From Aeromonas eucrenophila (GTDB lineage: Bacteria; Pseudomonadota; Gammaproteobacteria; Enterobacterales; Aeromonadaceae), in the NCBI RefSeq assembly GCF_000819865.1, contig NZ_CDDF01000011.1, positions 362,875 to 426,874 on the forward strand: 64,000 nucleotides of DNA, given 5' to 3'. The notes beneath the pieces are model-generated. The model was not told the DNA's origin and made no database searches. It worked only from the letters and a program-made list of their open reading frames with translations. The position numbers and the translations under genes were made by a program. Positions 1-64,000 of this stretch are shown here, piece after piece (position 1 is the first letter of the stretch; the number at the start of each line of letters is the position of its first letter).

Positions 1-113
1 CTGAGACTGAGACTGAGACTAACTAGTATTTTAAATTTAACGATATCTGTATGCAACACTCAAATAATGGACAAGTGCTTTTTGTATTTAATTTGACATT
101 GAAAGTTTAAATA
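1..113. other. AT-rich left edge with a short hexamer repeat
   Basis: The first 20 bases are three tandem copies of CTGAGA plus CT. The rest is far more AT-rich than the neighbouring phage genes. A weak plus-strand promoter-like pair (TTGACA at 93-98, TATAAG at 115-120, spacer 16) is visible, but it would fire against the adjacent minus-strand gene. No gene is seen here. Confidence 0.3.
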
Positions 114-425
114 TTATAAGATACTGCCCCTATTAATATGCAACCTGCGCCTACTAAATACGATTTTCAGAATCATTTTTCTCCTCGAGTTAACGTACAG
201 ATCATTACATAACTGCAGCCAGTGATCGGCTATCTCCTCTCCCTGCTTATAACCTGGGAAGTCAGCCAATATCATCTCGCTGGAATGCTCCGTGTAAATG
301 ACCGTCCATACCCATCCGCACACATTAATGTGCTCTCTTTGGTCTATTGGGGATGGCCAGAACTCCTCCCCGATATCTTCCCAAGCAGTAAGTAGCACAA
401 CCCCTCTTGGTTCCATTTCACTCAT
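114..425 (-). CDS. Hypothetical prophage protein downstream of replication gene P
   Basis: This is a 103-residue open frame of unknown function, rich in Trp and acidic residues in its first half and basic near the C-terminus (RRK...SRRRLH). The start at 425 is chosen because its ATG overlaps the TGA of the P-like gene (ATGA), the usual coupling in this operon; a longer frame starting upstream would overlap P heavily. Its position after O and P is where lambdoid phages carry nin-region or other accessory genes. Base composition becomes more AT-rich towards its 3' end, which may mark a separately acquired segment. No domain is recognised. Confidence 0.55.
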   Translation of the reverse strand: MSEMEPRGVVLLTAWEDIGEEFWPSPIDQREHINVCGWVWTVIYTEHSSEMILADFPGYKQGEEIADHWLQLCNDLYVNSRRKMILKIVFSRRRLHINRGSIL

Positions 426-913
426 ACAACTTTCCCCGTCACAATCACTCCCTGGCACGCCTTTTCAGCCAGTACCTGCTGCAGCTCCTTGGCCACAGTG
501 TCCACCGGTACTGATCTCTCCCGCTGGAATACCCGTACTTCTGCTGCCATCTCACAGGCTCGAATTGATATCTGGGGCCTGGCTGCAGCCATAGGCCTTG
601 GTTCAGCACAAGCCTTTACAATTACTCCCCGCACCTCCGCCGGCCGCGGGGCGAACTGCCGATCTGCTTCTTCCCCAAGCTGCAGCACCGCTTCCCGAAT
701 TTGCTGCGCATTGAAGCCCCTGAGTAGGCTCCCCCAGGCCAGCGCCACGCCTCGGGCATTGCTGTCCAGCTGGTTAGCACTGGCGGGCCAGATCCCGGCC
801 ATCAGCGGCAGCAGCTCCTCGGCCAGGAACACTGACATGCGGGCGCTGACCTGCAGAGCATCCCCTGGTGTGCTCAGAGCAGTCGTCTCGCTAGAGCGGA
901 GTGCTGTCGTCAT
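422..913 (-). CDS. Lambda P-like replication protein (helicase loader)
   Basis: This 163-residue protein sits immediately downstream of the O-like initiator and overlaps its 3' end, the classic lambda O-P arrangement. The family recruits the host DnaB helicase to the phage origin. The sequence fits a replication P protein: an N-terminal helical stretch (FLAEELLPLMAGIWPA), an AWGSLLRGF-type central motif and the phrase RPAEVRGVI near residues 90-97. The frame is open far upstream to 1273 on the minus strand, but the ATG at 913 is preferred because the upstream part is a low-complexity Arg/Gly/Ser shadow of the O gene. Assignment rests on position and overall pattern; catalytic motifs are not expected in this family. 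Confidence 0.65.
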   Translation of the reverse strand: MTTALRSSETTALSTPGDALQVSARMSVFLAEELLPLMAGIWPASANQLDSNARGVALAWGSLLRGFNAQQIREAVLQLGEEADRQFAPRPAEVRGVIVKACAEPRPMAAARPQISIRACEMAAEVRVFQRERSVPVDTVAKELQQVLAEKACQGVIVTGKVV

Positions 914-1652
914 AGTCTCCCCTCCCCGACTCTCTGAGTGCCTGAGCGGCTTGCTGGGCAGCCTGGATATTGGCCAGAGGCCTTCGCTGTGCTGCGGTTC
1001 GGAACGAGCTGGCTGCCCGGCGTATCCAGTTGCGCCAGGTCTTCTCCCAGTCCAGCTTGACGGCCTTGGCGCCGGGCAGCGCTTGCCAGTAATCGGCGAA
1101 CGTGGCCGCCTCCAACAGGATCCGCTCTCTGGGGAGCCCCGTCTCCTGGATAGCCCACCTCCCCCACTCCCCTGGAAGTCTCCAGTCATTCGGCAAACGG
1201 GTACCTCGTCGCGGCGCCCCACTGTCAGGACGTTTTTCCCCCTGGGGGGATACAGGGGGGATCTTTGGATCAATGACGGGATCTAAAGAGTTACTGATTC
1301 TATGTGCATCTCCTGCACCACCCCCTAGTGCAGCTCCTGCACTACCCTGGTGAATCTCCTGCACCTCTGGATGTGCAGCTCCTGCACTATCCAATGTCAG
1401 CACATAGACGTTCGATCTCTTCCCTTGAGGCCCTATCCGAGACTCCTTTGTCAGGAGCCCCACTTCACAGAGTGCGTCGATATGGTTAATCACTGAACGT
1501 CGAGAGATCTCACACTGATCCGCGATGTGTTGGTATGACGGCCAGCACTCGCCGGTATCGCTGGCGTTGTCCGCCAGCTTGATCAGCACGAGCTTCCGCA
1601 GCGGATTGCCTACCTTGATACTCATGGCCTTGGCCATCAGGAGCATGCTCAT
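891..1652 (-). CDS. Lambda O-like replication initiator with N-terminal winged helix
   Basis: This is a 253-residue phage replication protein. Residues about 1-90 form a helix-turn-helix/winged-helix domain of the helix_turn_helix_36 kind (CWPSYQHIADQCEISRRSV, then a basic wing region). A Pro/Gly/Ala-rich linker follows, then a C-terminal domain with the DWEKTWRNWIRRA signature seen in phage initiators. The start at 1652 (MSMLLMAK) is preferred because that ATG overlaps the TGA of a 28-codon ORF upstream. The linker-coding DNA holds four iterons (1304-1387), exactly where lambda carries its origin inside gene O. Inferred role: bind the iterons and load the P-like protein and host DnaB. Confidence 0.75.
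   Translation of the reverse strand: MSMLLMAKAMSIKVGNPLRKLVLIKLADNASDTGECWPSYQHIADQCEISRRSVINHIDALCEVGLLTKESRIGPQGKRSNVYVLTLDSAGAAHPEVQEIHQGSAGAALGGGAGDAHRISNSLDPVIDPKIPPVSPQGEKRPDSGAPRRGTRLPNDWRLPGEWGRWAIQETGLPRERILLEAATFADYWQALPGAKAVKLDWEKTWRNWIRRAASSFRTAAQRRPLANIQAAQQAAQALRESGRGDYDDSTPL
1304..1387. other. Candidate phage replication origin: four iterons inside the O gene
   Basis: Four 15-bp units lie at 1304-1318, 1328-1342, 1350-1364 and 1373-1387, spaced 22-24 bp apart. Units 2 and 4 are identical (GTGCAGCTCCTGCAC), an inverted repeat GTGCAG/CTGCAC around CTC. Units 1 and 3 differ by one or two bases in the left arm. A more AT-rich stretch follows at about 1259-1303, on the O-gene-downstream side, as in lambda where an AT-rich segment flanks four iterons. 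The repeats are seen directly; function as an origin is inferred from the lambda parallel. Confidence 0.7.
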
Positions 1653-1735
1653 GCCGCCCTCCCCTGCTCGAGCAGTGAGGAGCGGCTGCAATGGCGCAAT
1701 AGCTCGGCCCCAAGGGCCTGGGTTGTCTTGGTCAT
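1649..1735 (-). CDS. 28-residue ORF translationally coupled to the O gene
   Basis: A short frame starts with ATG at 1735 behind the element's recurrent initiation context (AGGACCCAACA before ATG). It encodes 28 residues and stops with a TGA that overlaps the ATG of the O-like gene. It is in a different frame from O. It may act mainly as a coupling leader that sets the rate of O translation; the peptide itself is not recognised. Confidence 0.45.
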   Translation of the reverse strand: MTKTTQALGAELLRHCSRSSLLEQGRAA

Positions 1736-1784
1736 TGTTGGGTCCTGTGGTGTTCTGCCCGGTGGTTAGGCGGGCAGGTTGTAG

Positions 1785-2003
1785 CTATGCGCTAGGTTGA
1801 GCCTCAGCACGTTCAGCGGTGCGGGCCTGCAGCTCGCGGGCAAGGCGCAGGGCCTGCCGGTCAGTACCTGCAGCGTGCGCAGTCGGGATAAGTGCTGTAT
1901 CCAGCTCGAGCGCCAGTTCGTGGATCACCGCCTTCAAAACGATGTTGTCCCGATCGCTGACGTGCTGTGACGCCGGGCGCGGCGGCCTGAGTTGTGTAGT
2001 CAT
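1785..2003 (-). CDS. Hypothetical small prophage protein
   Basis: A 72-residue, Ala- and Arg-rich, mostly helical protein with no recognised domain. The start has a strong Shine-Dalgarno (GGAGG, a few bases upstream of ATG at 2003) embedded in the last codons of the preceding gene, so the two are likely coupled. It belongs to the cro-O-P operon and lies where lambdoid phages have cII or small accessory genes, but it does not look like a helix-turn-helix activator. Confidence 0.6.
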   Translation of the reverse strand: MTTQLRPPRPASQHVSDRDNIVLKAVIHELALELDTALIPTAHAAGTDRQALRLARELQARTAERAEAQPSA

Positions 2004-2006
2004 GGG

Positions 2007-2396
2007 TTACCTCCTGAGAACGAAATCGATGAGCTTTTGCAGAGGGCGCTTGGGGCGCTCTACTTCGTAGGTTTCCTCATCGAGGTGGGTGAAGGTGAGT
2101 AGCCCGCGCTCGGGCAAGCCGGAGCCCTCCAGGATCTCCTCCACGGTGACAAGGGGGTAGCCCTGTTCGATGAGGCTTCGATTGGCGCGTTTGACGGCCC
2201 TCGTCAGGATCTGGGGTTCATGCTGTGATATAGCCCTGAGCAGGAGCAGCAGCGAGGTGCGAGCGAATGCGGTTTCGGTCAGCTGGAGCTCAGCGCCGAC
2301 TTCTTGCCACACCTGGCGATGGGCTGGGGTGCCGCGCACTTTCAGCGCGGGGATCACATCGAGCTTGGCATGATCAGGTAATGCTGGTCGTCCCAT
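2007..2396 (-). CDS. Hypothetical prophage early protein in the cII position
   Basis: A 129-residue protein beginning MGRPALPDHAKLDVIPALKV, between cro and the replication genes. Position would suggest a CII-like activator, but I do not see a clear helix-turn-helix and do not recognise the family. The C-terminal part (residues 85-129) is charged and ends in a basic segment (RPKRPLQKLIDFVLRR). Translation starts behind the element-specific context GAGGACCAACACA before ATG. A DNA-binding or regulatory role is plausible from position only. Confidence 0.6.
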   Translation of the reverse strand: MGRPALPDHAKLDVIPALKVRGTPAHRQVWQEVGAELQLTETAFARTSLLLLLRAISQHEPQILTRAVKRANRSLIEQGYPLVTVEEILEGSGLPERGLLTFTHLDEETYEVERPKRPLQKLIDFVLRR

Positions 2397-2434
2397 TGTG
2401 TTGGTCCTCTAGTGGTTATGACTCAGGCCGGTGG

Positions 2435-2653
2435 TCAGGCGGCCTGTTGGGTGGGGAGCTCCTGGGTTTTGTTCAGGAGGGGGTAATCCTCAAGTCCGAG
2501 CCGCAGCTCACCATTACTGGCGATGACAAAGCTGACTGCGTGCTGGGCCGGGATCACATCGCCCCACTTCACAGCGAGGCTGCGGGAGATGCCGATGGCC
2601 TTCATTGCGCGGGCCATGTTGCCGAAATACTCAATCACTTCGCGTTTCTTCAT
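2435..2653 (-). CDS. Cro-like repressor
   Basis: A 72-residue protein starting MKKREVIEYFGN, with AMKAIGISRSLAVKWGDVIP forming a helix-turn-helix of the P22-Cro/DicC type. It is the first gene of the leftward (minus-strand) early operon and diverges from the cI-like gene at 2786, which fits a Cro that antagonises the repressor at the shared operators. The start is preceded by AGGACCCGACCA, the recurrent context. A promoter with TTGAAT (2717-2722) and TACGAT (2694-2699), spacer 17 on the minus strand, overlaps a candidate operator. Confidence 0.8.
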   Translation of the reverse strand: MKKREVIEYFGNMARAMKAIGISRSLAVKWGDVIPAQHAVSFVIASNGELRLGLEDYPLLNKTQELPTQQAA

Positions 2654-2683
2654 TGGTCGGGTCCTTGGTATAGGTCATTGGCA

Positions 2684-2722
2684 ATCGTTCACTATCGTAA
2701 CCACTAACAATCCAACATTCAA
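2684..2722 (-). promoter_or_regulatory. Candidate PR-type promoter and operator for the cro operon
   Basis: On the minus strand, TTGAAT (2722-2717) and TACGAT (2699-2694) are 17 bp apart. The plus-strand 14-mer at 2684-2697, ATCGTTCACTATCG, overlaps the -10 and matches two further sites at 3517-3530 and 3551-3564 (consensus ATCGTTCNCKATMG). A weaker relative, GAGAACGA, is at 2731-2738. The sites are seen directly; binding by the CI/Cro pair is inferred. Confidence 0.55.
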
Positions 2723-2785
2723 CAACCAATGAGAACGACATGCATCATAAAATTTGTTCATAATCGATAACTTGCAGCAGGCGAC

Positions 2786-3397
2786 ATGAAACCTTCATTT
2801 AACGAACGAGTCAGAGCGAGAATGGAAGAACAAGGTCTTGGCGTCTCTGAGATAGCCAGGAGGGCAGGTATATCCAAATCCCTGGTATCGAACCTTCTAA
2901 GCAACCCTCTGAAAGACGTTCGGGTTTCCACCTTATTCGGTCTTGCAAAGGCTCTGTCCGTAGATCCTATTGAGCTGTACACCGGCCGCCCGTCTATTGA
3001 GGTGGTTAGTGACTTGGTGAATAGCGTTTATCGGATTCCAGTGTTCACCATTGATGAGGTGCTGCAACATCCGACTGACTCACTTCCTCTTGTAAGCTCA
3101 GACCGTATGCTTCTCACCGATATGCCTGGTGCGCTTATTGGGGTTGAAGCGCCAAACGACCAGCTATCCAAGCAAGGGATAGTGCAAGGTGATGTTTGTG
3201 TGATCGATCTCGGGGTCAATACGATTGAAGCCGATGCAGTGCTGCTAGTGCAATTAAGTCGGGCTAACCAAGCCAAGCTTCTGAGGGCTATACCTGCCAT
3301 AGAGGGATGGGCCTTTGGAGTTGATGATGAACGCCTTCCGGTCATCTCCGCTAAAGATGTGATCATCCTTGGGAGGATGGTAGAGCGTAGAGGCTAA
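2786..3397 (+). CDS. CI-like prophage repressor with a peptidase-like but apparently inactive C-domain
   Basis: A 203-residue repressor. Residues about 18-45 form an XRE helix-turn-helix (LGVSEIARRAGISKSLVSNLL). The C-terminal half resembles the LexA/CI S24 fold (GIVQGDVCVID, then AVLLVQLSR and RLPVISAKDVIILGRMV). When aligned by its GD motif, the position of the catalytic Ser carries Gln and the catalytic Lys position carries Ala, so self-cleavage looks unlikely. This is my own alignment by eye. The gene lies between two operator clusters, as lambda cI lies between OR and OL, and is closed by a terminator at 3457. Confidence 0.8.
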   Translation: MKPSFNERVRARMEEQGLGVSEIARRAGISKSLVSNLLSNPLKDVRVSTLFGLAKALSVDPIELYTGRPSIEVVSDLVNSVYRIPVFTIDEVLQHPTDSLPLVSSDRMLLTDMPGALIGVEAPNDQLSKQGIVQGDVCVIDLGVNTIEADAVLLVQLSRANQAKLLRAIPAIEGWAFGVDDERLPVISAKDVIILGRMVERRG

Positions 3398-3456
3398 TCC
3401 ATCGCCCTATGACCAACTAACCCACGGCCTATGGCCACCTGCTAACCCTGCTCAAG

Positions 3457-3485
3457 AAGCCCCGCCACTAAGCGGGGCTTTTTTT
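3457..3485 (+). terminator. Rho-independent terminator of the cI-like gene
   Basis: The hairpin AAGCCCCGC-CACTA-(A)GCGGGGCTT is followed by a run of T, 60 bp after the repressor stop. Confidence 0.85.
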
Positions 3486-3497
3486 ATTTGAAAAATT

Positions 3498-3564
3498 CAC
3501 GATCGTGTATTGACCAATCGTTCCCGATCGATAACAATCATTTCCGTCAACTATCGAGAACGAT
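3498..3564 (+). promoter_or_regulatory. Candidate PL-type promoter with operators
   Basis: TTGACC (3510-3515) and AACAAT (3533-3538) are 17 bp apart. Operator-like 14-mers lie in the spacer (3517-3530, ATCGTTCCCGATCG) and just downstream on the opposite strand (3551-3564, reading ATCGTTCTCGATAG). A perfect 10-bp palindrome CACGATCGTG is at 3498-3507. Together these mirror lambda OL and would let the repressor silence the long rightward operon. Confidence 0.55.
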
Positions 3565-3634
3565 CTGATGACAGCTCGATAGACGCGATACAAAACAGCC
3601 TAAAGCCAGTTTCAACCAGACCAGAGGACCAACC

Positions 3635-3814
3635 ATGAAAGTGAATGACCCTGTGCAGTACACCAACCCCCGGACCCGCGTCACCGTGTCGGCGGTGATC
3701 ACCAACATCACTGATCTGGGCAAGCGCCGCGGTGGTGGCCTGTTCTACACCGTCAAAACCGAGGCCGGTAAAGAACACCGTGCCCGTGCAGCCAGCTTGC
3801 AAGCGGCTGCGTAG
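3635..3814 (+). CDS. Small basic prophage protein, first gene of the rightward operon
   Basis: A 59-residue protein (MKVNDPVQYTNPRTRVTV...) with a short beta-rich body and an Ala-rich basic tail (KEHRARAASLQAAA). It is the first gene after the PL-like promoter, the position where lambda has N, but no arginine-rich N-type motif is evident at the N-terminus. The start has the recurrent context GAGGACCAACC before ATG. Function unknown. Confidence 0.6.
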   Translation: MKVNDPVQYTNPRTRVTVSAVITNITDLGKRRGGGLFYTVKTEAGKEHRARAASLQAAA

Positions 3815-4052
3815 CGAGTCGCTCCCGCCGAGTGCGGGAGCACTCAACCGCATGAGCATTGCCTCAGTGCTCAACCGGTTGAACTGAACCATCGACCACC
3901 AGCAACAGGACCCGCCCTTAACCAGGGAAAGTAGAAGGCGCCTGACCAGCGCGTAAGAACGACAAAGCCCCGCACAGGGCGGGGCTTTGTCGGACCAGGG
4001 AACCACCCCCAGTCATTGTGCCGAGGGACCAACCCCAGCAACAGGACCCAGC
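3815..4052. other. Leader region with two strong hairpins
   Basis: An 8-bp stem with a 5-base loop is at 3821-3841 (GCTCCCGC/GCGGGAGC), with no T-run. A 13-bp stem is at 3961-3991 (GACAAAGCCCCGC/GCGGGGCTTTGTC) and ends in only three T. The second could be a weak terminator that is passed by antitermination. No convincing gene is seen. Confidence 0.45.
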
Positions 4053-4361
4053 ATGAATATGAATAGTCAGGTGGGTATTAGCGAGGACCAACTCGCCAAC
4101 AGGAGTGAATGTACCATGACCAAGCGCATTTTTTCCAGAGCCGCAAAACGCGCCGACCAGATGATTGTGGCCTTCGCCGACAGGCTGAACGGTAACGCAG
4201 CACGCCGTCGCGCACTTAAACAGCGCCTCTTTGTGGCCATGCTGGCCGCTGAGCAACACCACATCGTTGCCGCTCGAGCTGCCCAGCTTCGCAATACCGG
4301 CTTCACCAAGCACAGCGCCCTCCTCCACTGGCGCGCCGAGTTCCACCGCAACGCCGTCTGA
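4053..4361 (+). CDS. Hypothetical basic prophage protein
   Basis: A 102-residue Arg/Ala-rich protein. The frame is open from 3987, but the start at 4053 is preferred because it carries the recurrent context AGGACCCAGC before ATG; an alternative ATG at 4119 (MTKRIFSRAAKRADQ) is also possible. The centre is strongly helical and basic (RRRALKQRLFVAML...RAAQLR), which could suit nucleic-acid binding, but no family is recognised. Confidence 0.5.
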   Translation: MNMNSQVGISEDQLANRSECTMTKRIFSRAAKRADQMIVAFADRLNGNAARRRALKQRLFVAMLAAEQHHIVAARAAQLRNTGFTKHSALLHWRAEFHRNAV

Positions 4362-4651
4362 CCCGGGTCTGGCGCTTCCCTCATAGCGCCGAAGCCAAAG
4401 CCTCTTTCTCAAGCACCGCAAGGATGCTTTGGCTTCGCTCACGCCAAATTCGGCTGAGCTCGCTCTTTAACAACCAGGATTGGGCAGTCACCACTCGTAA
4501 TTTGCTGGCCCGGCAAATCCCCGCTAACCCGTTCAAACCGGAATGCAGGGCTGGAAGGTGACAAGGTGCCGGCTTCCGAGCCGGTATCCGAAGGTGGCTC
4601 CGCTGTAGCCGTGGCCACCTTCGGATAACCACATATCACGAGGCTTTGAAT
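4362..4651 (+). other. Structured leader with a boxA-like (nut-type) element
   Basis: This 290-bp gene-free stretch holds an 11-bp inverted repeat (4391-4401/4426-4436), a near-perfect boxA (CGCTCTTTAACAA at 4461-4473, close to the rRNA and lambda boxA), a small stem ATTTGC/GCAAAT about 30 bp after it, and an 11-bp stem (4588-4598/4614-4624). The arrangement suggests transcript antitermination or a structured leader ahead of the rightward operon. Confidence 0.5.
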
Positions 4652-4885
4652 ATGAAAGACCAAACCGAGAAATCTCCCTCGAATGAGCCGACCCCTCTTC
4701 GCTTCATTCGAATGCGTGAGGTCACCAAGAAAACAGGACTTTGTAAGTCCAGCATCTACGAACTGATAAACAAGAAAGATTTTCCTCAGCCCGTCCACCT
4801 ATCTGCCAGGTCAGTTGCCTTCATCGAATCCGAAGTTGAGGGTTGGATGGCGGATCGCATCTCAGCAAGTCGCAATAGCAAGTAG
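4652..4885 (+). CDS. AlpA-family excisionase-like regulator
   Basis: A 77-residue protein with the MerR-like AlpA helix-turn-helix: RFIRMREVTKKTGLCKSSIYELINKKDFPQPV, followed by the wing SARSVAFIESEVEGWM. AlpA proteins act as excision factors or activators of element genes. The ATG at 4652 is chosen over an in-frame TTG two codons upstream. It sits early in the rightward operon, well away from int, so a regulatory role is as likely as excision. Confidence 0.75.
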   Translation: MKDQTEKSPSNEPTPLRFIRMREVTKKTGLCKSSIYELINKKDFPQPVHLSARSVAFIESEVEGWMADRISASRNSK

Positions 4886-4912
4886 CAACCAGAACCACCA
4901 CAGGACCCGACC

Positions 4913-5197
4913 ATGAAAAAGCGTACCGACCAAAGCAACCTGACCATCCCCCCGCTCAATGACGCATGCCGCAAGCGCCTGCGCCAGTTGCGTGAGCACC
5001 TCGGTCTGAGCCGGCCGAAGTTCGCCGACATGCTGGGCATCCCGCCCACCACGCTCAAGAACTACGAGCTGAACTACCGGGAAATCAGCGGCGGCACCCT
5101 GCTGTTGATAGCACAGCACCCCGAGCTCTCATCCCACTTCGCCTGGCTGACAACTGGACAGGGGAATGGGCCCGCTAAGTTGGAGACATCAGAATGA
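4913..5197 (+). CDS. XRE-type helix-turn-helix regulator
   Basis: A 94-residue protein with a helix-turn-helix at about residues 28-50 (LGLSRPKFADMLGIPPTTLKNYE). It begins behind the recurrent context AGGACCCGACC before ATG, and its stop overlaps the start of the next gene (ATGA), so the two are coupled. It is probably an operon-internal regulator of the prophage. Target unknown. Confidence 0.7.
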   Translation: MKKRTDQSNLTIPPLNDACRKRLRQLREHLGLSRPKFADMLGIPPTTLKNYELNYREISGGTLLLIAQHPELSSHFAWLTTGQGNGPAKLETSE

Positions 5198-5496
5198 AGA
5201 TTCTTGGCCTCACTAACCCTCGCAGTGTCGAGAACATCGCTGTCCAGCGCAGAGTCGTGTCCATTCACATGCAGAACGATGGGATTGGCGATCGCCGGTT
5301 CGCCCCCGAAGTTGCACAAGCTCTTCGGGAGATTGCACAAGCCCTGGACGATGGCCTCATTGGTAACGAAGCCGCAGATTTTCTAAGGAGCTCCGGAGGA
5401 ACGGAAATCACCATGCACGGTTATAGCCTCTTTCTCGGCTCCCTCTCAAACACGAGTTCACGCTTTGGAGCATCAAATGAAACAGATAGGAGCTGA
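5194..5496 (+). CDS. Hypothetical prophage protein
   Basis: A 100-residue protein with no recognised domain. Residues about 30-66 look helical (APEVAQALREIAQALDDGLIGNEAADFL). The ATG overlaps the stop of the XRE gene. Its last 25 codons overlap, on the opposite strand, the 3' end of the zinc-ribbon gene at 5421-5699, so its native C-terminus may have been altered when that gene arrived. Confidence 0.5.
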   Translation: MKILGLTNPRSVENIAVQRRVVSIHMQNDGIGDRRFAPEVAQALREIAQALDDGLIGNEAADFLRSSGGTEITMHGYSLFLGSLSNTSSRFGASNETDRS

Positions 5497-5699
5497 TCGT
5501 CTGGGGTTTCTTTAATCCACTCCTGAATCGTAAGGAGCCTATGGGAATCACCATTTCTCTCCAACTCTGACCCTGCCGAGTTTGAAACTTCATATTCACC
5601 ACAGTTTGAGCAGGTGAAGAACTTCCTATTGCTGTGATCTGTTGCTACGGCCAAAGCCTCCTCTCCACAGAGGCAACACGTCATAGGACTCAGCTTCAT
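5421..5699 (-). CDS. Small zinc-ribbon protein (moron-like, antisense to the early operon)
   Basis: A 92-residue protein with two CxxC pairs: CCLCG near residue 8 and CSNCG near residue 31, a typical zinc ribbon. The rest is hydrophilic. It is the only minus-strand gene inside the rightward operon and is flanked by sequence richer in AT than its neighbours, both signs of a separately acquired cargo gene. A ribosome site (AAGGTG) precedes the ATG. Family and function are not recognised. Confidence 0.6.
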   Translation of the reverse strand: MKLSPMTCCLCGEEALAVATDHSNRKFFTCSNCGEYEVSNSAGSELERNGDSHRLLTIQEWIKETPDDQLLSVSFDAPKRELVFEREPRKRL

Positions 5700-5791
5700 A
5701 AACGCACCTTTTTGGTTGTGTCATTTGGAACAACCTCGCACGAAACCGTAAATGGGGCAATACCAGCCCTCCCCCGACCAAGGACCCGACC

Positions 5792-5983
5792 ATGAAACAA
5801 CTCACCGAAGCCCAGGTGATGGGCTTTCGCGGCTCAATGCCACCCCGCACTGAGCACCGCTACAGCGTGAACGTCGAACCCGGTACCGAAGAACGCCGGG
5901 CTGCCCATCATCGCACCGCCACCCGTCGCGCTATCGAGGAGTACCACGAGGAGCGCGCCCTACGGCTTGAAATGGGGATCTAG
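5792..5983 (+). CDS. Hypothetical small prophage protein
   Basis: A 63-residue charged protein rich in Arg, Glu and His (ERRAAHHRTATRRAIEEYHEERALR). It starts behind AGGACCCGACC and ends two bases before the next gene, so the pair is coupled. No domain is recognised. Confidence 0.6.
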   Translation: MKQLTEAQVMGFRGSMPPRTEHRYSVNVEPGTEERRAAHHRTATRRAIEEYHEERALRLEMGI

Positions 5984-5985
5984 CC

Positions 5986-7653
5986 ATGTCTCTTGGCATC
6001 GAATATCGCTATTCCGAGCGTGGACCAGAGTCAGAACCAGTGTCTGACAACCTCCCTGAGCCTGTGCTCGTCGGCCCACCTATCCCGCTCCACATCATCA
6101 ACCAACGTCAATTCCGCATCATCACCGAATCCAGGGCTCGCATGGACAAAGCCAAGTCCATCGCTCTGGATAAGGCGCTGGCTGCCATTGACGCACTATT
6201 TAACAAACGAGGACCAACCATGGATAACTCCAACCAGAAAACCCAGATTGCCGACGCCATTGTCACCAAGTTCGAGCCTGCAGCCCCAGGCATTTACCCC
6301 GGTATCCCCGGCGAGGCCTACCACGGTGGACCAGGCTTATCCAAGAGCGGTTTGGATTGGGCTTTGGTGTCTGGCCAGCACTATCACTACTACCAAGTAG
6401 AAGGTAACGACCAGAAGCAAACTGCAGCCCTGCGAGAAGGCCGGATCCTGCACAAAGTCGTGCTGGAGTTTGAGGACTTCAACAGCGAGTTCGTTGTTGA
6501 GCCTGAATGGCCAGAAGATGCCATCAACGGTGCCGAGCAGATGAAGGCCATCATCCAGGCCTACAACGATAAGCTCGAGCAGAAACCAGTGATTGAGGAG
6601 CTCATCCAGGCAATCGAGAGCCACAACGCTAAGCTGCCAAAGCCCATTGACGCAGGCAAAAGCGTGGGTGAACACGAGGCAGCCTATGAACTGCTGCCCG
6701 AAGCATTCCAAACCCTGGGCGAAGATGACAAACGAACCGGTACAGCGCTCAAAGCCTGTATCAAGGCCTACAACGACGGCCTACCCAAGCCCGTTAAAGC
6801 ATCTGGCAGCTATCAAGCTGTGCTCGAGAATTACGCCCTGCTGGGCATCCAGCAAGCAGAGCGTGCGGCCCATATCCATGCCCTGCCGACCCCGCATCCT
6901 TTGAATGGCACCAAGGCTGAAATGGCAGAGCGGATCCGTACCTTCCACCCCGATGCTGTTTTCCTCGAGGAGCTCAAAGAGCAATTCATGCAAGGGGCCG
7001 GCAGCCGCGAGGTTCTGACAGCCAATGAGTATCAGCATGCTCTTCGCTATCGCGAGGCAGTCTTGGCCCATCCCGAAGCAGCGGTACTGCTTGATGAAGG
7101 GGTCGCCGAATCAAGCCTCTACTGGCATCACCCCGAAACCAAAGCTCTGCTCAAGTGCCGGCCAGACTGGATGCGTCCCGATCACGTTCTTGTTGATCTG
7201 AAATTCGTGCGCAACGCCAGCCCTAGCGGTTTCGCCCGGGATGGCAGCGCCCACAACTACCACGTTCAGGACGCCCACTACTGCGATGGATATGAAACCC
7301 TGACTGGCCACAAGCCGAGCTTTGTATTTGTCGCCGTCGAGAAGGACGGTCCCCTGGGTCGGGACGTGTTCAAGCCCATCTTGGTCGGCGTTTACTACTA
7401 CGGCCAAGATGACCAGCGCCGTGCAATCGAGTTACGCAATATGGCGGTACGAAACGTGGTGCGCTGGAGCCAGGACAACTACTGGCCCGGTCACGATGGT
7501 ATGGGGGAAATCATCGTCCCCACGTATCAGGCCAATGCCGAGCGCAGCACCCTCAATGAAGATGAGAGTGGCATAACGTTCACTCAAGTCACCGACGTTG
7601 AGCAGCCGCTGGACACACTTCCCGACAACCTCTTTGGCAGCGAGGCAGCATGA
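5986..7653 (+). CDS. RecE-like phage exonuclease, with possible internal start at 6220
   Basis: A 555-residue protein whose C-terminal third is the PD-(D/E)XK domain of RecE/exonuclease VIII: CRPDW near residue 390 and VDLKF at 403-407, followed by the HNYHVQDAHYCDGYE and PSFVFVAVEK motifs. These enzymes digest one strand of duplex ends and feed the RecT annealase, encoded next with a 4-bp overlap. Residues 1-78 look like an extra module. At 6220 (residue 79) an in-frame ATG has the element's own initiation context GAGGACCAACC, so a 477-residue form is likely also made. Residues 150-300 hold repeated AYN...LPKP(I/V) segments, as in long RecE N-terminal regions. Confidence 0.8.
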   Translation: MSLGIEYRYSERGPESEPVSDNLPEPVLVGPPIPLHIINQRQFRIITESRARMDKAKSIALDKALAAIDALFNKRGPTMDNSNQKTQIADAIVTKFEPAAPGIYPGIPGEAYHGGPGLSKSGLDWALVSGQHYHYYQVEGNDQKQTAALREGRILHKVVLEFEDFNSEFVVEPEWPEDAINGAEQMKAIIQAYNDKLEQKPVIEELIQAIESHNAKLPKPIDAGKSVGEHEAAYELLPEAFQTLGEDDKRTGTALKACIKAYNDGLPKPVKASGSYQAVLENYALLGIQQAERAAHIHALPTPHPLNGTKAEMAERIRTFHPDAVFLEELKEQFMQGAGSREVLTANEYQHALRYREAVLAHPEAAVLLDEGVAESSLYWHHPETKALLKCRPDWMRPDHVLVDLKFVRNASPSGFARDGSAHNYHVQDAHYCDGYETLTGHKPSFVFVAVEKDGPLGRDVFKPILVGVYYYGQDDQRRAIELRNMAVRNVVRWSQDNYWPGHDGMGEIIVPTYQANAERSTLNEDESGITFTQVTDVEQPLDTLPDNLFGSEAA

Positions 7654-8702
7654 TGAACAATCAAGTAGCAACCCAAGAGGCCAGCCCTGTGTTGGCCAAT
7701 GAGCGTGGCCAAGCCAACATGCTCAGCCTGATGATGAACGCCGATTTCATGACGAGCATCGACAAGATGGCAACCATGATGGCCAGCGGTAAGACAACTG
7801 TTCCTCAGCATCTGCGAGGCAACCAGGCTGACTGCTTTGCCATCTGCCTGCAGGCGATCCAATGGGGGATGAACCCCTTCCCTGTGGCCCAAAAGACACA
7901 CCTGGTCAATGGAACCCTCGGTTATGAGGCACAGTTGGTCAACGCCGTGGTCGTCAACTCCGGTGCGATCAAGGGGCGCTTTGACTACGAGTTCTTCGGA
8001 CCCTGGGAACGGGTGATCGGCAAGTTCAAGGTGATCCGCAAAGAGAAAGAGGGGAAACCCGTCGAGTATCGCGTACCTGACTGGACCTTTGCGGATGAGG
8101 CTGGGTGCGGCGTAAAGGTCATTGCGCATCTTGCCAACGGTCAGACTCGTGAGGTGACCCTGTTGCTACAGCAGGCACGCACACGAAACTCCACCCTTTG
8201 GGCTGATGACCCTAAGCAGCAGTTGGCCTATCTCGGGGTCAAGCGGTGGGCCCGGCTCTACACCCCGGACGTGATCCTCGGGGTCTACTCCGTCGATGAG
8301 TTGGAGGAGATAGACGTAACGCCCCCGAGTGACGGCCCGCAAAGCGGAACTGATGCAAAAGCAGAACTCACCCGCAAAGCAGCCGAGCGCCGCGCACAGC
8401 AGCAAAAAGGACAGGTTATCGAAGGTGAAGCCCAGGTCGTCAGCGCTGGACATGAGCCCGCGGCGGAGCCCATTTCAGATACCAATGAGCAACGTGAGCC
8501 AAAGGACCTCGAAGCAGAAGACCTCCTCGCCGATATCCTGTTCAGGATGGATCTCGCTCAGTCTGGTTCAGAGATGAAAACCCTGGTTACCGAAGTCAGC
8601 CAGCTGGGTCCCCGCCTTACCACTGAACAGAAGAAGTCAGCATCTGGCATCTACCAGAAAAACGTTGACCGCCTTGGGCTCAGTACCAAGAAAGCTGCAT
8701 AA
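7650..8702 (+). CDS. recT: RecT-type single-strand annealing protein
   Basis: A 350-residue RecT family protein. Characteristic segments are CFAICLQAIQWGMNPFPVAQKTHLVNGTLGYEAQLVNA and the ADEAGCGVKV / DPKQQLAYLGVKRWARLYTPDVILGVYS core (residues 60-215). A charged linker and a helical C-terminal domain follow. RecT anneals complementary strands produced by its partner exonuclease, here the RecE-like gene overlapping by 4 bp. The pair probably serves phage recombination or circularisation. Confidence 0.92.
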   Translation: MMNNQVATQEASPVLANERGQANMLSLMMNADFMTSIDKMATMMASGKTTVPQHLRGNQADCFAICLQAIQWGMNPFPVAQKTHLVNGTLGYEAQLVNAVVVNSGAIKGRFDYEFFGPWERVIGKFKVIRKEKEGKPVEYRVPDWTFADEAGCGVKVIAHLANGQTREVTLLLQQARTRNSTLWADDPKQQLAYLGVKRWARLYTPDVILGVYSVDELEEIDVTPPSDGPQSGTDAKAELTRKAAERRAQQQKGQVIEGEAQVVSAGHEPAAEPISDTNEQREPKDLEAEDLLADILFRMDLAQSGSEMKTLVTEVSQLGPRLTTEQKKSASGIYQKNVDRLGLSTKKAA

Positions 8703-8754
8703 CCCATCTATCCAGCCCACAAACCAGTGGGCTCTTTTCTCCAAGGACCCAACC

Positions 8755-9786
8755 ATGACCACCCAGCTGAACCCCAGCGAGGCGACCAGCCTCGCCCTGA
8801 ATACCCTGAGTACTCAACTTCGGGCCATCCTCCAAATGCCGGACGGCCCGGCCAAGGTCGCCATCGCCAGTTTCGAAACTCTTCTCGCTGCCAACCTGAC
8901 CATGATCAGCGACGCGGCCAACGAACATATCGACGAGTTCAATGCCCTTATCGGTGAACTGGAAGCCCGGGATCAGGAGATCGAGGCCATCACCCAAGAG
9001 CACAGCGCGCTCAAGATCCAGAGCTCTCGCCTGATAGCGGCTCGCCGTACTGACGAAGAGATGGTTCGCAAAATTGAGGCCACCAGCGCCCAAATAGCCC
9101 ATCAACGTGACGCCTACAAACGCGACGCGGAAGAGGGCCGTCGCCACAAACCCGAGCTGGACAAGGCCAGGGCTCGGCTAAAGCGACTGGAAGAATCCGC
9201 CGTCAAACGGGAGGCCGAGCACAACGAACTCAAGATGAAGCTGCAGCGTACCGAATCCCTCCTGATGCGAGCAGCCCGGGGTGTTATCCAAGCCAAAGAC
9301 ACTGTACAGAACGTCCAGCACCGCATGATGCAGGATGGCCTTGAGGCCGAAGTGACATTCGAAGTGAAGGGAGTCCATTACTACATCTATCGCCGCCCCT
9401 GCATCGTAGCTGAGGCCTTCAAACCCACGGATGGCCAAGTGGCTAGCCGAGATCACATGTATGTGTTTCGCGTCGAGACCAGCGCCGGCTACCACTGGGA
9501 TGCCATTCCTCTGGTGGATGGTGATGTGGGTATCGTGAAGCAGCGCGCCATGCCAAAGGAAGTGAAACAGTACCTGGTCAACGAGTACAAACAGAGCCCC
9601 TTGTTTGAACTGGAGCATATTCGCCTGCGCAGTGATGAGCTGGATCAGGGGATTGGAAAACTTTCGAACGTCCTAGCGGAGCTCGAGAGCATCGACCACA
9701 GCCTGACGCCCCTCAAGGTCAAAGACAGCCTCAAGCAAACTCGTGCCCGCAAGCTGATGGGTAATTCAGGGAAGAAAGCGGCATGA
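8755..9786 (+). CDS. Coiled-coil prophage protein next to the recombination genes
   Basis: A 343-residue protein. Residues about 45-200 are a long predicted coiled coil (EARDQEIEAITQEHSALK... and KARARLKRLEESAVKREAEHNELKMKLQRTE). The C-terminal part is a mixed domain with a YYIYRRP motif. The open frame reaches 8665, but the start at 8755 carries AGGACCCAACC before ATG. Function is unknown; position suggests an accessory role in recombination. Confidence 0.65.
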   Translation: MTTQLNPSEATSLALNTLSTQLRAILQMPDGPAKVAIASFETLLAANLTMISDAANEHIDEFNALIGELEARDQEIEAITQEHSALKIQSSRLIAARRTDEEMVRKIEATSAQIAHQRDAYKRDAEEGRRHKPELDKARARLKRLEESAVKREAEHNELKMKLQRTESLLMRAARGVIQAKDTVQNVQHRMMQDGLEAEVTFEVKGVHYYIYRRPCIVAEAFKPTDGQVASRDHMYVFRVETSAGYHWDAIPLVDGDVGIVKQRAMPKEVKQYLVNEYKQSPLFELEHIRLRSDELDQGIGKLSNVLAELESIDHSLTPLKVKDSLKQTRARKLMGNSGKKAA

Positions 9787-10013
9787 CATCTATCACCATC
9801 ACCCAAGAGATAGAGGTTGATATTGACCTCGAAGAAATCGACACCGAAGTGCTAGAAGAAGCTCTCAAGGCTCGCCGCCGGAGCATCTCCGGAATAGAGG
9901 TTGGGTCTGAGCTAGTAGATCAGATCTACTACGCGCTGCGTGACAACGATGTCGATACTCTCAAGCGCCACTCCGGAACACTGGTATACGCAGTCTCCGG
10001 CCGCATCGTATAG
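9783..10013 (+). CDS. Small acidic prophage protein
   Basis: A 76-residue acidic protein (EIEVDIDLEEIDTEVLEEALKARRR...). Its ATG overlaps the stop of the coiled-coil gene and its end lies 8 bp before the methyltransferase. No domain is recognised. Small acidic phage proteins often mimic DNA or inhibit host nucleases, but nothing specific is visible here. Confidence 0.6.
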   Translation: MTSITITQEIEVDIDLEEIDTEVLEEALKARRRSISGIEVGSELVDQIYYALRDNDVDTLKRHSGTLVYAVSGRIV

Positions 10014-10021
10014 GAGTAGTC

Positions 10022-10609
10022 ATGAAAATTGACATCCTCAATACTGATCGCAAGTACCGCGTGATCTACGCGGATCCCGCCTGGAAATTTGGCAACCGCA
10101 ACACCGGTGGAAGCATGACCAGCTCTGCCGAGGCGAAGTACACCGTGACCAGCGTCGCCGATATGGCGGCCCTTCCGGTAGCCCAATTGGCCGACGAGAA
10201 CTGCCTGCTGGTGATGTGGTGGGTAGGCAGCATGCCGCAGGAAGCGATCGACCTGTGCTGCGCATGGGGCTTCCGCCTAGTGAACATGAATGGTTTTGTG
10301 TGGCGCAAGCTGACCAAGGCGAAGCGGATCCCGGTCTTCGGCATGGGATTCACCACTAGGGCTGGGTCTGAGAGCGCGCTGATCGGTGTGAAGGGCAAGT
10401 TGGGACGGCTTATCAAGGACAAGAGTGTCCGTGCAGTCATCGAGGCGCCGGTGGGCCGACATAGCGAGAAGCCAAACGAGTTCCGCGAGGCCATAGAGAA
10501 ACTATGCGGTGATGCGCCGCGCATAGAGCTCTTTGCTCGTCTGGCCGCCCCAGGCTGGGACTGCTGGGGTAATGAAGCACCATCACTGCTGACGCAGTCT
10601 GCAGCCTGA
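10022..10609 (+). CDS. MT-A70 family adenine-N6 DNA methyltransferase
   Basis: A 195-residue methyltransferase. The catalytic motif DPAW is at residues 18-21, near the N-terminus as in the MT-A70/Dam-like phage enzymes. It is followed by ENCLLVMWWVG and GFVWRKLTKAKRIPVFGMGFTTR, the region that usually forms the SAM pocket, and the C-terminal RHSEKPNEFREAIEKL / IELFARLAAPGWDCWGNE, diagnostic for this family. There is no cognate restriction gene beside it, so it probably modifies phage DNA against host restriction. Confidence 0.88.
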   Translation: MKIDILNTDRKYRVIYADPAWKFGNRNTGGSMTSSAEAKYTVTSVADMAALPVAQLADENCLLVMWWVGSMPQEAIDLCCAWGFRLVNMNGFVWRKLTKAKRIPVFGMGFTTRAGSESALIGVKGKLGRLIKDKSVRAVIEAPVGRHSEKPNEFREAIEKLCGDAPRIELFARLAAPGWDCWGNEAPSLLTQSAA

Positions 10610-10668
10610 TACCCCCAACCCATCCACTGCTGGCCTCACAGAATCGGTGGATAACTCATAGGACTCCC

Positions 10669-10857
10669 ATGCAAAAGACCGAAAGTCCCTACTGCGGCGC
10701 AGTAGTCTTTGGGCTCGGCGTCGTCATGCCCGACCCTAAGCAACCTGACAAATTCATCCTACCGGGCGGTACTACCTGCGATCGGCAAACCGCCGAAACC
10801 GCGGCCCGCAAGATTCACAACTTGCAGAAACAAAGCCACCCCAAGCTTCGGAGATGA
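10669..10857 (+). CDS. Hypothetical small prophage protein
   Basis: A 62-residue protein with a Gly/Val-rich N-terminal half (YCGAVVFGLGVVMPDP) and a basic C-terminus. It lies between the methyltransferase and another small gene, three bases from the latter's start. No domain is recognised. Confidence 0.5.
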   Translation: MQKTESPYCGAVVFGLGVVMPDPKQPDKFILPGGTTCDRQTAETAARKIHNLQKQSHPKLRR

Positions 10858-10860
10858 GTC

Positions 10861-11079
10861 ATGCGCTACCAAGAACCCATTATCCAATCTGGGTTGACCC
10901 GGAAAGAAGCTACTGATGTGCGGGAGCGATACCTCCGCATCAATCCCGGCGCCCGGGTCACCATCGATAGCCAGCCCGATAACCCCCAGCTCAAGACCCT
11001 GATAGCCCACCTCCCCGTCCTGCCATTTAGGCGGGTACGGGATCCTGGTTTTATCGGGTACCGCGGCTGGCGGGATTAA
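10861..11079 (+). CDS. Hypothetical small prophage protein
   Basis: A 72-residue protein (MRYQEPIIQSGLTRKEATDVRERYL...) with a helical N-terminal part and a basic aromatic C-terminus (FRRVRDPGFIGYRGWRD). It is the last gene before the separate promoter at 11132. An inverted repeat ATTGCCCC/GGGGCAAT just after it could end the upstream transcript. Function unknown. Confidence 0.5.
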   Translation: MRYQEPIIQSGLTRKEATDVRERYLRINPGARVTIDSQPDNPQLKTLIAHLPVLPFRRVRDPGFIGYRGWRD

Positions 11080-11131
11080 CCATTGCCCCAGCCAGTCCGG
11101 GGCAATTGCCTGTCATACTCAACCAAAGGTT

Positions 11132-11161
11132 GACTGCGCATTGTTGTCTGCCAGATACTTT
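11132..11161 (+). promoter_or_regulatory. Candidate independent promoter of a two-gene cassette
   Basis: TTGACT (11132-11137) and GATACT (11156-11161), spacer 18, lie upstream of the genes at 11200 and 11472. This gives the pair its own expression inside the prophage operon. Confidence 0.5.
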
Positions 11162-11199
11162 GCCAAATTCAAATGAATCATCAACTAGCAGGATTCACC

Positions 11200-11469
11200 A
11201 TGGCAGTTTTTGCGGTCATAACATCAAATGCATCAGATAAGCTGGGATCGATCATCCCCGCCAAACTGGAGCCGCAAGACTTTCACAAAGTGGATGAACG
11301 GACTTGGTTCGTGAAGGCTCCGGGTACGATCGTCACCCCCAAAGAGCTATCGGATTTTTTAGGTATCAGTCAAGGGGGAGTCGGTCACGCACTGATCTTT
11401 CACATCACCACCTACTGGGGCTATCACGCCAAAGAAACGTGGGATTGGCTGAGCGTGAAAGGGGTATAA
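11200..11469 (+). CDS. Small soluble protein of a moron-like pair
   Basis: An 89-residue protein (MAVFAVIT...). An upstream in-frame ATG at 11173 exists, but AGGA at about 8 bases before 11200 favours the shorter form. The pattern AVIT-N...KL...FHKVDERTWFVKAPGT...LGIS...GHALIFHITTYWGYHAKETWDWL resembles a small conserved family that I know only as hypothetical, with a C-terminal W-D-W-(I/L)-K motif. It is followed two bases later by a membrane-anchored coiled-coil protein, and the two share a promoter and terminator. Function unknown. Confidence 0.6.
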   Translation: MAVFAVITSNASDKLGSIIPAKLEPQDFHKVDERTWFVKAPGTIVTPKELSDFLGISQGGVGHALIFHITTYWGYHAKETWDWLSVKGV

Positions 11470-11471
11470 CT

Positions 11472-11945
11472 GTGGCTAACCCAGACCGCAATCTCTCTGA
11501 TGGCGTCAGTCCTCAGGCTGAGGGAACGCCTCGAAGAAATACGGAAAATGGCCAGATCCAATGGCTGGTTGAATCCGTTTCATCCCTAAAAGCCAGCCAA
11601 GATACCTTAACTGTCGAGGTTAAAAGCAACAAAGACCACTTCAGTACTCAGCTAGACCACAAGCTAGAGTTGCTGAATGTCACCACAGCACAGAAAAATG
11701 ACGCCATTGCAGCGAAGCTAACCCATGTCGATGAACGCCTGGCCGAAAGGCATAAAACCCTTGAAGATAAGATCAACAGCCATCATCAGCTAATGATGGC
11801 AAAGCTCGAAGCAATGGAGCACAAGGTCGGTAAGGCCCATTCAGATACCCGCTTCGACACAATGAAATGGGTGATTGGTATGATGGTCGGTTTCCCCTCG
11901 ATTGCATGGGCCGCCGTCCAGATCGTCAAGGCCTTCGCTAAATAG
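11472..11945 (+). CDS. Coiled-coil protein with C-terminal membrane anchor (moron-like pair)
   Basis: A 157-residue protein starting at GTG 11472, two bases after the preceding gene. Residues 30-120 are predicted coiled coil with several VEVKSNKD/LDHKLELL-type heptads. Residues about 132-150 (MKWVIGMMVGFPSIAWAAVQIV) form one transmembrane helix, leaving a short basic tail. A terminator follows at 11969. A small soluble protein paired with a tail-anchored coiled coil is a layout seen in phage exclusion or signalling cargo, but no function can be assigned. Confidence 0.65.
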   Translation: MANPDRNLSDGVSPQAEGTPRRNTENGQIQWLVESVSSLKASQDTLTVEVKSNKDHFSTQLDHKLELLNVTTAQKNDAIAAKLTHVDERLAERHKTLEDKINSHHQLMMAKLEAMEHKVGKAHSDTRFDTMKWVIGMMVGFPSIAWAAVQIVKAFAK

Positions 11946-11968
11946 CGTCCAGCCCTTAGCATTCCCCC

Positions 11969-11993
11969 AAGCCCAGCCACGCTGGGCTTTTTG
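11969..11993 (+). terminator. Rho-independent terminator after the two-gene cassette
   Basis: The hairpin AAGCCCAGC-CAC-GCTGGGCTT followed by TTTG closes the cassette that starts at 11132. Confidence 0.8.
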
Positions 11994-12094
11994 TTATCCC
12001 CCCCAGGACTCGTTATGGCGAGAAACCCGCATTAAGCGGCCCTTCCTTCAATCCAATTGGCGCCCCATCCTCAAGGACAGGAGGCCCACGCCAA

Positions 12095-12532
12095 ATGCAA
12101 CAACTTCAACTGACCATCGACCAGGACAGCCAACTACTCAACGACCTGGTCAGCACTGTGCGCTCCCCTACCCTTTCCCGATCGGCCAAGCTCGCCGAGA
12201 TCGGCCGCATCCTGGCTCACTTCGATCTGCCTATCGAAGCCCCCAGAGTCAGCGGCCAACTCTGGAGCGCCACCGAGTTGGGTAAGGAGCTGGGGGTCAG
12301 CGCCCAAGCCATTGGCCGACTGGCCAACCTGCACCAACTAAAACGCCCAGCCTTCGGGGAATACCGCCTTGACCAGGCGGTCTGCAGCAGGAAGCAGGTG
12401 GAATGCTTCCTCTATAACCGAGCCGGCCGGGATGAAATAACCAAACTGACGAGGACCAACTACCATGGGAACAGTAATCGACCCCGCAAAAAGCCAGCTC
12501 CCGGGCCAACTCACAATACTGAGAATGCCTGA
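12095..12532 (+). CDS. Hypothetical prophage protein with helix-turn-helix-like centre
   Basis: A 145-residue protein. The segment WSATELGKELGVSAQAIGRLANLHQLKRPAFGEYRLD (about residues 56-93) looks like a winged helix similar to regulators of the Rha/KilA-C or antirepressor kind. The C-terminus is basic and disordered. AGGAGG precedes the start by about 10 bases. It overlaps the excisionase-like gene and so belongs to the xis-int transcript. Confidence 0.6.
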   Translation: MQQLQLTIDQDSQLLNDLVSTVRSPTLSRSAKLAEIGRILAHFDLPIEAPRVSGQLWSATELGKELGVSAQAIGRLANLHQLKRPAFGEYRLDQAVCSRKQVECFLYNRAGRDEITKLTRTNYHGNSNRPRKKPAPGPTHNTENA

Positions 12533-12722
12533 CGCCATCCCACTCAGCACCTACCTGAGCACCATCGAGCTTACCGATCGGGACACAATTAATAAGCGGA
12601 TCCAGCGTGGCATCTGGCAGCTTGGGGTGCATATCGTCAACGTGGACGGAGTAAAGGAACGCTGGGTGAACATCGCGGAGGTAACAAAGTGGGCAATGAA
12701 AAACAGCTCCCACGCGGCGTGA
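12465..12722 (+). CDS. Excisionase-like protein
   Basis: An 85-residue protein preceding and overlapping the integrase. The segment LTDRDTINKRIQRGIWQLGVHIVNVDGVKERWVNIAEVTKWA is a MerR-like winged helix of the kind found in phage excisionases. The start carries a variant of the recurrent context (GAGGACCAACTACC before ATG). Expected role: bend DNA at the attachment site and bias the integrase to excision. Confidence 0.7.
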   Translation: MGTVIDPAKSQLPGQLTILRMPDAIPLSTYLSTIELTDRDTINKRIQRGIWQLGVHIVNVDGVKERWVNIAEVTKWAMKNSSHAA

Positions 12723-13858
12723 CCGTCCGTGGCGAGACCATCAATATCACCTTCACCTTCAAAGGGGTTCGCTGTCGTGAGCCCCTGTCAAACCTGCCCA
12801 ACACCACCGCCAATGTGCGCTATGCCGGGCGCCTGCTCGGGGAGATCCAGGGCAAGATTGAACGGGGCCAATTCGCCTATGCAGACTATTTCCCGAAGTC
12901 CAAGAAGCTGCGCATGTTCGGCGGTGCCTCGATCGCCGCCAAGGTCTCCGACTACCTGGACGAATACTTGCAGCAATGTGAACGACGGGGGCTCAGCCCC
13001 TCCACCATGGTCGGGTACCGCAAGTGCCACAAGGCACTGGCCGACCTGCATGGGATCACCGTTTCTGAGCTGTCTCCGGCACAAGTGAAAAACTGGCTGG
13101 TGAGAAGCGGTACCACTGCCAAGACTGCGCGCAATAGGCTGTCGTTCCTGCGTAGTTCCATTGACGAAGCAGTCACAGATGGGCTGTTGCCATCTAACCC
13201 AGTATCGCTGGTTACCGTCTCTCGATATTTGGACGTAGATTCAACTCCTGAACAGGGAGCCAAAGACGTGGATCCGTTCACCCCGGAAGAGGTGTCCGCC
13301 ATCATATCGACAGCCAACGGTATCAACGAGCAATGGGCCAACCTGTTTGCCTTCGCTTTCGCTACCGGCATGCGGCCATCGGAGATCTGCGCACTGAGCT
13401 GGTCATCCATCGACTGGATCGGCGGCACGGTGCTGGTGTCGCGTGCCAAAGTGGTCGGGGTAATCAAGACCACCAAGACTAGGGCCGGGACTCGCACCAT
13501 CGATCTGACCGGCGATGCGCTGGCAGCACTGACCAGCCAGAAGCTGTTTACCTTCATGCGGGGAGACTATGTATTTGATGACCCCAAACTCGGCCAGCCA
13601 TGGGCCGGTGCGGATGCCATCAGAAAAAAAGCCTGGCTCTATACCCTCAAGCGATCCGGCGTCCGCTATCGCCACCTCTACCAGACCCGCCACACCTTCG
13701 CCACGGCCAACATCAGCCGCGGCTGCAACCTGTTTTGGCTCGCCAGCCAGATGGGACATAAAGGACCGGAGATGCTGTTTCGGCACTACGGATCCTACCT
13801 TTCCGAGTACGATGGCCAGACCTCAAAAGCGCCAATCCTGATCCAAAATCCAGCCTAG
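12689..13858 (+). CDS. int: Prophage tyrosine integrase
   Basis: A 389-residue tyrosine recombinase. The start is GTG at 12689 with GGAGG seven bases upstream, overlapping the excisionase-like gene by 34 bp. Residues 1-90 are the arm-binding N-terminal domain, 90-190 a SAM-like core-binding domain (SDYLDEYLQQCERRGLSPSTMVGY), and 195-389 the catalytic domain. Catalytic residues seen are Arg in GMRPSEIC, Lys in the beta-hairpin (VGVIKTTKTRAGTR), Arg-His in QTRHTFAT, the His of GHKGPEM and the nucleophile Tyr in RHYGSY. It is the last element gene and abuts the tRNA-like site at 13870. Confidence 0.95.
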   Translation: MGNEKQLPRGVTVRGETINITFTFKGVRCREPLSNLPNTTANVRYAGRLLGEIQGKIERGQFAYADYFPKSKKLRMFGGASIAAKVSDYLDEYLQQCERRGLSPSTMVGYRKCHKALADLHGITVSELSPAQVKNWLVRSGTTAKTARNRLSFLRSSIDEAVTDGLLPSNPVSLVTVSRYLDVDSTPEQGAKDVDPFTPEEVSAIISTANGINEQWANLFAFAFATGMRPSEICALSWSSIDWIGGTVLVSRAKVVGVIKTTKTRAGTRTIDLTGDALAALTSQKLFTFMRGDYVFDDPKLGQPWAGADAIRKKAWLYTLKRSGVRYRHLYQTRHTFATANISRGCNLFWLASQMGHKGPEMLFRHYGSYLSEYDGQTSKAPILIQNPA

Positions 13859-13869
13859 AAATAAAAAAG

Positions 13870-13928
13870 CCTTATAGTTCAATTGGTAAAGCTGCTCAGT
13901 CTGGGGGTTCAAATCCCCCCAGCCCAAA
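13870..13928 (+). other. Degenerate tRNA-like sequence, probable attachment-site remnant
   Basis: A D-arm-like segment (TAGTTCAATTGGTAAAGC) is followed, without a normal anticodon arm, by a perfect T-arm (GGGGG-TTCAAAT-CCCCC) and AGCCCA. It cannot fold as a full tRNA and lacks CCA. Its place directly after int at the prophage edge fits an attR or attL copy of a tRNA 3' end, with the intact tRNA expected at the other prophage end. Confidence 0.5.
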
Positions 13929-13935
13929 CGTTTGG

Positions 13936-13969
13936 AAAAGGCCACTTCGCAAGAAGTGGCCTTTTTTTA
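13936..13969. terminator. Bidirectional terminator between int and the chromosomal GNAT gene
   Basis: A 12-bp stem AAAGGCCACTTC/GAAGTGGCCTTT with GCAA loop, flanked by A-run and T-run, lies between convergent genes. Confidence 0.85.
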
Positions 13970-14039
13970 TCTCGAGTTCCAGAGAACCTGTCGTCAGGGC
14001 ACCAAAACTTTCGCTAGTGCCCTGAGGGGAGATAAGAGG

Positions 14040-14471
14040 CTAGTCGCCGGCTACCAGCATCAATGTCCGCCAGGGGCCGGTGATGTCGCAGTGGCCCGTC
14101 TCGTCCGTGTTTTCCCAACCCAGTCGGTGGTAAAACGCCAGCGCCGTGGTGTTGCGGGTGGCCACCTTGAGAGATGCCGGTTTCACATACCCTGCCAGTC
14201 CTTCGGCCAGCAAGGCCCGTCCCAGCCCCTGCCCGTGCCAGTCTGCCGACACGTACAGGTGGTGTACGAAGCTGTCCTCCCCCCAGATAGAGACGAAACC
14301 ACAGGGGGTGCCACCCTGCTCGGCCACCCAGATCTGTTCACCCCGGGTCTGGTCGGCAAAATCACTCAACAAGAACAGGGAGGGTTCGACCCAATGGAAG
14401 GCCTGTCGCCGCCCTTTGAGAAACAGCTGTGCCAGCATGGGCGCATCCGCGTCTCGCATCCTTCTAATCAT
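14040..14471 (-). CDS. GNAT family N-acetyltransferase
   Basis: A 143-residue acetyltransferase. The acetyl-CoA site is seen as DSFVHHLYVSADWHGQGLGRALLAEGL (Q-G-x-G-R at about residues 78-86), and ATRNTTALAFYHRLGWEN is the typical C-terminal motif B. Substrate unknown. It is the first chromosomal gene beyond the prophage and faces the integrase across a shared terminator. Confidence 0.85.
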   Translation of the reverse strand: MIRRMRDADAPMLAQLFLKGRRQAFHWVEPSLFLLSDFADQTRGEQIWVAEQGGTPCGFVSIWGEDSFVHHLYVSADWHGQGLGRALLAEGLAGYVKPASLKVATRNTTALAFYHRLGWENTDETGHCDITGPWRTLMLVAGD

Positions 14472-14653
14472 GCCTGCATCCTTGATTCACGTGACCACAG
14501 GCTCTCACTTTCAATGGATCCTGCCCCCATGTCAAATGGGCAAAATAGACCCTCTTGAATACATAATGCTGTGACAGATGACTGCTTATTTAATCGCCTC
14601 TGGGGCTATACTGCCTGAGCCCCGTCCATGACTGGTTTGAGGTTCATTGATTT

Positions 14654-15154
14654 ATGGATAACAAACAGATAGAAGGCAGCATTCTGGTTCCGGCCCACAT
14701 CGACGATGTCTGGCGGGCCTGGACCACAGAGAGCGGGCTGCGCAGTTTCCTGGCACCGGAGTGCCTGATGGTGCCAGAGCCCAACGGCCCTTTCGAAATC
14801 TATTTCAGGCCCGATGCCCCGCTGGGGGAGCGTGGCAGTGAAGGCTGTAGAGTGATGGCGGTCATGCCCCATGACCTGCTCAGTTTCAGCTGGAATTTCC
14901 CTCCCCAGTTCCCCCATATCCGCCAGCAGAAGACCCAGGTCAGCCTGCGCTTCGTGCCGGAGGGTCAGGGTACCCGGCTCCATTTCTTGCAGACCGGCTG
15001 GGCTCAGGATCCGGACTGGGATCAGGGCTATGCCTACTTCCGGGAGGAGTGGCTGGAGCTGAGCCTGCCCAGGCTGCAATACCGTTTCACCCACGGCCCC
15101 ATCGACTGGAACAATCCGCCGGACAAGCAACAGCTGAAGTCCCTGGCCCAATAA
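14654..15154 (+). CDS. SRPBCC (AHSA1-like) domain protein
   Basis: A 166-residue protein of the START/Bet v1-like SRPBCC fold: N-terminal EGSILVPAHIDDVWRAWTTESGLRSFLAPE, central GPFEIYF and LLSFSWNFPPQFPHI, and a C-terminal helix EEWLELSLPRLQYRF. Such proteins bind hydrophobic ligands; the exact role is unknown. The tail NPPDKQQLK is echoed about 100 bp downstream as NPADKQKEPK (see findings). Confidence 0.8.
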   Translation: MDNKQIEGSILVPAHIDDVWRAWTTESGLRSFLAPECLMVPEPNGPFEIYFRPDAPLGERGSEGCRVMAVMPHDLLSFSWNFPPQFPHIRQQKTQVSLRFVPEGQGTRLHFLQTGWAQDPDWDQGYAYFREEWLELSLPRLQYRFTHGPIDWNNPPDKQQLKSLAQ

Positions 15155-15239
15155 GCCGGGCATCAGGCGCTGACGGACGGGCGCGGCCCCCTTCCCCAGC
15201 AAGGGGCGCCAACCCGGCCGACAAGCAGAAAGAGCCAAA

Positions 15240-15260
15240 AGCCCCCAATTTCAGGGGGCT
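15240..15260 (+). terminator. Hairpin downstream of the SRPBCC gene
   Basis: A 7-bp stem AGCCCCC/GGGGGCT with a 7-base loop, without a clear T-run. It lies in the 287-bp gap before the diguanylate cyclase locus. Apart from the tail echo at 15211, I see nothing else in the gap. Confidence 0.4.
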
Positions 15261-15441
15261 CATTCATCCATACAAAATTCATGGTTTATTAACTAAAACA
15301 ATGGGATAGATCTAAAAAAGCCATCAAGGCGGCTGATTTCATGCGATGCTCGCCACTGGCAGAAGATGTCTTTTCTGCACAGCAACGACATACACAATAA
15401 CAGCCGCGCCCCAGCGCCAATCCTGGGAACATGAGGTAGCC

Positions 15442-16479
15442 ATGTTGATCGAGAAAACACTGCTTGAGCAATTCAACATCAATGAGATCGAAATCCAACG
15501 CCGAATGGAGCTATTCAAGCTGACGCAAGCTGAGCTGGACTTGCTCGCGGCGCAGCAACCCATCATAGAGCAGCACCTCGACGGCCTGGTCGCCAAGTTC
15601 TACGACAAACAGACTCAGTTTGATTAGATTGCGCTGCTGATCGGTGATGCCGACACCCTGCAGCGCCTGCGCAATGCCCAGCGTCGCTACATTCAGGAGC
15701 TGTTTTCCGGCCACTACGACAACGCCTATGTCAACAGTCGGCTGCGCATCGGCCTGGTGCACAAGCGCATCGGCGTGGAGCCCAAGCTCTATCTCTCCGC
15801 CAGCTGCACCCTCAAGTATCTGGTGGAAGATGTGTTGATCGAACATATCGCCAATCCATCGGACGTGCCCCAGGTGCTGCGGGCCCTCGACAAGCTCATC
15901 AGCTTCGATACCGCACTGGTGTTCGATACCTATATCGGCACCCTGCTGAGCGCGGTGGAAAATGCCAAGAAGCGGATGGAGACCTATGCCCGCGAGCTGG
16001 AGGAGAAGTCCAAGATCCTGAGCGCCCATGCGGAGCGGGATCCCCTCACCGAGCTGTACAACAAGCGGGCAATGCAGCGCACCATCATGCGGGAGCTCAA
16101 TGCCGCCATCCGCCGCAAGAGCTACCTGTCGGTGATCTACATCGACGTCAACAAGTTCAAATTCATCAATGACACCTTCGGCCATGCGAAGGGCGACGAA
16201 GTCCTGCAGACCCTGGGTCAGGCGATCACCGAAAGCTGCCGCACGTCGGACTTCCCGTGCCGGATCGGGGGAGACGAGTTCTGCGTGATCCTGCCGGAGG
16301 CGAGCAGGGCCACCGCCTTGCACATCGGCGATCGCATCGAGGCCGCCTTCACCACGGCCTACCCCGAGTACTCTATCAGCATCGGCATCTGCGTGACGGG
16401 GAACGAGAGCTTTGTCAGCGCCAACGAGTTGATCGAGGGGGCGGACAAGGCGATGTACGAAGCCAAGCAGCAGTCCTGA
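15442..16479 (+). pseudogene. Globin-coupled diguanylate cyclase interrupted by an in-frame TAG
   Basis: A 346-codon frame encodes a globin-coupled sensor (codons 1-160, with the proximal-His motif LVHKRIGVEPKLYLSA) followed by a linker helix and a GGDEF domain (GGDEF intact, with the inhibitory-site RTSD five residues before it). Codon 62 (15625-15627) is TAG between ...KQTQFD and IALLIGD.... Everything on both sides stays in frame, so one base change from a Glu, Gln or Lys codon explains it. Without suppression the globin sensor is lost; the cyclase half could only be made from an internal start. It would otherwise make cyclic di-GMP in response to oxygen. Confidence 0.85.
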
Positions 16480-16504
16480 ATGCACCTAGCCTTCGCATAA
16501 AAGC

Positions 16505-16538
16505 ACAACGCCGTTCACCTGGGAGTGAACGGCGTTGT
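16505..16538. terminator. Bidirectional hairpin between the cyclase and the GNAT gene
   Basis: A 14-bp stem ACAACGCCGTTCAC/GTGAACGGCGTTGT with a 6-base loop lies between convergent genes. Confidence 0.7.
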
Positions 16539-16569
16539 CAGGTAGCAGAGGATTCCGAGGGAGTGAGCC

Positions 16570-17076
16570 TTACTCTTCTTCCATCTCGTCGAACAGGGGG
16601 TGATAGAGCACCTCGCCCTGCAGGCCACTGAGGCCATCCTGTTGCAGCTCCATCGCCATGAAGCAGTCGGCAGGCACCTCGTAGATGCAGTGCAGGCCAA
16701 AGTCGCTGGCCGGGCGGAAGCCGAACCGGGCGTAGTAGGCCGGATCGCCGAGCACCACCACCGCCTTCCAGTCCATCTCCAGCGCCGTATCCAGCCCCTC
16801 TCGCACCAGGTCCGAGCCGATGCCCTGCCCCTGCCAGTCGGGATGCACCGCCACCGGCGCCAGACCGAGCCAGGGACCGTCCTGCCCGTTAATGGTGATA
16901 GGGCTCAGCATCAGGTGCCCCATGAACTCGTACTCTTCCTCTTCGACCATGGTGACCACGGCGGCGCCACACTCGCGCAGGCGATTGACCAGCTCGGCCT
17001 CGTCGCTACGGCCAAAGGCGGCGCTCACCAGCTCATAGACTGGCAGCATGTCGCCGGGGCGCTCGGTTCTCAACAT
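16570..17076 (-). CDS. GNAT family N-acetyltransferase (YhbS-like)
   Basis: A 168-residue acetyltransferase close to the YhbS group: MLRTERPGDMLPVYELVSAAFGR at the start, GLAPVAVHPDWQGQGIGSDLVREGL as the acetyl-CoA loop, and VVVLGDPAYYARFGFRPASDFGL as the C-terminal motif. Substrate unknown. It is a single gene between terminators. Confidence 0.85.
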   Translation of the reverse strand: MLRTERPGDMLPVYELVSAAFGRSDEAELVNRLRECGAAVVTMVEEEEYEFMGHLMLSPITINGQDGPWLGLAPVAVHPDWQGQGIGSDLVREGLDTALEMDWKAVVVLGDPAYYARFGFRPASDFGLHCIYEVPADCFMAMELQQDGLSGLQGEVLYHPLFDEMEEE

Positions 17077-17214
17077 AGGGCATTACTCCTCGTACAGCAG
17101 GGCGGCCATTATTTCACAGAAGTTGGGCCCGACTTGAATTCCTTTATTCGAAAATGGGAGGGCGGACTCAGGAAAACGAATGGCAAGAACGGCAGATCCC
17201 ATCAAAACAGGCCG

Positions 17215-18465
17215 CTATCGCCGCTCGCCGAGCAGCCGCCGCAGGTAATCCAGCCCCGCGTCCCCGCGCTCCTTGAGCAAGACGCCGCCGCCGTGGGACT
17301 CTTGCCAGGGATCGCTGCGCGCCAGCCAGGCAAAGGGGTGGCGCCGGATCACCAGCTCGATCCCCGCTATCCTGACCCGCTCGCTCCCCAGATCGGCATT
17401 GTCCATAAACAGGGCCAACTCCAGTGCGCCGCCGTCTTCTCCCCGGGCCCAGGCACCGTGCAATATGACCACCGCCACCTGTGGGTCCGCGAGCAACGGC
17501 ACCAACCACGCCAGAACCCGCTCGGGCAGCGCGAGGTCGCGATCCAGCCGCCAGTGGCTCAACTCGACGGGATAGCGATCCGTCCCCATGCAGCGGCCGC
17601 CATAGTGCATGCCAAGCTTGGCCATCACCCGGCCGGAGGCGAGGTTGTCCGGCATATGGCGGGCGGTCAGGGCAGGCAGCTTCGCCACCTCGAATGCGAA
17701 TGACCTGACCAGGGTCGCCGCCCGGGTGGCGAGCCCCCGATTCTGCCAGGGTACCCCCACCCACCAGGCGAGTTCGCCGTTCCAGTGCAGCGAGATAACC
17801 CCGAGCAGGGGAGCGCCCCCGGCATCCTTCGGCAGGGTCAGCGCCCAGCTCCAGCCCAGCCCCAGCGCCGCCTTGCGCCCGCTCAGGGCGAGCCAGTCCC
17901 GGGCCGCTTCAGGTGGATAGGAGTGAGGAATGTTGAGGGTGTAGCGAGCCAGCGCGGCGTCTGCGCAGTAACGGGCTATGTCGGCCTCATCCTCCGGCCG
18001 CAAGGGCCGCAGCACCAAGGCTCCGGGGCTTTCAGGCTCGCGCAGTTCAGGGATAAGGAGGCGCCGGGCGAGCAGCCGTTGCAGCACCATAGTCAGGTCA
18101 TCGCCGGGGCCCAGGGTCAGATCCGCACCCACGGGGCCCAAGGTAAGCAGACCGCTCTCCTTGGCCAGGGTCAGCAAGGCGGAGGAGGCGCTGATCAGGA
18201 TCCGCTGGCTGGGATCCGCTCCCATGATGGGCCCCTCGTCCCCGTCCAGCCAGGCCGCGAGCAAGGCGCTGGCCGAGAGGGTGCCGTCCGGCGGGCAGGC
18301 CGCCCAAGGGGTCGCCTCCCCCTCGGGATAGTGCGCGGCCCGCTTGCTCAGCAGCAGTTGCCAGCGGTGCCCCTGCCCTCGCCATGCCTGCAATGCCCCC
18401 AACCAGTGGGGTTGCCAGAGCCCCCCCTCGATCAACAACTCCATCACTCCCCCTGTGAGCCGCAC
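17215..18465 (-). CDS. Three-part protein: N-terminal unknown domain, GNAT, degenerate nucleotidyltransferase-like domain
   Basis: A 416-residue protein. Residues about 1-145 (LIEGGLWQPHWLGALQAW...) are unrecognised. Residues 147-305 are a RimJ/RimL-type GNAT (LVLRPLRPEDEADIARYC, WWVGVPWQNRGLATRAATLV, RVMAKLGMHYGG). Residues 315-416 resemble the minimal nucleotidyltransferase fold (ILHGAWARGEDGGALELALFMD): the GS/GA...ARG turn is kept but the D-x-D metal pair is replaced by L-x-L, so catalysis is unlikely. A start at 18444 (MELLIEG) is also possible. A sensor or antitoxin-like fusion is conceivable; function unknown. Confidence 0.65.
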   Translation of the reverse strand: MRLTGGVMELLIEGGLWQPHWLGALQAWRGQGHRWQLLLSKRAAHYPEGEATPWAACPPDGTLSASALLAAWLDGDEGPIMGADPSQRILISASSALLTLAKESGLLTLGPVGADLTLGPGDDLTMVLQRLLARRLLIPELREPESPGALVLRPLRPEDEADIARYCADAALARYTLNIPHSYPPEAARDWLALSGRKAALGLGWSWALTLPKDAGGAPLLGVISLHWNGELAWWVGVPWQNRGLATRAATLVRSFAFEVAKLPALTARHMPDNLASGRVMAKLGMHYGGRCMGTDRYPVELSHWRLDRDLALPERVLAWLVPLLADPQVAVVILHGAWARGEDGGALELALFMDNADLGSERVRIAGIELVIRRHPFAWLARSDPWQESHGGGVLLKERGDAGLDYLRRLLGERR

Positions 18466-18745
18466 AGCGACGATGGTCGACTGTCATCACGCGAATCAGA
18501 CCCGGATCCCCGCAGAGCGCCATTTTCCACCGTCGGGACATCCAGCAAACAGGCAGCATAGCCTGCTGCTAACTCGCTGTTAAACCCTATGTTCGACGCG
18601 GTTAAACGGCATACCCCATGAAAAAATGCCATATGTCCACCTTGATGAACATCACATTAATGGGGTCGCCCCCTTCCTATCATGCCTCCATCTTGTGCCA
18701 CCCGCCCAGGCGCATGAATGACAACGCATAACAAGAGAACACACT
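18466..18745. promoter_or_regulatory. Divergent intergenic region with an FNR/CRP-like site
   Basis: This 280-bp region separates the GNAT fusion (-) from the transporter operon (+). TTGATGAACATCAC at 18642-18655 is one base from the FNR consensus half-sites TTGAT-N4-ATCAA and is also compatible with a weak CRP site. It would suit oxygen or carbon control of the downstream operon. No gene is seen. Confidence 0.35.
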
Positions 18746-19564
18746 ATGCAGCAATCCAACCCCCTCAAAACGGTGTTAGTCAGTACCCTGGCGACCGCCC
18801 TGCTGATCTTCGTGGCCCAATACCTGATTGGGAAGCAGGAGATCAAGATAGGCATCGCCATCATCCCCATCCTGCCCATGCTGTTTGCCGTCATCATCGG
18901 CATGATCGTCTCCGCCAAGCCGGTCAAGGACCGTATCCCCGGCTGGAAGCAGCTCTTCACCGAGAAAGAAGAAGGCTTCTGCGGCAAGATGGTGGGCTTC
19001 AGCCTGCTCATCCTCGGCACCCAGTATGCCGGCATGATCATCCCCAACCTCAAGCTGATCCTGAGCGTCGGGGTGCCCCTCTTCCTGCAGGAGATAGGCA
19101 ACTTGCTGCCCATCTTTATCGCCATCCCGCTGGCGGTGAAGTTCGGCTTCGGTCGCCGCGCCATCGGGGCCTGCTCCTCCATCAGCCGTGAGCCCTCGGT
19201 CGCCGTCATTCAGGGCAAGTTCGGCACCGGCTCCCAGGAGTACATAGGCGTGCTCGCCATCTACCTCTGTGGCTCCGTCATCGGCACCCTCTGGTTCAGC
19301 GTGCTCGGCAGCATAGCGCCCCTGACCGGGTTGCACCCGCTGGCCCTGGCCGCCGGCTCCGGCGTGGGCTCCGGCTCCATGCTGAGTGCCGCCTCCGGCG
19401 CCCTCATCAACGGTTTGGACGAGGCACTGGCCCAGCAGGTGCTGAGTATCGCCGCCGCCTCCAACCTGCTCTCCTCGGCCCTCGGTGCCCTCTCCCTCAC
19501 CTATCTGGGACTGCCGCTCGCCGAAAAAATCTTCGCCATCTCTTCCAAAGGAGAGCAAGCATGA
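18746..19564 (+). CDS. Multispanning membrane protein, DUF3100-like transporter component
   Basis: A 272-residue integral membrane protein with about eight hydrophobic segments (TALLIFVAQYLIG, GIAIIPILPMLFAVIIGMIV, MVGFSLLILGTQYAGMII, LPIFIAIPLAVKFGFG, and a Gly/Ser-rich re-entrant-like LALAAGSGVGSGSMLSAASGAL). It overlaps a second small membrane gene by 4 bp and is followed by an M20 amidohydrolase, so the two membrane proteins probably form one transporter that imports the peptide or amide substrate. The family match is by overall pattern. Confidence 0.6.
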   Translation: MQQSNPLKTVLVSTLATALLIFVAQYLIGKQEIKIGIAIIPILPMLFAVIIGMIVSAKPVKDRIPGWKQLFTEKEEGFCGKMVGFSLLILGTQYAGMIIPNLKLILSVGVPLFLQEIGNLLPIFIAIPLAVKFGFGRRAIGACSSISREPSVAVIQGKFGTGSQEYIGVLAIYLCGSVIGTLWFSVLGSIAPLTGLHPLALAAGSGVGSGSMLSAASGALINGLDEALAQQVLSIAAASNLLSSALGALSLTYLGLPLAEKIFAISSKGEQA

Positions 19565-20010
19565 AGAGCATCGTGATGGATATGCGGTTCGTCTTCTTGG
19601 CGATCCTGCTGGCCATGTTTACCCAGACCCTGACCACAGGCCTGCCGCTGTGGCAGATGGGGGACAGCTTCGTCGCCATGGCGCTGGTGGTGTTCGCCTC
19701 CCTGGTGGCCAAGCGCTACCTGCCCTCCTCCCTGCCGGCCTTTGCCTATGCCACCATCATCGGCATTCTCATCTGCCTGCCGGAGACACCGGTGCGCGGC
19801 CTCTTCATCGACGCGGTGGCGAAGATCTCCTTCCTCTCCTGCTGCGTGCCGCTGCTGGCCTTCGCCGGCCTCTCCGTCGGCGGTCAGCTTGAGGAGCTCA
19901 AGAAGATGTCATGGAAGGTGATCCTCATCTTCATGATCGTCTCCACCTGCTGCTTCTTCGGCGCCTCGCTGGTTGCCCAACTCGGCTTCTCCATTCAAGG
20001 GATCATCTGA
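19561..20010 (+). CDS. Small membrane protein, second transporter component
   Basis: A 149-residue membrane protein with four to five helices (FVFLAILLAMFTQTLTTG, FVAMALVVFASLVAK, AFAYATIIGILICLP, ISFLSCCVPLLAFAGLSVGG, VILIFMIVSTCCFFGASLVAQLG). It overlaps the preceding gene (ATGA) and the following hydrolase (TGATG), so all three are tightly coupled. It is likely the partner half of the preceding permease. Confidence 0.65.
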   Translation: MKSIVMDMRFVFLAILLAMFTQTLTTGLPLWQMGDSFVAMALVVFASLVAKRYLPSSLPAFAYATIIGILICLPETPVRGLFIDAVAKISFLSCCVPLLAFAGLSVGGQLEELKKMSWKVILIFMIVSTCCFFGASLVAQLGFSIQGII

Positions 20011-21191
20011 TGCACCACTACCACATAGAACCTGACCTGCTTGCCCTGCGTGACTTCAGCCGCGAGGTACGCCACCACCTGCACAGCATCCCGGAATACT
20101 CCGGTGCCGAGTTCAAGACCTCGGCCTACTGCCGCGCCCTGATGACAGAGTTCGGCTACCGGATCACCGACTACCCGGGCTTCACCGGTTTTCACGGCGA
20201 CCTGAACGTCGACCCCAGCCTGCCCACAATCGCGTTTCGCGCCGACATGGACGGCCTCGAGATGCACGACATGAGCGAGGTGGCGTTCAAGTCCACCCAC
20301 GAGGGCATGGCCCACAACTGCGGCCACGACTCCCACATGGCGATAGCCCTGACCACAGCCCGGTTCCTGGCCAACCACCAGGAGAGGCTGCAATACAACG
20401 TGCGCATTATCTTCCAGATGGCGGAAGAGGACATGCGGGTACCGGGCGCTGGCAAGATGGTGGAGCTCGGCTGCATGCAGGGGGTGGACGAGGTCTACGC
20501 CCTGCACAACGACGGCGCCATGGAGACAGGCACCATCAAGTTCAACCAGGGGGTCATGTCCTCCTGGGGCTCGGCCTGGACCCTGGAAGTGCACGGCATC
20601 TCCGCCCACGGCTCGACCCCCCACAAGGGGCTGGACGCCATCCGCGAGGCGGTGCGCATCATAGAGGACATGGATTACATCGTCGCCAAGCGCACCAGCC
20701 CGTTCAGCCCGGCGGTGTTTGGCTGCGGTATGATCAACGGCGGCACCATCCCCAATGCGGTGGCCGATCACGTGCAGGCCCGTGGCACCATCCGGGCCAT
20801 GGACGCCGAGACGGATCAGATCCTCAAAAACAGCTTCAAGGACATGGTCGCCCAGAGCGAGCTACGCGGCTTCAAGACCAGCATGAGCTACGCCGGCTAC
20901 CCGGCGGTGGAGAACCACGGCACCGCCTGCGCGCGGCTGCAACAAGCCGCCGCCAGCGTGCTGCCCGCCGAGGGCATCAATGCTCAGGGCCAGCCCATGA
21001 CCGGCAGCGAGGATTTCAGCTACATGATCAACGCCACCCCGGACCGCATGGGGGCCATGTTCTTCCTCGGCAGCGGCTGCCAGGCCAAGGGGATCTGCAA
21101 CTACCTGCATGCCAACCCCTACTACCTGGACGACGACTGCCTGCTCATCGGGGCCCAGATCTTCGTCAATCTGGCGACCCAAGCGGCTTGA
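20010..21191 (+). CDS. M20 family metallo-amidohydrolase
   Basis: A 393-residue M20D-type peptidase/amidohydrolase. Metal-binding and catalytic motifs are in order: HSIPEYSGAEF near residue 25, FRADMDGLEM about 75, NCGHDSHMA about 103-111, MAEEDMRVPGAG about 140, the lid domain with HGISAHGSTPHKG about 200, and GSEDFSYM about 332. Relatives hydrolyse N-acyl amino acids or p-aminobenzoyl-glutamate. The start overlaps the stop of the transporter gene. A decayed copy of its C-terminal coding sequence ends at 21326 (see findings). Confidence 0.88.
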   Translation: MHHYHIEPDLLALRDFSREVRHHLHSIPEYSGAEFKTSAYCRALMTEFGYRITDYPGFTGFHGDLNVDPSLPTIAFRADMDGLEMHDMSEVAFKSTHEGMAHNCGHDSHMAIALTTARFLANHQERLQYNVRIIFQMAEEDMRVPGAGKMVELGCMQGVDEVYALHNDGAMETGTIKFNQGVMSSWGSAWTLEVHGISAHGSTPHKGLDAIREAVRIIEDMDYIVAKRTSPFSPAVFGCGMINGGTIPNAVADHVQARGTIRAMDAETDQILKNSFKDMVAQSELRGFKTSMSYAGYPAVENHGTACARLQQAAASVLPAEGINAQGQPMTGSEDFSYMINATPDRMGAMFFLGSGCQAKGICNYLHANPYYLDDDCLLIGAQIFVNLATQAA

Positions 21192-21341
21192 GGGCAACCC
21201 GGAACAGGCCACGCCACCAGATCAGGGAGTTGGGCAAGGAATCGCGTCCATCTCGCCTGCGACCTGGACGACCGCCAGTTAATCAGTGAACAGATCGTCG
21301 AGAATACGATCCCCCAGGCAGATTAATCACTGCCATAGAGT

Positions 21342-21370
21342 AAAAAGAGAGGCCATTGGCCTCTCTTTTT
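21342..21370. terminator. Bidirectional terminator between the hydrolase and the LysR gene
   Basis: A 13-bp stem AAAAAGAGAGGCC/GGCCTCTCTTTTT with ATT loop lies between convergent genes. Confidence 0.9.
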
Positions 21371-21413
21371 TCCATTCAAGGCAGTGGTTATGTCCACCAC
21401 GGAACGGTTTATC

Positions 21414-22373
21414 TCACAGCCAGGGCAGGGTCGCCGGATTGATCGCCTGGGGCTGATTGAGGAGGGAGAGCTGCACCGTCTCCCGGCTCACATGGGGGGC
21501 GAAGAGGTGGATGAAGTCATACATGTAGTCCCGCAGGTGGGCATGCCTGCGCAGGCAGACATGGGCCACGCTCGAGGCGATCAGGTGATCGATGTTGAGG
21601 CAGACCAGACTCCCCTTGTCCCCCTCGTCGAAGGCGGAGGTGGCGATCACCCCCACCCCCATGCCGAGGCGCACATAGTGCTTGATGATGTCGGTGTCCG
21701 TCGCCGTCAGCACGATGCGGGGGCTGAGGCCATGGCGGCCGAACGCCACGTCCATCTTGGAGCGGCCGGTGAAACCAAACACATAGGTGATGAGGGGGTA
21801 GCGGGCGAGATCCGCCATGGAGAGTGGCTGGCAGTCGATGAGCGGGTGGCCGTGAGGCACCACCACGCTGCGGCCCCAGCGGTAGCAGGGCACAGTGGCC
21901 AACTCGTCGAACAGGTGCATGGACTCGGTGGCGATGGCCATCTCCACGTCCCCGTTTTGCACCATCTGGGCGAGCTGGGCCGGCGCCCCCTGATGCAGGT
22001 GGAGGGTGACCTCGGGATAGCGGCGGGAGAAAGCCGTGATCGCCGCCGGCAGCTTGTAGCGTGCCATGGTATGGGTGGTGGCGATGCGCAGCACCCCGCT
22101 GGTGGCGAGCTGCTCGCGCGAGGAGAGCTGGCCTATCTGATCCACCTGGGCCACCACCCCCTTGGCCAGCTCCATCACCTGCTCCCCCATGGGGGTCAGG
22201 CCAATGAGGTTCTTGCCTTTGCGGGTAAACAGCGCCAGCCCCAGCTCATCCTCCAGCATCTTCATCTGCTTGCTGAGGGTCGGCTGGGAGGTGTAGAGCT
22301 TCTCCGCCGTCGCCGAGATGTTGAAGTTGTTCTTCACTATCTCGGTGAAGTTCTTGAGCCGGGCAATGTTCAT
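21414..22373 (-). CDS. LysR-type regulator of the CysB/Cbl kind
   Basis: A 319-residue LysR regulator. The N-terminal helix-turn-helix is ISATAEKLYTSQPTLSKQMKMLEDELGLALFTRKGKNL (residues 19-56), starting [13 protein letters not shown] as in CysB and Cbl. The effector domain contains GVLRIATTHTMARYKLPAAI and GMGVGVIATSAF, also CysB-like. It overlaps pdxH by 4 bp (ATGA). CysB relatives respond to sulfur status; its target here is not evident. It faces the M20 operon but does not share its promoter. Confidence 0.85.
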   Translation of the reverse strand: MNIARLKNFTEIVKNNFNISATAEKLYTSQPTLSKQMKMLEDELGLALFTRKGKNLIGLTPMGEQVMELAKGVVAQVDQIGQLSSREQLATSGVLRIATTHTMARYKLPAAITAFSRRYPEVTLHLHQGAPAQLAQMVQNGDVEMAIATESMHLFDELATVPCYRWGRSVVVPHGHPLIDCQPLSMADLARYPLITYVFGFTGRSKMDVAFGRHGLSPRIVLTATDTDIIKHYVRLGMGVGVIATSAFDEGDKGSLVCLNIDHLIASSVAHVCLRRHAHLRDYMYDFIHLFAPHVSRETVQLSLLNQPQAINPATLPWL

Positions 22374-23011
22374 CAGGGGGCCAGGCGCTCTATGTGCCAG
22401 CCTTCCCCTTCCCGGCTGTAGTAGAAGCGATCGTGCAGGCGATGCTCGCCCCCCTGCCAGAATTCCACTGTGTCGATGACGACGCGATAGCCACCCCAGA
22501 AGCTCGGCAGCGGCACCTCGCCCTTGGCAAACTTCTGCTTGAGCTCGAGGAACTTGGCCTCCAGCACGCCGCGGGCCGAGATGCGGGACGACTGCTGGGA
22601 GACCCAGGCCGCTATCTGGCTGTCTTTCGGGCGGCTGTGGAAGTACTTCATCACCTCCAGGGTGCCGAGCTTCTCCACCCGGCCGGTGACGTGCACCTGC
22701 CGGTCCAAAGTGTGCCAGGGGAAGTGCAGGCTGATGCGGGGGTTGCCCTCGAGCTGGCCCGCCTTGCGGCTACCCATGTTGGTGTAAAACACCATGCCCT
22801 CTGCGTCATAGTGCTTGAGCAGCACGGTGCGCTGCCAGGGCTGGCCGGCGGCATCCACGGTCGCCACCACCATGGCGGTGGGATCCGTCAGCTTGGCCTC
22901 ACAGGCCTGGGCCAGCCATTTCTCGAACAGCTCCAGCGGTTGGGCCGGCAGATCGGCCCGGTGCAATCCGCCCCTGGTGTATTCACGGCGCAGATCGGCT
23001 ACATCCATCAT
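22373..23011 (-). CDS. pdxH: Pyridoxamine 5'-phosphate oxidase
   Basis: A 212-residue FMN-dependent oxidase that makes pyridoxal 5'-phosphate. It shows the family hallmarks: [15 protein letters not shown] at the start, [32 protein letters not shown] (FMN binding), [24 protein letters not shown], and the C-terminal [27 protein letters not shown]. The frame is open to 23104, but ATG at 23011 (or 23008) behind AAGGA gives the normal family length. It overlaps the LysR gene downstream. Confidence 0.95.
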
Positions 23012-23172
23012 CTTGATTTTCCTTCTCTCTTTGCCGCCAGCGCGGCTACGCATGCAGGCATTGTGCGACGAGCACGCCGGGGGTACAAGCCCGAATGCCC
23101 GCAAATCGGGGCCCGAAAATGAATGAAGGGAGGCTCTGGCCTCCCTTCATGGTGATCGCCTCGCAGGCGCGC

Positions 23173-23499
23173 TTATTTCTCCGGCGGCGGCGTCTTGGGG
23201 CAGTGCGCCAGCATGCGCTGGTTGTATTCGGCGGCGTAGGCGCTGAGTTTGGCGTGATCCTCTTTCTGGTCGGGCCTTATCACATCCCCCAGCCCATCGA
23301 GGTAGCGCACGCCGCAGCGCGCCTTGGCCTCGGCTTGCGCCTCGGCCGGGATGCCGGGGGCCACCTCGCCGCGACCGGCCCGCACGATCAGCCGGTAATC
23401 CTGCAGGGTCAGGCTCTGCTCAACGGCCTGCTCCAGGGTGCCGGCATCCGCCTGACAACCCGCGAGCAGCACCAGCAGCAAGGCGTAACCGGCCCTCAT
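23173..23499 (-). CDS. Small lipoprotein
   Basis: A 108-residue secreted lipoprotein: signal peptide with lipobox LLAGC at residues 11-15, then a helical domain with two further Cys (ARCGVRYL and AHCPKT) that could form a disulfide. The start overlaps the stop of the metalloprotease gene (ATGA), so the two are co-translated and the lipoprotein may assist or anchor the protease at the envelope. Confidence 0.7.
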   Translation of the reverse strand: MRAGYALLLVLLAGCQADAGTLEQAVEQSLTLQDYRLIVRAGRGEVAPGIPAEAQAEAKARCGVRYLDGLGDVIRPDQKEDHAKLSAYAAEYNQRMLAHCPKTPPPEK

Positions 23500-25463
23500 C
23501 CCCGTCTCCGCGACCAGCCCAGCAGGGCCAGCGCCAGGGTCCAGAGGCCGAGGGCACCACCCCCGCCACCGCCCTCTTCCACCCGCTGGGTCACCGACAG
23601 CTTGAGCGGGCTGATGGCGAAGAAGATATTGTCGCTGCAGGCGACCCTCAATCTGGCGGTGCCATCGTTACCGGCCGGGATGGTGACGCTGGCCGAGCCA
23701 GAGTTCGGCTGGCCGCTCGCAAGCGGGAGCCAGCTCGTCCCCTCGTCCCGGGTCATGGCGAGATCCACCCTGCTGCAATTGATGGGGGCTGCGTTGGTGC
23801 CCGCCACTTCCCAGCTGATGGTCTGGTTATGACCCGCCGCGAGCGGCGTGATGAGCGGGCTGGTCAGGCCGAACGCCTTGCCGGTGTTGACCACCTGGAT
23901 CTTCATGTCATCGCTGGCAACCCCGCCCTTGCCATCGCGCACCGTGAGACGGAAGTTGAGATCCCGGTTGGTGGCGGGCCAGGCCTCCCCCTTCGCCAGG
24001 GTATTGGAGAGCAGGGAGGGCAGGCTTGGCAGCACGCGCTCCGGTACCGCCGTCGGCGCCACGAAGCGGAACAGCGGGCGGGAGCCATCGTCCACCATGC
24101 TGGCGGCGCTGAAGGACTCGGTGCCCAGATCGATCTGCTCCCAGGTGTAGGTCAGGGGATCCTGGTCCAGATCGGCCCCGGCCCCCTTGAGCACGAAGGG
24201 GGTATTGGCCGGGATCACATAGTCGCCGCCGGCAGCCGCCTGGGGCGCGTTGTTGACCAGGCTCAGGGCAGTGCCGCAGCTCGGCACGGCCGCCATGCGG
24301 GCCCGCATCTGCTCGATGGATTTGCTGTGGAAATAGGGCAGGCTGTTGGGCTGCAGGTTCTCGGCCCCGCAGATCCCGGCATAGGCCATGATGGAGCTGC
24401 CGCTGCCCGGCTCCCAGGCCTGGTCGGGGGAGCGGTTGCCGCCGCCGCAGCTGCCGGTGGTGCCGTTGAAGGTGTGCTCGGCGCCAAACTGGTGGCCTAT
24501 CTCGTGGGCCACATAGTCGATGAAGAAGGCATCCCCAACCGGGTTGGGAGAGCCCGTCATGCCGGCCGATTTCTCGCTGCCCCCACACAGCGAGTCGAGC
24601 TGTGCCAGGCCACCGCCCCCGGTGTTGACCACGTGACCGATGTCGAAGGCGCCGAGTTTGGTGCCTGCCTGGGTCTGGGCGGCTTGTTGCACGGCGACGT
24701 TGATGTCGATGTCGTTGTCATCGTTCTGGAAGGGATCGGACGCTGTATCCGTGTAGATGATGGTGTCGTTGCCGCTGGCGAGTTGGAACTCGGCGGCGAC
24801 GTCGCGCTGATACACCTCGTTGACCCGGTTCAGCAGGGTGGCGATGGCTCCCAGCCCGGCAGCCACTGTGCCGCCATGGTACTGGGTGTACTCCCCTGCC
24901 GCCGAGATGGCGATGACGTAGCGCTTGCGCTCGTTGCCATCCACCAGCACCTGACGCGCCAGCGTTCTGGCCTGGCTGCCGATGACGCTGTCCGCCTCCT
25001 CTTCCAGCCGGCTGTGGGCATCCTGCTGGTAATAGACGACGTAGCCTTCCCCATTGCGCAGGGGATCGACGAACACCATCTTGCCCTGATGGCTGAACAT
25101 GGCGTGGAAGCCCTGCGGCCCCAGATCGAAGCGCCCCGTCTCTACCGGACTGGACTCGTTGTATCCCTTGAAGGCACGGATGTCGGGATACTTGGCGGCC
25201 AGATCCGCAGGCAGCAGATCATAAGATTGCAGGCTGAAAACAACCTCGTTGCCGTCCGGCAGGGGCAGGGTCAACCGCGACTCCCCCGCCAGCAAGCCGG
25301 CGAAGTGATCGGCGGGCACGGTGGCGATTCTGTATTGGCTGGCTCGTACCTCGTAGCCATCGGCGGCGGTGGCTCGCGCCGCGACCGTGTTCCACTCCTT
25401 GGCGGCAAGGCCGCTGGAGGCCAGCAGCCCGGCCACCATCAGCACCAACGGAGAATGTTTCAT
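23496..25463 (-). CDS. Secreted reprolysin-like zinc metalloprotease with GlyGly-CTERM anchor
   Basis: A 655-residue exported protease. A signal peptide covers residues 1-20 (LVLMVAGLLASSGLA). A propeptide follows, then a metalloprotease domain with HEIGHQFGAEHTF, the extended HExxHxxGxxH zinc site. The Cys-rich segment GGNRSPDQAWEPGSGSSIMAYAGICG contains the Met-turn. After two Ig/PKD-like repeats comes a C-terminal GGGGGALGLWTLALALLGWSRRR: Gly-rich, one helix, basic end. This is the GlyGly-CTERM signal processed by rhombosortase in Vibrio, Shewanella and Aeromonas. Start chosen at 25463 (MKHSPLV). Confidence 0.88.
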   Translation of the reverse strand: MKHSPLVLMVAGLLASSGLAAKEWNTVAARATAADGYEVRASQYRIATVPADHFAGLLAGESRLTLPLPDGNEVVFSLQSYDLLPADLAAKYPDIRAFKGYNESSPVETGRFDLGPQGFHAMFSHQGKMVFVDPLRNGEGYVVYYQQDAHSRLEEEADSVIGSQARTLARQVLVDGNERKRYVIAISAAGEYTQYHGGTVAAGLGAIATLLNRVNEVYQRDVAAEFQLASGNDTIIYTDTASDPFQNDDNDIDINVAVQQAAQTQAGTKLGAFDIGHVVNTGGGGLAQLDSLCGGSEKSAGMTGSPNPVGDAFFIDYVAHEIGHQFGAEHTFNGTTGSCGGGNRSPDQAWEPGSGSSIMAYAGICGAENLQPNSLPYFHSKSIEQMRARMAAVPSCGTALSLVNNAPQAAAGGDYVIPANTPFVLKGAGADLDQDPLTYTWEQIDLGTESFSAASMVDDGSRPLFRFVAPTAVPERVLPSLPSLLSNTLAKGEAWPATNRDLNFRLTVRDGKGGVASDDMKIQVVNTGKAFGLTSPLITPLAAGHNQTISWEVAGTNAAPINCSRVDLAMTRDEGTSWLPLASGQPNSGSASVTIPAGNDGTARLRVACSDNIFFAISPLKLSVTQRVEEGGGGGGALGLWTLALALLGWSRRRG

Positions 25464-25683
25464 CAACGGCATCTTTTTAATTCCTTTTTTTAATGCGTTC
25501 GCCCGAACTGCCCAACATCATTTTCCCGCCACGCCGATAAGTCCAGCGCCATCCGCTGTACATTCCCCGTATGGGGACGGTTGCGCCAACGCGGTCTAAC
25601 CCCTATCATTGCGCGGATTTGTCCGTTTCAGAACCCCCTGTGCAACGGGGCCGGTTCATCCTTTTTTGGCCAAGGTTAATCTC

Positions 25684-26895
25684 ATGCTCAAGTCCCCACT
25701 GTTGCCCCGTTCCGGGGATCTGGTCGTTGCCATCGTTGACGATGTATTGGCCCAGGGTCTCACCCTGGACAGAGCCTATGCCCGTCACTTCTCCGGCATC
25801 GAACTCAAACCGCAAGAACAGGCAAGGATTGCCCTGGTCACCGGCGATCTGCTGCGCCGCCTCAGCCTCTATTGCGCCCTGACCGGCATCCAGGTGCGTC
25901 AGGCCTCCAAGAACGTCTGGCCGCTGCTGCACAGCTGGCACGCCTTCCACAAGATAGCTCAGTCGAACCACCCGACCCTGGATCGCTTCAACGAAGAGGC
26001 CTTCCGCCGCCGTCTCAGCGAGGCCAAGAAGAATCCGGTGCTGATGGATGGCTGCCCGAGCTGGCTGGAAAAACTCGGCAGCGAGCAGCTGGGTGACGCC
26101 TGGCCTGCCGAACGTGCCGCCCTGGCCTGGATGCCCAAGCGCTACCTGAGGGTCAACACCCTCAAGGGCACCCTTGAGCAGTTGCAAGCCGCCCTGGCCA
26201 AAGAAGGGGTCAACACCATACCGGTGGAGGGTGTACCGACCGCCCTGCAGGTCACCTCTGACGCCGCCCTGTTCCGCACCAAGGCGTTCGCCGATGGCTT
26301 GTTCGAGCAACAGGATGCCGGCTCCCAGCTGGTCGCCGCCGCTCTTGAAGTCACCCCGGGCATGCGCGTCATCGACGCCTGCGCCGGTGCCGGTGGCAAG
26401 ACCCTGCACATCGCCGCCATGATGAGCGGCAAGGGCCGTCTGCTGGCGATGGACGTGGAAGAGTGGAAGCTGGAGAACCTCAAGCAGCGCGCCCGCCGCG
26501 CCGGTGCCCACAACGTGGAAACCCGGGTCATCGAGAGCAGCAAGACCGTCAAGCGCCTCAAAGGCACCGCCGATCGGGTGCTGCTGGACGTGCCCTGCTC
26601 CGGCCTGGGCGTGCTCAAGCGCAACCCGGATGCCAAGTGGCGCGACACCGCCGAACGCCTGCCGGTGCTGATGGCCCTGCAAGAGGAAATCCTGCAGCGC
26701 TACAGCCAGATGGTTAAGGTCGGCGGCCTGCTGGTCTATGCAACCTGCTCCATCCTGCCCCAGGAGAACCGCCAGCAGGTGGACAAGTTCCTGGCCGCCA
26801 ACGACAACTACCGGCTGCGTGACGATCATACCGTCAGCCCGGCCGAGACCGGCTTCGACGGCTTCTACATGGCGCGGATCGAACGCATCGGCTGA
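25684..26895 (+). CDS. RsmB/NOP-family RNA cytosine-C5 methyltransferase
   Basis: A 403-residue methyltransferase. Residues 1-130 are a NusB-like helical domain. The SAM-binding motif is VIDACAGAGGKTLHIA, followed by LAMDVEEWKLENLKQRA. Both catalytic cysteines are present (DVPCSGLGVLKRNPD and VYATCSILPQEN). It is shorter than E. coli RsmB and reads as a paralogue, so I give no gene symbol. The start is ATG 25684; the upstream in-frame extension looks non-coding. Confidence 0.85.
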   Translation: MLKSPLLPRSGDLVVAIVDDVLAQGLTLDRAYARHFSGIELKPQEQARIALVTGDLLRRLSLYCALTGIQVRQASKNVWPLLHSWHAFHKIAQSNHPTLDRFNEEAFRRRLSEAKKNPVLMDGCPSWLEKLGSEQLGDAWPAERAALAWMPKRYLRVNTLKGTLEQLQAALAKEGVNTIPVEGVPTALQVTSDAALFRTKAFADGLFEQQDAGSQLVAAALEVTPGMRVIDACAGAGGKTLHIAAMMSGKGRLLAMDVEEWKLENLKQRARRAGAHNVETRVIESSKTVKRLKGTADRVLLDVPCSGLGVLKRNPDAKWRDTAERLPVLMALQEEILQRYSQMVKVGGLLVYATCSILPQENRQQVDKFLAANDNYRLRDDHTVSPAETGFDGFYMARIERIG

Positions 26896-26912
26896 CACCG
26901 TCAGCCTGAATA

Positions 26913-26943
26913 AAAAAGGGGGAGCCATTGGCTCCCCCTTTTT
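26913..26943. terminator. Bidirectional terminator between the methyltransferase and grxD
   Basis: AAAAAGGGGGAGCC/GGCTCCCCCTTTTT separates two convergent genes. Confidence 0.9.
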
Positions 26944-26962
26944 GCATGATGTGGATGCGACC

Positions 26963-27307
26963 TTATTCGGCGGCGGCCTCATCTTGCTTGTGCTTGGCGG
27001 CCACTTCCTTGATCAGGGTCTGCAGCTCACCGGCCTGGAACATCTCGATCATGATGTCGCAGCCACCGACCAGCTCCCCTTCCACCCACAGCTGGGGGAA
27101 GGTGGGCCAGTTGGCGAACTTCGGCAACTCGGCGCGGATGTCCGGGTTTTGCAGGATGTCGACGTAAGCAAAGGGCTCACCGCAGGACATCATGGCCTGG
27201 GAAGCCTGGGCAGAGAAACCGCAGCTGGGCAGCTTGGGGGATCCCTTCATGTAGAGGATGATGGGGTTGTCAGCCAGTTGCTGTTTGATCTTTTCGATAG
27301 TTTCCAT
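26963..27307 (-). CDS. grxD: Monothiol glutaredoxin Grx4
   Basis: A 114-residue monothiol glutaredoxin with the CGFS active site (LPSCGFSAQA, residues 28-37), WPTFPQLWVEGELVGGCDI for glutathione binding, and normal family length. It ligates a [2Fe-2S] cluster with glutathione and partners BolA-type proteins in iron-sulfur delivery. The C-terminus (KHKQDEAAAE) is slightly extended and acidic. Confidence 0.95.
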   Translation of the reverse strand: METIEKIKQQLADNPIILYMKGSPKLPSCGFSAQASQAMMSCGEPFAYVDILQNPDIRAELPKFANWPTFPQLWVEGELVGGCDIMIEMFQAGELQTLIKEVAAKHKQDEAAAE

Positions 27308-27444
27308 AGGTGCCTCACTAGAGCGATTTCGGCGGCCATTCTACTGCAAACCGGGCAGACCACAAACTGGCAAACCGTGCGAAGTGCAAGAAGATATGGG
27401 TCAATAAGCGGCAGCTTGATCCAAGTCATGGCGAGAATCAAGAG

Positions 27445-27474
27445 TTGTTAGCCCATCTTTGATACTGCTACAAT
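27445..27474 (+). promoter_or_regulatory. Probable sodB promoter
   Basis: TTGTTA (27445-27450) and TACAAT (27469-27474), spacer 18, lie upstream of sodB. They leave a leader of about 115 bases, long enough for small-RNA control as known for sodB in E. coli. Confidence 0.5.
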
Positions 27475-27593
27475 CGACGGGCTTTGGGCCTTTCGGCCCC
27501 CTATTTTAACAACAATTCTTTTCAAAATAGAAAAGAGTACGCAATGTCTTGCAACCGTCGCTGTCGCACGGTCCAGCCAATGGAGAGTAGAAA

Positions 27594-28178
27594 ATGGCTT
27601 TCGAACTTCCCGCTCTGCCCTATGCAATCAATGCTCTGGAACCGCACATCTCCCAGGAGACCCTGGAATATCACCACGGCAAGCACCACAACACCTACGT
27701 GGTCAACCTGAACAACCTGGTGCCGGGTACCGAGTTTGAAGGCAAGTCTCTGGAAGAGATCATCAAGACCTCCACCGGTGGTGTCTTCAACAACGCCGCC
27801 CAGATCTGGAACCACACCTTCTACTGGCACTGCCTCTCCCCGAACGGCGGTGGCGAGCCGACTGGCGCCCTGGCCGATGCCATCATCAAGGCCTTCGGCT
27901 CCTTCGCCGAGTTCAAGGATGCGTTCACCAAGTCTGCCATCGGCAACTTCGGCTCTAGCTGGACCTGGTTGGTGAAGAAAGCCGACGGCTCCCTGGCCAT
28001 CGTCAACACCTCCAACGCCGGCTGCCCGCTGACCGAAGCCGGGACCACCCCGCTGCTGACCGTCGACCTGTGGGAGCACGCCTACTACATCGATTTCCGC
28101 AACCTGCGTCCGAAGTACATGGAAACCTTCTGGACCCTGGTCAACTGGGAATTCGTGGCCAAGAACCTGGCTGCCTGA
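27594..28178 (+). CDS. sodB: Iron superoxide dismutase
   Basis: A 194-residue Fe-SOD. Metal ligands are the His of [26 protein letters not shown] and [11 protein letters not shown]. The start is typical ([20 protein letters not shown]), as is the FGSSWTWLV active-site loop. Cytoplasmic enzyme converting superoxide to peroxide and oxygen. ATG 27594 follows AGAGTAGAAA. A terminator lies at 28194. Confidence 0.97.
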
Positions 28179-28193
28179 TAGCCCGCTCTTGCC

Positions 28194-28223
28194 AAAACGT
28201 CCCGCACCGCGGGGCGTTTTTTT
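28194..28223 (+). terminator. sodB terminator
   Basis: The stem AAAACGTCCCGC/GCGGGGCGTTTT with a short loop and T-run lies 15 bp after the stop. Confidence 0.85.
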
Positions 28224-28282
28224 ATGGCCAGCAATCAACAAGAGAGGCGCCCGTGGGCGCCTCTCTTGTGCTTCAGCAAGCC

Positions 28283-29092
28283 TTATTGGTCTATCTCGTC
28301 CAGATACTCGTCCAGGTTGCTGTCATCTTGCTGGCCCTTCTGCTGCTTGAGATCAGGCTGGCGACCACTCACCTTGCCATCGTTGTACTGCAGGTAGAAG
28401 TCCTTGGTCAGGGCATAAGGATCGAGCGCGTTGTCGATGATCCGCTCCTGATCGATCAGCTTGGCTCGCGTCCCTACCCCGTCCAGCGCCCAGTGCACTA
28501 CCCGCAGCGGGAAGGTCAGCAGGGCATAGGGGAAGTAGATGGTATCTATGGTATCGCCCACCAGCTCACGGGTAGTGGTCGGGCCGTAGACAGGCACCAT
28601 GATGTAGGCGCCATCGCCGATGTCAGCCTTGCCGAGCACGGTATCCATCTCCAGCATGTTGCGCTCGAGACCGGCATGCTTGGCCACATCGAAGATCCCC
28701 AGCAGACCCACGGTGGTGTTGAGGGTAAAGCGGCCGAGGTTGGTGCCCGCGCCTTTCAAGTCACCGGTGAGCAGGTGGTTGACCATGCTGCTCGGCTCGT
28801 CGAAGTTATCCACGAAATTGTCGATGCCGTCCTTCACCCCCTGCGGCACATAGCGGGCATAGCCGTGCACCACGGGACGGGCCACATAGGGCTCAAGCAC
28901 ATCGTAGTTGACCGCCCACATGGCACGGTTGGCACCCTGGAAGGGGTCACGGGGATCGCTGGCCGTGCTGGTGGCCTCGGGGCGGTTTGGGGTTTCTTCG
29001 AGATCCAGGCTCTCTGGGCCCGGCTTGGGAGGGCCACCCGCACAGCCCCCCAATAGCAGTGCCACTGCCAATGCTCCTGAACGCAGATACAT
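28283..29092 (-). CDS. mlaA: MlaA (VacJ) outer-membrane lipid-asymmetry lipoprotein
   Basis: A 269-residue lipoprotein: signal with lipobox LLLGGC (residues 12-17), then the VacJ domain (DPRDPFQGANRAMWAVNYDVLEPYVARPVVHGYARYVPQGVKDGIDNFVDN, GRFTLNTTVGLLGIFDVAKHAGL, and GAYIMVPVYGPTTTRELVGDTID). MlaA removes misplaced phospholipids from the outer leaflet with OmpC and the MlaBCDEF system. The C-terminus is hydrophilic and Gln/Asp-rich. Confidence 0.95.
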   Translation of the reverse strand: MYLRSGALAVALLLGGCAGGPPKPGPESLDLEETPNRPEATSTASDPRDPFQGANRAMWAVNYDVLEPYVARPVVHGYARYVPQGVKDGIDNFVDNFDEPSSMVNHLLTGDLKGAGTNLGRFTLNTTVGLLGIFDVAKHAGLERNMLEMDTVLGKADIGDGAYIMVPVYGPTTTRELVGDTIDTIYFPYALLTFPLRVVHWALDGVGTRAKLIDQERIIDNALDPYALTKDFYLQYNDGKVSGRQPDLKQQKGQQDDSNLDEYLDEIDQ

Positions 29093-29137
29093 ATGAAAGT
29101 CCTAAGCTTTTTTGGGAATCTTTATGAATTATAGGTA

Positions 29138-29163
29138 GCCCGCCCCATCCTGGGGTCGGGCCA
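29138..29163 (-). terminator. Possible terminator after ccmI
   Basis: The imperfect hairpin GGCCCGACCCC/GGGGCGGGCT lies eight bases downstream of the ccmI stop; no strong T-run. Confidence 0.45.
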
Positions 29164-29171
29164 AGAGGGTA

Positions 29172-30452
29172 TTAGAGGGCGTGATCGATGCGGATGTCAA
29201 TCGGCGCTGTAGGAATTGAGGTCGTCGGTACCGTGACGGAGACCCCTTCGAAGGCCCCTTCCTTGTTCATGACGTTGCCGCCACGGGACAAACGGGCCTT
29301 GAACTGCAACTCGGGATAGGCTGCCAGCTTGCTGCCCTCCATCATGGCGTCACCATCCCCGAGAGACAGGGTCAGCGGGAAGCCGGGACCTGGGATACGC
29401 TTGACCGCGATCGGCATGGGCGGGCCGTTGGGGATCACCGCAAACACGAACAAGTGGGCGTCTTCCGGCAGCTGGATCCCCGGCGCCAGGGTGATATGCA
29501 GCGGGAATTCCCCCTCCTTCACCGCCAGCACCTGAGCCGGTGCCTGTGTGCCAGCCTGCTCACTCTGGGTGGCCGGGGCGGCGGTCGGGGCTATGCCACG
29601 CTGGCGCAGTTGCTGCTCGGCGTACTCGATGGAGCGCTCCACCATGGCGTGGCGAGTCGAGCCCTTCTCAAGCAGCGGCAACATCGCCTGCCAGCGGTCG
29701 AGGGCGGTCTGGAAGTCTTCCTTCTGCAGCGCCATGAAGGCATAGACGGAGCGCGCCTCGATGTTTTTCGGATCCTGGGCGATGGCGGCCTGCAGCAACT
29801 GTGCCGCCTGTGCCTCCTCCCCGGTCATCATCAGCGCCTGGGCATAGGGCACCGCCACCATGGCTTTTTGCGGAGCCAGGCCATAGGCCCTCTCCAGCGC
29901 CTCACGCGCCATCTCGGGATCGTTGCCATCCAGGGTCAGCCGACCCAGCAGCAGCCAGCCACGGTAATCGTTCGGTTCATCCTTGAGACGGGTACGCAGC
30001 CCCAGGGTGAAGTCCAGCAGATCCTGCTCGGTCACCTGGGCATCCCGCTCCACCAGGATGCGGTTGCTCAGCTCCCCGAGCCGGCTGCTGGCATCCTGCC
30101 AGCGCTGCACCTCCGGCCAGGCGCCGAGCTTGTAGTAGAGGCCGAGGCTCACCACCACCAACACCAGCACCCCCGGGATCCACACCAGACTCTTGCCGCC
30201 TCGGGCGGTCTGCTCCACATCGGGAATGTCGTCCAACAGGCTGCGTTGCAGCTCCACCAGGGATTCCCCTTCCTCCGCCAGCACGCCCTGGTCGCGCTCC
30301 TCGCCAATTTCCAGCACACGCTGGCGATAGAGCTGCTTGTTGAGCGCCGAGCGGCTGATGCTCTGGCTGCCCTCACCGCGCCACAGCGGCAGGATCAGCG
30401 CCAGGCTCACCAACACTAGCAGGGCCGCGATCACCATCCAAAAAGCGGTCAT
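29172..30452 (-). CDS. ccmI: Cytochrome c maturation protein CcmI
   Basis: A 426-residue apocytochrome chaperone. It has two N-terminal transmembrane helices (FWMVIAALLVLVSLALILPLW and SLVWIPGVLVLVVVSLGLYY), then a periplasmic TPR region (about 150-280: LGRLTLDGNDPEMAREALERAYGLAP...) and a C-terminal domain. It holds the haem-binding tail of apocytochrome for CcmF/H. It overlaps ccmH by 4 bp and is the last gene of the ccm operon. Confidence 0.93.
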   Translation of the reverse strand: MTAFWMVIAALLVLVSLALILPLWRGEGSQSISRSALNKQLYRQRVLEIGEERDQGVLAEEGESLVELQRSLLDDIPDVEQTARGGKSLVWIPGVLVLVVVSLGLYYKLGAWPEVQRWQDASSRLGELSNRILVERDAQVTEQDLLDFTLGLRTRLKDEPNDYRGWLLLGRLTLDGNDPEMAREALERAYGLAPQKAMVAVPYAQALMMTGEEAQAAQLLQAAIAQDPKNIEARSVYAFMALQKEDFQTALDRWQAMLPLLEKGSTRHAMVERSIEYAEQQLRQRGIAPTAAPATQSEQAGTQAPAQVLAVKEGEFPLHITLAPGIQLPEDAHLFVFAVIPNGPPMPIAVKRIPGPGFPLTLSLGDGDAMMEGSKLAAYPELQFKARLSRGGNVMNKEGAFEGVSVTVPTTSIPTAPIDIRIDHAL

Positions 30453-30928
30453 TGTTTCTCTTCCTCTTTGAGCAGGGCGGCCAGCCGGGCCTGCTCTTGT
30501 TCGCTCAGGGCACTCTCTGCCCGGACGGTAGCGGGGGAACGGCGGCGGCTACGCACCACCACGGTGGCGGCGCCGATGACGATGACCAGCAAGGGGCCGA
30601 GCCACAGGATCAGGGTCGAGGCCATCATGGGCGGGTCATACAGGATGAAGTTGCCGTAGCGGGCCACCATGTAGTCCACCACTTGCTGCTTGTCTTTCCC
30701 TTCCCGCACCATCTGGTAGGTCTTGTCCCGCAGGTCTTTCGCGAGCCCGGCGTTGGAATCGGCGATGTCCTGGTTCTGGCACTTGGGGCAACGCAGCTCC
30801 TTGGTCAGCTCGCGGAAGGTCTGCTCCTGGGCGTCGCTGTCGAAGGTGTAGACGTCGATGGCGGCGCGGGCCTGACCGGCGCCAAACAGTCCCGCCATCA
30901 ACAGCAGGGACGCAATAAGCGTTTTCAT
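30449..30928 (-). CDS. ccmH: Cytochrome c maturation protein CcmH
   Basis: A 159-residue thiol-oxidoreductase of haem ligation. It shows a signal peptide, the LRCPKCQNQDIADSNAGLAKDLR motif (RCxxC), the YMVARYGNFILYDPP segment, and a transmembrane helix (LILWLGPLLVIVIGAATVVV). The short form with a separate ccmI is the usual arrangement outside the enterics. It reduces the apocytochrome CxxCH thiols. Confidence 0.95.
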   Translation of the reverse strand: MKTLIASLLLMAGLFGAGQARAAIDVYTFDSDAQEQTFRELTKELRCPKCQNQDIADSNAGLAKDLRDKTYQMVREGKDKQQVVDYMVARYGNFILYDPPMMASTLILWLGPLLVIVIGAATVVVRSRRRSPATVRAESALSEQEQARLAALLKEEEKQ

Positions 30929-30939
30929 CTATGGCTCCC

Positions 30940-31470
30940 TTATTTCATGGCATCGAAGATGGGTTTGAGGGTCGAGGCCCAGACCTCGGGGTTCACATCC
31001 CCCACGTGGCGATAGCGGATGATGCCCTGGCTGTCGATGAAGAAGGTCTCGGGGGCGCCGTAGACCCCGAGATCCAGCCCCAGCATGCCGTCCGGATCGT
31101 AGAGGTTGACCTGATAGGGGTTGCCGAGCTCCGCCAGCCACTTGATGGCCTTGTCCCGCTCGTCCTTGTAGTTCATGCCGACGATATAGATACCCTGCCC
31201 CGCCAACTCTTTGAGGTAGGTGTGCTCCCCGTAGCAGGTCGGGCACCAGGTCGCCCAGACGTTGAGCAGCATGGGGCGCCCCTTGAGGATGCTCCTGTCG
31301 TGCTGCTTGTTGAGGTCATAGATGTCCTGCAGGGTGAACATCGGCACCTCCTTGTCCACCATCACGGATTCGAGCTTGGTTGGGTCGGAGTAGAGCCCCT
31401 TGAACAGGAACACGGCCCCCATCAGGAAGATGATGAAGGGCAGCAGAAACAGCCAGGTCTTCTTGCTCAT
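30940..31470 (-). CDS. ccmG: Thiol:disulfide interchange protein CcmG/DsbE
   Basis: A 176-residue membrane-anchored thioredoxin-like protein: N-terminal helix (TWLFLLPFIIFLMGAVFLF), then the active site WATWCPTCYGEH (residues 77-88) and a cis-Pro segment (YGAPETFFIDSQG). It supplies reductant to CcmH. It overlaps ccmF (ATGA). Confidence 0.95.
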   Translation of the reverse strand: MSKKTWLFLLPFIIFLMGAVFLFKGLYSDPTKLESVMVDKEVPMFTLQDIYDLNKQHDRSILKGRPMLLNVWATWCPTCYGEHTYLKELAGQGIYIVGMNYKDERDKAIKWLAELGNPYQVNLYDPDGMLGLDLGVYGAPETFFIDSQGIIRYRHVGDVNPEVWASTLKPIFDAMK

Positions 31471-33425
31471 GCCTTGCTCTCCTCTTCTTCACGACGGCCG
31501 AAGCGGTAGCGCTTGTCCAGCATCGCCAGCACGCCGCCGATGGCCATGAAGACGCCGCCGAACCAGATCCAGCGCACGAACGGCTTGTAGTAAATCCGCA
31601 CAGCCCAAGCACCGTTGTCGAGCTGCTCGCCCAGCGCCGCATAGAGATCCCGGGTGATACCGGCATCAATGGCCGCTTCCGTCATCGGCATGCGGCTCAC
31701 CTTGTACATCCGCTTCTCCGGCTTGAGCAGGGCGACCTGTTTACCGTTTTTGTGCACTTCCAGCACACCCTTGAAGCCATCGTAGTTGGGGCCGTTCTTC
31801 TCCTTGATGCCGGTGAAGACGAACTCGTAGTCGGCGAATTGCACCCTGTCGCCTGCCTGCATGCGCAGGTCCTTCTCGATGCTGTAATTCTGGGTGCAGG
31901 CGATGCCGATGATGCTGACCGCCAGCCCCACGTGACCCAGGATCATGGCCCAGTGGCTGTTGCCGAGCTTGCGCACACCGGTCGCGAAGCTGTGCTTGTG
32001 GGTGGCGCGCACCCAGGTTTCCTGCACGCTGGTGATGATGATCCAGACGCCGAGGCCGATGCCGAGCGCGGCCCAGGGTTTGAACTCCTCGGCCAGCAGC
32101 AACGGCAGCAGGAAGGCGGCGGCTAGGCTCAGCACCAGCGCCAATACCACCTTGCCCTTGAGCTCGCCAACGTCCTGACGGCGCCAGCGGAACAGGGGGC
32201 CCAGCCCCATCAGCAAGGCGAACGGAATGATCAGCCAGCTGTAGATGTGGTTGAAGAAGGGAGTGCCGATGGAGATGCTACCGAGCCCCAGCTCCTTGTG
32301 CACCAGGGGCAACAGGGTACCGAGCAGCACGGTCAGCAGACCCGCCACCAGCAGGATGTTGTTGCCAAGCAGCAGGGTCTCCCGACTCCACAGCTCATGT
32401 TTGCCGTGGCTCTTGACCTGGGAGCCCTTGAAGGCGAACAGCAGCAAAGAGGAGCCGATCACCGCCAGCAGGAAGCCGAGGATGAAGAGGCCGCGGGTCG
32501 GGTCTGAGGCGAAGGCATGGACCGACACCAGCACGCCGGAGCGCACCAGGAAGGTGCCGAGCAGGCTCAGGGAGAAGGCCGAAAGCGCCAGCAGCACTGT
32601 CCAGGCCTTGAAGCTGGCGCGCTTCTCGCTCACCGACAGCGAATGCAGCAGGGCCGTGCCCGCCAGCCAGGGCATGAAGGAGGCGTTTTCCACCGGATCC
32701 CAGAACCACCAGCCGCCCCAGCCGAGCTCGTAATAGGCCCACCAGGAGCCGAGTACGATGCCGAGGGTCAGGAAGACCCAGGCGGCCATGGTCCAGGGAC
32801 GGGACCAGCGTGCCCAGGTGGCGTCGAGCCGGCCGGTCATCAGGGAGGCGATGGCGAAGGCGAAGGCCACCGAGAAGCCCACGTAGCCCATATAGAGCAT
32901 GGGTGGATGGAAGATGAGGCCGGGATCCTGCAACAGCGGATTGAGATCGCGCCCGTCCACCGGGAAGTACGGCAGGGTGCGGGTGAAGGGATCCGAGGTG
33001 AACAGCACGAAGGCGGTGAAGCCGACCGAGATGAGCCCCAGCACCCCGAGCACCCGCGCCACCGCATCGAGCGGCAGGCTGCGGCTCAGCAGCGCCACGG
33101 CGGCGGTCCAGCCGCCGAGGGTCAGCACCCACAGCAGCAGGGAGCCCTCGTGGGCGCCCCACACCGCCGAGATGCGGTAGGCGAGCGGCAGCAGGCTGTT
33201 GGAGTTGGTGGCCACATACTGTACGGTGAAATCGTTGTCCACAAAGGCCCAGGTCAGGCAGAGGAACGACAGCAGCAACAACAGGAACTGGGCATAGGCC
33301 AGCGGTCTGGCCGCCGACATCATGCCCAGACGCCCCCACTTGGCACCGAGCAGCGGGTAACTGCCCAGCAGCAAAGCGGTGGCGAAGGCCAGGATCAGTG
33401 CAAATTGCCCTAATTCAGGGATCAT
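31467..33425 (-). CDS. ccmF: Haem lyase subunit CcmF
   Basis: A 652-residue integral membrane protein with about 15 helices. The tryptophan-rich WWD motif is YELGWGGWWFWDPVENASFMPWLAGTALLHS (about residues 228-258), the haem-binding region. CcmF joins haem to apocytochrome c with CcmH and CcmI. Its ATG overlaps the TGA of a 29-codon ORF that bridges from ccmE. Confidence 0.96.
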   Translation of the reverse strand: MIPELGQFALILAFATALLLGSYPLLGAKWGRLGMMSAARPLAYAQFLLLLLSFLCLTWAFVDNDFTVQYVATNSNSLLPLAYRISAVWGAHEGSLLLWVLTLGGWTAAVALLSRSLPLDAVARVLGVLGLISVGFTAFVLFTSDPFTRTLPYFPVDGRDLNPLLQDPGLIFHPPMLYMGYVGFSVAFAFAIASLMTGRLDATWARWSRPWTMAAWVFLTLGIVLGSWWAYYELGWGGWWFWDPVENASFMPWLAGTALLHSLSVSEKRASFKAWTVLLALSAFSLSLLGTFLVRSGVLVSVHAFASDPTRGLFILGFLLAVIGSSLLLFAFKGSQVKSHGKHELWSRETLLLGNNILLVAGLLTVLLGTLLPLVHKELGLGSISIGTPFFNHIYSWLIIPFALLMGLGPLFRWRRQDVGELKGKVVLALVLSLAAAFLLPLLLAEEFKPWAALGIGLGVWIIITSVQETWVRATHKHSFATGVRKLGNSHWAMILGHVGLAVSIIGIACTQNYSIEKDLRMQAGDRVQFADYEFVFTGIKEKNGPNYDGFKGVLEVHKNGKQVALLKPEKRMYKVSRMPMTEAAIDAGITRDLYAALGEQLDNGAWAVRIYYKPFVRWIWFGGVFMAIGGVLAMLDKRYRFGRREEEESKA

Positions 33426-33511
33426 GGTTGAGCTCCTTTCAATCGAGCCGCGACCTGAACCTGTTCACGGGCGAGAAACGGTGAAAAAGACGTCAGGAAG
33501 GAGGCGCTCAT
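33422..33511 (-). CDS. 29-residue bridging ORF between ccmE and ccmF
   Basis: The ATG (33511) overlaps the ccmE stop and the TGA overlaps the ccmF start (ATGA at both ends). Its last nine residues (AARLKGAQP) closely resemble the last nine of CcmE (EAQLKGAKQ), as if an older ccmE 3' end had been kept next to ccmF. The SD of ccmF (AAAGGAG) lies inside this copy. Translation is not demonstrated. Confidence 0.35.
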
Positions 33512-33999
33512 TGCTTGGCTCCCTTCAACTGCGCCTCGGTGTATTCGGGTTTGAAGTGCATGCCGTTGGTGGCGTCGGCCACTTCCGGCGGCATGTAGTT
33601 CTCGTCGTGCTTGGCCAGCACCTCGAAGGCGGCGACCGTGGTGGCATCCTTGAGGGTGCCCTGGGCGACTATACCCTGCCCCTCGCGGAACAGGTCCGGC
33701 AAGATGCCGTCAAACTCCACCGTCACCAGATGGCCGCCGTTATCCACCAGCTTGAAGGCAACCTTGAGGCTCTGGGGATCCCGCGCCACCGAGCCTGGCA
33801 CCACCAGGCCCCCGATGCGCAGCCGCTGCCCTTCTTCCGGCTTGATCTTGTCCGGCCCCTTGCCCTCCACCAACTCGCTCGGGGTATAGAAGAGATCGAT
33901 GTTCTGGCTGAGGGCATAGAGCACCAGGCCGATCACGCCGGCGAGGCCGAGGCTGATCGCCAGGATGATGGTGAGGCGTTTCTTGCGTCTCGGGTTCAT
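33508..33999 (-). CDS. ccmE: Haem chaperone CcmE
   Basis: A 163-residue periplasmic haem chaperone: N-terminal membrane anchor ([22 protein letters not shown]), OB-fold domain, and the haem-attaching His in [14 protein letters not shown] (about residues 130-143). It carries haem from CcmABCD to CcmF. It overlaps ccmD upstream by 4 bp. Its 3' end is echoed at the ccmF start. Confidence 0.96.
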
Positions 34000-34202
34000 A
34001 GGGTGTTCTCCATCTGCTGGGCCGCCTGGCGGCGAGCCTCACGCGCCTGCTTGCTGCGCAACTCGTTGAGCAGGCTGCGGGTCTTCAACCGGGTGGAAAT
34101 GACGATGCCGACCAGACAGAGCAAGGTCAGACCGAAGGAGAGCCAGACGTAGAAGGCGTAGCCCCCCATGGCCATGAAGTCACTGAACGAGGCAAAGTGC
34201 AT
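33996..34202 (-). CDS. ccmD: Haem exporter protein CcmD
   Basis: A 68-residue single-pass membrane protein: [37 protein letters not shown], followed by a basic cytoplasmic helix. It helps release holo-CcmE from CcmABC. Start at 34202 chosen over an upstream in-frame ATG because it gives the family start MHFASFxxF and avoids overlapping ccmC. Confidence 0.92.
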
Positions 34203-34204
34203 GC

Positions 34205-34945
34205 TTACTTCTCCTGCCTGGCGATGTCGGCGACCCAGGGGCGATGCCACTCCCGCATCAGCAGTTCATTCCTGAATCGCATCAGGGTCAGGGCGCCGAG
34301 GAAGGTCGCGAACGCCAGTATCATGATGAGCAACGGCCACAGCATCTCGGCCGAGATGGAGGGCTTGTCGAATTTGGTGATGGAGGCGCCCTGGTGCAGG
34401 GTGTTCCACCATTCCACCGAGTAGTGAATGATGGGCAGGTTGATCACCCCCACCAGCGCCAAAATGCCGGCGGCGCGTCCCGCCACCACCTTGTCGCTGA
34501 AGGCGTTGTAGAGCGCGATGACGCCGAGGTAGAGGAACAGCAGGATAAGCTCGGAGGTGAGCCGCGCATCCCAGACCCACCAGGTGCCCCACATGGGCTT
34601 GCCCCAGGCGGCGCCGGTGAAGAGAGCGATGAAGGTAAACACGGCGCCCACCGGTGCGACGGCGGCCACCGTCATGTCGGCCATGCGCAGTTGCCACACC
34701 AGGCCGATGAAGGCCGCCACCGCCATGGTGGAATAGGCGCCCATGGAGAGGATGGCGGAGGGCACGTGGATATAGATGATCCTGAAAGAGTCCCCTTGCT
34801 GATAATCAGAGGGCGCAAAGGCCAGCCCCCAGACGGTGCCGATGACGAAGGCAAGCAGACTGATCACGGCAAACCAGGGCAGCAGGGTCCCGGCCAGCCG
34901 GTAGGCTCGCTCGGGTTTGGCATAGGGGTGCAACCATTTCCACAT
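34205..34945 (-). CDS. ccmC: Haem exporter protein CcmC
   Basis: A 246-residue membrane protein with six helices and the WWD haem-handling motif GAAWGKPMWGTWWVWDARLTSELILL (about residues 117-142). It transfers haem to CcmE. It is separated from ccmB by an unusual 164-bp gap containing an FNR-like site. Confidence 0.95.
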   Translation of the reverse strand: MWKWLHPYAKPERAYRLAGTLLPWFAVISLLAFVIGTVWGLAFAPSDYQQGDSFRIIYIHVPSAILSMGAYSTMAVAAFIGLVWQLRMADMTVAAVAPVGAVFTFIALFTGAAWGKPMWGTWWVWDARLTSELILLFLYLGVIALYNAFSDKVVAGRAAGILALVGVINLPIIHYSVEWWNTLHQGASITKFDKPSISAEMLWPLLIMILAFATFLGALTLMRFRNELLMREWHRPWVADIARQEK

Positions 34946-35109
34946 AGCTCACAGAACCTTTCAGTTATTAATTTTTAGTGGCGAGACCCACCATACCCAC
35001 TGCCGGAAAACATCACATCCCCCGAAAGCGATAAGCAGCCATCCCCTTGATCTATCTCAATTATATTTTATCAAAACAAGCCTCATAAGAAGCTCATCTA
35101 AAAAATTAA
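34946..35109 (-). promoter_or_regulatory. Gap inside the ccm operon with an FNR-like site
   Basis: The otherwise compact operon is interrupted by 164 AT-rich bases. TTGATCTATCTCAAT (35047-35061) matches the FNR consensus TTGAT-N4-ATCAA except for one base. An internal, oxygen-controlled promoter for ccmCDEFGHI is plausible. Confidence 0.4.
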
Positions 35110-35778
35110 TCAGTTGACGCTGACCCGCAGTGCCGCCGAAATCGCCAGTGGCGTCAGGGTCAGGGCCCCCACCAGCATGGCCCCCAGGATGGCGAGCTGG
35201 CCGGCATAGGGCATGCCCATGCTGGCCGCATCGATGGCGGAGGTGGCGAAGATCAGCACCGGAATATAGAGCGGCAACAGCAGCAGGCTGAGCAGCACCC
35301 CGCCCTTGCGCAACCCCGCCGTCAGCGCCACCCCGACCGCCCCGAGCAGGCTCAGCACAGGGGTGCCGAGGGCCAGGGTGGCGACCACAGCCAGATAGGT
35401 CTTCATGTCCAGGGAGAGCAAGATGGCGAGCAGGGGGGAGACCAGCAGCAGCGGCAGGCCGGTCAGCAGCCAGTGAGCAACCACTTTCGCCAGCGCCAGC
35501 AGCCCGAGCGGATGGGGCATCAGCATCATCTGCTCCAGCGCACCGTCGCTGAAGTCATCGCGAAACAGCCGCTCCAGGGAGAGCATGGCCGCCAGCAGGG
35601 CCGCCACCCAGATGATGCCGGGGGCGATGCGGGCCAGCAGCTGGGGCTCGGGCCCTATGCCGAGGGGGAACAGGGTGATGACGATGAGGAAAAACCAGAG
35701 CGGATTGAAGATGTCGGCACGCTGGCGCAGGGCCATCAGCAACTCTCGCTGGATCAGGGTCAGTACGGCGCTCAGCAT
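35110..35778 (-). CDS. ccmB: Haem exporter membrane subunit CcmB
   Basis: A 222-residue six-helix permease of the CcmAB ABC complex: [34 protein letters not shown] start, GIIWVAALLAAMLSLERLFRDDFSDGALEQMML core. The start overlaps the end of ccmA. Confidence 0.95.
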   Translation of the reverse strand: MLSAVLTLIQRELLMALRQRADIFNPLWFFLIVITLFPLGIGPEPQLLARIAPGIIWVAALLAAMLSLERLFRDDFSDGALEQMMLMPHPLGLLALAKVVAHWLLTGLPLLLVSPLLAILLSLDMKTYLAVVATLALGTPVLSLLGAVGVALTAGLRKGGVLLSLLLLPLYIPVLIFATSAIDAASMGMPYAGQLAILGAMLVGALTLTPLAISAALRVSVN

Positions 35779-36419
35779 CAGACGGCATCCTGCATCAGGG
35801 GAGTGAGGGAGAGGGTCGTCAGGCGCCCCTGCATCAGGGTCAGGTCCTGGTGGGTGGTGAGGATCACCATGCCGCCGCGATCGGCGTGGGTCAGGAACAA
35901 CCGCTCGAGCACCTTGACCCCCTGCTTGTCGATGGCGGTGAAGGGCTCGTCCAGGATCCAGAGTGCCGGCTGATCAGACAGCCAGAGCCTGGCCAGTGCC
36001 ACCCGGCGCTGTTGGCCCGCCGAGAGCTGACCCGCCGGATAATCTTCGAAACCGGCGAGGCCGACCTGGGCCAGCACCTGCCAGAGATCCACGTCGGTGG
36101 AGCCCGTGCCGTGCAGCTTCTGGTAGAAGGCGAGATTCTCGAGGGGGGTCAGGGTTGCCTTGACCCCGGGCTGATGGCCCAGATAGAGCAAGTTGGCATG
36201 GTACTCATCACGGCAACGGCGGATCTCCTCCCCGTTCCAGCACACCTCACCGGCAAAGGGCTGGGAGAGTCCGGTCAGCAGCCGCAGCAGGCTGGTCTTG
36301 CCCACCCCGTTCGGCCCCTCAATCTGCACCAGATCGCCGGAGGTCACCGCGAAAGAGAGATGTTCAAACAGGGTGCGATCTTCACGCACGCAGCTCAGAT
36401 TGTTGGCTTGAAGCAGCAT
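35778..36419 (-). CDS. ccmA: Haem exporter ATPase CcmA
   Basis: A 213-residue ABC ATPase: Walker [15 protein letters not shown] (residues 35-48), signature [16 protein letters not shown], Walker [13 protein letters not shown], and the switch His in TTHQ. With CcmB it powers release of holo-CcmE. It is the first ccm gene after the chemotaxis operon, behind a terminator-like hairpin. Confidence 0.96.
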
Positions 36420-36554
36420 GAGGATTTAATCAATGGAAAGAGGCGGCCTGCATGTTAACACAGGATTGGAGGGCGTCTTTTCAAAGATGCCAACAATCAG
36501 CAGGATTTGTGGGGGAGATCGCGCCTTGGCAGAGGAATATATGGCAGGAGAGAG

Positions 36555-36576
36555 AGGGGAAGCGAACGCCTCCCCT
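36555..36576 (-). terminator. Hairpin at the end of the chemotaxis operon
   Basis: On the minus strand AGGGGAGGC-GTTC-GCTTCCCCT, shortly after the DUF2802 gene. A weak T-run makes efficiency uncertain. The remaining gap to ccmA (36420-36554) presumably holds the ccmA promoter. Confidence 0.45.
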
Positions 36577-36582
36577 TCGGAA

Positions 36583-36972
36583 TCAGGAGCGGCCTTTGCG
36601 CAGGGAGATCAGCAATTCGGCCTCGGCTTGTGGCAACTCGCACTCGCTCATGACCTCGTCGAGATCGGCGCCGAGTTCCACCATCTTGGCGGCGCGGCTG
36701 TAGAGGCGGCGATCCGGATCCTGCAGGGTCAACTCCTGCTGGCTGTCATGGATCTTCTGCATGGCCCCTTCGGCCGATTGCAGGCGCTGGCCCATGCCGA
36801 TGGCACCGGTATGGAGCTCCATCATCTGCTTGCGCAGACTCTCGAGCTGCCCTTGCAGCGTCTCTATCCTGGCCTCGGACTCTCGTCGGCTGCGACGCTG
36901 GCCGAATATCCCGACCAGGGCCAGCACCAGTGCCAACAAGGACAACCCCAAGGCTGCGAATTCAATCATCAA
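36583..36972 (-). CDS. DUF2802 family protein of the chemotaxis operon
   Basis: A 129-residue protein: one N-terminal membrane helix (FAALGLSLLALVLALVGIFG), a coiled coil (ESEARIETLQGQLESLRKQMMEL), and a C-terminal DUF2802 domain (LYSRAAKMVELGADLDEVMSECELPQAEAELLISLRKG). The gene is regularly found between cheW and ccmA in polarly flagellated gammaproteobacteria; its function is not established. Confidence 0.85.
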   Translation of the reverse strand: MMIEFAALGLSLLALVLALVGIFGQRRSRRESEARIETLQGQLESLRKQMMELHTGAIGMGQRLQSAEGAMQKIHDSQQELTLQDPDRRLYSRAAKMVELGADLDEVMSECELPQAEAELLISLRKGRS

Positions 36973-37061
36973 ACCATCACCTTCCTGTCAACGCAGACTG
37001 AGCGATGCGACCCCGGGCGTGCACACCCGGAGCCCGCATCCTCTCGTACTTCCTCTCCCCA

Positions 37062-37550
37062 TTACAGGGAGCCAATGTCGTCCCACTCTTCGTCCGAGAG
37101 CAGCTTGTTGAGATCCACCAGGATCAGCAGTTGGCCGTCGCGGTTGCTGACGCCCTGGATGAACTTGGCGCTCTCCTCTGTGCCCACCGCCGGGGCGGGA
37201 TCGATCTCGGAGGAGCGCAGATAGACCACCTCGGCCACGCTGTCCACCATGATGCCGATCACCTGCTTCTCCGCCTCTATGATGACGATGCGGGAGTTCT
37301 CGCTCACATCCCCGGCCGGCAGGCCGAAGCGGGAGCGGGTGTCGATGACGGTCACCACGTTGCCACGCAGGTTGATGATGCCCAGCACATAGTCAGGGGC
37401 ACCCGGCACGGGGGCGATCTCGGTGTAGCGCAACACCTCCTGGACCTGCATCACGTTGATGCCATAGGTCTCGTTTTCCAGCTGGAAGGTCACCCACTGC
37501 AGCACTTCATCTTCGGCCAGATTTTGTGCGATATTGCGCTTCTCTGTCAT
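37062..37550 (-). CDS. cheW: Chemotaxis coupling protein CheW
   Basis: A 162-residue CheW: VLQWVTFQLENETYGINVMQVQEVLRYTEIAPVPGAPDYVLGIINLRGNVVTVIDTRSRFGL is the full coupling fold with the conserved NLRG. It links chemoreceptors to CheA. Confidence 0.96.
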   Translation of the reverse strand: MTEKRNIAQNLAEDEVLQWVTFQLENETYGINVMQVQEVLRYTEIAPVPGAPDYVLGIINLRGNVVTVIDTRSRFGLPAGDVSENSRIVIIEAEKQVIGIMVDSVAEVVYLRSSEIDPAPAVGTEESAKFIQGVSNRDGQLLILVDLNKLLSDEEWDDIGSL

Positions 37551-37619
37551 GCTCTTAATCCTTGTATGAACCCGTCAACGGGTAAAATTAGCAATAAAAC
37601 CACGGTATTGCCGATATTC

Positions 37620-38498
37620 TCAGCGACCTTCAATGTTCACGCCACGCCCGAGCAGCACCAGCAATTCCCTGACGTGCAGCAGGGCACACATCTTCTCCTT
37701 GACCATGCCCGCCAGCCAGGGGCGCTTGCCCTCCTGATGGCGCCATTTCACCTGGTCCCGACGCAACAACTCGGTGCCCTTGAGCTGATGGCAGGCCAGC
37801 CCCCAGGGGGACTCTCCCAGCATGATCAGATACTTGTAGTCGGTGACATCCAGTGACCTATCCGGCATCACCCAGAGTGCCGTGTCCACCACGTTCATCT
37901 TCTGATCCCGGGAGGCCATGATGCCGCGGTACCAGGCCGGCTGGCCGAACAGGGAAGTCACCTCCCCCAGCTGGTGAATGCCGCCAAGCTCGGTCAGGGG
38001 CACCGCAAAGGTCACCCCGGCCACATCGAAGAAGAGTGCCTGAAACTCGTTGCCGGTGTCCAGATTCTCCCAGCTCGACGGAGCGGCCTCCACCTCGAGC
38101 CGGGGCGCCAACTCGGGTTCGGTCACCAGCAGGGTGGCCGGCTCGATGACGACAGGTGCCGGCACTATCTCTGGCAGCAGCTGTTCGAGCTCGATCGGCG
38201 TCTCCAACGCCACCTCGATTTGCAGAGGTTCGGCGTGGCTCTCCTCATGGCTCAAGGCGTCCATCTCGAACTGCACCTGCCCCACCTGGGCGAGCAGCTC
38301 GCTCAGTTGCTCGAGCCGCTGGTCGGTCTCGAGATAAGGGGCGACGACCACCTCGGGCAAGGAGGCGGGCTTGGCCTGACGCTGCAATACCGGCGCCGGC
38401 TCCTCGTCATCATCCAGGCTCTCCCGCAGCAGGGCATCGTCCAGCAGCAGGGAGTTGAAATAATCATCCATGGCCCGAACCTGGGTGGTTTCTCTCAT
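37620..38498 (-). CDS. ParP-like protein: Pro/Glu-rich N-region plus CheW-like domain
   Basis: A 292-residue protein. Residues 1-145 are acidic and disordered (ALLRESLDDDEEPAPVLQRQ...). Residues 150-292 are CheW-like (FQALFFDVAGVTFAVPLTELGGIHQLGEVTSLFGQPAWYRGIMASR). Placed between parC and cheW, this matches ParP of Vibrio, which tethers CheA at the cell pole via the ParP AIF region. The start at 38498 overlaps the parC stop (ATGA). Confidence 0.85.
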   Translation of the reverse strand: MRETTQVRAMDDYFNSLLLDDALLRESLDDDEEPAPVLQRQAKPASLPEVVVAPYLETDQRLEQLSELLAQVGQVQFEMDALSHEESHAEPLQIEVALETPIELEQLLPEIVPAPVVIEPATLLVTEPELAPRLEVEAAPSSWENLDTGNEFQALFFDVAGVTFAVPLTELGGIHQLGEVTSLFGQPAWYRGIMASRDQKMNVVDTALWVMPDRSLDVTDYKYLIMLGESPWGLACHQLKGTELLRRDQVKWRHQEGKRPWLAGMVKEKMCALLHVRELLVLLGRGVNIEGR

Positions 38499-39289
38499 GC
38501 TGTCACCTCTTGGGTCCGTTGACGCTCCTGAGCATCGAGATGGTTGAGCAGGGTCTCGTAGGCATAGGTGCCACGGCTGCCCGGCGCATAAATGGAAGGC
38601 GGGATGTGCAGCAGGCTGGCATCCCGGAATTTGGTGTCGATGGGGATGACCGCATTCCACACCGCCTCGCCATACTGCTCCTTGATGGACTGCAGTGTCA
38701 TCAGGGAGGCGCGGGTACGCTTGTCAAACATGGTCGGGATCACGGTATAGCGGAACTTGTCCCGCTTGGATCGCTGCATGATCTCGAAGGTCTTCATCAT
38801 CCGCTCCAGCCCCTTCAAGGCCAAGAACTCGGTCTGCACCGGCACCAGGATCCGATCGCAGGCCGCCAGGGCATTGACCATCATCACCCCGAGCACCGGC
38901 GGACAGTCGATGAGCACATAGTCATATTGCTCCTGCACCCGCAGCAGGGCGCGCTTGAGCACCAGTCCCATCCCTTCCCTGTTGCCCATCACCCGATCCA
39001 GGGTCGCTAGGGTAATGGAAGCAGGCAGCAGATGAAGGTTGTCGAACTTGGTCTTGAGGGTCATGCGGTTGACCAACTCGACGCTGGGCTTGGCCGCCTG
39101 AAACAGCTCATAGAGGGTGCCCTCCAGCCGGTCCGAGTCGAAATCGAAATAGGAGGTCAGGGAGGCATGAGGGTCGGTGTCGATCAGCAGCACGCGCTGG
39201 CCACGCTGGGCCAAGAGCCCCGCGAGAGAGACCACTGTGGTGGTTTTACCGACTCCACCTTTCTGATTGGCAACCGTCCAAACAATCAC
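38495..39289 (-). CDS. parC: ParA-family ATPase ParC (polar placement of chemotaxis arrays)
   Basis: A 264-residue ParA-type ATPase: deviant Walker A NQKGGVGKTTTVVSLAGLL (residues 8-26), LLIDTDPHASLTSYF, and DYVLIDCPPVLGVMMVNAL. In Vibrio the homologue ParC directs chemotaxis arrays to the pole with ParP. The name should not be confused with topoisomerase IV subunit ParC. Confidence 0.88.
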   Translation of the reverse strand: MIVWTVANQKGGVGKTTTVVSLAGLLAQRGQRVLLIDTDPHASLTSYFDFDSDRLEGTLYELFQAAKPSVELVNRMTLKTKFDNLHLLPASITLATLDRVMGNREGMGLVLKRALLRVQEQYDYVLIDCPPVLGVMMVNALAACDRILVPVQTEFLALKGLERMMKTFEIMQRSKRDKFRYTVIPTMFDKRTRASLMTLQSIKEQYGEAVWNAVIPIDTKFRDASLLHIPPSIYAPGSRGTYAYETLLNHLDAQERQRTQEVTA

Positions 39290-39293
39290 TGTA

Positions 39294-40199
39294 TCAATCC
39301 TGCCTTGTTGTTATGCGTATGCCACCGCCGGGCAGCGTCACCACCCTGACATCCTCTGCCGCCTGCTGCGCGGCCGGCACAGGCGCGACCGTCGCGGGAC
39401 TGACGGCTGCGCTGGGCACCCAGGCGAAGCGGGATATGGCGACCACGACCTTGCGATTCTGTAGCCGCCCCTGCTCAGTGTTGTTATCGGCGAAGGGAGA
39501 GAATTCTCCATAGGCCTCGTAGGCGAGCCGCTGTGGCACTATGCCCTTGACGATCAGCGCATTGAGCACGGCCTCGGCCCTTGCCCCGGAGAGAGCCCAA
39601 TTGGAGCGAAAAATTTCATTATTTATCTGCTGGTTATCCGTATAACCCCGCACCCTGACATAGTTATCGACCGGTTTCAGAATACCTGAAAGCGTATCGA
39701 GCACCGGGGCCGCATTGTTGCCGAGAAAGGCGCTGCCGCTGTTGAACAGCAGGCCAGAGCTCAGCTCCACCGTGATCCAGTTCTCATCCTGCGCCAGCTT
39801 GACCACGCCGGCATCGACCAGGGCGCCCATGGCCTCCTGCATCTGCAGCGCTATGGTGGCGAGGGCGGTGCCATCCTGCGAAATCGGAGTGCCCGTGATG
39901 GGGGCGAGGGAGGGTGAGGGAGACGCCGCGCTCTCCAGCAACGAGGGGGAGGCCGACACCGGGTTGTTCAGCAGGGACTTGCCCTGCCCTTCCAGCAAGC
40001 CATCGCTGCGCGGCGTCGCCTGATTGAACGCCTGGGTCATGCCATCGATGACGGCGCGATACTGCTCCTTGTTGACCATGGCCACCGAGTAGAGCACCAC
40101 GAACAGGGCGAAGATCAGCGTCATGTAATCGGCGTAGGAGACCAGCCAGCGATCGAGGTGCTCTCGTCCCTGCAGGTGCAAACGGTAGCGCTTGCGCAT
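39294..40199 (-). CDS. motD: Stator protein MotD (MotB/PomB type)
   Basis: A 301-residue MotB-family stator: one N-terminal helix with the ion-binding Asp (SYADYMTLIFALFVVLYS, about residues 21-38), a variable linker, and a C-terminal OmpA-like peptidoglycan-binding domain (NYVRVRGYTDNQQINNEIFRSNWALSGARAEAVLNALI). It pairs with the upstream motC. Aeromonas papers may call this pair pomA2/pomB2. Confidence 0.9.
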   Translation of the reverse strand: MRKRYRLHLQGREHLDRWLVSYADYMTLIFALFVVLYSVAMVNKEQYRAVIDGMTQAFNQATPRSDGLLEGQGKSLLNNPVSASPSLLESAASPSPSLAPITGTPISQDGTALATIALQMQEAMGALVDAGVVKLAQDENWITVELSSGLLFNSGSAFLGNNAAPVLDTLSGILKPVDNYVRVRGYTDNQQINNEIFRSNWALSGARAEAVLNALIVKGIVPQRLAYEAYGEFSPFADNNTEQGRLQNRKVVVAISRFAWVPSAAVSPATVAPVPAAQQAAEDVRVVTLPGGGIRITTRQD

Positions 40200-40201
40200 G
40201 G

Positions 40202-40249
40202 CTATTTTCCTTCAGTCAGATAACCCCGTAACCGCCCTTGCTCTGCCAA
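40202..40249 (-). CDS. 15-residue ORF carrying a second motC-like C-terminus
   Basis: A TTG (40249) with a good SD (GAGGGAG) opens a 15-codon frame ending GRLRGYLTEGK-stop, four bases before the motD ATG. It mirrors the real MotC end RRLRAYLKGE-stop at 40283. The DNA also matches (CGG-T-CGGG--TATCTGA...TAGCC). Probably a relic of an earlier motC 3' end; translation unproven. Confidence 0.3.
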   Translation of the reverse strand: MAEQGRLRGYLTEGK

Positions 40250-40282
40250 TCGGTCTCCCTCTGGACGAGTGCCAAGACTCGG

Positions 40283-41020
40283 CTACTCCCCTTTCAGATA
40301 GGCCCGCAGCCGCCGCTCAACCTGCAGGCCGTTCTCCCCGTGGGCGATGGCCAGCAGTCCCTCCAGGGTCATTTCCTGGTAAAGGCCATATTGGTAGTGG
40401 AATGCTCTAAGACGATTCGCGACAGGCAGATAAATGAGGTTCGCAAACCCCACCCCGTAGATGGTCGCGACGAAGGCGATGGCGATGCCGGCACCGAGAG
40501 TGCTCGGCTCCTCCAGATGAAACATGGCCTGGATGAGGCCGATCACCGCCCCTATGATGCCGATGGTCGGGCTGTAGCCCCCCATGGCCTCGAAGACTCG
40601 GGCGGCGTGCTCGTTGCGCTCCTGCTCGATGTCGATGTCCGCCTCCAGCAGTCGACGGATATCTTCGATGGAAACCCCGTCCACAATCATGGTGAGGCCC
40701 TGACGCGTGAAGGGTTCTGTCTCCTCCTCGGCCTGGTTTTCCAGCGCCAGCAGACCCTGCTGGCGGGCAAACTGGGCCCAGCTTTGCAGCCGCTCGGCTT
40801 GCTGGGCCAGATCCCACTTAGGCGGGAACAGCATCCAGCGCACCTGCCCGAGCGCCGCCAGCATGTACTTGCGGGGCGTCTGCAGGATCACCGCGCCCCA
40901 AGTACCGCCAACGACGATGACGAAGGCCGGGCCATCGAGCAGGGTCAGCAGGCTGCCACCGTGCCACCACTGGGCCACCGCGACGGCACCCAACGCCAGC
41001 ACCAGACCAAGCATGCCCAT
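40283..41020 (-). CDS. motC: Stator protein MotC (MotA/PomA type)
   Basis: A 245-residue MotA-family protein with four helices (LVLALGAVAVAQWW, PAFVIVVGGTWGAVILQTP, PTIGIIGAVIGLIQAMF, LGAGIAIAFVATIYGVGFANLIYLPVA) and a cytoplasmic loop for torque generation. It is three bases downstream of cheB. Confidence 0.92.
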   Translation of the reverse strand: MGMLGLVLALGAVAVAQWWHGGSLLTLLDGPAFVIVVGGTWGAVILQTPRKYMLAALGQVRWMLFPPKWDLAQQAERLQSWAQFARQQGLLALENQAEEETEPFTRQGLTMIVDGVSIEDIRRLLEADIDIEQERNEHAARVFEAMGGYSPTIGIIGAVIGLIQAMFHLEEPSTLGAGIAIAFVATIYGVGFANLIYLPVANRLRAFHYQYGLYQEMTLEGLLAIAHGENGLQVERRLRAYLKGE

Positions 41021-41022
41021 GC

Positions 41023-42153
41023 TCAGCGACCCAACTCGACCAGGATGCGCTGCGCCACCCGATCCAGTGGCAGGGATTCGCTCGCTATGCCAGCCTTGGC
41101 GACCGCCTGGGGCATGCCGTAGACGACGCAGGAGGCTTCATCCTGGGCCCAGATGGTCGCCCCCTGCTCCTTGAGCAGGCGAGCACCGTCCCGACCATCG
41201 GCGCCCATGCCGGTCAGCACTATGGCCAGCACCTTGTCGCCGTAGGTCTTGGCGGCCGAGGCGAAGGTGATGTCGACACAGGGTTTGTAGTTGACCTTGT
41301 CATTGCCCTCGATGATCCGCAGGCGAGCGCCGGGACTGCGTCCCTCCAGCAGCATCTGTTTGCCACCGGGGGCAAGGTAGGCGTGACCGGGTTTGAGCAC
41401 GTCGCCGTCCTCGGCCTCCTTGACCCCAATCTGACACAGGCCGTTGAGGCGAGCGGCAAAGGCGGCGGTAAAGGTCGCCGGCATATGCTGGATCAGCAAG
41501 ATGGGGTGCGGGAAGTCGCCGGGTAGCTTGGTCAGCACATTCTGCAGTGCCACGGGGCCGCCGGTGGAGGTACCGATGGCCACCAGCTGATAGCTCTTGC
41601 CGCTGCGCTTGAAGCTGGCGGGAGCGCTCGGCGCCCGGACGGGCTCAAGCTGGCGCTCGGCAACGCGCCCGGCAGCGCCAGCGGAACTGGCAGCGCCGCC
41701 GAGCACGGGACGTGCCAAAGGCTCCGGCGCCCTGGGTTTGGCCGCCATCAGGAAGCGCTTGCGGGCAATCTCCCTGACGCGCTGTTGCAGCAACCTGACC
41801 GCCTCATCCTTGTCGCGGGCGATGTCTTCAAACTTCTTGGGAAGGAAATCGAGGGCACCGGCATCCAGCGCATCCAGGGTCGCCTTGGCGCCCTCATGGG
41901 TCAGCGAAGAGAACATCAGTATGGGTGTCGGGCACTTGGCCATGATCTCGCGCACGGCGCTGATCCCGTCCAGCACCGGCATCTCTATGTCCATGGTGAT
42001 GACGTCGGGCCGCAACTGCAGCGCCTTGTCTACCGCCTCCCGCCCATTCTGGGCCGTGTCGATCACCGTCATCAGGGGATCCTGATTGATGATCTCGCTC
42101 ACCCTGCGGCGGAAGAAACTTGAATCGTCGACCACTAGTACCTTGACTGCCAT
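41023..42153 (-). CDS. cheB: Chemotaxis methylesterase CheB
   Basis: A 376-residue receptor methylesterase/deamidase: receiver domain 1-120 ([14 protein letters not shown], phospho-acceptor Asp in [14 protein letters not shown]), linker, and a catalytic domain with Ser in [13 protein letters not shown], His in [13 protein letters not shown], and Asp in [12 protein letters not shown]. Confidence 0.96.
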
Positions 42154-42185
42154 TGTTATTCTTCTAACTCCTTGGGCCAGAACTC

Positions 42186-44321
42186 TCAGTGGCGACGTGC
42201 ATAGGCCTTGAGCAGGCTGGGCACGTCCAGAATGAGGGCGATGCCGCCGTCGCTGGTGATGGTCGCGCCAGCCATGCCCGGGGTGCCTTGCAGCAGGTTG
42301 TCCAGCGGTTTGATGACCACCTCTTCCTGGCCGATGAGGTTATCCACCACGAAGCCCACCTGCTGGGTACCGATCTGGACTATGACCACGTGGCCTGTGT
42401 CCTGGCGCGCCGTCTTGCCGGCGCCGCGCACCAGCCACTTGTGCAGATAGAACAGCGGGATCGCCTTGTCGCGCACTATGATGGTGAGCTGGCCGTCGAC
42501 CACGTTGGCCTTCTTCAGATCCAGGTGGAAAATTTCGTTCACGCAGCCGAGTGGCAGGGCGAAAGTCTGCTTGCCCACCTCCACCATCAGGGTCGGCAAG
42601 ATGGCCAGGGTGAGGGGCACCTTGATTTCCAGCCGAGTGCCCTTGCCCCAGGTCGAATCTATGTGGACCGAGCCATTCAAGCTGACGATGCTGGTTTTCA
42701 CCACGTCCATGCCGACGCCACGACCGGAAATATCGGAAATCTCCGATTTGGTAGAGAAACCGGGAGCAAAAATCAGGTTATAGGCGTCGTTATCGCTCAT
42801 GCGCGCCGCGCTGTCAGCATCCAGCACGCCACGGCTGATGGCGATGGACTTCAGCTTCTCCGGATCCATGCCGGCGCCGTCGTCTTCGATGCAGAGCAGG
42901 ATATGATCCCCCTGCTGGGAGGCGCTCAGGGTGATGGTGCCTTGACGGGGCTTGCCCGCCTTCTCGCGCACATCCGGCATCTCGACGCCGTGATCGCAGG
43001 AGTTGCGCACCAGGTGAACCAGGGGATCGGCCAGGGCCTCCACCAGGTTCTTGTCGAGATCCGTCTCCTCCCCGACCATCACCAACTCGATGTCTTTCTT
43101 GAGGGTGCGGGCCAGATCGCGTACCACACGGGGGAAGCGACCGAATACCTTCTTGATGGGCTGCATGCGGGTCTTCATGACAGCACCCTGCAGATCGGCA
43201 GTCACCACATCCAGGTTGGCCACCGCCTTGGACATCTCTTCGTCATTGCTGGCGACGCCGAGGCTCACCAGACGATTACGCACCAGGACCAGCTCGCCCA
43301 CCATGTTCATGATGACGTCCAGGGTCTTGGTATCCACCCGCACCGTGGTGTCGTTCTGTACCGTGCTGCTCTCGGCGGGGGCGGCCTGCTTGGCTGGCGC
43401 AGGGGCCGGTGCTGGCTTGGCGACCGCGAGGGCGGCTTTGGCAACCGGCGCCGGGCTGGCGGCAGCGCTGGGCTGAACCACAGGCGCGGGAGTCGGGGCG
43501 ATAGGTGCTGGCGTCGGTGCCGCCATATTGTGCTGCGGCGCCTGGCCGCGGCCGTGCAACTCATCCAGCAGGCGCTCGAACTCGTCGTCATCGATGAGCT
43601 CGTCCACCTCTTTTTGTACCGACTGCAGCGGGCTCAAATCGGGGGCTCCGCCGTGCTGGCCCTGGCCGTGCAGCTGATCGAGCAGCGCCTCGAATTCGTC
43701 GTCTGTGATGTCGCCAGAGCCGCTCAAGACAGGGGCAACCGACACCGTCGGTGCCTTGCCGGCACCGTGCAGCTCATCGAGCAGCCGCTCGAACTCATCG
43801 GCGGAAATCTCGTCGATGGAGCCACCGCCATTGACGGCAACAGGCACCACCTCGGGGACGATCACTGGCTCAGGCACGGGTTCGGGTTGCGGGGCGGCGA
43901 CGATGCTGGCGGTTCTCAGCCGTTCTTGCCCTTCGGGCTTGCACAGCTCGTGCAGATCGTGCAGAAGATCGGCGGAAGCCGGGCTGGTCGGCTCCCGGTT
44001 CTGTACCTGGGCAAACATGACGTTGATGGCATCGAGGGCCTGCAAGATGACATCCATCAGCTCGGCACTGAGGGTTCGCTTGCCGTTGCGCAGCATGTCG
44101 AACAGGTTCTCGGCACCGTGGCAGACGTCCACCAGCTCGGTCAGGGAGAGGAAACCGGCTCCTCCCTTGACGGTATGGAAGCCGCGGAAAATGGCATTCA
44201 ACAGATTCTTGTCATCGGGTCGCTTTTCCAAGTCGACCAGTTGTTCAGACAACTGTTCCAATATTTCTGATGCTTCGACCAAAAAGTCTTGCAGTATGTC
44301 TTCATCAACTTCGAAGGCCAT
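42186..44321 (-). CDS. cheA: Chemotaxis histidine kinase CheA
   Basis: A 711-residue CheA. Phospho-acceptor His49 is in [13 protein letters not shown] linker (residues 140-330) contains three copies of DEFE(R/A)LLD(E/Q)LHGxG (174-188, 207-221, 246-260). Dimerisation, kinase ([19 protein letters not shown]) and CheW-like domains follow. The linker motif recalls the LID region of Vibrio CheA through which ParP holds the kinase at the pole; ParP and ParC are encoded nearby. Confidence 0.96.
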
Positions 44322-44332
44322 GCGTCACTCCA

Positions 44333-45082
44333 TTAGAATCCCAGACTAGACAGCAGATCGTCCACATCATCCTGACCGTTAACCACATCGGACCTTGTCT
44401 GCGGGTTCATGATGGGGCCCTCGGCTTCGATGCCGCTCGCCGGCAGGCTGCGCACCGCATTGTCGGCCACCGCCTCACCAAACATGGTCAGCATCTCAAT
44501 CAGCTTCGTTTCAACTTCCTGCACCAGCTTGATGACCTTGCGGATCATCTGACCGGTCAAATCCTGGAAATCCTGAGCCATCAGAATTTCCGTCAGCAGT
44601 TGTCGTAACTTATCGGCATCTGCCTCTGAAGCCTTAATAAAATCATTCAGTTGATGGCAGAGCGCCTTGAACTGGCCCAGCTCGAGATCCCGGCTCATCA
44701 AGGCATTCCAATTGGGCATGACCAGCTGAATGTTGTCATTGAGCCGATCGGCGATGGGCAGGCTGGCTTCTACCGCATCCATGGTGCGGTTGGCCGCCTT
44801 GTCCGTCATGTCGATGACGTAGCTCAGACGTTCCCGGGCATCGGGGATCTCATGGGTGGCCAGGTCGGGGATCCTGGGATCCAGACGAAAATCCTGCAAA
44901 GAATTGTGCAGTTGGCGAGTCAGTTGACCCACCTTGTCGAACAGCGCCGCCGCATTGGGGGCACACACCTCGGCGAGGATGGTATCGGCCTGTTCAAACT
45001 CCCCTTGCTCAAGGTGGGTCACCAGCATCCTTGCCTGATCGAGCGAGATCAGGGCACTCGTTTTGGCCGTCATCCCTGCCAC
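44333..45082 (-). CDS. cheZ: CheY-P phosphatase CheZ
   Basis: A 249-residue CheZ: long helical hairpin with the catalytic motif LMAQDFQDLTGQMIRKVIKLV (about residues 162-182) and a C-terminal CheY-binding helix (DVDDLLSSLGF). It dephosphorylates CheY to reset the motor. Confidence 0.95.
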   Translation of the reverse strand: MAGMTAKTSALISLDQARMLVTHLEQGEFEQADTILAEVCAPNAAALFDKVGQLTRQLHNSLQDFRLDPRIPDLATHEIPDARERLSYVIDMTDKAANRTMDAVEASLPIADRLNDNIQLVMPNWNALMSRDLELGQFKALCHQLNDFIKASEADADKLRQLLTEILMAQDFQDLTGQMIRKVIKLVQEVETKLIEMLTMFGEAVADNAVRSLPASGIEAEGPIMNPQTRSDVVNGQDDVDDLLSSLGF

Positions 45083-45085
45083 TCC

Positions 45086-45469
45086 TTAACCGATGCGTTC
45101 AAAGATTTTGTCGAGCTTCTCTTTGAGGGTGGCGGCGGTGAATGGCTTGACGATATAGCCATTGACCCCTGCCTGGGCGGCTTCGATGATCTGCTCGCGC
45201 TTGGCTTCCGCAGTCACCATCAGCACCGGCAGGTGCTTGAGTTTGTCATCGAGGCGGATGGCCTTGAGCAGGTCGATGCCCTGCATGCCAGGCATGTTCC
45301 AGTCGGTGACCACAAACTGGTAGTCGCCGTTCTTCAACATAGGCAGCGCCGTGTTGCCATCGTCTGCTTCGTGGGTATTGTTGTATCCCAGGTCACGCAG
45401 CAAGTTCTTGATAATCCGGCGCATCGTTGAAAAGTCATCCACGATGAGGATTTTCATGTTCTTGTCCAA
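45086..45469 (-). CDS. cheY: Chemotaxis response regulator CheY
   Basis: A 127-residue single receiver domain: [22 protein letters not shown], phospho-acceptor Asp in [17 protein letters not shown], Thr in [12 protein letters not shown], and Lys in GYIVKPF. It binds FliM and reverses the motor. Confidence 0.97.
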
Positions 45470-45580
45470 AATTCCCTCCTAAATAGCCGCCAAAACGGCT
45501 CATTTACATGATGCTGAATGCAGGTTGAATGGTGCGGATTATGCCTTAGAGTTGCGTTCCAGTGTAGCCAGTACAACCAC
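45470..45580 (-). promoter_or_regulatory. Gap between fliA and cheY
   Basis: A 111-bp spacer with a small stem (AGCCG/CGGCT around the T-run TTTTGG) and GGAGG ahead of cheY. No clear sigma-28 or sigma-54 box could be placed. Confidence 0.3.
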
Positions 45581-46300
45581 TTATAAATTCCAATCTCTCA
45601 AACGCGCGCGCAATCTGTGCATGGCCTGGCTGTGGATCTGGCTCACCCGAGACTCGCTCACACTCAAGACTTCACCGATCTCGCGCAGGTTCAGCTCTTC
45701 ATCGTAATAAAGCGAAAGCACCAGCGCCTCCCGCTCGGGCAGGCGGGCGATGTGTTCGGCCAGGGCGCCCTGAAAGCGCTCGGCCGCCAGATCGTCAAAG
45801 CCACCGTGACCGCTGGCGTCATCGGGATGCCCTATCACATCCTCGCTGACCCCCAGATCCTCGATGCCGATGATCTTGCCGCAAGAGACATCCTGCAGCA
45901 TGGCGTGATACTCGCCGAGGGAGACCCCCATGCGGGAGGCCACCTCGTTGTCACGGGCATCCCGGCCATGGGCCTGCTCCACGTTCTCGATGGCCTCGGC
46001 GATGGCACGGCTGTTGCGGTGCACCGAACGCGGCACCCAGTCGCCACGGCGGATCTCGTCGAGCATGGCACCGCGGATGCGGATGCCGGCATAGGTTTCA
46101 AAGCTGGCGCCCTTGCTGCCGTCAAAATTGCGGGAGGCTTCGAGCAGCCCAATCATACCTGCCTGGATCAGGTCATCCAGCAAGACACTGCTCGGCAGAC
46201 GAGCCAACAAATGCTGGGCGATCCGTTTAACCAGCGGAGCATGACGCTCGACCAGCACATAGGAATCCTGATGACGCAAGTATGCTTGGGCTTTATTCAC
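45581..46300 (-). CDS. fliA: Flagellar sigma factor FliA (sigma-28)
   Basis: A 239-residue sigma-28: region 2 (HLLARLPSSVLLDDLIQAGMIGLLEASRNFD...FETYAGIRIRGAMLDEIRRGDWVPRSV) and region 4 (LPEREALVLSLYYDEELNLREIGEVLSVSESRVSQIHSQAM). It directs late flagellar genes. It overlaps flhG by 8 bp. Confidence 0.97.
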   Translation of the reverse strand: MNKAQAYLRHQDSYVLVERHAPLVKRIAQHLLARLPSSVLLDDLIQAGMIGLLEASRNFDGSKGASFETYAGIRIRGAMLDEIRRGDWVPRSVHRNSRAIAEAIENVEQAHGRDARDNEVASRMGVSLGEYHAMLQDVSCGKIIGIEDLGVSEDVIGHPDDASGHGGFDDLAAERFQGALAEHIARLPEREALVLSLYYDEELNLREIGEVLSVSESRVSQIHSQAMHRLRARLRDWNL

Positions 46301-47177
46301 GGGAGTCTTCCTGTGCTATGACCGGCTTTTGCAATAAATTCTCGAGGAAAAATTCGAGGTGGCCACCCGGTTGATTCGGGATGGGCCAGCTCGCCGCCTT
46401 GTTGGCCAGGGCGCGAAACGCCAGCGCGGCGGGCGACTTGGGGAAGGCCTCGACGATCAGCTTCTGCTTGCGCACGGCGGCCCGCAGGTTGGTGTCATAG
46501 GGGACGCAAGCCACCAGCTCCAGGGAGGTGTCGAGGAAGCGGTCGGTGACCCGGGTCAGCTTGGCGTAGAGCTCCTGCCCTTCGCGCAAGGAGCGCACCA
46601 TGTTCGCCACCACCTTGAAGCGGAACACCCCGTGATCCTTGGACAGGATCTTGATCAGGGCATAGGCATCGGTGATGGAGGTGGGCTCGTCGCACACCAC
46701 CACCATGATGTCCTGGGCCGCGCGGGTGAAGCTCAGCACCATGTCGGAGATCCCCGCCGCGGTGTCCACCAGCAGCACGTCGACCTGAGTCTTCATCTCG
46801 CTGAAGGCGCGGATGAGCTCGGCATGTTGCACCGGGGAGAGCTCGACCATGGACTGAGTGCCCGAGGTGGCCGGCACTATCATCATGCCGTAGGGCCCCT
46901 CGACGATGATGTCGTCTATGGTGCACTCACCGGCCAGCACGTGGGACAGGTTGCGGTGTACCCGCAGCCCGAGCATGACGTCGACGTTGGCCAGACCAAG
47001 GTCGGCATCCAGCACCAATACCCGCTTGCCCTGGGCGGCCATGGCTCCCGCCACGTTCAGGGTGACGTTGGTCTTGCCCACGCCCCCCTTGCCTCCGGAC
47101 ACGGCGATCACTTTCACTCGATTGTTTTGACGCATTTTGCGCAGACCACTCGCCTGATCCATATACATGTTACTCAT
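46293..47177 (-). CDS. flhG: Flagellar number regulator FlhG (FleN)
   Basis: A 294-residue MinD-like ATPase: VSGGKGGVGKTNVTLNVAGAMAA (deviant Walker A), LVLDADLGLANVDVMLGL, and VLLVDTAAGISDMVLSF. It limits polar flagella number and counters FlhF and the FleQ/FlrA regulator. The start at 47177 (MSNMYMDQ) overlaps the flhF stop and has GGAG at the right distance; the N-terminal MDQASGLRKM matches the family activator helix. Confidence 0.95.
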   Translation of the reverse strand: MSNMYMDQASGLRKMRQNNRVKVIAVSGGKGGVGKTNVTLNVAGAMAAQGKRVLVLDADLGLANVDVMLGLRVHRNLSHVLAGECTIDDIIVEGPYGMMIVPATSGTQSMVELSPVQHAELIRAFSEMKTQVDVLLVDTAAGISDMVLSFTRAAQDIMVVVCDEPTSITDAYALIKILSKDHGVFRFKVVANMVRSLREGQELYAKLTRVTDRFLDTSLELVACVPYDTNLRAAVRKQKLIVEAFPKSPAALAFRALANKAASWPIPNQPGGHLEFFLENLLQKPVIAQEDSRE

Positions 47178-48675
47178 AAAACTCCGAATCTTCGGCCTCG
47201 CCAAAACCCGACCCCCAGAAATAGGGATCCTCTGCTTCTCGCTCGAGCGAGCCCATGGCGGCACCGACCAGCAGCGCCGCATTGGCAACTTGAATATCTT
47301 CCGGCACCCGCTGTCCATCGGTGATGTAGCTGATGGGCAGCGCGTTCTGAATGCATACGTTGATCACTTCACCCAGATTCAGGCTCTCGTCCAACTTGGT
47401 CAGGATGCAGCCGCTGAGCGGAATGCGCCGGAAGTGATCCACCGCCTCCTGCATCACCCGTCGCTGGGAGGTGGCAGACATGACCAGATAACTGCGAATG
47501 CGCACCTTGGCATTCTTGACCAGGGTATCGAGCTGTTCGGTCAGGCGGATATCCCGCTGACCCACCCCGGCGGTATCGATGAGCACCAGCCGGCGGTTGC
47601 GGAACTGGTAGAGCGCACTGGCCAGCTCCTCGGCATCCCGCACCTGGCGCACCGGGCAGCCCATGATGCGGCCATAGGTCTGCAGCTGTTCATGGGCACC
47701 GATCCGGTAGTTGTCCGTGGTGATCAGCGCCACCTGCTCGGCGCCATACTTCATGGCAAAGCGGGCCGCCAGCTTGGCGATGGTGGTGGTCTTGCCGACC
47801 CCGGTCGGGCCGAGCAGCGCCACGGCGCCACCCTGGCGCAGGATATCGTCTTCGCTGATCTTGAGCTGGGCCGTCAGCACCTCGGCCAGCTGGGCCATGG
47901 CCTGATGAATGGGCATGTCTTCCGGGATGAGGCCCGCCAGCTGATCGGCGAAGGCATCGTCGAAGCCCATCTTCTTGAGTTCCTTGATGAGCAGCGCCCG
48001 CATCGGCTCCCGGCGCTCCACCTCCTGCCACATCAGGCCGGAGATCTGGTGCTCCAGCAACTTGCGGATGCTGGCCATCTCCTTGCGCATCCCTTCCATC
48101 TCCTGCTCCCGTTGGGGAGCCTGGGTGGGACGCGGGCCGGGGGCAGAACGCGGCTTCGGTTTGGCAGGCTCGGGGGCGGCGCCCCACTGGCCCTGTTCGG
48201 CCAGGGTTCTGGGCGCCCCATTGGCGGACGTCAGGCCCGCGGACTGGTTGCCACCGCCCGCCACATTTCCGGACCAAGAACCCGGCGAGGAATTGCCATT
48301 GCCTGCCGCATTCCCGGACCAAGCGCCCGGCGAGGGATTTCCATTGCCCGCCGGATTGGCCGGGTTGAGCTTCTGCTGGCGGGCCAGCAGGGCCGCCAGG
48401 GTATCGGCATAATATTCGTTCTGCTCCTTGGCAGGAGCCGGGCGCGTCATCTGCTTGCCTGCAGACGAGATATTGACGCTCTCATCGTTCAACTGACGGC
48501 GAACCGGCGCATCCTTGGGTCCGGGCACCTGGGATTGGTAGTCGACGGCCGCGACTATCTCCACCCCACCGGTGACCTTCTTGTTGGACATGATGACGGC
48601 ATCCGGCCCGAGCGTCTCCTTGACCTCGGCCAGCGCCGTTCGCATGTCTTTGGCAAAAAACCGCTTAATCTTCAC
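47170..48675 (-). CDS. flhF: Flagellar placement GTPase FlhF
   Basis: A 501-residue SRP-type GTPase: N-terminal B region (MKIKRFFAKDMRTALAEVKETLGPDAVIMSNKKV), a Pro/Gly/Asn-rich linker with repeated GNxSPGxWSGN units (residues about 105-145), and an NG domain with GPTGVGKTTTIAKLAARFA, ITTDNYRIGAHEQL, LIDTAGVGQRD, and LTKLDES. It selects the cell pole for flagellar assembly. Confidence 0.96.
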   Translation of the reverse strand: MKIKRFFAKDMRTALAEVKETLGPDAVIMSNKKVTGGVEIVAAVDYQSQVPGPKDAPVRRQLNDESVNISSAGKQMTRPAPAKEQNEYYADTLAALLARQQKLNPANPAGNGNPSPGAWSGNAAGNGNSSPGSWSGNVAGGGNQSAGLTSANGAPRTLAEQGQWGAAPEPAKPKPRSAPGPRPTQAPQREQEMEGMRKEMASIRKLLEHQISGLMWQEVERREPMRALLIKELKKMGFDDAFADQLAGLIPEDMPIHQAMAQLAEVLTAQLKISEDDILRQGGAVALLGPTGVGKTTTIAKLAARFAMKYGAEQVALITTDNYRIGAHEQLQTYGRIMGCPVRQVRDAEELASALYQFRNRRLVLIDTAGVGQRDIRLTEQLDTLVKNAKVRIRSYLVMSATSQRRVMQEAVDHFRRIPLSGCILTKLDESLNLGEVINVCIQNALPISYITDGQRVPEDIQVANAALLVGAAMGSLEREAEDPYFWGSGFGEAEDSEFYE

Positions 48676-48691
48676 CCGTCATCTCCGCTAA

Positions 48692-50797
48692 CTAGTTCTG
48701 TCCTACCGCACTGACGATGCGGATTTGCTTGTCATCAGGCACTTCCTGATAAGACAGAACACGCAATCCAGGAATGGCATTCTTGACAAACTTCGCCAGG
48801 GTATTGCGCAGTATCCCCGATGTCAGAAGCACGGCCGGCTGGCCTTCCAGTTCTTGTCGTTGAGTGGCTTCCACCAGGGAACGCTGCATCCGCTCCGCTA
48901 GTCCCGGCTCTATGCCGGCGCCATCTCCTCCACCTGCTTGCAGGGATTGATGCAATATACGTTCCAATTCTGGTGACAGCGTGATCACCGGCAGCTCGGG
49001 TTCCGGGCCGGCGATCTCCTGCACGATCAATCGGCGCAGGGCGATACGGCAGGCGGCCGTCAGCACTTCCGGATCCGGACTGCGCGGCGCATATTCCACG
49101 AGGGTCTGCAGGATAGTGCGCATATCGCGAATTGGCACGCCTTCATTGAGGAGATTTTGCAATACCTTGACCAGGTTCCCCATGCTGATCACCTCGGGAA
49201 CCAGCCCTTCCACCAGCTTGCTCTGATGTTTTCCGATCATGTCCAGCAGCTGCTGAACTTCGTCATGCCCCAGCAACAGGGCGGCATGATTGGAGAGAAT
49301 TTGGCTCATGTGGGTGGCCACCACGGTCGCCGCATCCACTACTGTATAACCCAGCGTCTGGGCCTGGGAGACCTGCTCCTTGGCGACCCAGACAGCCTCC
49401 AGCCCGAAGGCGGGATCCTGGGTCGCAATGCCCTGGATCTGGCCGAACACCTGGCCCGGGTTGATGGCCATCTCCTTGTCGTGATAGACGGTCGCCTCAC
49501 CGGTACTCACCCCCATCAGGGTTATGCGGTACTGGTTCGGGGCCAGATCCAGGTTGTCACGGATGTGCACCGCAGGCACCAGGAAGCCGAACTCCTGGGA
49601 GAGCTTCTTGCGCACCCCCTTGATCCGGTTGAGCAACTCGCCCCCCTGGCTCTTGTCCACCAGCGGGATCAGCTGATAGCCCACCTCCAGCCCGATGATG
49701 TCCACCGGCATCACATCGTCCCAACTCAGGTCTTTCTGCTCGACCGGGGCATCCCCATGGGCCGGCAAGAGTTCACCGCTCGCCGCCCTGGCCTTGTTCT
49801 GCTTCTCGCGGCGCAGCAACCACCAGGCGCCCACCGCGGCGCAGGCCCCGAGGCTCAGGAACGCCAGATGCGGCATGCCGGGCACGCTGCCCATCATCAG
49901 CAGTATGCCGGCGGAGATCACCAGTGCCTTGGGGTTTTCGAACAGTTGGCCGAGCACCGCCGTGCCCATGTCCTGATCGGTATTCTGACGAGTCACTATG
50001 ATGGCGGCGGCGATGGAGAGCAGCAGGGAGGGGATCTGGGCTACCAGGCCGTCACCGATGGCGAGCAGGGTATAGACTTCGGCCGCCTCGCCGAAGGTGA
50101 GCTGATGCTGCACCATGCCAATGATGAAGCCACCGATGATGTTGATGAAGAGGATCATGATGCCCGCAACCGCATCCCCCTTCACGAATTTGGAGGCACC
50201 GTCCATGGAGCCGTAGAAGTCTGCTTCCTGAGTCACATCCTGACGGCGCTTCTTGGCCTCTTCCTGATTGATGAGGCCGGCGTTCAAGTCCGCATCGATG
50301 GCCATCTGCTTGCCGGGCATGGCATCCAGGGTGAAGCGGGCGCTCACCTCGGAGATCCGGCCCGCACCCTTGGTGACCACCACGAAGTTGATGATCACCA
50401 GGATCATGAAGACGATGATGCCGACCGCATAGTTGCCGCCGATCACCACGTTGCCGAACGCCTCGATCACGTGACCGGCCGCCGCGGTGCCGTTATGGCC
50501 TTCCAGCAGCACCACCCGGGTGGAGGCGACGTTGAGCGCGAGCCGCAGCAGGGTCGCTATCAGCAAGACGGTGGGAAAGGCGGCAAATTCCAGGGGACGG
50601 CGGGTATAGACGGCCACCAGCAGCACGACGATGGAGAGGGCGATGTTGAAGGAGAACAGGATGTCGAGCATCAGCGGCGGGATGGGCAGCACCACCATGC
50701 CCAAGGAGGCGAGCACCAGCAGCGGCGTCCCCACCCCCTTGGTCAGCAACCATCGGTACTCTTTGAAACGGCCCAGTCCAGCCTTGAATCCCATCAT
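48692..50797 (-). CDS. flhA: Flagellar export gate protein FlhA
   Basis: A 701-residue export-gate protein: about eight N-terminal membrane helices, the FHIPEP-region motif (GAGRISEVSARFTLDAMPGKQMAIDADLNAG), and a large cytoplasmic C-domain that docks chaperone-substrate pairs. The start is 50797 or 50794 (tandem ATG). A sigma-54 promoter lies 36-50 bp upstream, starting the flhAFG-fliA unit. Confidence 0.96.
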   Translation of the reverse strand: MMGFKAGLGRFKEYRWLLTKGVGTPLLVLASLGMVVLPIPPLMLDILFSFNIALSIVVLLVAVYTRRPLEFAAFPTVLLIATLLRLALNVASTRVVLLEGHNGTAAAGHVIEAFGNVVIGGNYAVGIIVFMILVIINFVVVTKGAGRISEVSARFTLDAMPGKQMAIDADLNAGLINQEEAKKRRQDVTQEADFYGSMDGASKFVKGDAVAGIMILFINIIGGFIIGMVQHQLTFGEAAEVYTLLAIGDGLVAQIPSLLLSIAAAIIVTRQNTDQDMGTAVLGQLFENPKALVISAGILLMMGSVPGMPHLAFLSLGACAAVGAWWLLRREKQNKARAASGELLPAHGDAPVEQKDLSWDDVMPVDIIGLEVGYQLIPLVDKSQGGELLNRIKGVRKKLSQEFGFLVPAVHIRDNLDLAPNQYRITLMGVSTGEATVYHDKEMAINPGQVFGQIQGIATQDPAFGLEAVWVAKEQVSQAQTLGYTVVDAATVVATHMSQILSNHAALLLGHDEVQQLLDMIGKHQSKLVEGLVPEVISMGNLVKVLQNLLNEGVPIRDMRTILQTLVEYAPRSPDPEVLTAACRIALRRLIVQEIAGPEPELPVITLSPELERILHQSLQAGGGDGAGIEPGLAERMQRSLVEATQRQELEGQPAVLLTSGILRNTLAKFVKNAIPGLRVLSYQEVPDDKQIRIVSAVGQN

Positions 50798-50832
50798 TAT
50801 TCTCAAATTATCAACCGCCAGAGCCGGACTAA

Positions 50833-50847
50833 AGCAAACATCAAGCC
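50833..50847 (-). promoter_or_regulatory. Sigma-54 promoter of flhA
   Basis: On the minus strand TGGCTT-GATGT-TTGC matches the sigma-54 consensus TGGCAC-N5-TTGC with correct spacing and is preceded by T, giving YTGGC. It lies just upstream of flhA, where Vibrio and Pseudomonas polar-flagellum operons have RpoN-dependent promoters controlled by FlrA/FleQ or FlrC. Confidence 0.7.
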
Positions 50848-50974
50848 AACAATTCAACACATTGATATAATTGAAGTTTATTTTTCAGCATGTCAGAAGT
50901 CCGTCGCCCTCGCCCCACACATAAACCGGGGCCATGGCGAGCGGGGCCAGGGTTTCCCCTTTATTGGCGGTATG

Positions 50975-51274
50975 GAGGCTCAGTGGGCAGGTCTTTCGCA
51001 AACGGTGTCAGGCGCTGGCTACGGCAGAACTTCTTGAGCGGAGGCGCAGCGGCCAAGGCTTACACCACCGAGGTAAGCAGCCCTCTGGCTGGCGATGTCA
51101 TACAAACGCGGTTATGTGCGGAACTCGGGGGGAATGGGCAAGTCTTTGGCGATCGGGGTCGGCCGGCGGCCACGGCCACGGCCACGGCGAAACTTCTTGA
51201 GCTGGTACACATAGGCCAGCGCTTACACCACCACGGCAGACAGCCCTGCGGCAGATGGCGTTATGGCAGCGCCG
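50975..51274 (-). repeat. Two extra tandem copies of the flhB 3' end
   Basis: Copy A (about 51113-51260) matches the real flhB end (from 51276) with 163-bp offset. Over about 100 bp it is almost identical apart from a 6-bp CCACGG insertion, and still encodes LAYVYQLKKF...PTPIAKDLPIPPEFRT-stop. Copy B (about 50975-51110) is more diverged but retains LKKF...TPFAKDLPTEPPYRQ-stop, and shares with copy A a downstream block (GCTTACACCACC...TATGTGCGG). The array fills the flhB-flhA gap up to the promoter region. Confidence 0.85.
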
Positions 51275-52405
51275 CTATGTGCGGAACTCGGGGGGAATGG
51301 GCAGATCTTTGGCGATCGGGGTCGGGCGCCGGCCACGGCCACGGCGGAACTTCTTGAGCTGGTACACATAGGCCAGCACCTGGGCCACGGCGGCGAACAG
51401 CCCTTCCGGGATCTCCTGGCCGATCTCGGTGGCGTGATAGATGGCGCGGGTGAGCGGCGGGGACGGCATGATGGGGATCTCGTATTCGCGGGCGATCTCC
51501 CGGATCTTCATCGCCACCTCGTCCACCCCCTTGGCCAGCACCTTGGGGGCCGCGCCGGGTTTGCTCGCATCGTATTTCAGCGCCACCGAGTAGTGGCTCG
51601 GGTTGGTGATGATCACGTCCGCCTTGGGCACATCCCCCATCATGCGGCGCATCGCCATCTGCATCTGCAACTGGCGGATCTTGCCCTTGACCTCGGGCTT
51701 GCCCTCGCTGTCCCTGAATTCGTCCTTGATCTCCTGCTTGGTCATCTTGAGCTGGCGATTGTGGTTCCAGGTCTGGAAGGGCACGTCGATGGCGACGATG
51801 GGAATGAGGGCGCAGCAGAGGATGATCAGCATCCAGAGCAGCAGATCCAGGGCATCTATGATGCCGCCGGGAAACCCCTCGAGGGAGAGATTCAGCAGAT
51901 GATTGAACTTGCTGGAGAGCATCCACCAGGCGAATGTGCTAATAAAAATCACTTTAGCGATGGATTTGATGAGCTCCACCAGGGATTGCACCCCGAACAT
52001 CCTCTTAATACCATTCAAGGGGCTCAGCTTGCTCCACTTGGGCAGCATGGCCTCGGAGGAGAAGTTCATCCCGCCGAGCAGGGTGTTGCCGACGAAGGCG
52101 GCGATGGCCACCAGCAGGAACAGCAGGCCGAGCGGCTGCAACAGCGGGGCCAGCAAGGCGGGCACCATGGCGCCCATGGCGTTGGGATCGAAGGCCTGAT
52201 CCCGATCCAGGGTAAAGCCGACGGTGAGCACCTTGACCATGGCGCCGGCCAGGCTCTCCTTGATCATCAGGAGACCAAACACGGTCGCCAGCAAGACGCT
52301 GGCGGTACCCAGCTCCTTGGAACGTGCAATCTGCCCTTTTTCCCGGGCCTGTTGCAGTCGTTTGCCCGTGGGTTGTTCGGTACGTTCCTGATCGGTATCA
52401 GCCAT
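51275..52405 (-). CDS. flhB: Flagellar export switch protein FlhB
   Basis: A 376-residue protein: N-terminal four-helix membrane part and a cytoplasmic domain with the self-cleavage motif NPSH (VIITNPSHYSVALKYD, about residue 267). NPTH is more usual, but Ser at this place is a mild change. It switches export from rod/hook to filament substrates. The Arg/Gly-rich tail (KKFRRGRGRRPTPIAKDLPIPPEFRT) is the part duplicated downstream. Confidence 0.95.
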   Translation of the reverse strand: MADTDQERTEQPTGKRLQQAREKGQIARSKELGTASVLLATVFGLLMIKESLAGAMVKVLTVGFTLDRDQAFDPNAMGAMVPALLAPLLQPLGLLFLLVAIAAFVGNTLLGGMNFSSEAMLPKWSKLSPLNGIKRMFGVQSLVELIKSIAKVIFISTFAWWMLSSKFNHLLNLSLEGFPGGIIDALDLLLWMLIILCCALIPIVAIDVPFQTWNHNRQLKMTKQEIKDEFRDSEGKPEVKGKIRQLQMQMAMRRMMGDVPKADVIITNPSHYSVALKYDASKPGAAPKVLAKGVDEVAMKIREIAREYEIPIMPSPPLTRAIYHATEIGQEIPEGLFAAVAQVLAYVYQLKKFRRGRGRRPTPIAKDLPIPPEFRT

Positions 52406-52490
52406 GCTGACCTCCGACTGGCGAGAGGCAGACGATCATCCGGCCTAAGGCCAAGCATTGCGTGAACTGCGCCAGCGCCCGGTCAACCAT
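52398..52490 (-). CDS. 30-residue bridging ORF between fliR and flhB
   Basis: The ATG (52490) lies inside the last codons of fliR and the TGA lies just inside flhB (ATGGCTGA). It encodes 30 residues (MVDRALAQFTQCLALG...). The DNA GACCGGGCGCTGGCGCAGTT weakly resembles fliR coding sequence 60 bp upstream (GAGCGGGTGCAGGAGACCAGTT). Translation unproven. Confidence 0.25.
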   Translation of the reverse strand: MVDRALAQFTQCLALGRMIVCLSPVGGQHG

Positions 52491-53280
52491 TCTGGCCCCC
52501 GTAGCACTGGACGTTGATAAGCTCGCAACTGGTCTCCTGCACCCGCTCCCAGATGGATTCGAAGTGGCCCATGAAGCCGCCTATGGTGAGCCAGAGGATA
52601 AACAGGCCGGACATCATGCTGACCGCGAAGCCGATGCTGAAGATGTTGAGCTGGGGGGCGGCCCGGGTCATGACCCCGAACGCGAAGTTGATGAGCAGCA
52701 GCGCGACTATGGCCGACAGCGCCATCACCAATGAGGCCTGGTACATGACCCCGAGGAAGCTTATCAGGCTGCGAATGGCGGGCAGGGTCAGCCCCTGATC
52801 CGAGACCGGCAGGGTCTCGAAGCTCAGCACCACCATCTTGATCATCAGCAAGTGACCGTCCACCGCCAGGAACACCAGGGTCGCCAGCATCAGGTAGAAC
52901 TGGCCCACCACGGGGGCGGACTGGCCATTCATGGGATCCACCAGGGTGGCGAAACCCAGGCTGGTCTGCATGGCGATGACCTGACCGGCCATCACGAAGC
53001 TCTCCAGCAGGAACTGGGTCATGAGGCCCAGGGCCACACCGATGAGCAGTTGCTGCCCCAGCACCAGAAAACTGCCGACGGAGAACAGCTCTATCTTGGG
53101 CATGGGGGGCAACAGGGGGGCGATGATGAAGGTGATGGCGAGCGCCAACCCCATGCGGATATGGGCCGGGGCCAGCCGGCTGCCAAACACCGCCATCACC
53201 ATCAGCAGGCTGCTCACCCGGGCCAGCGGCCAGAGGATGGACGCCAGCCACTCCATGATCACCGCTGTGGTGTAGCTCAT
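52483..53280 (-). CDS. fliR: Flagellar export protein FliR
   Basis: A 265-residue export-gate membrane protein with about six helices (LASILWPLARVSSLLMVMAVFG, GLALAITFIIAPLLPP, LLIGVALGLMTQFLLESFVMAGQVIAMQTSLGFATLVDP). The C-terminal 20 residues (VQETSCELINVQCYGGQNG) look atypical for FliR and may be a replaced tail. Confidence 0.94.
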   Translation of the reverse strand: MSYTTAVIMEWLASILWPLARVSSLLMVMAVFGSRLAPAHIRMGLALAITFIIAPLLPPMPKIELFSVGSFLVLGQQLLIGVALGLMTQFLLESFVMAGQVIAMQTSLGFATLVDPMNGQSAPVVGQFYLMLATLVFLAVDGHLLMIKMVVLSFETLPVSDQGLTLPAIRSLISFLGVMYQASLVMALSAIVALLLINFAFGVMTRAAPQLNIFSIGFAVSMMSGLFILWLTIGGFMGHFESIWERVQETSCELINVQCYGGQNG

Positions 53281-53411
53281 GCCCTCGCCTCGCGGCCATG
53301 GGATGCCGGCATGGAGACTGCCAACCCCTGACTCATCCCACCCCCTCGGGAGGGATTTGAAGACGCCACCATCAACAGGGCGCCGGTGAACATGCCTGCC
53401 TTGGCAGACAT
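53277..53411 (-). CDS. 44-residue bridging ORF between fliQ and fliR
   Basis: The ATG overlaps the fliQ stop (TGATG) and the TGA overlaps the fliR start (ATGA). The frame includes ALLMVASSNPSRGGG, which resembles the FliQ end FQLMVSQIPEVVG at both protein and DNA level (TTGATGGTG...ATCCC..CGAGG). Probably decayed fliQ 3' sequence kept as a coupling ORF. Translation unproven. Confidence 0.35.
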   Translation of the reverse strand: MSAKAGMFTGALLMVASSNPSRGGGMSQGLAVSMPASHGREARA

Positions 53412-53680
53412 CAACCGACGACCTCGGGGATCTGGCTCACCATCAGCTGGAAGAAGTCCATCAGGCTCTGCAGGCCCCAGTGAGCACCTGCGCCCAGCGC
53501 CAGCAGGGTGACGATGAGACGGGGCAGGAAGCTCAGGGTCTGTTCGTTGATGGAGGTGGCGGCCTGGAAGATGGCGACGACGAGGCCCACCATCAGGCTC
53601 GGCAGGATCACGGCGCACACCATGATGGTCACCAGCCAGAGCGCCTCGCGAAACACGTCGACAAAGGTTTCCGGACTCAT
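53411..53680 (-). CDS. fliQ: Flagellar export protein FliQ
   Basis: An 89-residue protein with two helices: MSPETFVDVFREALWLVTIMVCAVILPSLMVGLVVAIFQAATSINEQTLSFLPRLIVTLLAL is the complete family signature. Part of the FliPQR export gate. Confidence 0.96.
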   Translation of the reverse strand: MSPETFVDVFREALWLVTIMVCAVILPSLMVGLVVAIFQAATSINEQTLSFLPRLIVTLLALGAGAHWGLQSLMDFFQLMVSQIPEVVG

Positions 53681-53681
53681 C

Positions 53682-53825
53682 TTATCGGCTCCTTTCCATT
53701 GACCGGCTTAGCCTGCCTCCAGCCCGACGCTGTTGGCCAAAGAGCCCAGGACGAGGCTCCAGCCGTCCACCATGACAACCAGCATCGGCTTGAACGGCAG
53801 TGAGGGCGGCACCGGAGGAAAACAT
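53682..53825 (-). CDS. 47-residue bridging ORF between fliP and fliQ
   Basis: The ATG overlaps the fliP stop (TGATG) and the TAA lies one base before the fliQ ATG. It reads through the duplicated fliP 3' end in another frame, so the peptide itself is unlikely to be functional; the frame could carry ribosomes from fliP to fliQ. Translation unproven. Confidence 0.3.
   Translation of the reverse strand: MFSSGAALTAVQADAGCHGGRLEPRPGLFGQQRRAGGRLSRSMERSR
53708..53806 (-). repeat. Second copy of the fliP 3' end
   Basis: About 99 bp match the authentic fliP end (53825-53923) at a 117-bp offset, roughly 80-85% identical by eye. In the matching frame it encodes LPFKPMLVVMVDGWSLVLGSL then ANSVGLEAG-stop, against Fli[22 protein letters not shown] then ANSFGLGAG-stop. 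The reading frame and stop are kept. Confidence 0.85.
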
Positions 53826-54583
53826 CATCCGGCGCCCAGCCCGAAGCTGTTGGCCAAGGAGCCCAGGATCAGGTTCCAGCCGTCCACCATGACGAACAGC
53901 ATCAGCTTGAACGGCAGCGAGACCAGCATGGGTGACAGCATCATCATCCCCATGGCCATCAGTATGCTGGCGACCACCAGATCGATGACCAGGAACGGCA
54001 GGAACAGCATGAAGCCTATCTGGAACGCGGTCTTGAGCTCGCTGGTGACGAAGGCCGGGATCAGCACCCGCAGCGGCACGTCCGCCGGCTTGTCCACCTG
54101 CACGTTCGCTATCTCCATGAAGGTGTTGAGATCCTTGACCCGGGTCTGGGCCAGCATGAACTGGTGGATGGGCAGCTCGGCCTTCTCCAGCGCCTCCTTG
54201 GCCCCTATGGTCTCCGCCAGATAGGGCTGCAGCGCCTCGTCGTTGATGCGATCCAGCACGGGGGACATGATGAAGAAGGACATGAACAGAGCGATGCCGA
54301 TCAGCACCTGGTTAGAGGGGCTCTGCTGCAGGCCTATGGCCTGGCGCAAGATGCCGAGCACCACGATGATCCGGGTGAAGGAGGTCATCATGATCACCAT
54401 GGCCGGCAGGAAGGAGAGCGCGGTCATCAGCGCCAGCACCTGCAGGGTCAGGCTGTATTCCTGGCTGCCATCCGCCATGGTCTTGACGGTCAGCGCCGAC
54501 ATGCCGTCCTGGGCCATTGCCAGTGGCGACAACAGCAGCACGGACAGCAGGCCCAGCCACCGGATCCAGTTAGCTTTTTTCAT
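53825..54583 (-). CDS. fliP: Flagellar export protein FliP
   Basis: A 252-residue protein: signal peptide ([14 protein letters not shown]), then [56 protein letters not shown] and the C-terminal [32 protein letters not shown]. Core of the FliPQR gate. It overlaps fliO; its 3' end is duplicated downstream. Confidence 0.96.
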
Positions 54584-54947
54584 GCTTGCCCATCAATTTG
54601 CCGAGCTGCTGGGAGAACGCCTGGGGCTGGCTCTCGTCCAGCGGCTGCTCCAGGCGGTAGAGGAAGTTGACCTGCTGGGGGGTTACCCCGATGAGCAACT
54701 GCTGTTCGCCCACCTTGACCACCATCAGCTTCTCCTTGTAACCCACCGGCAGGGTGGCGATGACCTTCATCTGGCCGCCGCCCATCACCTGGGTGAGCTT
54801 GCTCTTCTTGAGCAGGAAGCCCAGCACCAGGATGAGGCCGATCACCATCAGGCTGGAGAGCAGCCAGGAGGTGATGCTGGGGGGATTGACGCCCCCCTCG
54901 GCCAGCGCGGGGGCGGCGAACAATGTCAGAGCGAGGACACGGATCAT
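54570..54947 (-). CDS. fliO: Flagellar protein FliO
   Basis: A 125-residue bitopic protein: signal-like N-terminus, one helix ([19 protein letters not shown]), and a cytoplasmic domain with [42 protein letters not shown]. It assists FliP assembly. It overlaps fliN and fliP. Confidence 0.93.
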
Positions 54948-55339
54948 TTGAGTTTCTTGATCCGCTCTATCTGGCTGATGACGTCGGTGAGGCGTATGCC
55001 GAACTTGTCGTTCACCACCACCACCTCGCCGTGGGCGATCAGGGTGCCGTTCACCAGCACATCCAGCGGCTCACCGGCGACCCGATCCAGCTCCACCACC
55101 GAGCCCTGGTTGAGCTGCAGCAGGTTGCGGATGCTGATCTGGCTGCGGCCCACTTCCATGGCGATGGTCACCGGAATGTCCAGAATGGTGTCCAGCTTGC
55201 GCCGCTCTTCGGCACTGATGGGGGCATCGTCCTTGAGTTCTTCCAGCGGGGCGGGCTTGGCCTCGGCCGTCACCTGTTCTTCCAGCGCAGCCGCCCAGGC
55301 ATCTGCCATCAAATCCTGCTCGTCATCGGTTCCGCTCAT
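54944..55339 (-). CDS. fliN: Motor switch protein FliN
   Basis: A 131-residue switch protein with a C-terminal SpoA domain (LDTILDIPVTIAMEVGRSQISIRNLLQLNQGSVVELDRVAGEPLDVLVNGTLIAHGEVVVVNDKFGIRLTDVIS). Forms the lower C-ring and binds FliH and CheY. Confidence 0.96.
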   Translation of the reverse strand: MSGTDDEQDLMADAWAAALEEQVTAEAKPAPLEELKDDAPISAEERRKLDTILDIPVTIAMEVGRSQISIRNLLQLNQGSVVELDRVAGEPLDVLVNGTLIAHGEVVVVNDKFGIRLTDVISQIERIKKLK

Positions 55340-55388
55340 CTTGCTTCCTTATGCTGCTTCGTGACCCGCGTCTGATACGACGGGTCTG

Positions 55389-56459
55389 TTAAGAGTGTTT
55401 GTCTTCGATGCTGCGCTCGAGCTCTTCCAGCTCGGCCTCGCCATCGATGCGCACGCCCCCACGGGTCACCAGATGCATCTCTGTCTTGACCCCGTCAGGG
55501 CGTTTGAGTTTGTCGACTATCTTGAGCGCCACGTTTTCCTTGGTGCGCCCCATCTTGGCGTGGAAGGTCGGCAAGTCCTCCACGTAGACCAGCAGGTTCT
55601 CCGGCATCTCCACCGGGATGATGTCGCCGGGTTTGAGCTCCATCAGATCCCGCAGGGTCAGCTCTGTCTCCAGCAGCTTGGCCTTGAGCTCCACCTTGAC
55701 GTCCATGATCTCGTCGCGCAGCGCCTTGCTCCAGCGCACGTCGGTGTCGCCCTTGTCGCTCTGCACACCGGCATCGAGCAACTCTCGGATGGGCTCCAGC
55801 ATGGAGTAGGGCATGGCCACGTGGAAGTCGCCGCCACCGCCATCGAGCTCGATGTGGAAGGAACTCACCACTATCACCTCGGTGGGGCTGACGATGTTCG
55901 CCATGGCCGGGTTGACCTCGGAGTCGAGATACTCAAAGCCCACGTCCATCACCGGCGCCCAGGCGTCCTTGTAGTCCTCGAACACCAGCTTGAGCAGCAT
56001 CTGGATGATGCGCCGCTCGGTGGGGGTGAACTCGCGGCCCTCGATCTTGGCGTGGTAGCGCCCGTCGCCGCCGAAGAAGTTCTCCACCAGGATGAACACC
56101 AGGCGGGCCTCCATGGTGATCAGCGCCGTGCCCTTGAGGGGACGGAAGCGCACCATGTTCAGGCTGGTCGGCACGAACAGGGTGTGTACGTACTCACCGA
56201 ATTTCAGCATCTGCACGCCGTTGATAGAGACCTCGGCGGTGCGTCGCATCATGTTGAACAGGCTGATGCGCATGTGGCGGGCGAACCGCTCGTTCACCAG
56301 CTCCAGGGTCGGCATGCGGCCACGGACGATACGGTCCTGGGAAGAGAAATCGAACTGGGCGATGCCGGGATCCCCGGCCGCCCCTAGTTCTTCCTCTTCG
56401 ACATCATCGACACCGTGCAAGAGGGCATCAATTTCGTCCTGACTTAACAGATCGCTCAC
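55389..56459 (-). CDS. fliM: Motor switch protein FliM
   Basis: A 356-residue protein: N-terminal CheY-binding peptide LLSQDEIDALLHGV, middle domain with GGDGRYHAKIEGREFTPTE, and C-terminal SpoA domain (ELTLRDLMELKPGDIIPVEMPENLLVYVEDLPTFHAKMG). Its stop is 49 bp from fliN. Confidence 0.96.
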   Translation of the reverse strand: MSDLLSQDEIDALLHGVDDVEEEELGAAGDPGIAQFDFSSQDRIVRGRMPTLELVNERFARHMRISLFNMMRRTAEVSINGVQMLKFGEYVHTLFVPTSLNMVRFRPLKGTALITMEARLVFILVENFFGGDGRYHAKIEGREFTPTERRIIQMLLKLVFEDYKDAWAPVMDVGFEYLDSEVNPAMANIVSPTEVIVVSSFHIELDGGGGDFHVAMPYSMLEPIRELLDAGVQSDKGDTDVRWSKALRDEIMDVKVELKAKLLETELTLRDLMELKPGDIIPVEMPENLLVYVEDLPTFHAKMGRTKENVALKIVDKLKRPDGVKTEMHLVTRGGVRIDGEAELEELERSIEDKHS

Positions 56460-56469
56460 GCTTCACCTT

Positions 56470-56970
56470 TCATTGCATGACAAAGCCGGTAAACAGCACT
56501 TGTTCTATTACGGGGGAAGAGACCAGGTCATTGAGCACCCGGCGACACTCTTCCAGTGAATCCTGGCGCAGCTTCTCCTTGCCCTCGAAAGTCATCAGCT
56601 GCTCGGCGGTGGCCGCGCTGAAGACCCGCAGCAGGGTGCCTTCGATCAGGGGGGTATTCTGCTTGGCCAGCGCCTCATCGGCGGCGCCGCGCACCATCAG
56701 CTGGATCTTGATCTGCACCAGCCGATCCCGCTGCCCACCCGCCACATTGAACACGAAGGGGCGCAACATGGCGACATAGAGCGATGGCTCTGGCGTGCTG
56801 GCTTGTGGCTTGGCCTCCTCGGCCGCGGGTTTGTCCTCGCCCGCCAGCATGAACCAGGCACCGGCTCCGCCGCCCCCCAGCACGATGACGGCGAGGGCGA
56901 CTATCATGATCAGCTTCTTTTTCTTGGCTGCCGCCGGGTCCTTCAGCGTCAGTTCGTTATCGTCTGCCAT
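56470..56970 (-). CDS. fliL: Flagellar basal-body protein FliL
   Basis: A 166-residue protein: one membrane helix (LIMIVALAVIVLGGGGAGAWFML) and a periplasmic stomatin-like domain (YVAMLRPFVFNVAGGQRDRLVQIKIQLMVRG). Rings the stator and aids torque. Confidence 0.94.
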   Translation of the reverse strand: MADDNELTLKDPAAAKKKKLIMIVALAVIVLGGGGAGAWFMLAGEDKPAAEEAKPQASTPEPSLYVAMLRPFVFNVAGGQRDRLVQIKIQLMVRGAADEALAKQNTPLIEGTLLRVFSAATAEQLMTFEGKEKLRQDSLEECRRVLNDLVSSPVIEQVLFTGFVMQ

Positions 56971-57035
56971 CCCTTGTCCACCCTGGTCCTAAACTGGTTC
57001 GATATCATAAACTTACTCAGGCAGGCATCAAGCAT
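56949..57035 (-). CDS. 28-residue bridging ORF between fliK and fliL
   Basis: The ATG (57035) lies within the last fliK codons (TATGCTTGA) and the frame ends 20 bases inside fliL. No clear 3' copy of fliK is seen in it. It fits the general pattern of stop-to-start bridging ORFs in this operon but could be chance. Confidence 0.2.
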   Translation of the reverse strand: MLDACLSKFMISNQFRTRVDKGWQTITN

Positions 57036-59010
57036 AGAAATCAATTCCGCTGTCGTTTGTCGATTCCACCAGCAGACTCATGGCGCGGGCCCCATGCTCT
57101 CCCTTCCCCTGGCCGCTGCCGCCGAAAGATCCGCCCTCCTGCCGGCCCTGCTGACCCTGACCGTTGAAGGTCGACTGGCCTTGAGATTGCTGCTGTTGTC
57201 CCTGCTGCGCCTGCTGCTGTGACTGTTGTTGCACTTGGGTCTGGCCGAGCTGGATCCCCTGCCCCGCCAGCATGTCCCGCAGACGCGGCATGGCCTGCTC
57301 CAGCATCTCCCGGGTCTGGCCATGCTGCACCACGAAGTGGACGCTGGCCTGGTTGTCAGCCCCCATCTGTATCTGGATCTTCATCTTGCCAAGCCCGAGG
57401 GGATCGAGCTGGAGCTCCGCCTGCTGCAACTTGTCCGTCAGCATCAGGTTCACCTTCTGGTGCAACTGCTCAGGTGCTTCCGGTGTGGCCAACTTGAGGT
57501 GCGGCAGGGTCTGAGCCTCCCGCCTGGCCGCTACTTCGGCCGCCGGCCTGCTCTCGCCGGGCTGGGCCTGTGCATGCTGCGGGGCCGGTGTCGATTCGCT
57601 CTGCTCGACCGACTTGGTTTCCAGCGCAGGCGTACCGGGCTCATCCAGCTTTGACTTCATGTCGGTCTGCTTGAGCTCGACGGCCACCCTGGCCGCGACT
57701 GCGGGCTCGGCCTCCATCTGCTGGATACCGGCCGACAGGGCCGTCAGCGAGGCTTGTGGCCCCTGAGATTCGTGGCGCGCCAGGATCTGCGGCGCCGTCG
57801 TCAGCACAGGCTCGGGATCCACGCCGGCGGGCGCCCCGCTCCCGGCGGCGACCTGGGTGGCAGCCTGGGTTTCGGACTTGGCTGCCGGCGTCTGTCCCGG
57901 TTTGGCCTCCGGCTCGGCGGCCGCTCTGGTTTGGCTGCTCTCATCGCCGGACTTGCCGCCATCCGGGGTGGCATTGGCGCTGGCGTCACTCTGGGTATCC
58001 ACCCTGACCAGCCCCTCGCCAAAGGCCTTGGCCGCACTCGCCTGGGCGCCTTGAGTTGACTGAGCACCGTGCGCGCCTGGCGTTGCCTGGGCGCCATGGG
58101 CAGCGTGCTCAGTTGAGATGGATTGCGCCGACTTGCCCGCCGTGGGTGACTCGCTCGCCTCTGCCACCGGCGCGGCGTCCGTTTGAGCGGGGCTCACCTT
58201 GGCCAGCAAGGCGGCCCGCTCCTGACCGGACAGCGGCTGTGGGGCGGGTTTCGGCGCGACAGCCTCGGGATGCTCGACCTGGGTGGCGGCCTGCGCTTCC
58301 AACTGAGCCACCTGAGCTTCCGACTGAGCTGCCGGAGCTGCGAGCTGGCCATCGACAGGCAGAGCCTGAGCCCCCTTGCCGAGTCCGGTAGCCAGCTCAC
58401 TTCCCTTGTCGCTCTTGCCTGCCTCGCCTCGCGGAGTTGCTGCGCCTTGAGCAAGGGTCTCGCCCGTGCCGCGCCCTTCGGCCACCGGTCGCAGGAGCGT
58501 CTGCGGTGTGGCGGCGTCGGTCGTGGCCGCGGGCTTGCCCGCATCAGCCGGTGACACCGGCTGCGACTCGGGCGGCAAGTCGTTGCCGTCGATGACGGGC
58601 GCCGTCGGCATCGCCGCCTGAGCCGTCTGGGCCACCAGGGGCGCAGGAGGGACCACCAGGCTCACATCCTGTCTGAGGGAGGCCTGCAACTGCTGCAGAA
58701 AATCATCGGGGGGAAGCTCGGTCTCATCGCTCTTGTCAGACGTTGGCGGCGTCGAGGCGGGAGTCCCGTCGGTCGCCAAAGATTTGGCATCCGGCGTCAT
58801 GGCTGCGGGAGGCTGCTCACCCGTTTGGGCGGCTGGCGCCCCCTTGCCGACGAGCTGGGCCCTGGCCATGGCATCGGCAAACGCGGCCTTGCCACCGTCC
58901 TGCAACGGCAGTTCGGTCCCCTCGTTGCCCATGGGGAGCATGGCCGATGCTGTGCCGTTGTCGGCAGGGGTGGCCTGGATGGCGGCCTTGAGCAACTGGG
59001 TCTGTATCAT
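57028..59010 (-). CDS. fliK: Flagellar hook-length control protein FliK
   Basis: A 660-residue Ala/Gln/Pro-rich protein. The long disordered N-terminal ruler (residues 1-500) is followed by the Flg_hook domain (LHQKVNLMLTDKLQQAELQLDPLGLGKMKIQIQMGADNQASVHFVVQHGQTREMLEQAMPRLRDMLAGQGI) and a Gln-rich tail. It stops hook growth and triggers the FlhB specificity switch. Longer than the enteric form, as usual for polar systems. Confidence 0.93.
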   Translation of the reverse strand: MIQTQLLKAAIQATPADNGTASAMLPMGNEGTELPLQDGGKAAFADAMARAQLVGKGAPAAQTGEQPPAAMTPDAKSLATDGTPASTPPTSDKSDETELPPDDFLQQLQASLRQDVSLVVPPAPLVAQTAQAAMPTAPVIDGNDLPPESQPVSPADAGKPAATTDAATPQTLLRPVAEGRGTGETLAQGAATPRGEAGKSDKGSELATGLGKGAQALPVDGQLAAPAAQSEAQVAQLEAQAATQVEHPEAVAPKPAPQPLSGQERAALLAKVSPAQTDAAPVAEASESPTAGKSAQSISTEHAAHGAQATPGAHGAQSTQGAQASAAKAFGEGLVRVDTQSDASANATPDGGKSGDESSQTRAAAEPEAKPGQTPAAKSETQAATQVAAGSGAPAGVDPEPVLTTAPQILARHESQGPQASLTALSAGIQQMEAEPAVAARVAVELKQTDMKSKLDEPGTPALETKSVEQSESTPAPQHAQAQPGESRPAAEVAARREAQTLPHLKLATPEAPEQLHQKVNLMLTDKLQQAELQLDPLGLGKMKIQIQMGADNQASVHFVVQHGQTREMLEQAMPRLRDMLAGQGIQLGQTQVQQQSQQQAQQGQQQQSQGQSTFNGQGQQGRQEGGSFGGSGQGKGEHGARAMSLLVESTNDSGIDFYA

Positions 59011-59100
59011 GCGGGGATCCCTGACGACAATCCGGTGGCCGGCGACATCGACGTCGCCCCGTCACCGCGTATTTATCACGATGGAGAAAACGGAAGCAAA

Positions 59101-59541
59101 TTACAGGCCAGAATGGTGATAGCGCCGCATGATGGCGTAATCGTCCAGCATCTTCTGCTCCTGACGCTGGGCCTTCTGGCGTACCCGCCCCGCCTGTTTC
59201 TCGAGCAGGAGTTCGACCGCCTTGCGTCGCTGCTGGGCCTCCAGCCATTGGGTGCGGCACAATCCCAGCGCCTCGCGCACCTGCAGCACCCCTTCGTACT
59301 GCTGGGTCGCCGCATTTTCAAGCTTGCTGATGAAGGCGTGATACTGGCTGTTCTGCTGGGGGGTGATCCCTTGCAGACCCCGATCTGTCCACTGCTGGTG
59401 GTAGATCTGGCGGTACTGGTTCAGCGCCTCTTGCTGATCCATGAACAGCTTCAAGTCCTGCTGGGCCTTGGCCAGCGCCATGGCCGCCTGCTGCTCCGCC
59501 TCGACCAACCTGGTGGCCAACAATTCCAAGCCTTTACTCAT
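59101..59541 (-). CDS. fliJ: Flagellar export chaperone FliJ
   Basis: A 146-residue coiled-coil protein (LATRLVEAEQQAAMALAKAQQDLKLFMDQQEALNQYRQIYHQQW...) filling the centre of the FliI ATPase ring. It lies just after fliI. Confidence 0.93.
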   Translation of the reverse strand: MSKGLELLATRLVEAEQQAAMALAKAQQDLKLFMDQQEALNQYRQIYHQQWTDRGLQGITPQQNSQYHAFISKLENAATQQYEGVLQVREALGLCRTQWLEAQQRRKAVELLLEKQAGRVRQKAQRQEQKMLDDYAIMRRYHHSGL

Positions 59542-59567
59542 TCCAATACTCCACCCGGTTCATCTCG

Positions 59568-60899
59568 TCAGCGCATCAGTGGCATGGCCACCATATGCAG
59601 GGATTGCAGGCCTTCGTCGTAGGGAATCACCTCGCGCATTTTCTGCTGCAAGAACTGATCCAGATAGGGTTTCTGAATGATGGCCCTGTCGATGCGGGGA
59701 TCCGAGCCCTGGCTGTAGGCGCCTATGGTGATGAGATCCCGGTTCTGCTGATAGAGGGAGTAGAACTGCTTGAAGGTGCGCGCCAGCTCCATGTGCTCCG
59801 GCGAGGTGACCATGGGCATGACCCGGCTGATGGACTTCTCGATGTCGATGGCCGGATAGTGGCCCGCATCCGCCAGCTCCCGCGCCAGCACTATGTGGCC
59901 GTCGAGGATGGCCCGCGCCGCGTCGGCGATGGGATCCTGCAGGTCGTCCCCCTCCGTCAGCACGGTGAAGAAGGCGGTGATGGAACCCTGGCCGTCGCTG
60001 CCGTTGCCGGCCCGCTCCACCAGCGCCGGTAATTTGGCAAACACCGAGGGTGGATAGCCCTTGGTGGCCGGCGGCTCGCCCACCGCCAGGGCGATCTCGC
60101 GCTGGGCCTGGGCGTAACGGGTGAGGGAGTCCATCAGCAGCAACACGTTGAGGCCCTGCTCGCGGAAGTATTCGGCGATGGCGAGCGCCGTCTCGCAGCC
60201 CTTGAGCCGCATCAGCGGCGAGGCATCGGCGGGGGCAGCCACCACCACGGCGCGCTCGCGCCCCTCGGCCCCGAGGATCTCTTCGATAAACTCCTTTACC
60301 TCCCGGCCCCGCTCGCCGATGAGGCCAACCACCACCACGTCCGCCGCGGCGCCGCGGGTCATCATGCCGAGCAGCACCGACTTGCCGACGCCGGAGCCGG
60401 CGAACAGCCCCATGCGCTGGCCTTGCCCCACGGTGAGCACGGCGTTGATGGCACGCACCCCCACGTCCATCGGCTGATGGATGGCCCGGCGGGCGAGCGG
60501 GTTGATGCGTTGCTGGGCGAACTGCACCGTCTGGGAGGAGATGATGGGACCGAGCCCGTCAAGGGGCTGGCCTATGCCGTCGATGACCCGGCCGAGCAGG
60601 TTCATGCCCACCGGAATGCCGTGATCCTCGGTGATGGGCACCACCCGGGCCCCCGGGATGACCCCCTTGAGCTGTTCGCTCGGCATCAGGAACAGCCGAT
60701 CGCCGGAGAAGCCGACCACCTCGGCCTCCAGGGCGCCATCCTGGGTATCGATGCGACAGAGGGCGCCGATGGCGGCGCGGCAGCCGATGGCCTCCAGGGT
60801 CAGGCCCACCACCCGGGTCAGCTTGCCCGCCACCGGTGGAATGGGGGCGACATCGCGCACCCGGTAGCCTTGCAGCCGATTGAGCAAGGACGCTGTCAT
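59568..60899 (-). CDS. fliI: Flagellar export ATPase FliI
   Basis: A 443-residue F1-beta-like ATPase: Walker [19 protein letters not shown] (about residues 165-182), [16 protein letters not shown], Walker [23 protein letters not shown], and [18 protein letters not shown]. It unloads substrates at the export gate. The start overlaps a mini-ORF from fliH. Confidence 0.97.
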
Positions 60900-61009
60900 C
60901 GCGCCTCCAGAGAGAAAGGGGAAAGATGCCGGGTCACAGGGTGACTCGGCATTGTCACACAGGGAAATACAGCACAGCAGCGCGATGCCTCGTAGAGAGC
61001 ACGGAACAT
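60896..61009 (-). CDS. 37-residue bridging ORF between fliH and fliI
   Basis: The ATG (61009) is four bases after the fliH stop and the TGA overlaps the fliI start (CGATGA). The gap contains a decayed copy of the fliH 3' end (60941-60989), out of frame with this ORF. SD GGAGG of fliI lies in its last codons. Translation unproven. Confidence 0.3.
60941..60989 (-). repeat. Decayed copy of the fliH 3' end
   Basis: ACTCGGCATTGTC plus about 30 further matching bases repeat the authentic end at 61016-61062 (offset 73). The copied frame still reads LL...SLCDNAES against LLRNFLRDNAE-stop. Roughly two-thirds identical by eye. Confidence 0.6.
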
Positions 61010-61013
61010 GCCG

Positions 61014-61811
61014 TTACTCGGCATTGTCGCGCAGGAAGTTGCGCAGCAGCTGATCGATGCGCCCCGAGAGGGTCAGATCTATGCTGGAGAGCTCGGTGGC
61101 CAGTTGCAGATCGCCGGGAGAGAGGGTGGGTTCACTGCGCAGGCGCCAATGACGCTTGGCACACTCCTCGGCGCCGAAGGCCTGCTCGACCCGGGCCACA
61201 TCATCCGGGTGCAACATCAGGGTGACCCCCTGCTCGGCGGCGGGCAGCAGGGAGAGCCCCTGCTTGAGCGCCTCGAGCAGCAGCCTGGGGGAGGTCTCGG
61301 CCTCGTGACGAATGAGGGCGCGGGCGAGCTGCTGCACCAGGGCGATGAGCTGTTGCTCCACCGCGCTGTCTTGCTCGCTCAGCGGGTTGGCGAGACGATC
61401 CGCCAGTCCCTGCCAGTGGGCAATCTGCTGCTCCACCTGCTCCTGGCCCATGGCGAACCCCTCTTCCCTGCCCTGCTCCAGACCGGCCTGATGACCCTGC
61501 TGCAAGCCTTCCAGCTTGCCCTCTTCCAAGCCCTTGGCAAAACCTGCTTCTCGCCCCTCACGCATGCCCTCTTCCCAGGCGGCCTGACGAATGGCTTCCA
61601 GCTCTTCTGCTGTGATGCTGGGAGCGGGCTCCTCCTCGGGCTCTTCGATGGGAGCCTCGGCTTCCTGTTCCTGCCGGTACCAGTCCGGGCCAAGCCCCAG
61701 GGCATTGACCTGGATCTCGGACTCGACTTCCATCTCGGGCCAGCCCCAGGCCTGCACCTGACTCTCATCCTCTTCGGGCCTGACATAGCCGCGCAGCTTG
61801 TTGTTATTCAT
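61014..61811 (-). CDS. fliH: Flagellar stator of the export ATPase, FliH
   Basis: A 265-residue FliH: Glu-rich N-terminal half with GxxxG-like repeats (EEGMREGREAGFAKGLEEGKLEGLQQGHQAGLEQGREEGFAMG) and a C-terminal V/H-ATPase E-like domain (LMLHPDDVARVEQAFGAEECAKRHWRLRSEPTLSPGDLQLATELSSID). Controls FliI. Confidence 0.95.
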   Translation of the reverse strand: MNNNKLRGYVRPEEDESQVQAWGWPEMEVESEIQVNALGLGPDWYRQEQEAEAPIEEPEEEPAPSITAEELEAIRQAAWEEGMREGREAGFAKGLEEGKLEGLQQGHQAGLEQGREEGFAMGQEQVEQQIAHWQGLADRLANPLSEQDSAVEQQLIALVQQLARALIRHEAETSPRLLLEALKQGLSLLPAAEQGVTLMLHPDDVARVEQAFGAEECAKRHWRLRSEPTLSPGDLQLATELSSIDLTLSGRIDQLLRNFLRDNAE

Positions 61812-61876
61812 GCTTTAGAGACGCTCCTCGCGACTACCAGACGACAGGGCAACATAATCCCACGTTTAGGCTGCAT
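61808..61876 (-). CDS. 22-residue bridging ORF between fliG and fliH
   Basis: The ATG (61876) is three bases after the fliG stop and the TGA overlaps the fliH start (GCATGA). Within the gap, CGCGAGGAGCGTCTCTAAAGCATG (61809-61832, minus strand) resembles the true fliG end GGCGAGGAATTCCTCTAAGCCATG, a possible relic tail. Translation unproven. Confidence 0.3.
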   Translation of the reverse strand: MQPKRGIMLPCRLVVARSVSKA

Positions 61877-61879
61877 GGC

Positions 61880-62941
61880 TTAGAGGAATTCCTCGCCACC
61901 ACCGGAGCCCAGCATGATCTCGCCCGCATCCGCCAGACGGCGGGCGGTGGAGAGGATTTCCTTCTGGGCCGCCTCCACTTCGGAGACCCGGATCGGCCCC
62001 ATGGCCTCCAGATCGTCCGCCAGCATCTCGGCGGCCCGCTTGGACATGTTCTTGAACACTTTTTCCCGCATCTGATCGTCGGAGCCCTTGAGCGCCCGTT
62101 GCAGCAGATCCCCCGGCACTTCCCGCAGCAGGGTCTGGATGCCCCGATCGTCCACGTCGATCAGGTTCTCGAACACGAACATCAGATCCTGGATCTGCTG
62201 GCTCATCTCCTCGTCCGAGTCGCGGATGGAGTCCATCAGCTGGCCTTCGATGTTGGTGTCCAGGTAGTTCATGATGTTGGCGGCGGCCTTGAGGCCACCC
62301 ATCTTGGCGGCCTGAGCACCGGCCGCGCCGGCGAACTGCTTCTCCATGATGTCGTTCAATTCCTGCAGCGCCGCCGGTTGTACCTCTTCGAGGTTGGCGA
62401 TGCGCATCACCAGATCCAGGCGCACCTGCTCCGGGAACTGGCTCAGGATCTCAGCCGACTGCTCCGGCTCCAGGTAGGACAGCACGATCGTCTGGATCTG
62501 CGGGTGTTCGTTCTGGATGATGCTGGCCACCTGGCGCGCATCCATCCATTTGAGGGAGTCGAGACCACGGGCTCCGGACCCCAGGATGATCTGATCCACC
62601 AGGTTGCTGGCCTTGTCCTCGCCGAGCGCCGCCACCAGGGCCTTGCGCACGAAGTCTTCGCTGCCGATGCCGATGTTGGTGTATTTCTGGATGTCTTCGA
62701 TAAATTGACGGTGCACCGCCGCCACCCGATCGTGACTGAAGTCCGACATGGAGGCCATGGACATGCCGAGCCGCTGCACCTGCTTGGGTTCGAGGTGGCG
62801 GAAGATCTGGGCGGCATCCTCTTCGTTGAGGCTCAGCATCAACAGGGCCGCCATCTCCATCCCGGGCATCTGATCCAGGATCTGGCGCTGCACATCGGTA
62901 ATCTCGTTACCGGTGATTTGGTTTTTCTTCTCTTCAGGCAT
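61880..62941 (-). CDS. fliG: Motor switch protein FliG
   Basis: A 353-residue switch protein: ALLMLSLNEEDAAQIFRHLEPKQVQRLGMSMA, EHPQIQTIVLSYLEPEQSAEILSQFPE (EHPQ motif), and a torque-generating C-domain (FENLIDVDDRGIQTLLREVPGDLLQRALKGSDDQMREKVFKNMSKRAAEMLADDLEAMGPIRVSEV). It overlaps fliF. Confidence 0.97.
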   Translation of the reverse strand: MPEEKKNQITGNEITDVQRQILDQMPGMEMAALLMLSLNEEDAAQIFRHLEPKQVQRLGMSMASMSDFSHDRVAAVHRQFIEDIQKYTNIGIGSEDFVRKALVAALGEDKASNLVDQIILGSGARGLDSLKWMDARQVASIIQNEHPQIQTIVLSYLEPEQSAEILSQFPEQVRLDLVMRIANLEEVQPAALQELNDIMEKQFAGAAGAQAAKMGGLKAAANIMNYLDTNIEGQLMDSIRDSDEEMSQQIQDLMFVFENLIDVDDRGIQTLLREVPGDLLQRALKGSDDQMREKVFKNMSKRAAEMLADDLEAMGPIRVSEVEAAQKEILSTARRLADAGEIMLGSGGGEEFL

Positions 62942-64000
62942 CTCGGTTCGTTACCCATTCTTTAATGACCTGAGCGGCCAGATCCGGTTCATTCGCCACC
63001 AGCGCACGCACCGCCTTGAGCAAGTCTTCGTCGCGGTGCAGATCCGGCAGTTTCAGATGACCGTCACGCACCCCGAACACGGGTTCGGCTTCCGCTTGTG
63101 CCGCCAGCAGGCTGAGCTCGTCATCCCCACCCAGCACTATGCTGTTGTCCAGATCCAGCTCCCCTTCCGGACGTGCATCCGGGTAGAGCAGGCGCTTGAG
63201 CATGGGCCGCACCACGGTCACGATCAGCACTATGATGACCAGCACCGAGGCGGCGATGCGCACCGCACGCCAGAACCAGGGCTCCTCGTAGAGGGGGGTA
63301 TCGGCCATGGCCTCGAGTTCGGGGCGATTGAACGGAATGGCGACCACTTCCAGGGTATCCCCCCGGGTCACATCATAACCGAGGCCACCGCTGAGCAGGC
63401 GACGCAGGGTATCAAGCTCGGCCTGGCTGCGGGCCTCCCGGGTGACGGCACCCTCGGCGCCCGGGGTGGCCTTGTAATCCACCGCCACCGACACCGTCAT
63501 GCGGCGAATGCCGCCCTGCTGGCGCCGGATATGGCTGACGGTGGTGTCCAGTTCGAAGTTGCGGGTCGCCTCCTTGCGGGAGCGGCCACTGGAGGCGGAT
63601 TCCCCATCGGCGCCCGTCGCCTGCTGGGGAATGCTGGAGGCGGCGGGAGGCTGGTTGGAGAGCGCACCGGGTACGCCGCCATTGCTGCCCGTGCCGCTGT
63701 TGTCTTCCACCGTCATCTCGGAGCGCACGGCGGGCAGGTCAGGGTTGTAGGTCTTGCGGGTCTGCTCCTGCTGGGAGAAATCGAGGGAGAGATCTACCTC
63801 TGCTGTATAGTTGTCGGCGCCCAGCACCGGGATCAGGATGGCGTCAATTTTTTGTTTGTACTCCAGCTCCTGCTTCTGCTGCATCGCAAACTCCTTGCGA
63901 GTCTGGGCGGAGAGCGGGTCTTGGGAGCCGGAGTTGAGCAGGCGACCGTTCTGATCGGTCACGGTGACGCGGGTCGGTTCGAGGCCGTGGACGGCGGAGG
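62934..64000 (-). CDS. fliF: Flagellar MS-ring protein FliF (C-terminal part, cut by window end)
   Basis: About 355 C-terminal residues of FliF; the N-terminus lies beyond base 64,000. Seen are the ring-building end (GLEPTRVTVTDQNGRLL), the YCIJ-type segment (QKQELEYKQKIDAILIPVLGADNYTAEVDLSLDFSQQEQTRKTYNPD), the second membrane helix (AVRIAASVLVIIVLIVTVVRPML), and the cytoplasmic FliG-binding tail (LLKAVRALVANEPDLAAQVIKEWV). Confidence 0.96.
   Translation of the reverse strand, partial: SAVHGLEPTRVTVTDQNGRLLNSGSQDPLSAQTRKEFAMQQKQELEYKQKIDAILIPVLGADNYTAEVDLSLDFSQQEQTRKTYNPDLPAVRSEMTVEDNSGTGSNGGVPGALSNQPPAASSIPQQATGADGESASSGRSRKEATRNFELDTTVSHIRRQQGGIRRMTVSVAVDYKATPGAEGAVTREARSQAELDTLRRLLSGGLGYDVTRGDTLEVVAIPFNRPELEAMADTPLYEEPWFWRAVRIAASVLVIIVLIVTVVRPMLKRLLYPDARPEGELDLDNSIVLGGDDELSLLAAQAEAEPVFGVRDGHLKLPDLHRDEDLLKAVRALVANEPDLAAQVIKEWVTNRDA

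Follow-up and report, generated by a model that had tools for sequence, protein, structure and literature searches.

Second copies of gene 3′ ends recur in Aeromonas intergenic gaps and are probably remnants of tandem duplications across gene junctions

Behind a number of genes of Aeromonas, the gap before the next gene holds a further copy of the gene's own 3′ end (referred to here as an echo), and such echoes are in excess in this genus over the other genera sampled. The copies are laid out in tandem, the corresponding junctions are single-copy in relatives, the phenomenon recurs, and arrays with chimeric copies are present. We consider it very probable that the echoes derive from short tandem duplications which crossed gene boundaries, grew into arrays and recurred across Aeromonas. 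The starting point was a 64,000-nt stretch of the A. eucrenophila genome (the window), for which an original prediction had claimed decayed copies of gene ends after several unrelated genes.

Gene ends were compared with the gaps that follow them in a 440-kb sample of the contig that includes the window (G000:C11, positions 1–440000; 414 genes by our own gene caller). For every gene, the terminal 150 nt were aligned to the first 400 nt of the following gap, only gaps of at least 30 nt being used. Controls for each gap were the ends of the other 277 genes against that same gap, the minimum possible p value hence being 0.0036. The end of the preceding gene was matched at p ≤ 0.01 in 21 of the 278 gaps (2.8 expected) and at p ≤ 0.05 in 39 (13.9 expected); 19 gaps beat all their mismatched controls. 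The claim of echoes after several unrelated genes thereby holds genome-wide, with the exception of two of the genes named for it, SRPBCC and fliQ. When flhB and fliP were removed, 19 of 276 gaps still reached p ≤ 0.01, so the excess over controls does not depend on them. In the window alone, p ≤ 0.05 was reached in 9 of 44 gaps, or in 7 of 42 without flhB and fliP (2.1 expected).

Three echoes in the flagellar locus of the window, all on the minus strand, are strong by alignment. The flhB gene end is followed by a stop-terminated first echo (copy 2, positions 51112..51247), which matches the gene end along 130 nt at an alignment score of 177 against a control maximum of 26 (p = 0.0036). By reading, a second, decayed echo (copy 3, positions 50961..51084) represents an older end; the left side of copy 2 resembles copy 3 and its right side resembles the gene. 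The fliP echo (positions 53708..53824; lag 117 nt, score 127, p = 0.0036) adjoins the ribosome site of fliQ, and the fliH echo lies before fliI (positions 60944..60988; score 35, p = 0.0036). Among 15 named Aeromonas species, the flhB junction is compact in eight and the fliP gap is compact (9–28 nt) in nine, the fliP gap of A. bestiarum containing a run of N. Several clear tandem copies occupy the fliH-fliI gap in both A. rivipollensis and A. aquatica. The fliG echo before fliH (positions 61815..61838, minus strand; p = 0.018) is weak when taken alone and is backed by relatives: the fliG-fliH gap of A. molluscorum can be read as two copied segments, one from the start of fliH and the other from the end of fliG. 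Of the 15 named loci, the comparison covered 12 at fliG-fliH and 13 at fliH-fliI. No echo of fliQ is readable in the 130-nt gap behind it in the window (p = 0.59), and the ATGA overlap of fliQ and fliR is kept in five of the 15 named species. Named loci and other genomes may be identical assemblies, and their counts are thus not additive.

Outside the flagellar genes, three further echoes are weak individually and gain support from relatives. That of motC (positions 40202..40241, minus strand; p = 0.018) ends in a TAG located 2 nt before the ATG of the next gene. In 25 of 30 genomes the motC gap is just these 2 nt, the same 2-nt junction standing directly after motC; it is expanded in the other five, four of which have a readable echo with its stop at the ancestral junction. 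On score alone, a single genome of the 30 reaches 36. The ccmE echo (positions 33424..33455, minus strand; p = 0.065 alone) carries the ribosome site and start of ccmF. The ccmE end was obtained for 28 of 30 loci, two being without it; the ATGA overlap of ccmE and ccmF is retained in three of these 28 readable loci and the other 25 are expanded. As none of the 30 genomes reaches a score of 36 at ccmE by alignment, the support here comes from comparing gaps and from reading the sequence. Behind the M20 peptidase gene lies a decayed echo (positions 21256..21326, plus strand; p = 0.007); 10 of 20 genomes score at least 36 there, the copy in the window falling below that value, and in genome G017 the decayed copy known from the window recurs behind a fresh one. 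The claimed SRPBCC echo (positions 15211..15228, plus strand) is unsupported, both in the window (p = 0.17) and among relatives (0 of 30 genomes at a score of at least 36).

The order of the ends proposed earlier, with a new end upstream and the ancestral end retained beside the next ribosome site, is borne out at motC, ccmE and flhB, where the junction following the stop of the echo equals the junction of echo-free relatives. Unduplicated junctions occur in relatives at motC, ccmE, flhB, fliP, fliQ-fliR and fliR-flhB, and this single-copy state appears to be ancestral. The event is better read as a tandem duplication of the junction than as the insertion of a new 3′ end first suggested, and some units also take in the next gene's start (ccmE-ccmF and fliG-fliH, and two further pairs which we take to be napB-napC and tamA-tamB).

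Echoes are widespread in the genus. Across seven Aeromonas samples totalling 1.64 Mb, 3′ echoes were present in 35 of 1061 gaps (about 3%) and in 0 of 5278 controls. If tandem duplications arose at any place in every bacterium and persisted just where they span a junction, Aeromonas would be unexceptional. Survival does account for units that cross junctions, and coding repeats with a lag of 30–200 nt belong, by reading, to ordinary repeat or low-complexity proteins, in agreement with such a neutral background; a general rise of in-frame intragenic duplications was rejected for this same reason. However, at flagellar loci echoes occupy 10 of 150 gaps in Aeromonas and 1 of 686 in other genera (Fisher p = 2.5e-7). 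Junction repeats at the same loci number 17 in 306 kb of Aeromonas and one in 148 kb of Shewanella, with none in 531 kb of Colwellia-like bacteria, 521 kb of Vibrionaceae and 97 kb of others. Per 100 kb, junction units range from 0 to 7.5 within Aeromonas, against 0 in 200 kb of E. coli and values of 0.5 and 1.0 for two further genera from the same family. Taking this into account, the neutral background is quite improbable as the explanation.

The shape of the units is that of junction-crossing tandem duplications. Six Aeromonas samples gave 41 junction units of 23–178 nt (median 101 nt, mostly 60–170), a set that omits junction repeats with a lag above 190 nt (one in the contig of the window, one in genome G010). 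Among the alignments listed, copies are direct and abutting, with one lag per locus. By eye, short homology is seen at the junction in fliP (about 7 nt) and at G035:29721 (2 nt), most junctions in the alignments listed being decayed; the first duplication might conceivably have arisen by slippage at such short homologies. In 22 pairs, the copies differ at 55 of 533 first, 51 of 537 second and 97 of 538 third codon positions, as expected when constraint acts on just one of the two copies. The apparent gradient of divergence along the echo, striking in single cases, was not maintained on pooling: in the 28 of 41 pairs with at least 30 coding columns, divergence is flat at 0.10–0.12 until about 105 nt from the stop and rises beyond.

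Units tend to end shortly after the stop codon, 23 of 33 doing so within 25 nt, which is more often than uniform placement would predict. This, together with the fairly narrow unit length, would suit a mobile or retro-copying element carrying gene ends, or Ku end joining, an explanation that we find hardly credible. Echoes are specific to their own gene, none of 2649 mismatched gene-gap pairs reaching a score of 36, and a shared mobile unit was discarded on this ground, there being no sequence common to different genes. Ku-dependent end joining was likewise rejected (no Ku match in any of 61 genomes of the family). With regard to reverse transcription, where RVT_1 was the family searched, RVT_1 presence does not track unit density in the genomes compared: no match was found in the genome of the window (G000) nor in G017, G023, G035 and G036, all with units or echoes, and there are two in G015, an Aeromonas with no junction unit in 200 kb.

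Arrays argue for exchange between tandem copies. Pooling 26 arrays, each with two echoes and a minimum of 36 shared columns, middle copies are chimeric, the left side being like the older echo and the right side like the gene (0 of 5000 permutations); the pattern varies among single arrays and, because several of the 26 are mutually orthologous, the permutation result cannot be taken as a count of independent events. Copies were apparently added by unequal exchange or slippage rather than by directed conversion. The idea that gene and echo simply evolve in concert within each species met with mixed results: for 43 echoes from five loci (score at least 44), the nearest gene end is the own one in 22 and that of another species in 19, with two ties.

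These latter values bear on a different origin, in which DNA from another Aeromonas would recombine homologously within the gene and illegitimately a short way beyond it, leaving the gene with a foreign end and the resident end as the echo. The 19 foreign-nearest echoes are in line with this import, and gene ends themselves often resemble ends from distant genomes. In the eight youngest pairs (identity at least 0.93), third positions hold 25 of 38 differences, more than the one half that would be expected had the copies been identical when they arose (p = 0.036). Third-position excess and foreign-nearest echoes both speak against the tandem-duplication reading and point to gene ends having been exchanged among species, either during the duplication or later. 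Against import stand the chimeric middle copies, which require exchange between tandem copies, the 22 echoes nearest to their own gene end, and units in which the spacer is present twice (yebC, G036:15991), a plain tandem duplication pattern. As a full explanation we regard it as rather unlikely; foreign gene ends may contribute besides duplication, with which import is compatible.

According to the tandem-duplication reading, a duplication across the junction of two genes would leave both whole. The upstream gene would then end in copy 1, copy 2 comprising the ancestral end plus the next gene's ribosome site and sometimes its start; apart from the ribosome site, the gene end in copy 2 would be free to decay. 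For as long as gene and echo are able to pair, unequal exchange or replication slippage could put a fresh end before the old echo, yielding arrays of two or three echoes with a chimeric middle copy. Recurring across Aeromonas at species-dependent rates, the process would loosen operons of once abutting or overlapping genes.

The suggestion of a repeated process acting on gene ends stands as to recurrence over many unrelated genes, and stays hypothetical as to a mechanism aimed at ends: much of the unit location is explained by the fact that both genes survive only if the unit crosses the junction. Junction survival does not clearly explain the preference for unit ends at the stop codon. It is conceivable, albeit unlikely, that duplication is anchored at the ends of translated regions, producing units of about 100 nt that end behind the stop, coupled to translation termination or to transcription behind it, with species-specific rates, and repeatedly seeding small arrays which keep second gene ends and loosen operons.

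Several known systems share features with these arrays. In bacterial minisatellites (VNTR loci), head-to-tail copies change in number by slippage or unequal exchange, as here; the Aeromonas arrays differ in that each is seeded by a different gene's end, has few copies and has its first echo renewed from the functional gene. In E. coli reporter genes, replication slippage has been studied as a source of short tandem duplications, and the abutting direct copies of about 100 nt fit the Aeromonas units; those are rare laboratory events, whereas in the seven samples here about 3% of tested gaps carry such a mark. Under homology-facilitated illegitimate recombination, as in transformable bacteria, copy 1 should be foreign from the outset, and the same order of new end, spacer and old end would result, but the Aeromonas arrays also show exchange between copies. 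Among the matches listed in the literature searched, the scope of which excluded bioRxiv and most subscription journals, no description of such duplicated gene ends was found.

The duplications offer a concrete route by which overlapping or abutting operon genes can separate with neither gene broken, its steps being visible among species of one genus. The difference in unit density between related bacteria, given its range within Aeromonas, has a cause that is open to genetic mapping. In the annotation of Aeromonas gaps, pseudo-ends and shifted start calls are to be expected.

In the original prediction, several unrelated genes of the window, an Aeromonas sequence (G000:C11:362875–426874), were each said to be followed by a decayed copy of their own 3′ end (an echo), and a recurring process acting on gene ends was proposed. 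A 440-kb segment of the contig, the window included, was subjected to gene calling (414 genes), and the last 150 nt of every gene were compared with the following gap when this was of at least 30 nt (n = 278). The ends of the remaining genes, compared with the same gap, were used as control, composition being thereby kept. At p ≤ 0.01, 21 gaps were obtained (2.8 expected), and 39 at p ≤ 0.05 (13.9 expected); 19 of the 278 gaps score above all their controls. The top five scores were 177, 173, 151, 134 and 127; in these gaps the best control scored 26–29. The signal survives removal of flhB and fliP (19 of 276 gaps still at p ≤ 0.01), and several cases beyond the window boundaries are comparable to flhB in strength. 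When gene starts were compared with the preceding gap, 10 and 19 of the 278 gaps were found at p ≤ 0.01 and p ≤ 0.05; hence, a 5′ signal is also present, weaker than the 3′ one.

The echoes are specific for their own gene, as none of 2,649 mismatched gene–gap pairs reached the threshold. In seven Aeromonas samples, in which no control pair reached the echo threshold, the counts of 3′ echoes are 25 in 619 co-directional gaps and 10 in 442 convergent ones; for 5′ echoes they are 9 in 619 and 1 in 460 gaps. This preference for the 3′ side (p = 0.008 and 0.005) may be explained by selection against copied promoters and starts. The recurrence across unrelated genes is hence borne out by both sets of gap tests and extends to the genus, SRPBCC and fliQ being the exceptions: their proposed echoes are at chance level in the 440-kb test, and the former has none at threshold (score of 36 or more) in 30 genomes.

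Pfam matches support the identity of CcmE, MotA-like MotC, FliH, FlhB, FliP, the M20 peptidase, the SRPBCC protein (AHSA1), FliG and FliR, as well as a MotB-like protein encoded after MotC; the window's FlhB shares 99% identity with the A. aquatica protein. Within the window, strong echoes follow flhB (two), fliP (one) and fliH (one). Those of M20, motC and fliG are weak by score alone and that of ccmE is weaker still, but relatives help. By score only (≥36), motC (1 of 30 genomes) and ccmE (0 of 30) do not stand out among them. The motC stop lies 2 nt ahead of the next start in 25 of 30 genomes; the gap is enlarged in the other five, the window's among them, and in four of these a motC-end echo reaches the same 2-nt junction. 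An ATGA overlap joins ccmE to ccmF in 3 of the 28 readable loci; the other 25 have an expanded gap that terminates in a ribosome site and start resembling those of the compact form. Of 15 named Aeromonas, 8 have a compact gap of 103–104 nt after flhB; the junction of these species is also the one in which the last flhB echo of A. molluscorum ends. The predicted topology, a new end upstream and the ancestral end beside the next gene, was thus correct, as relatives show at these three junctions. For M20, 10 of 20 genomes carry an echo scoring at least 36, and genome G017 has a fresh M20-end copy followed by the same decayed echo as in the window. Behind this gene, of two loci (L372 in G022 and L371 in G023, genomes about 2.6% apart), one has two fresh tandem echoes and the other none. 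A second ccmE match (89% identity; G002:C167:28123-28611) suggests a second ccm locus in G002. The A. aquatica fliR–flhB gap (L001, about 9500–10000; 501 nt) contains repeated flhB-start copies, the 5′ counterpart of echoes.

Fixed-lag alignment shows that copies are direct and abutting. The 41 junction units from six Aeromonas samples span 23–178 nt (quartiles 76 and 121, median 101); lengths divisible by three are not overrepresented (remainder classes of 9, 14 and 18 units). The next gene's start is included at ccmE–ccmF, fliG–fliH and the pairs read as napB–napC and tamA–tamB. Surviving units lie at junctions because a junction-crossing unit leaves both genes whole. In 22 pairs, gene end and echo differ at 55/533, 51/537 and 97/538 first, second and third codon positions, a distribution expected from constraint on just one of the two copies. 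The third-position share is 25 of 38 differences in the youngest pairs (identity ≥0.93) and 51 of 140 in the oldest; the former favour that position beyond this expectation, the latter show hardly any preference. Among the 33 units that overlap a gene end, 23 terminate no more than 25 nt past the stop codon, and for 25 the distance from it is within a third of their own length (binomial p = 7.5e-7 against uniform placement), a measure biased by faster non-coding decay, leftward alignment over-extension and counter-selection of units that copy the start of the next gene; because of these biases, the clustering is not used to support the main conclusion and stands as an anomaly, the seed of a bolder reading in which duplication is stop-anchored.

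The best supported explanation is that short tandem duplications arise across gene junctions and that arrays then grow as the copies exchange sequence; this is a kind of process already known. If gene and echo undergo unequal exchange or slippage, a fresh gene end is placed ahead of the old echo, and chimeric middle copies are the pattern produced. We scored sites at which the middle copy matches just one neighbor in 26 arrays of two or more echoes, some mutually orthologous, several uninformative and one (M20 in G036) slightly opposite in direction; in the pooled data the left part of the middle copy resembles the older echo and the right part the gene, a fit reached by 0 of 5,000 permutations. 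Clearly chimeric are yebC in G021 and G007, M20 in G010, a malG-like gene in G020 and the window flhB. In 19 of 43 echoes the gene end of another genome is nearer than the own one; the import of foreign gene ends is still a serious rival or, with greater probability, acts in addition to duplication.

Junction echoes are in excess in Aeromonas relative to the other genera sampled, a small set of gammaproteobacteria only. Gaps scoring at least 40 in matched flagellar loci number 10 among 150 from Aeromonas, in contrast to 1 among 686 from Shewanella, Colwellia-like, Vibrionaceae and other loci (Fisher p = 2.5e-7), and a near-tandem repeat scan detected 17 repeats at junctions over 306 kb from Aeromonas versus 1 in about 1.3 Mb from the others. 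Three non-Aeromonas samples gave 3′ echoes in 1 of 321 and 5′ echoes in 1 of 343 gaps, both in G039, which belongs to a sister genus. Per 100 kb, the window's contig has 3.9 junction units, G010 has 7.5 and four further Aeromonas have 2.0, 1.5, 1.5 and 0.5; G015 and 200 kb of E. coli have none. Two other genera of the family have 0.5 and 1.0; in the second of these the lags are near 370 nt and may represent a different repeat type. In the parts of the literature searched, no account was found of this density or of the repeated use of gene ends.

As for candidate causes, Ku does not explain the units, 0 of 61 genomes of the family having a match, nor does a reverse transcriptase of the RVT_1 family: it has no match in the window's genome and two in Aeromonas G015, in 200 kb of which junction units are absent.

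In G039, the first 35 kb of L251-L252 hold several repeats with lags of 365–450 nt, perhaps of a different type. A rare case outside Aeromonas is found in Ferrimonas kyonanensis, where an intergenic tandem array (L063, 11176–11714) lies directly behind flhB. Positions 2007–13858 of the window, where G+C is below that of the remaining sequence, form a prophage-like block whose translations read as RecE/RecT-like, MT-A70-like and integrase-like products.
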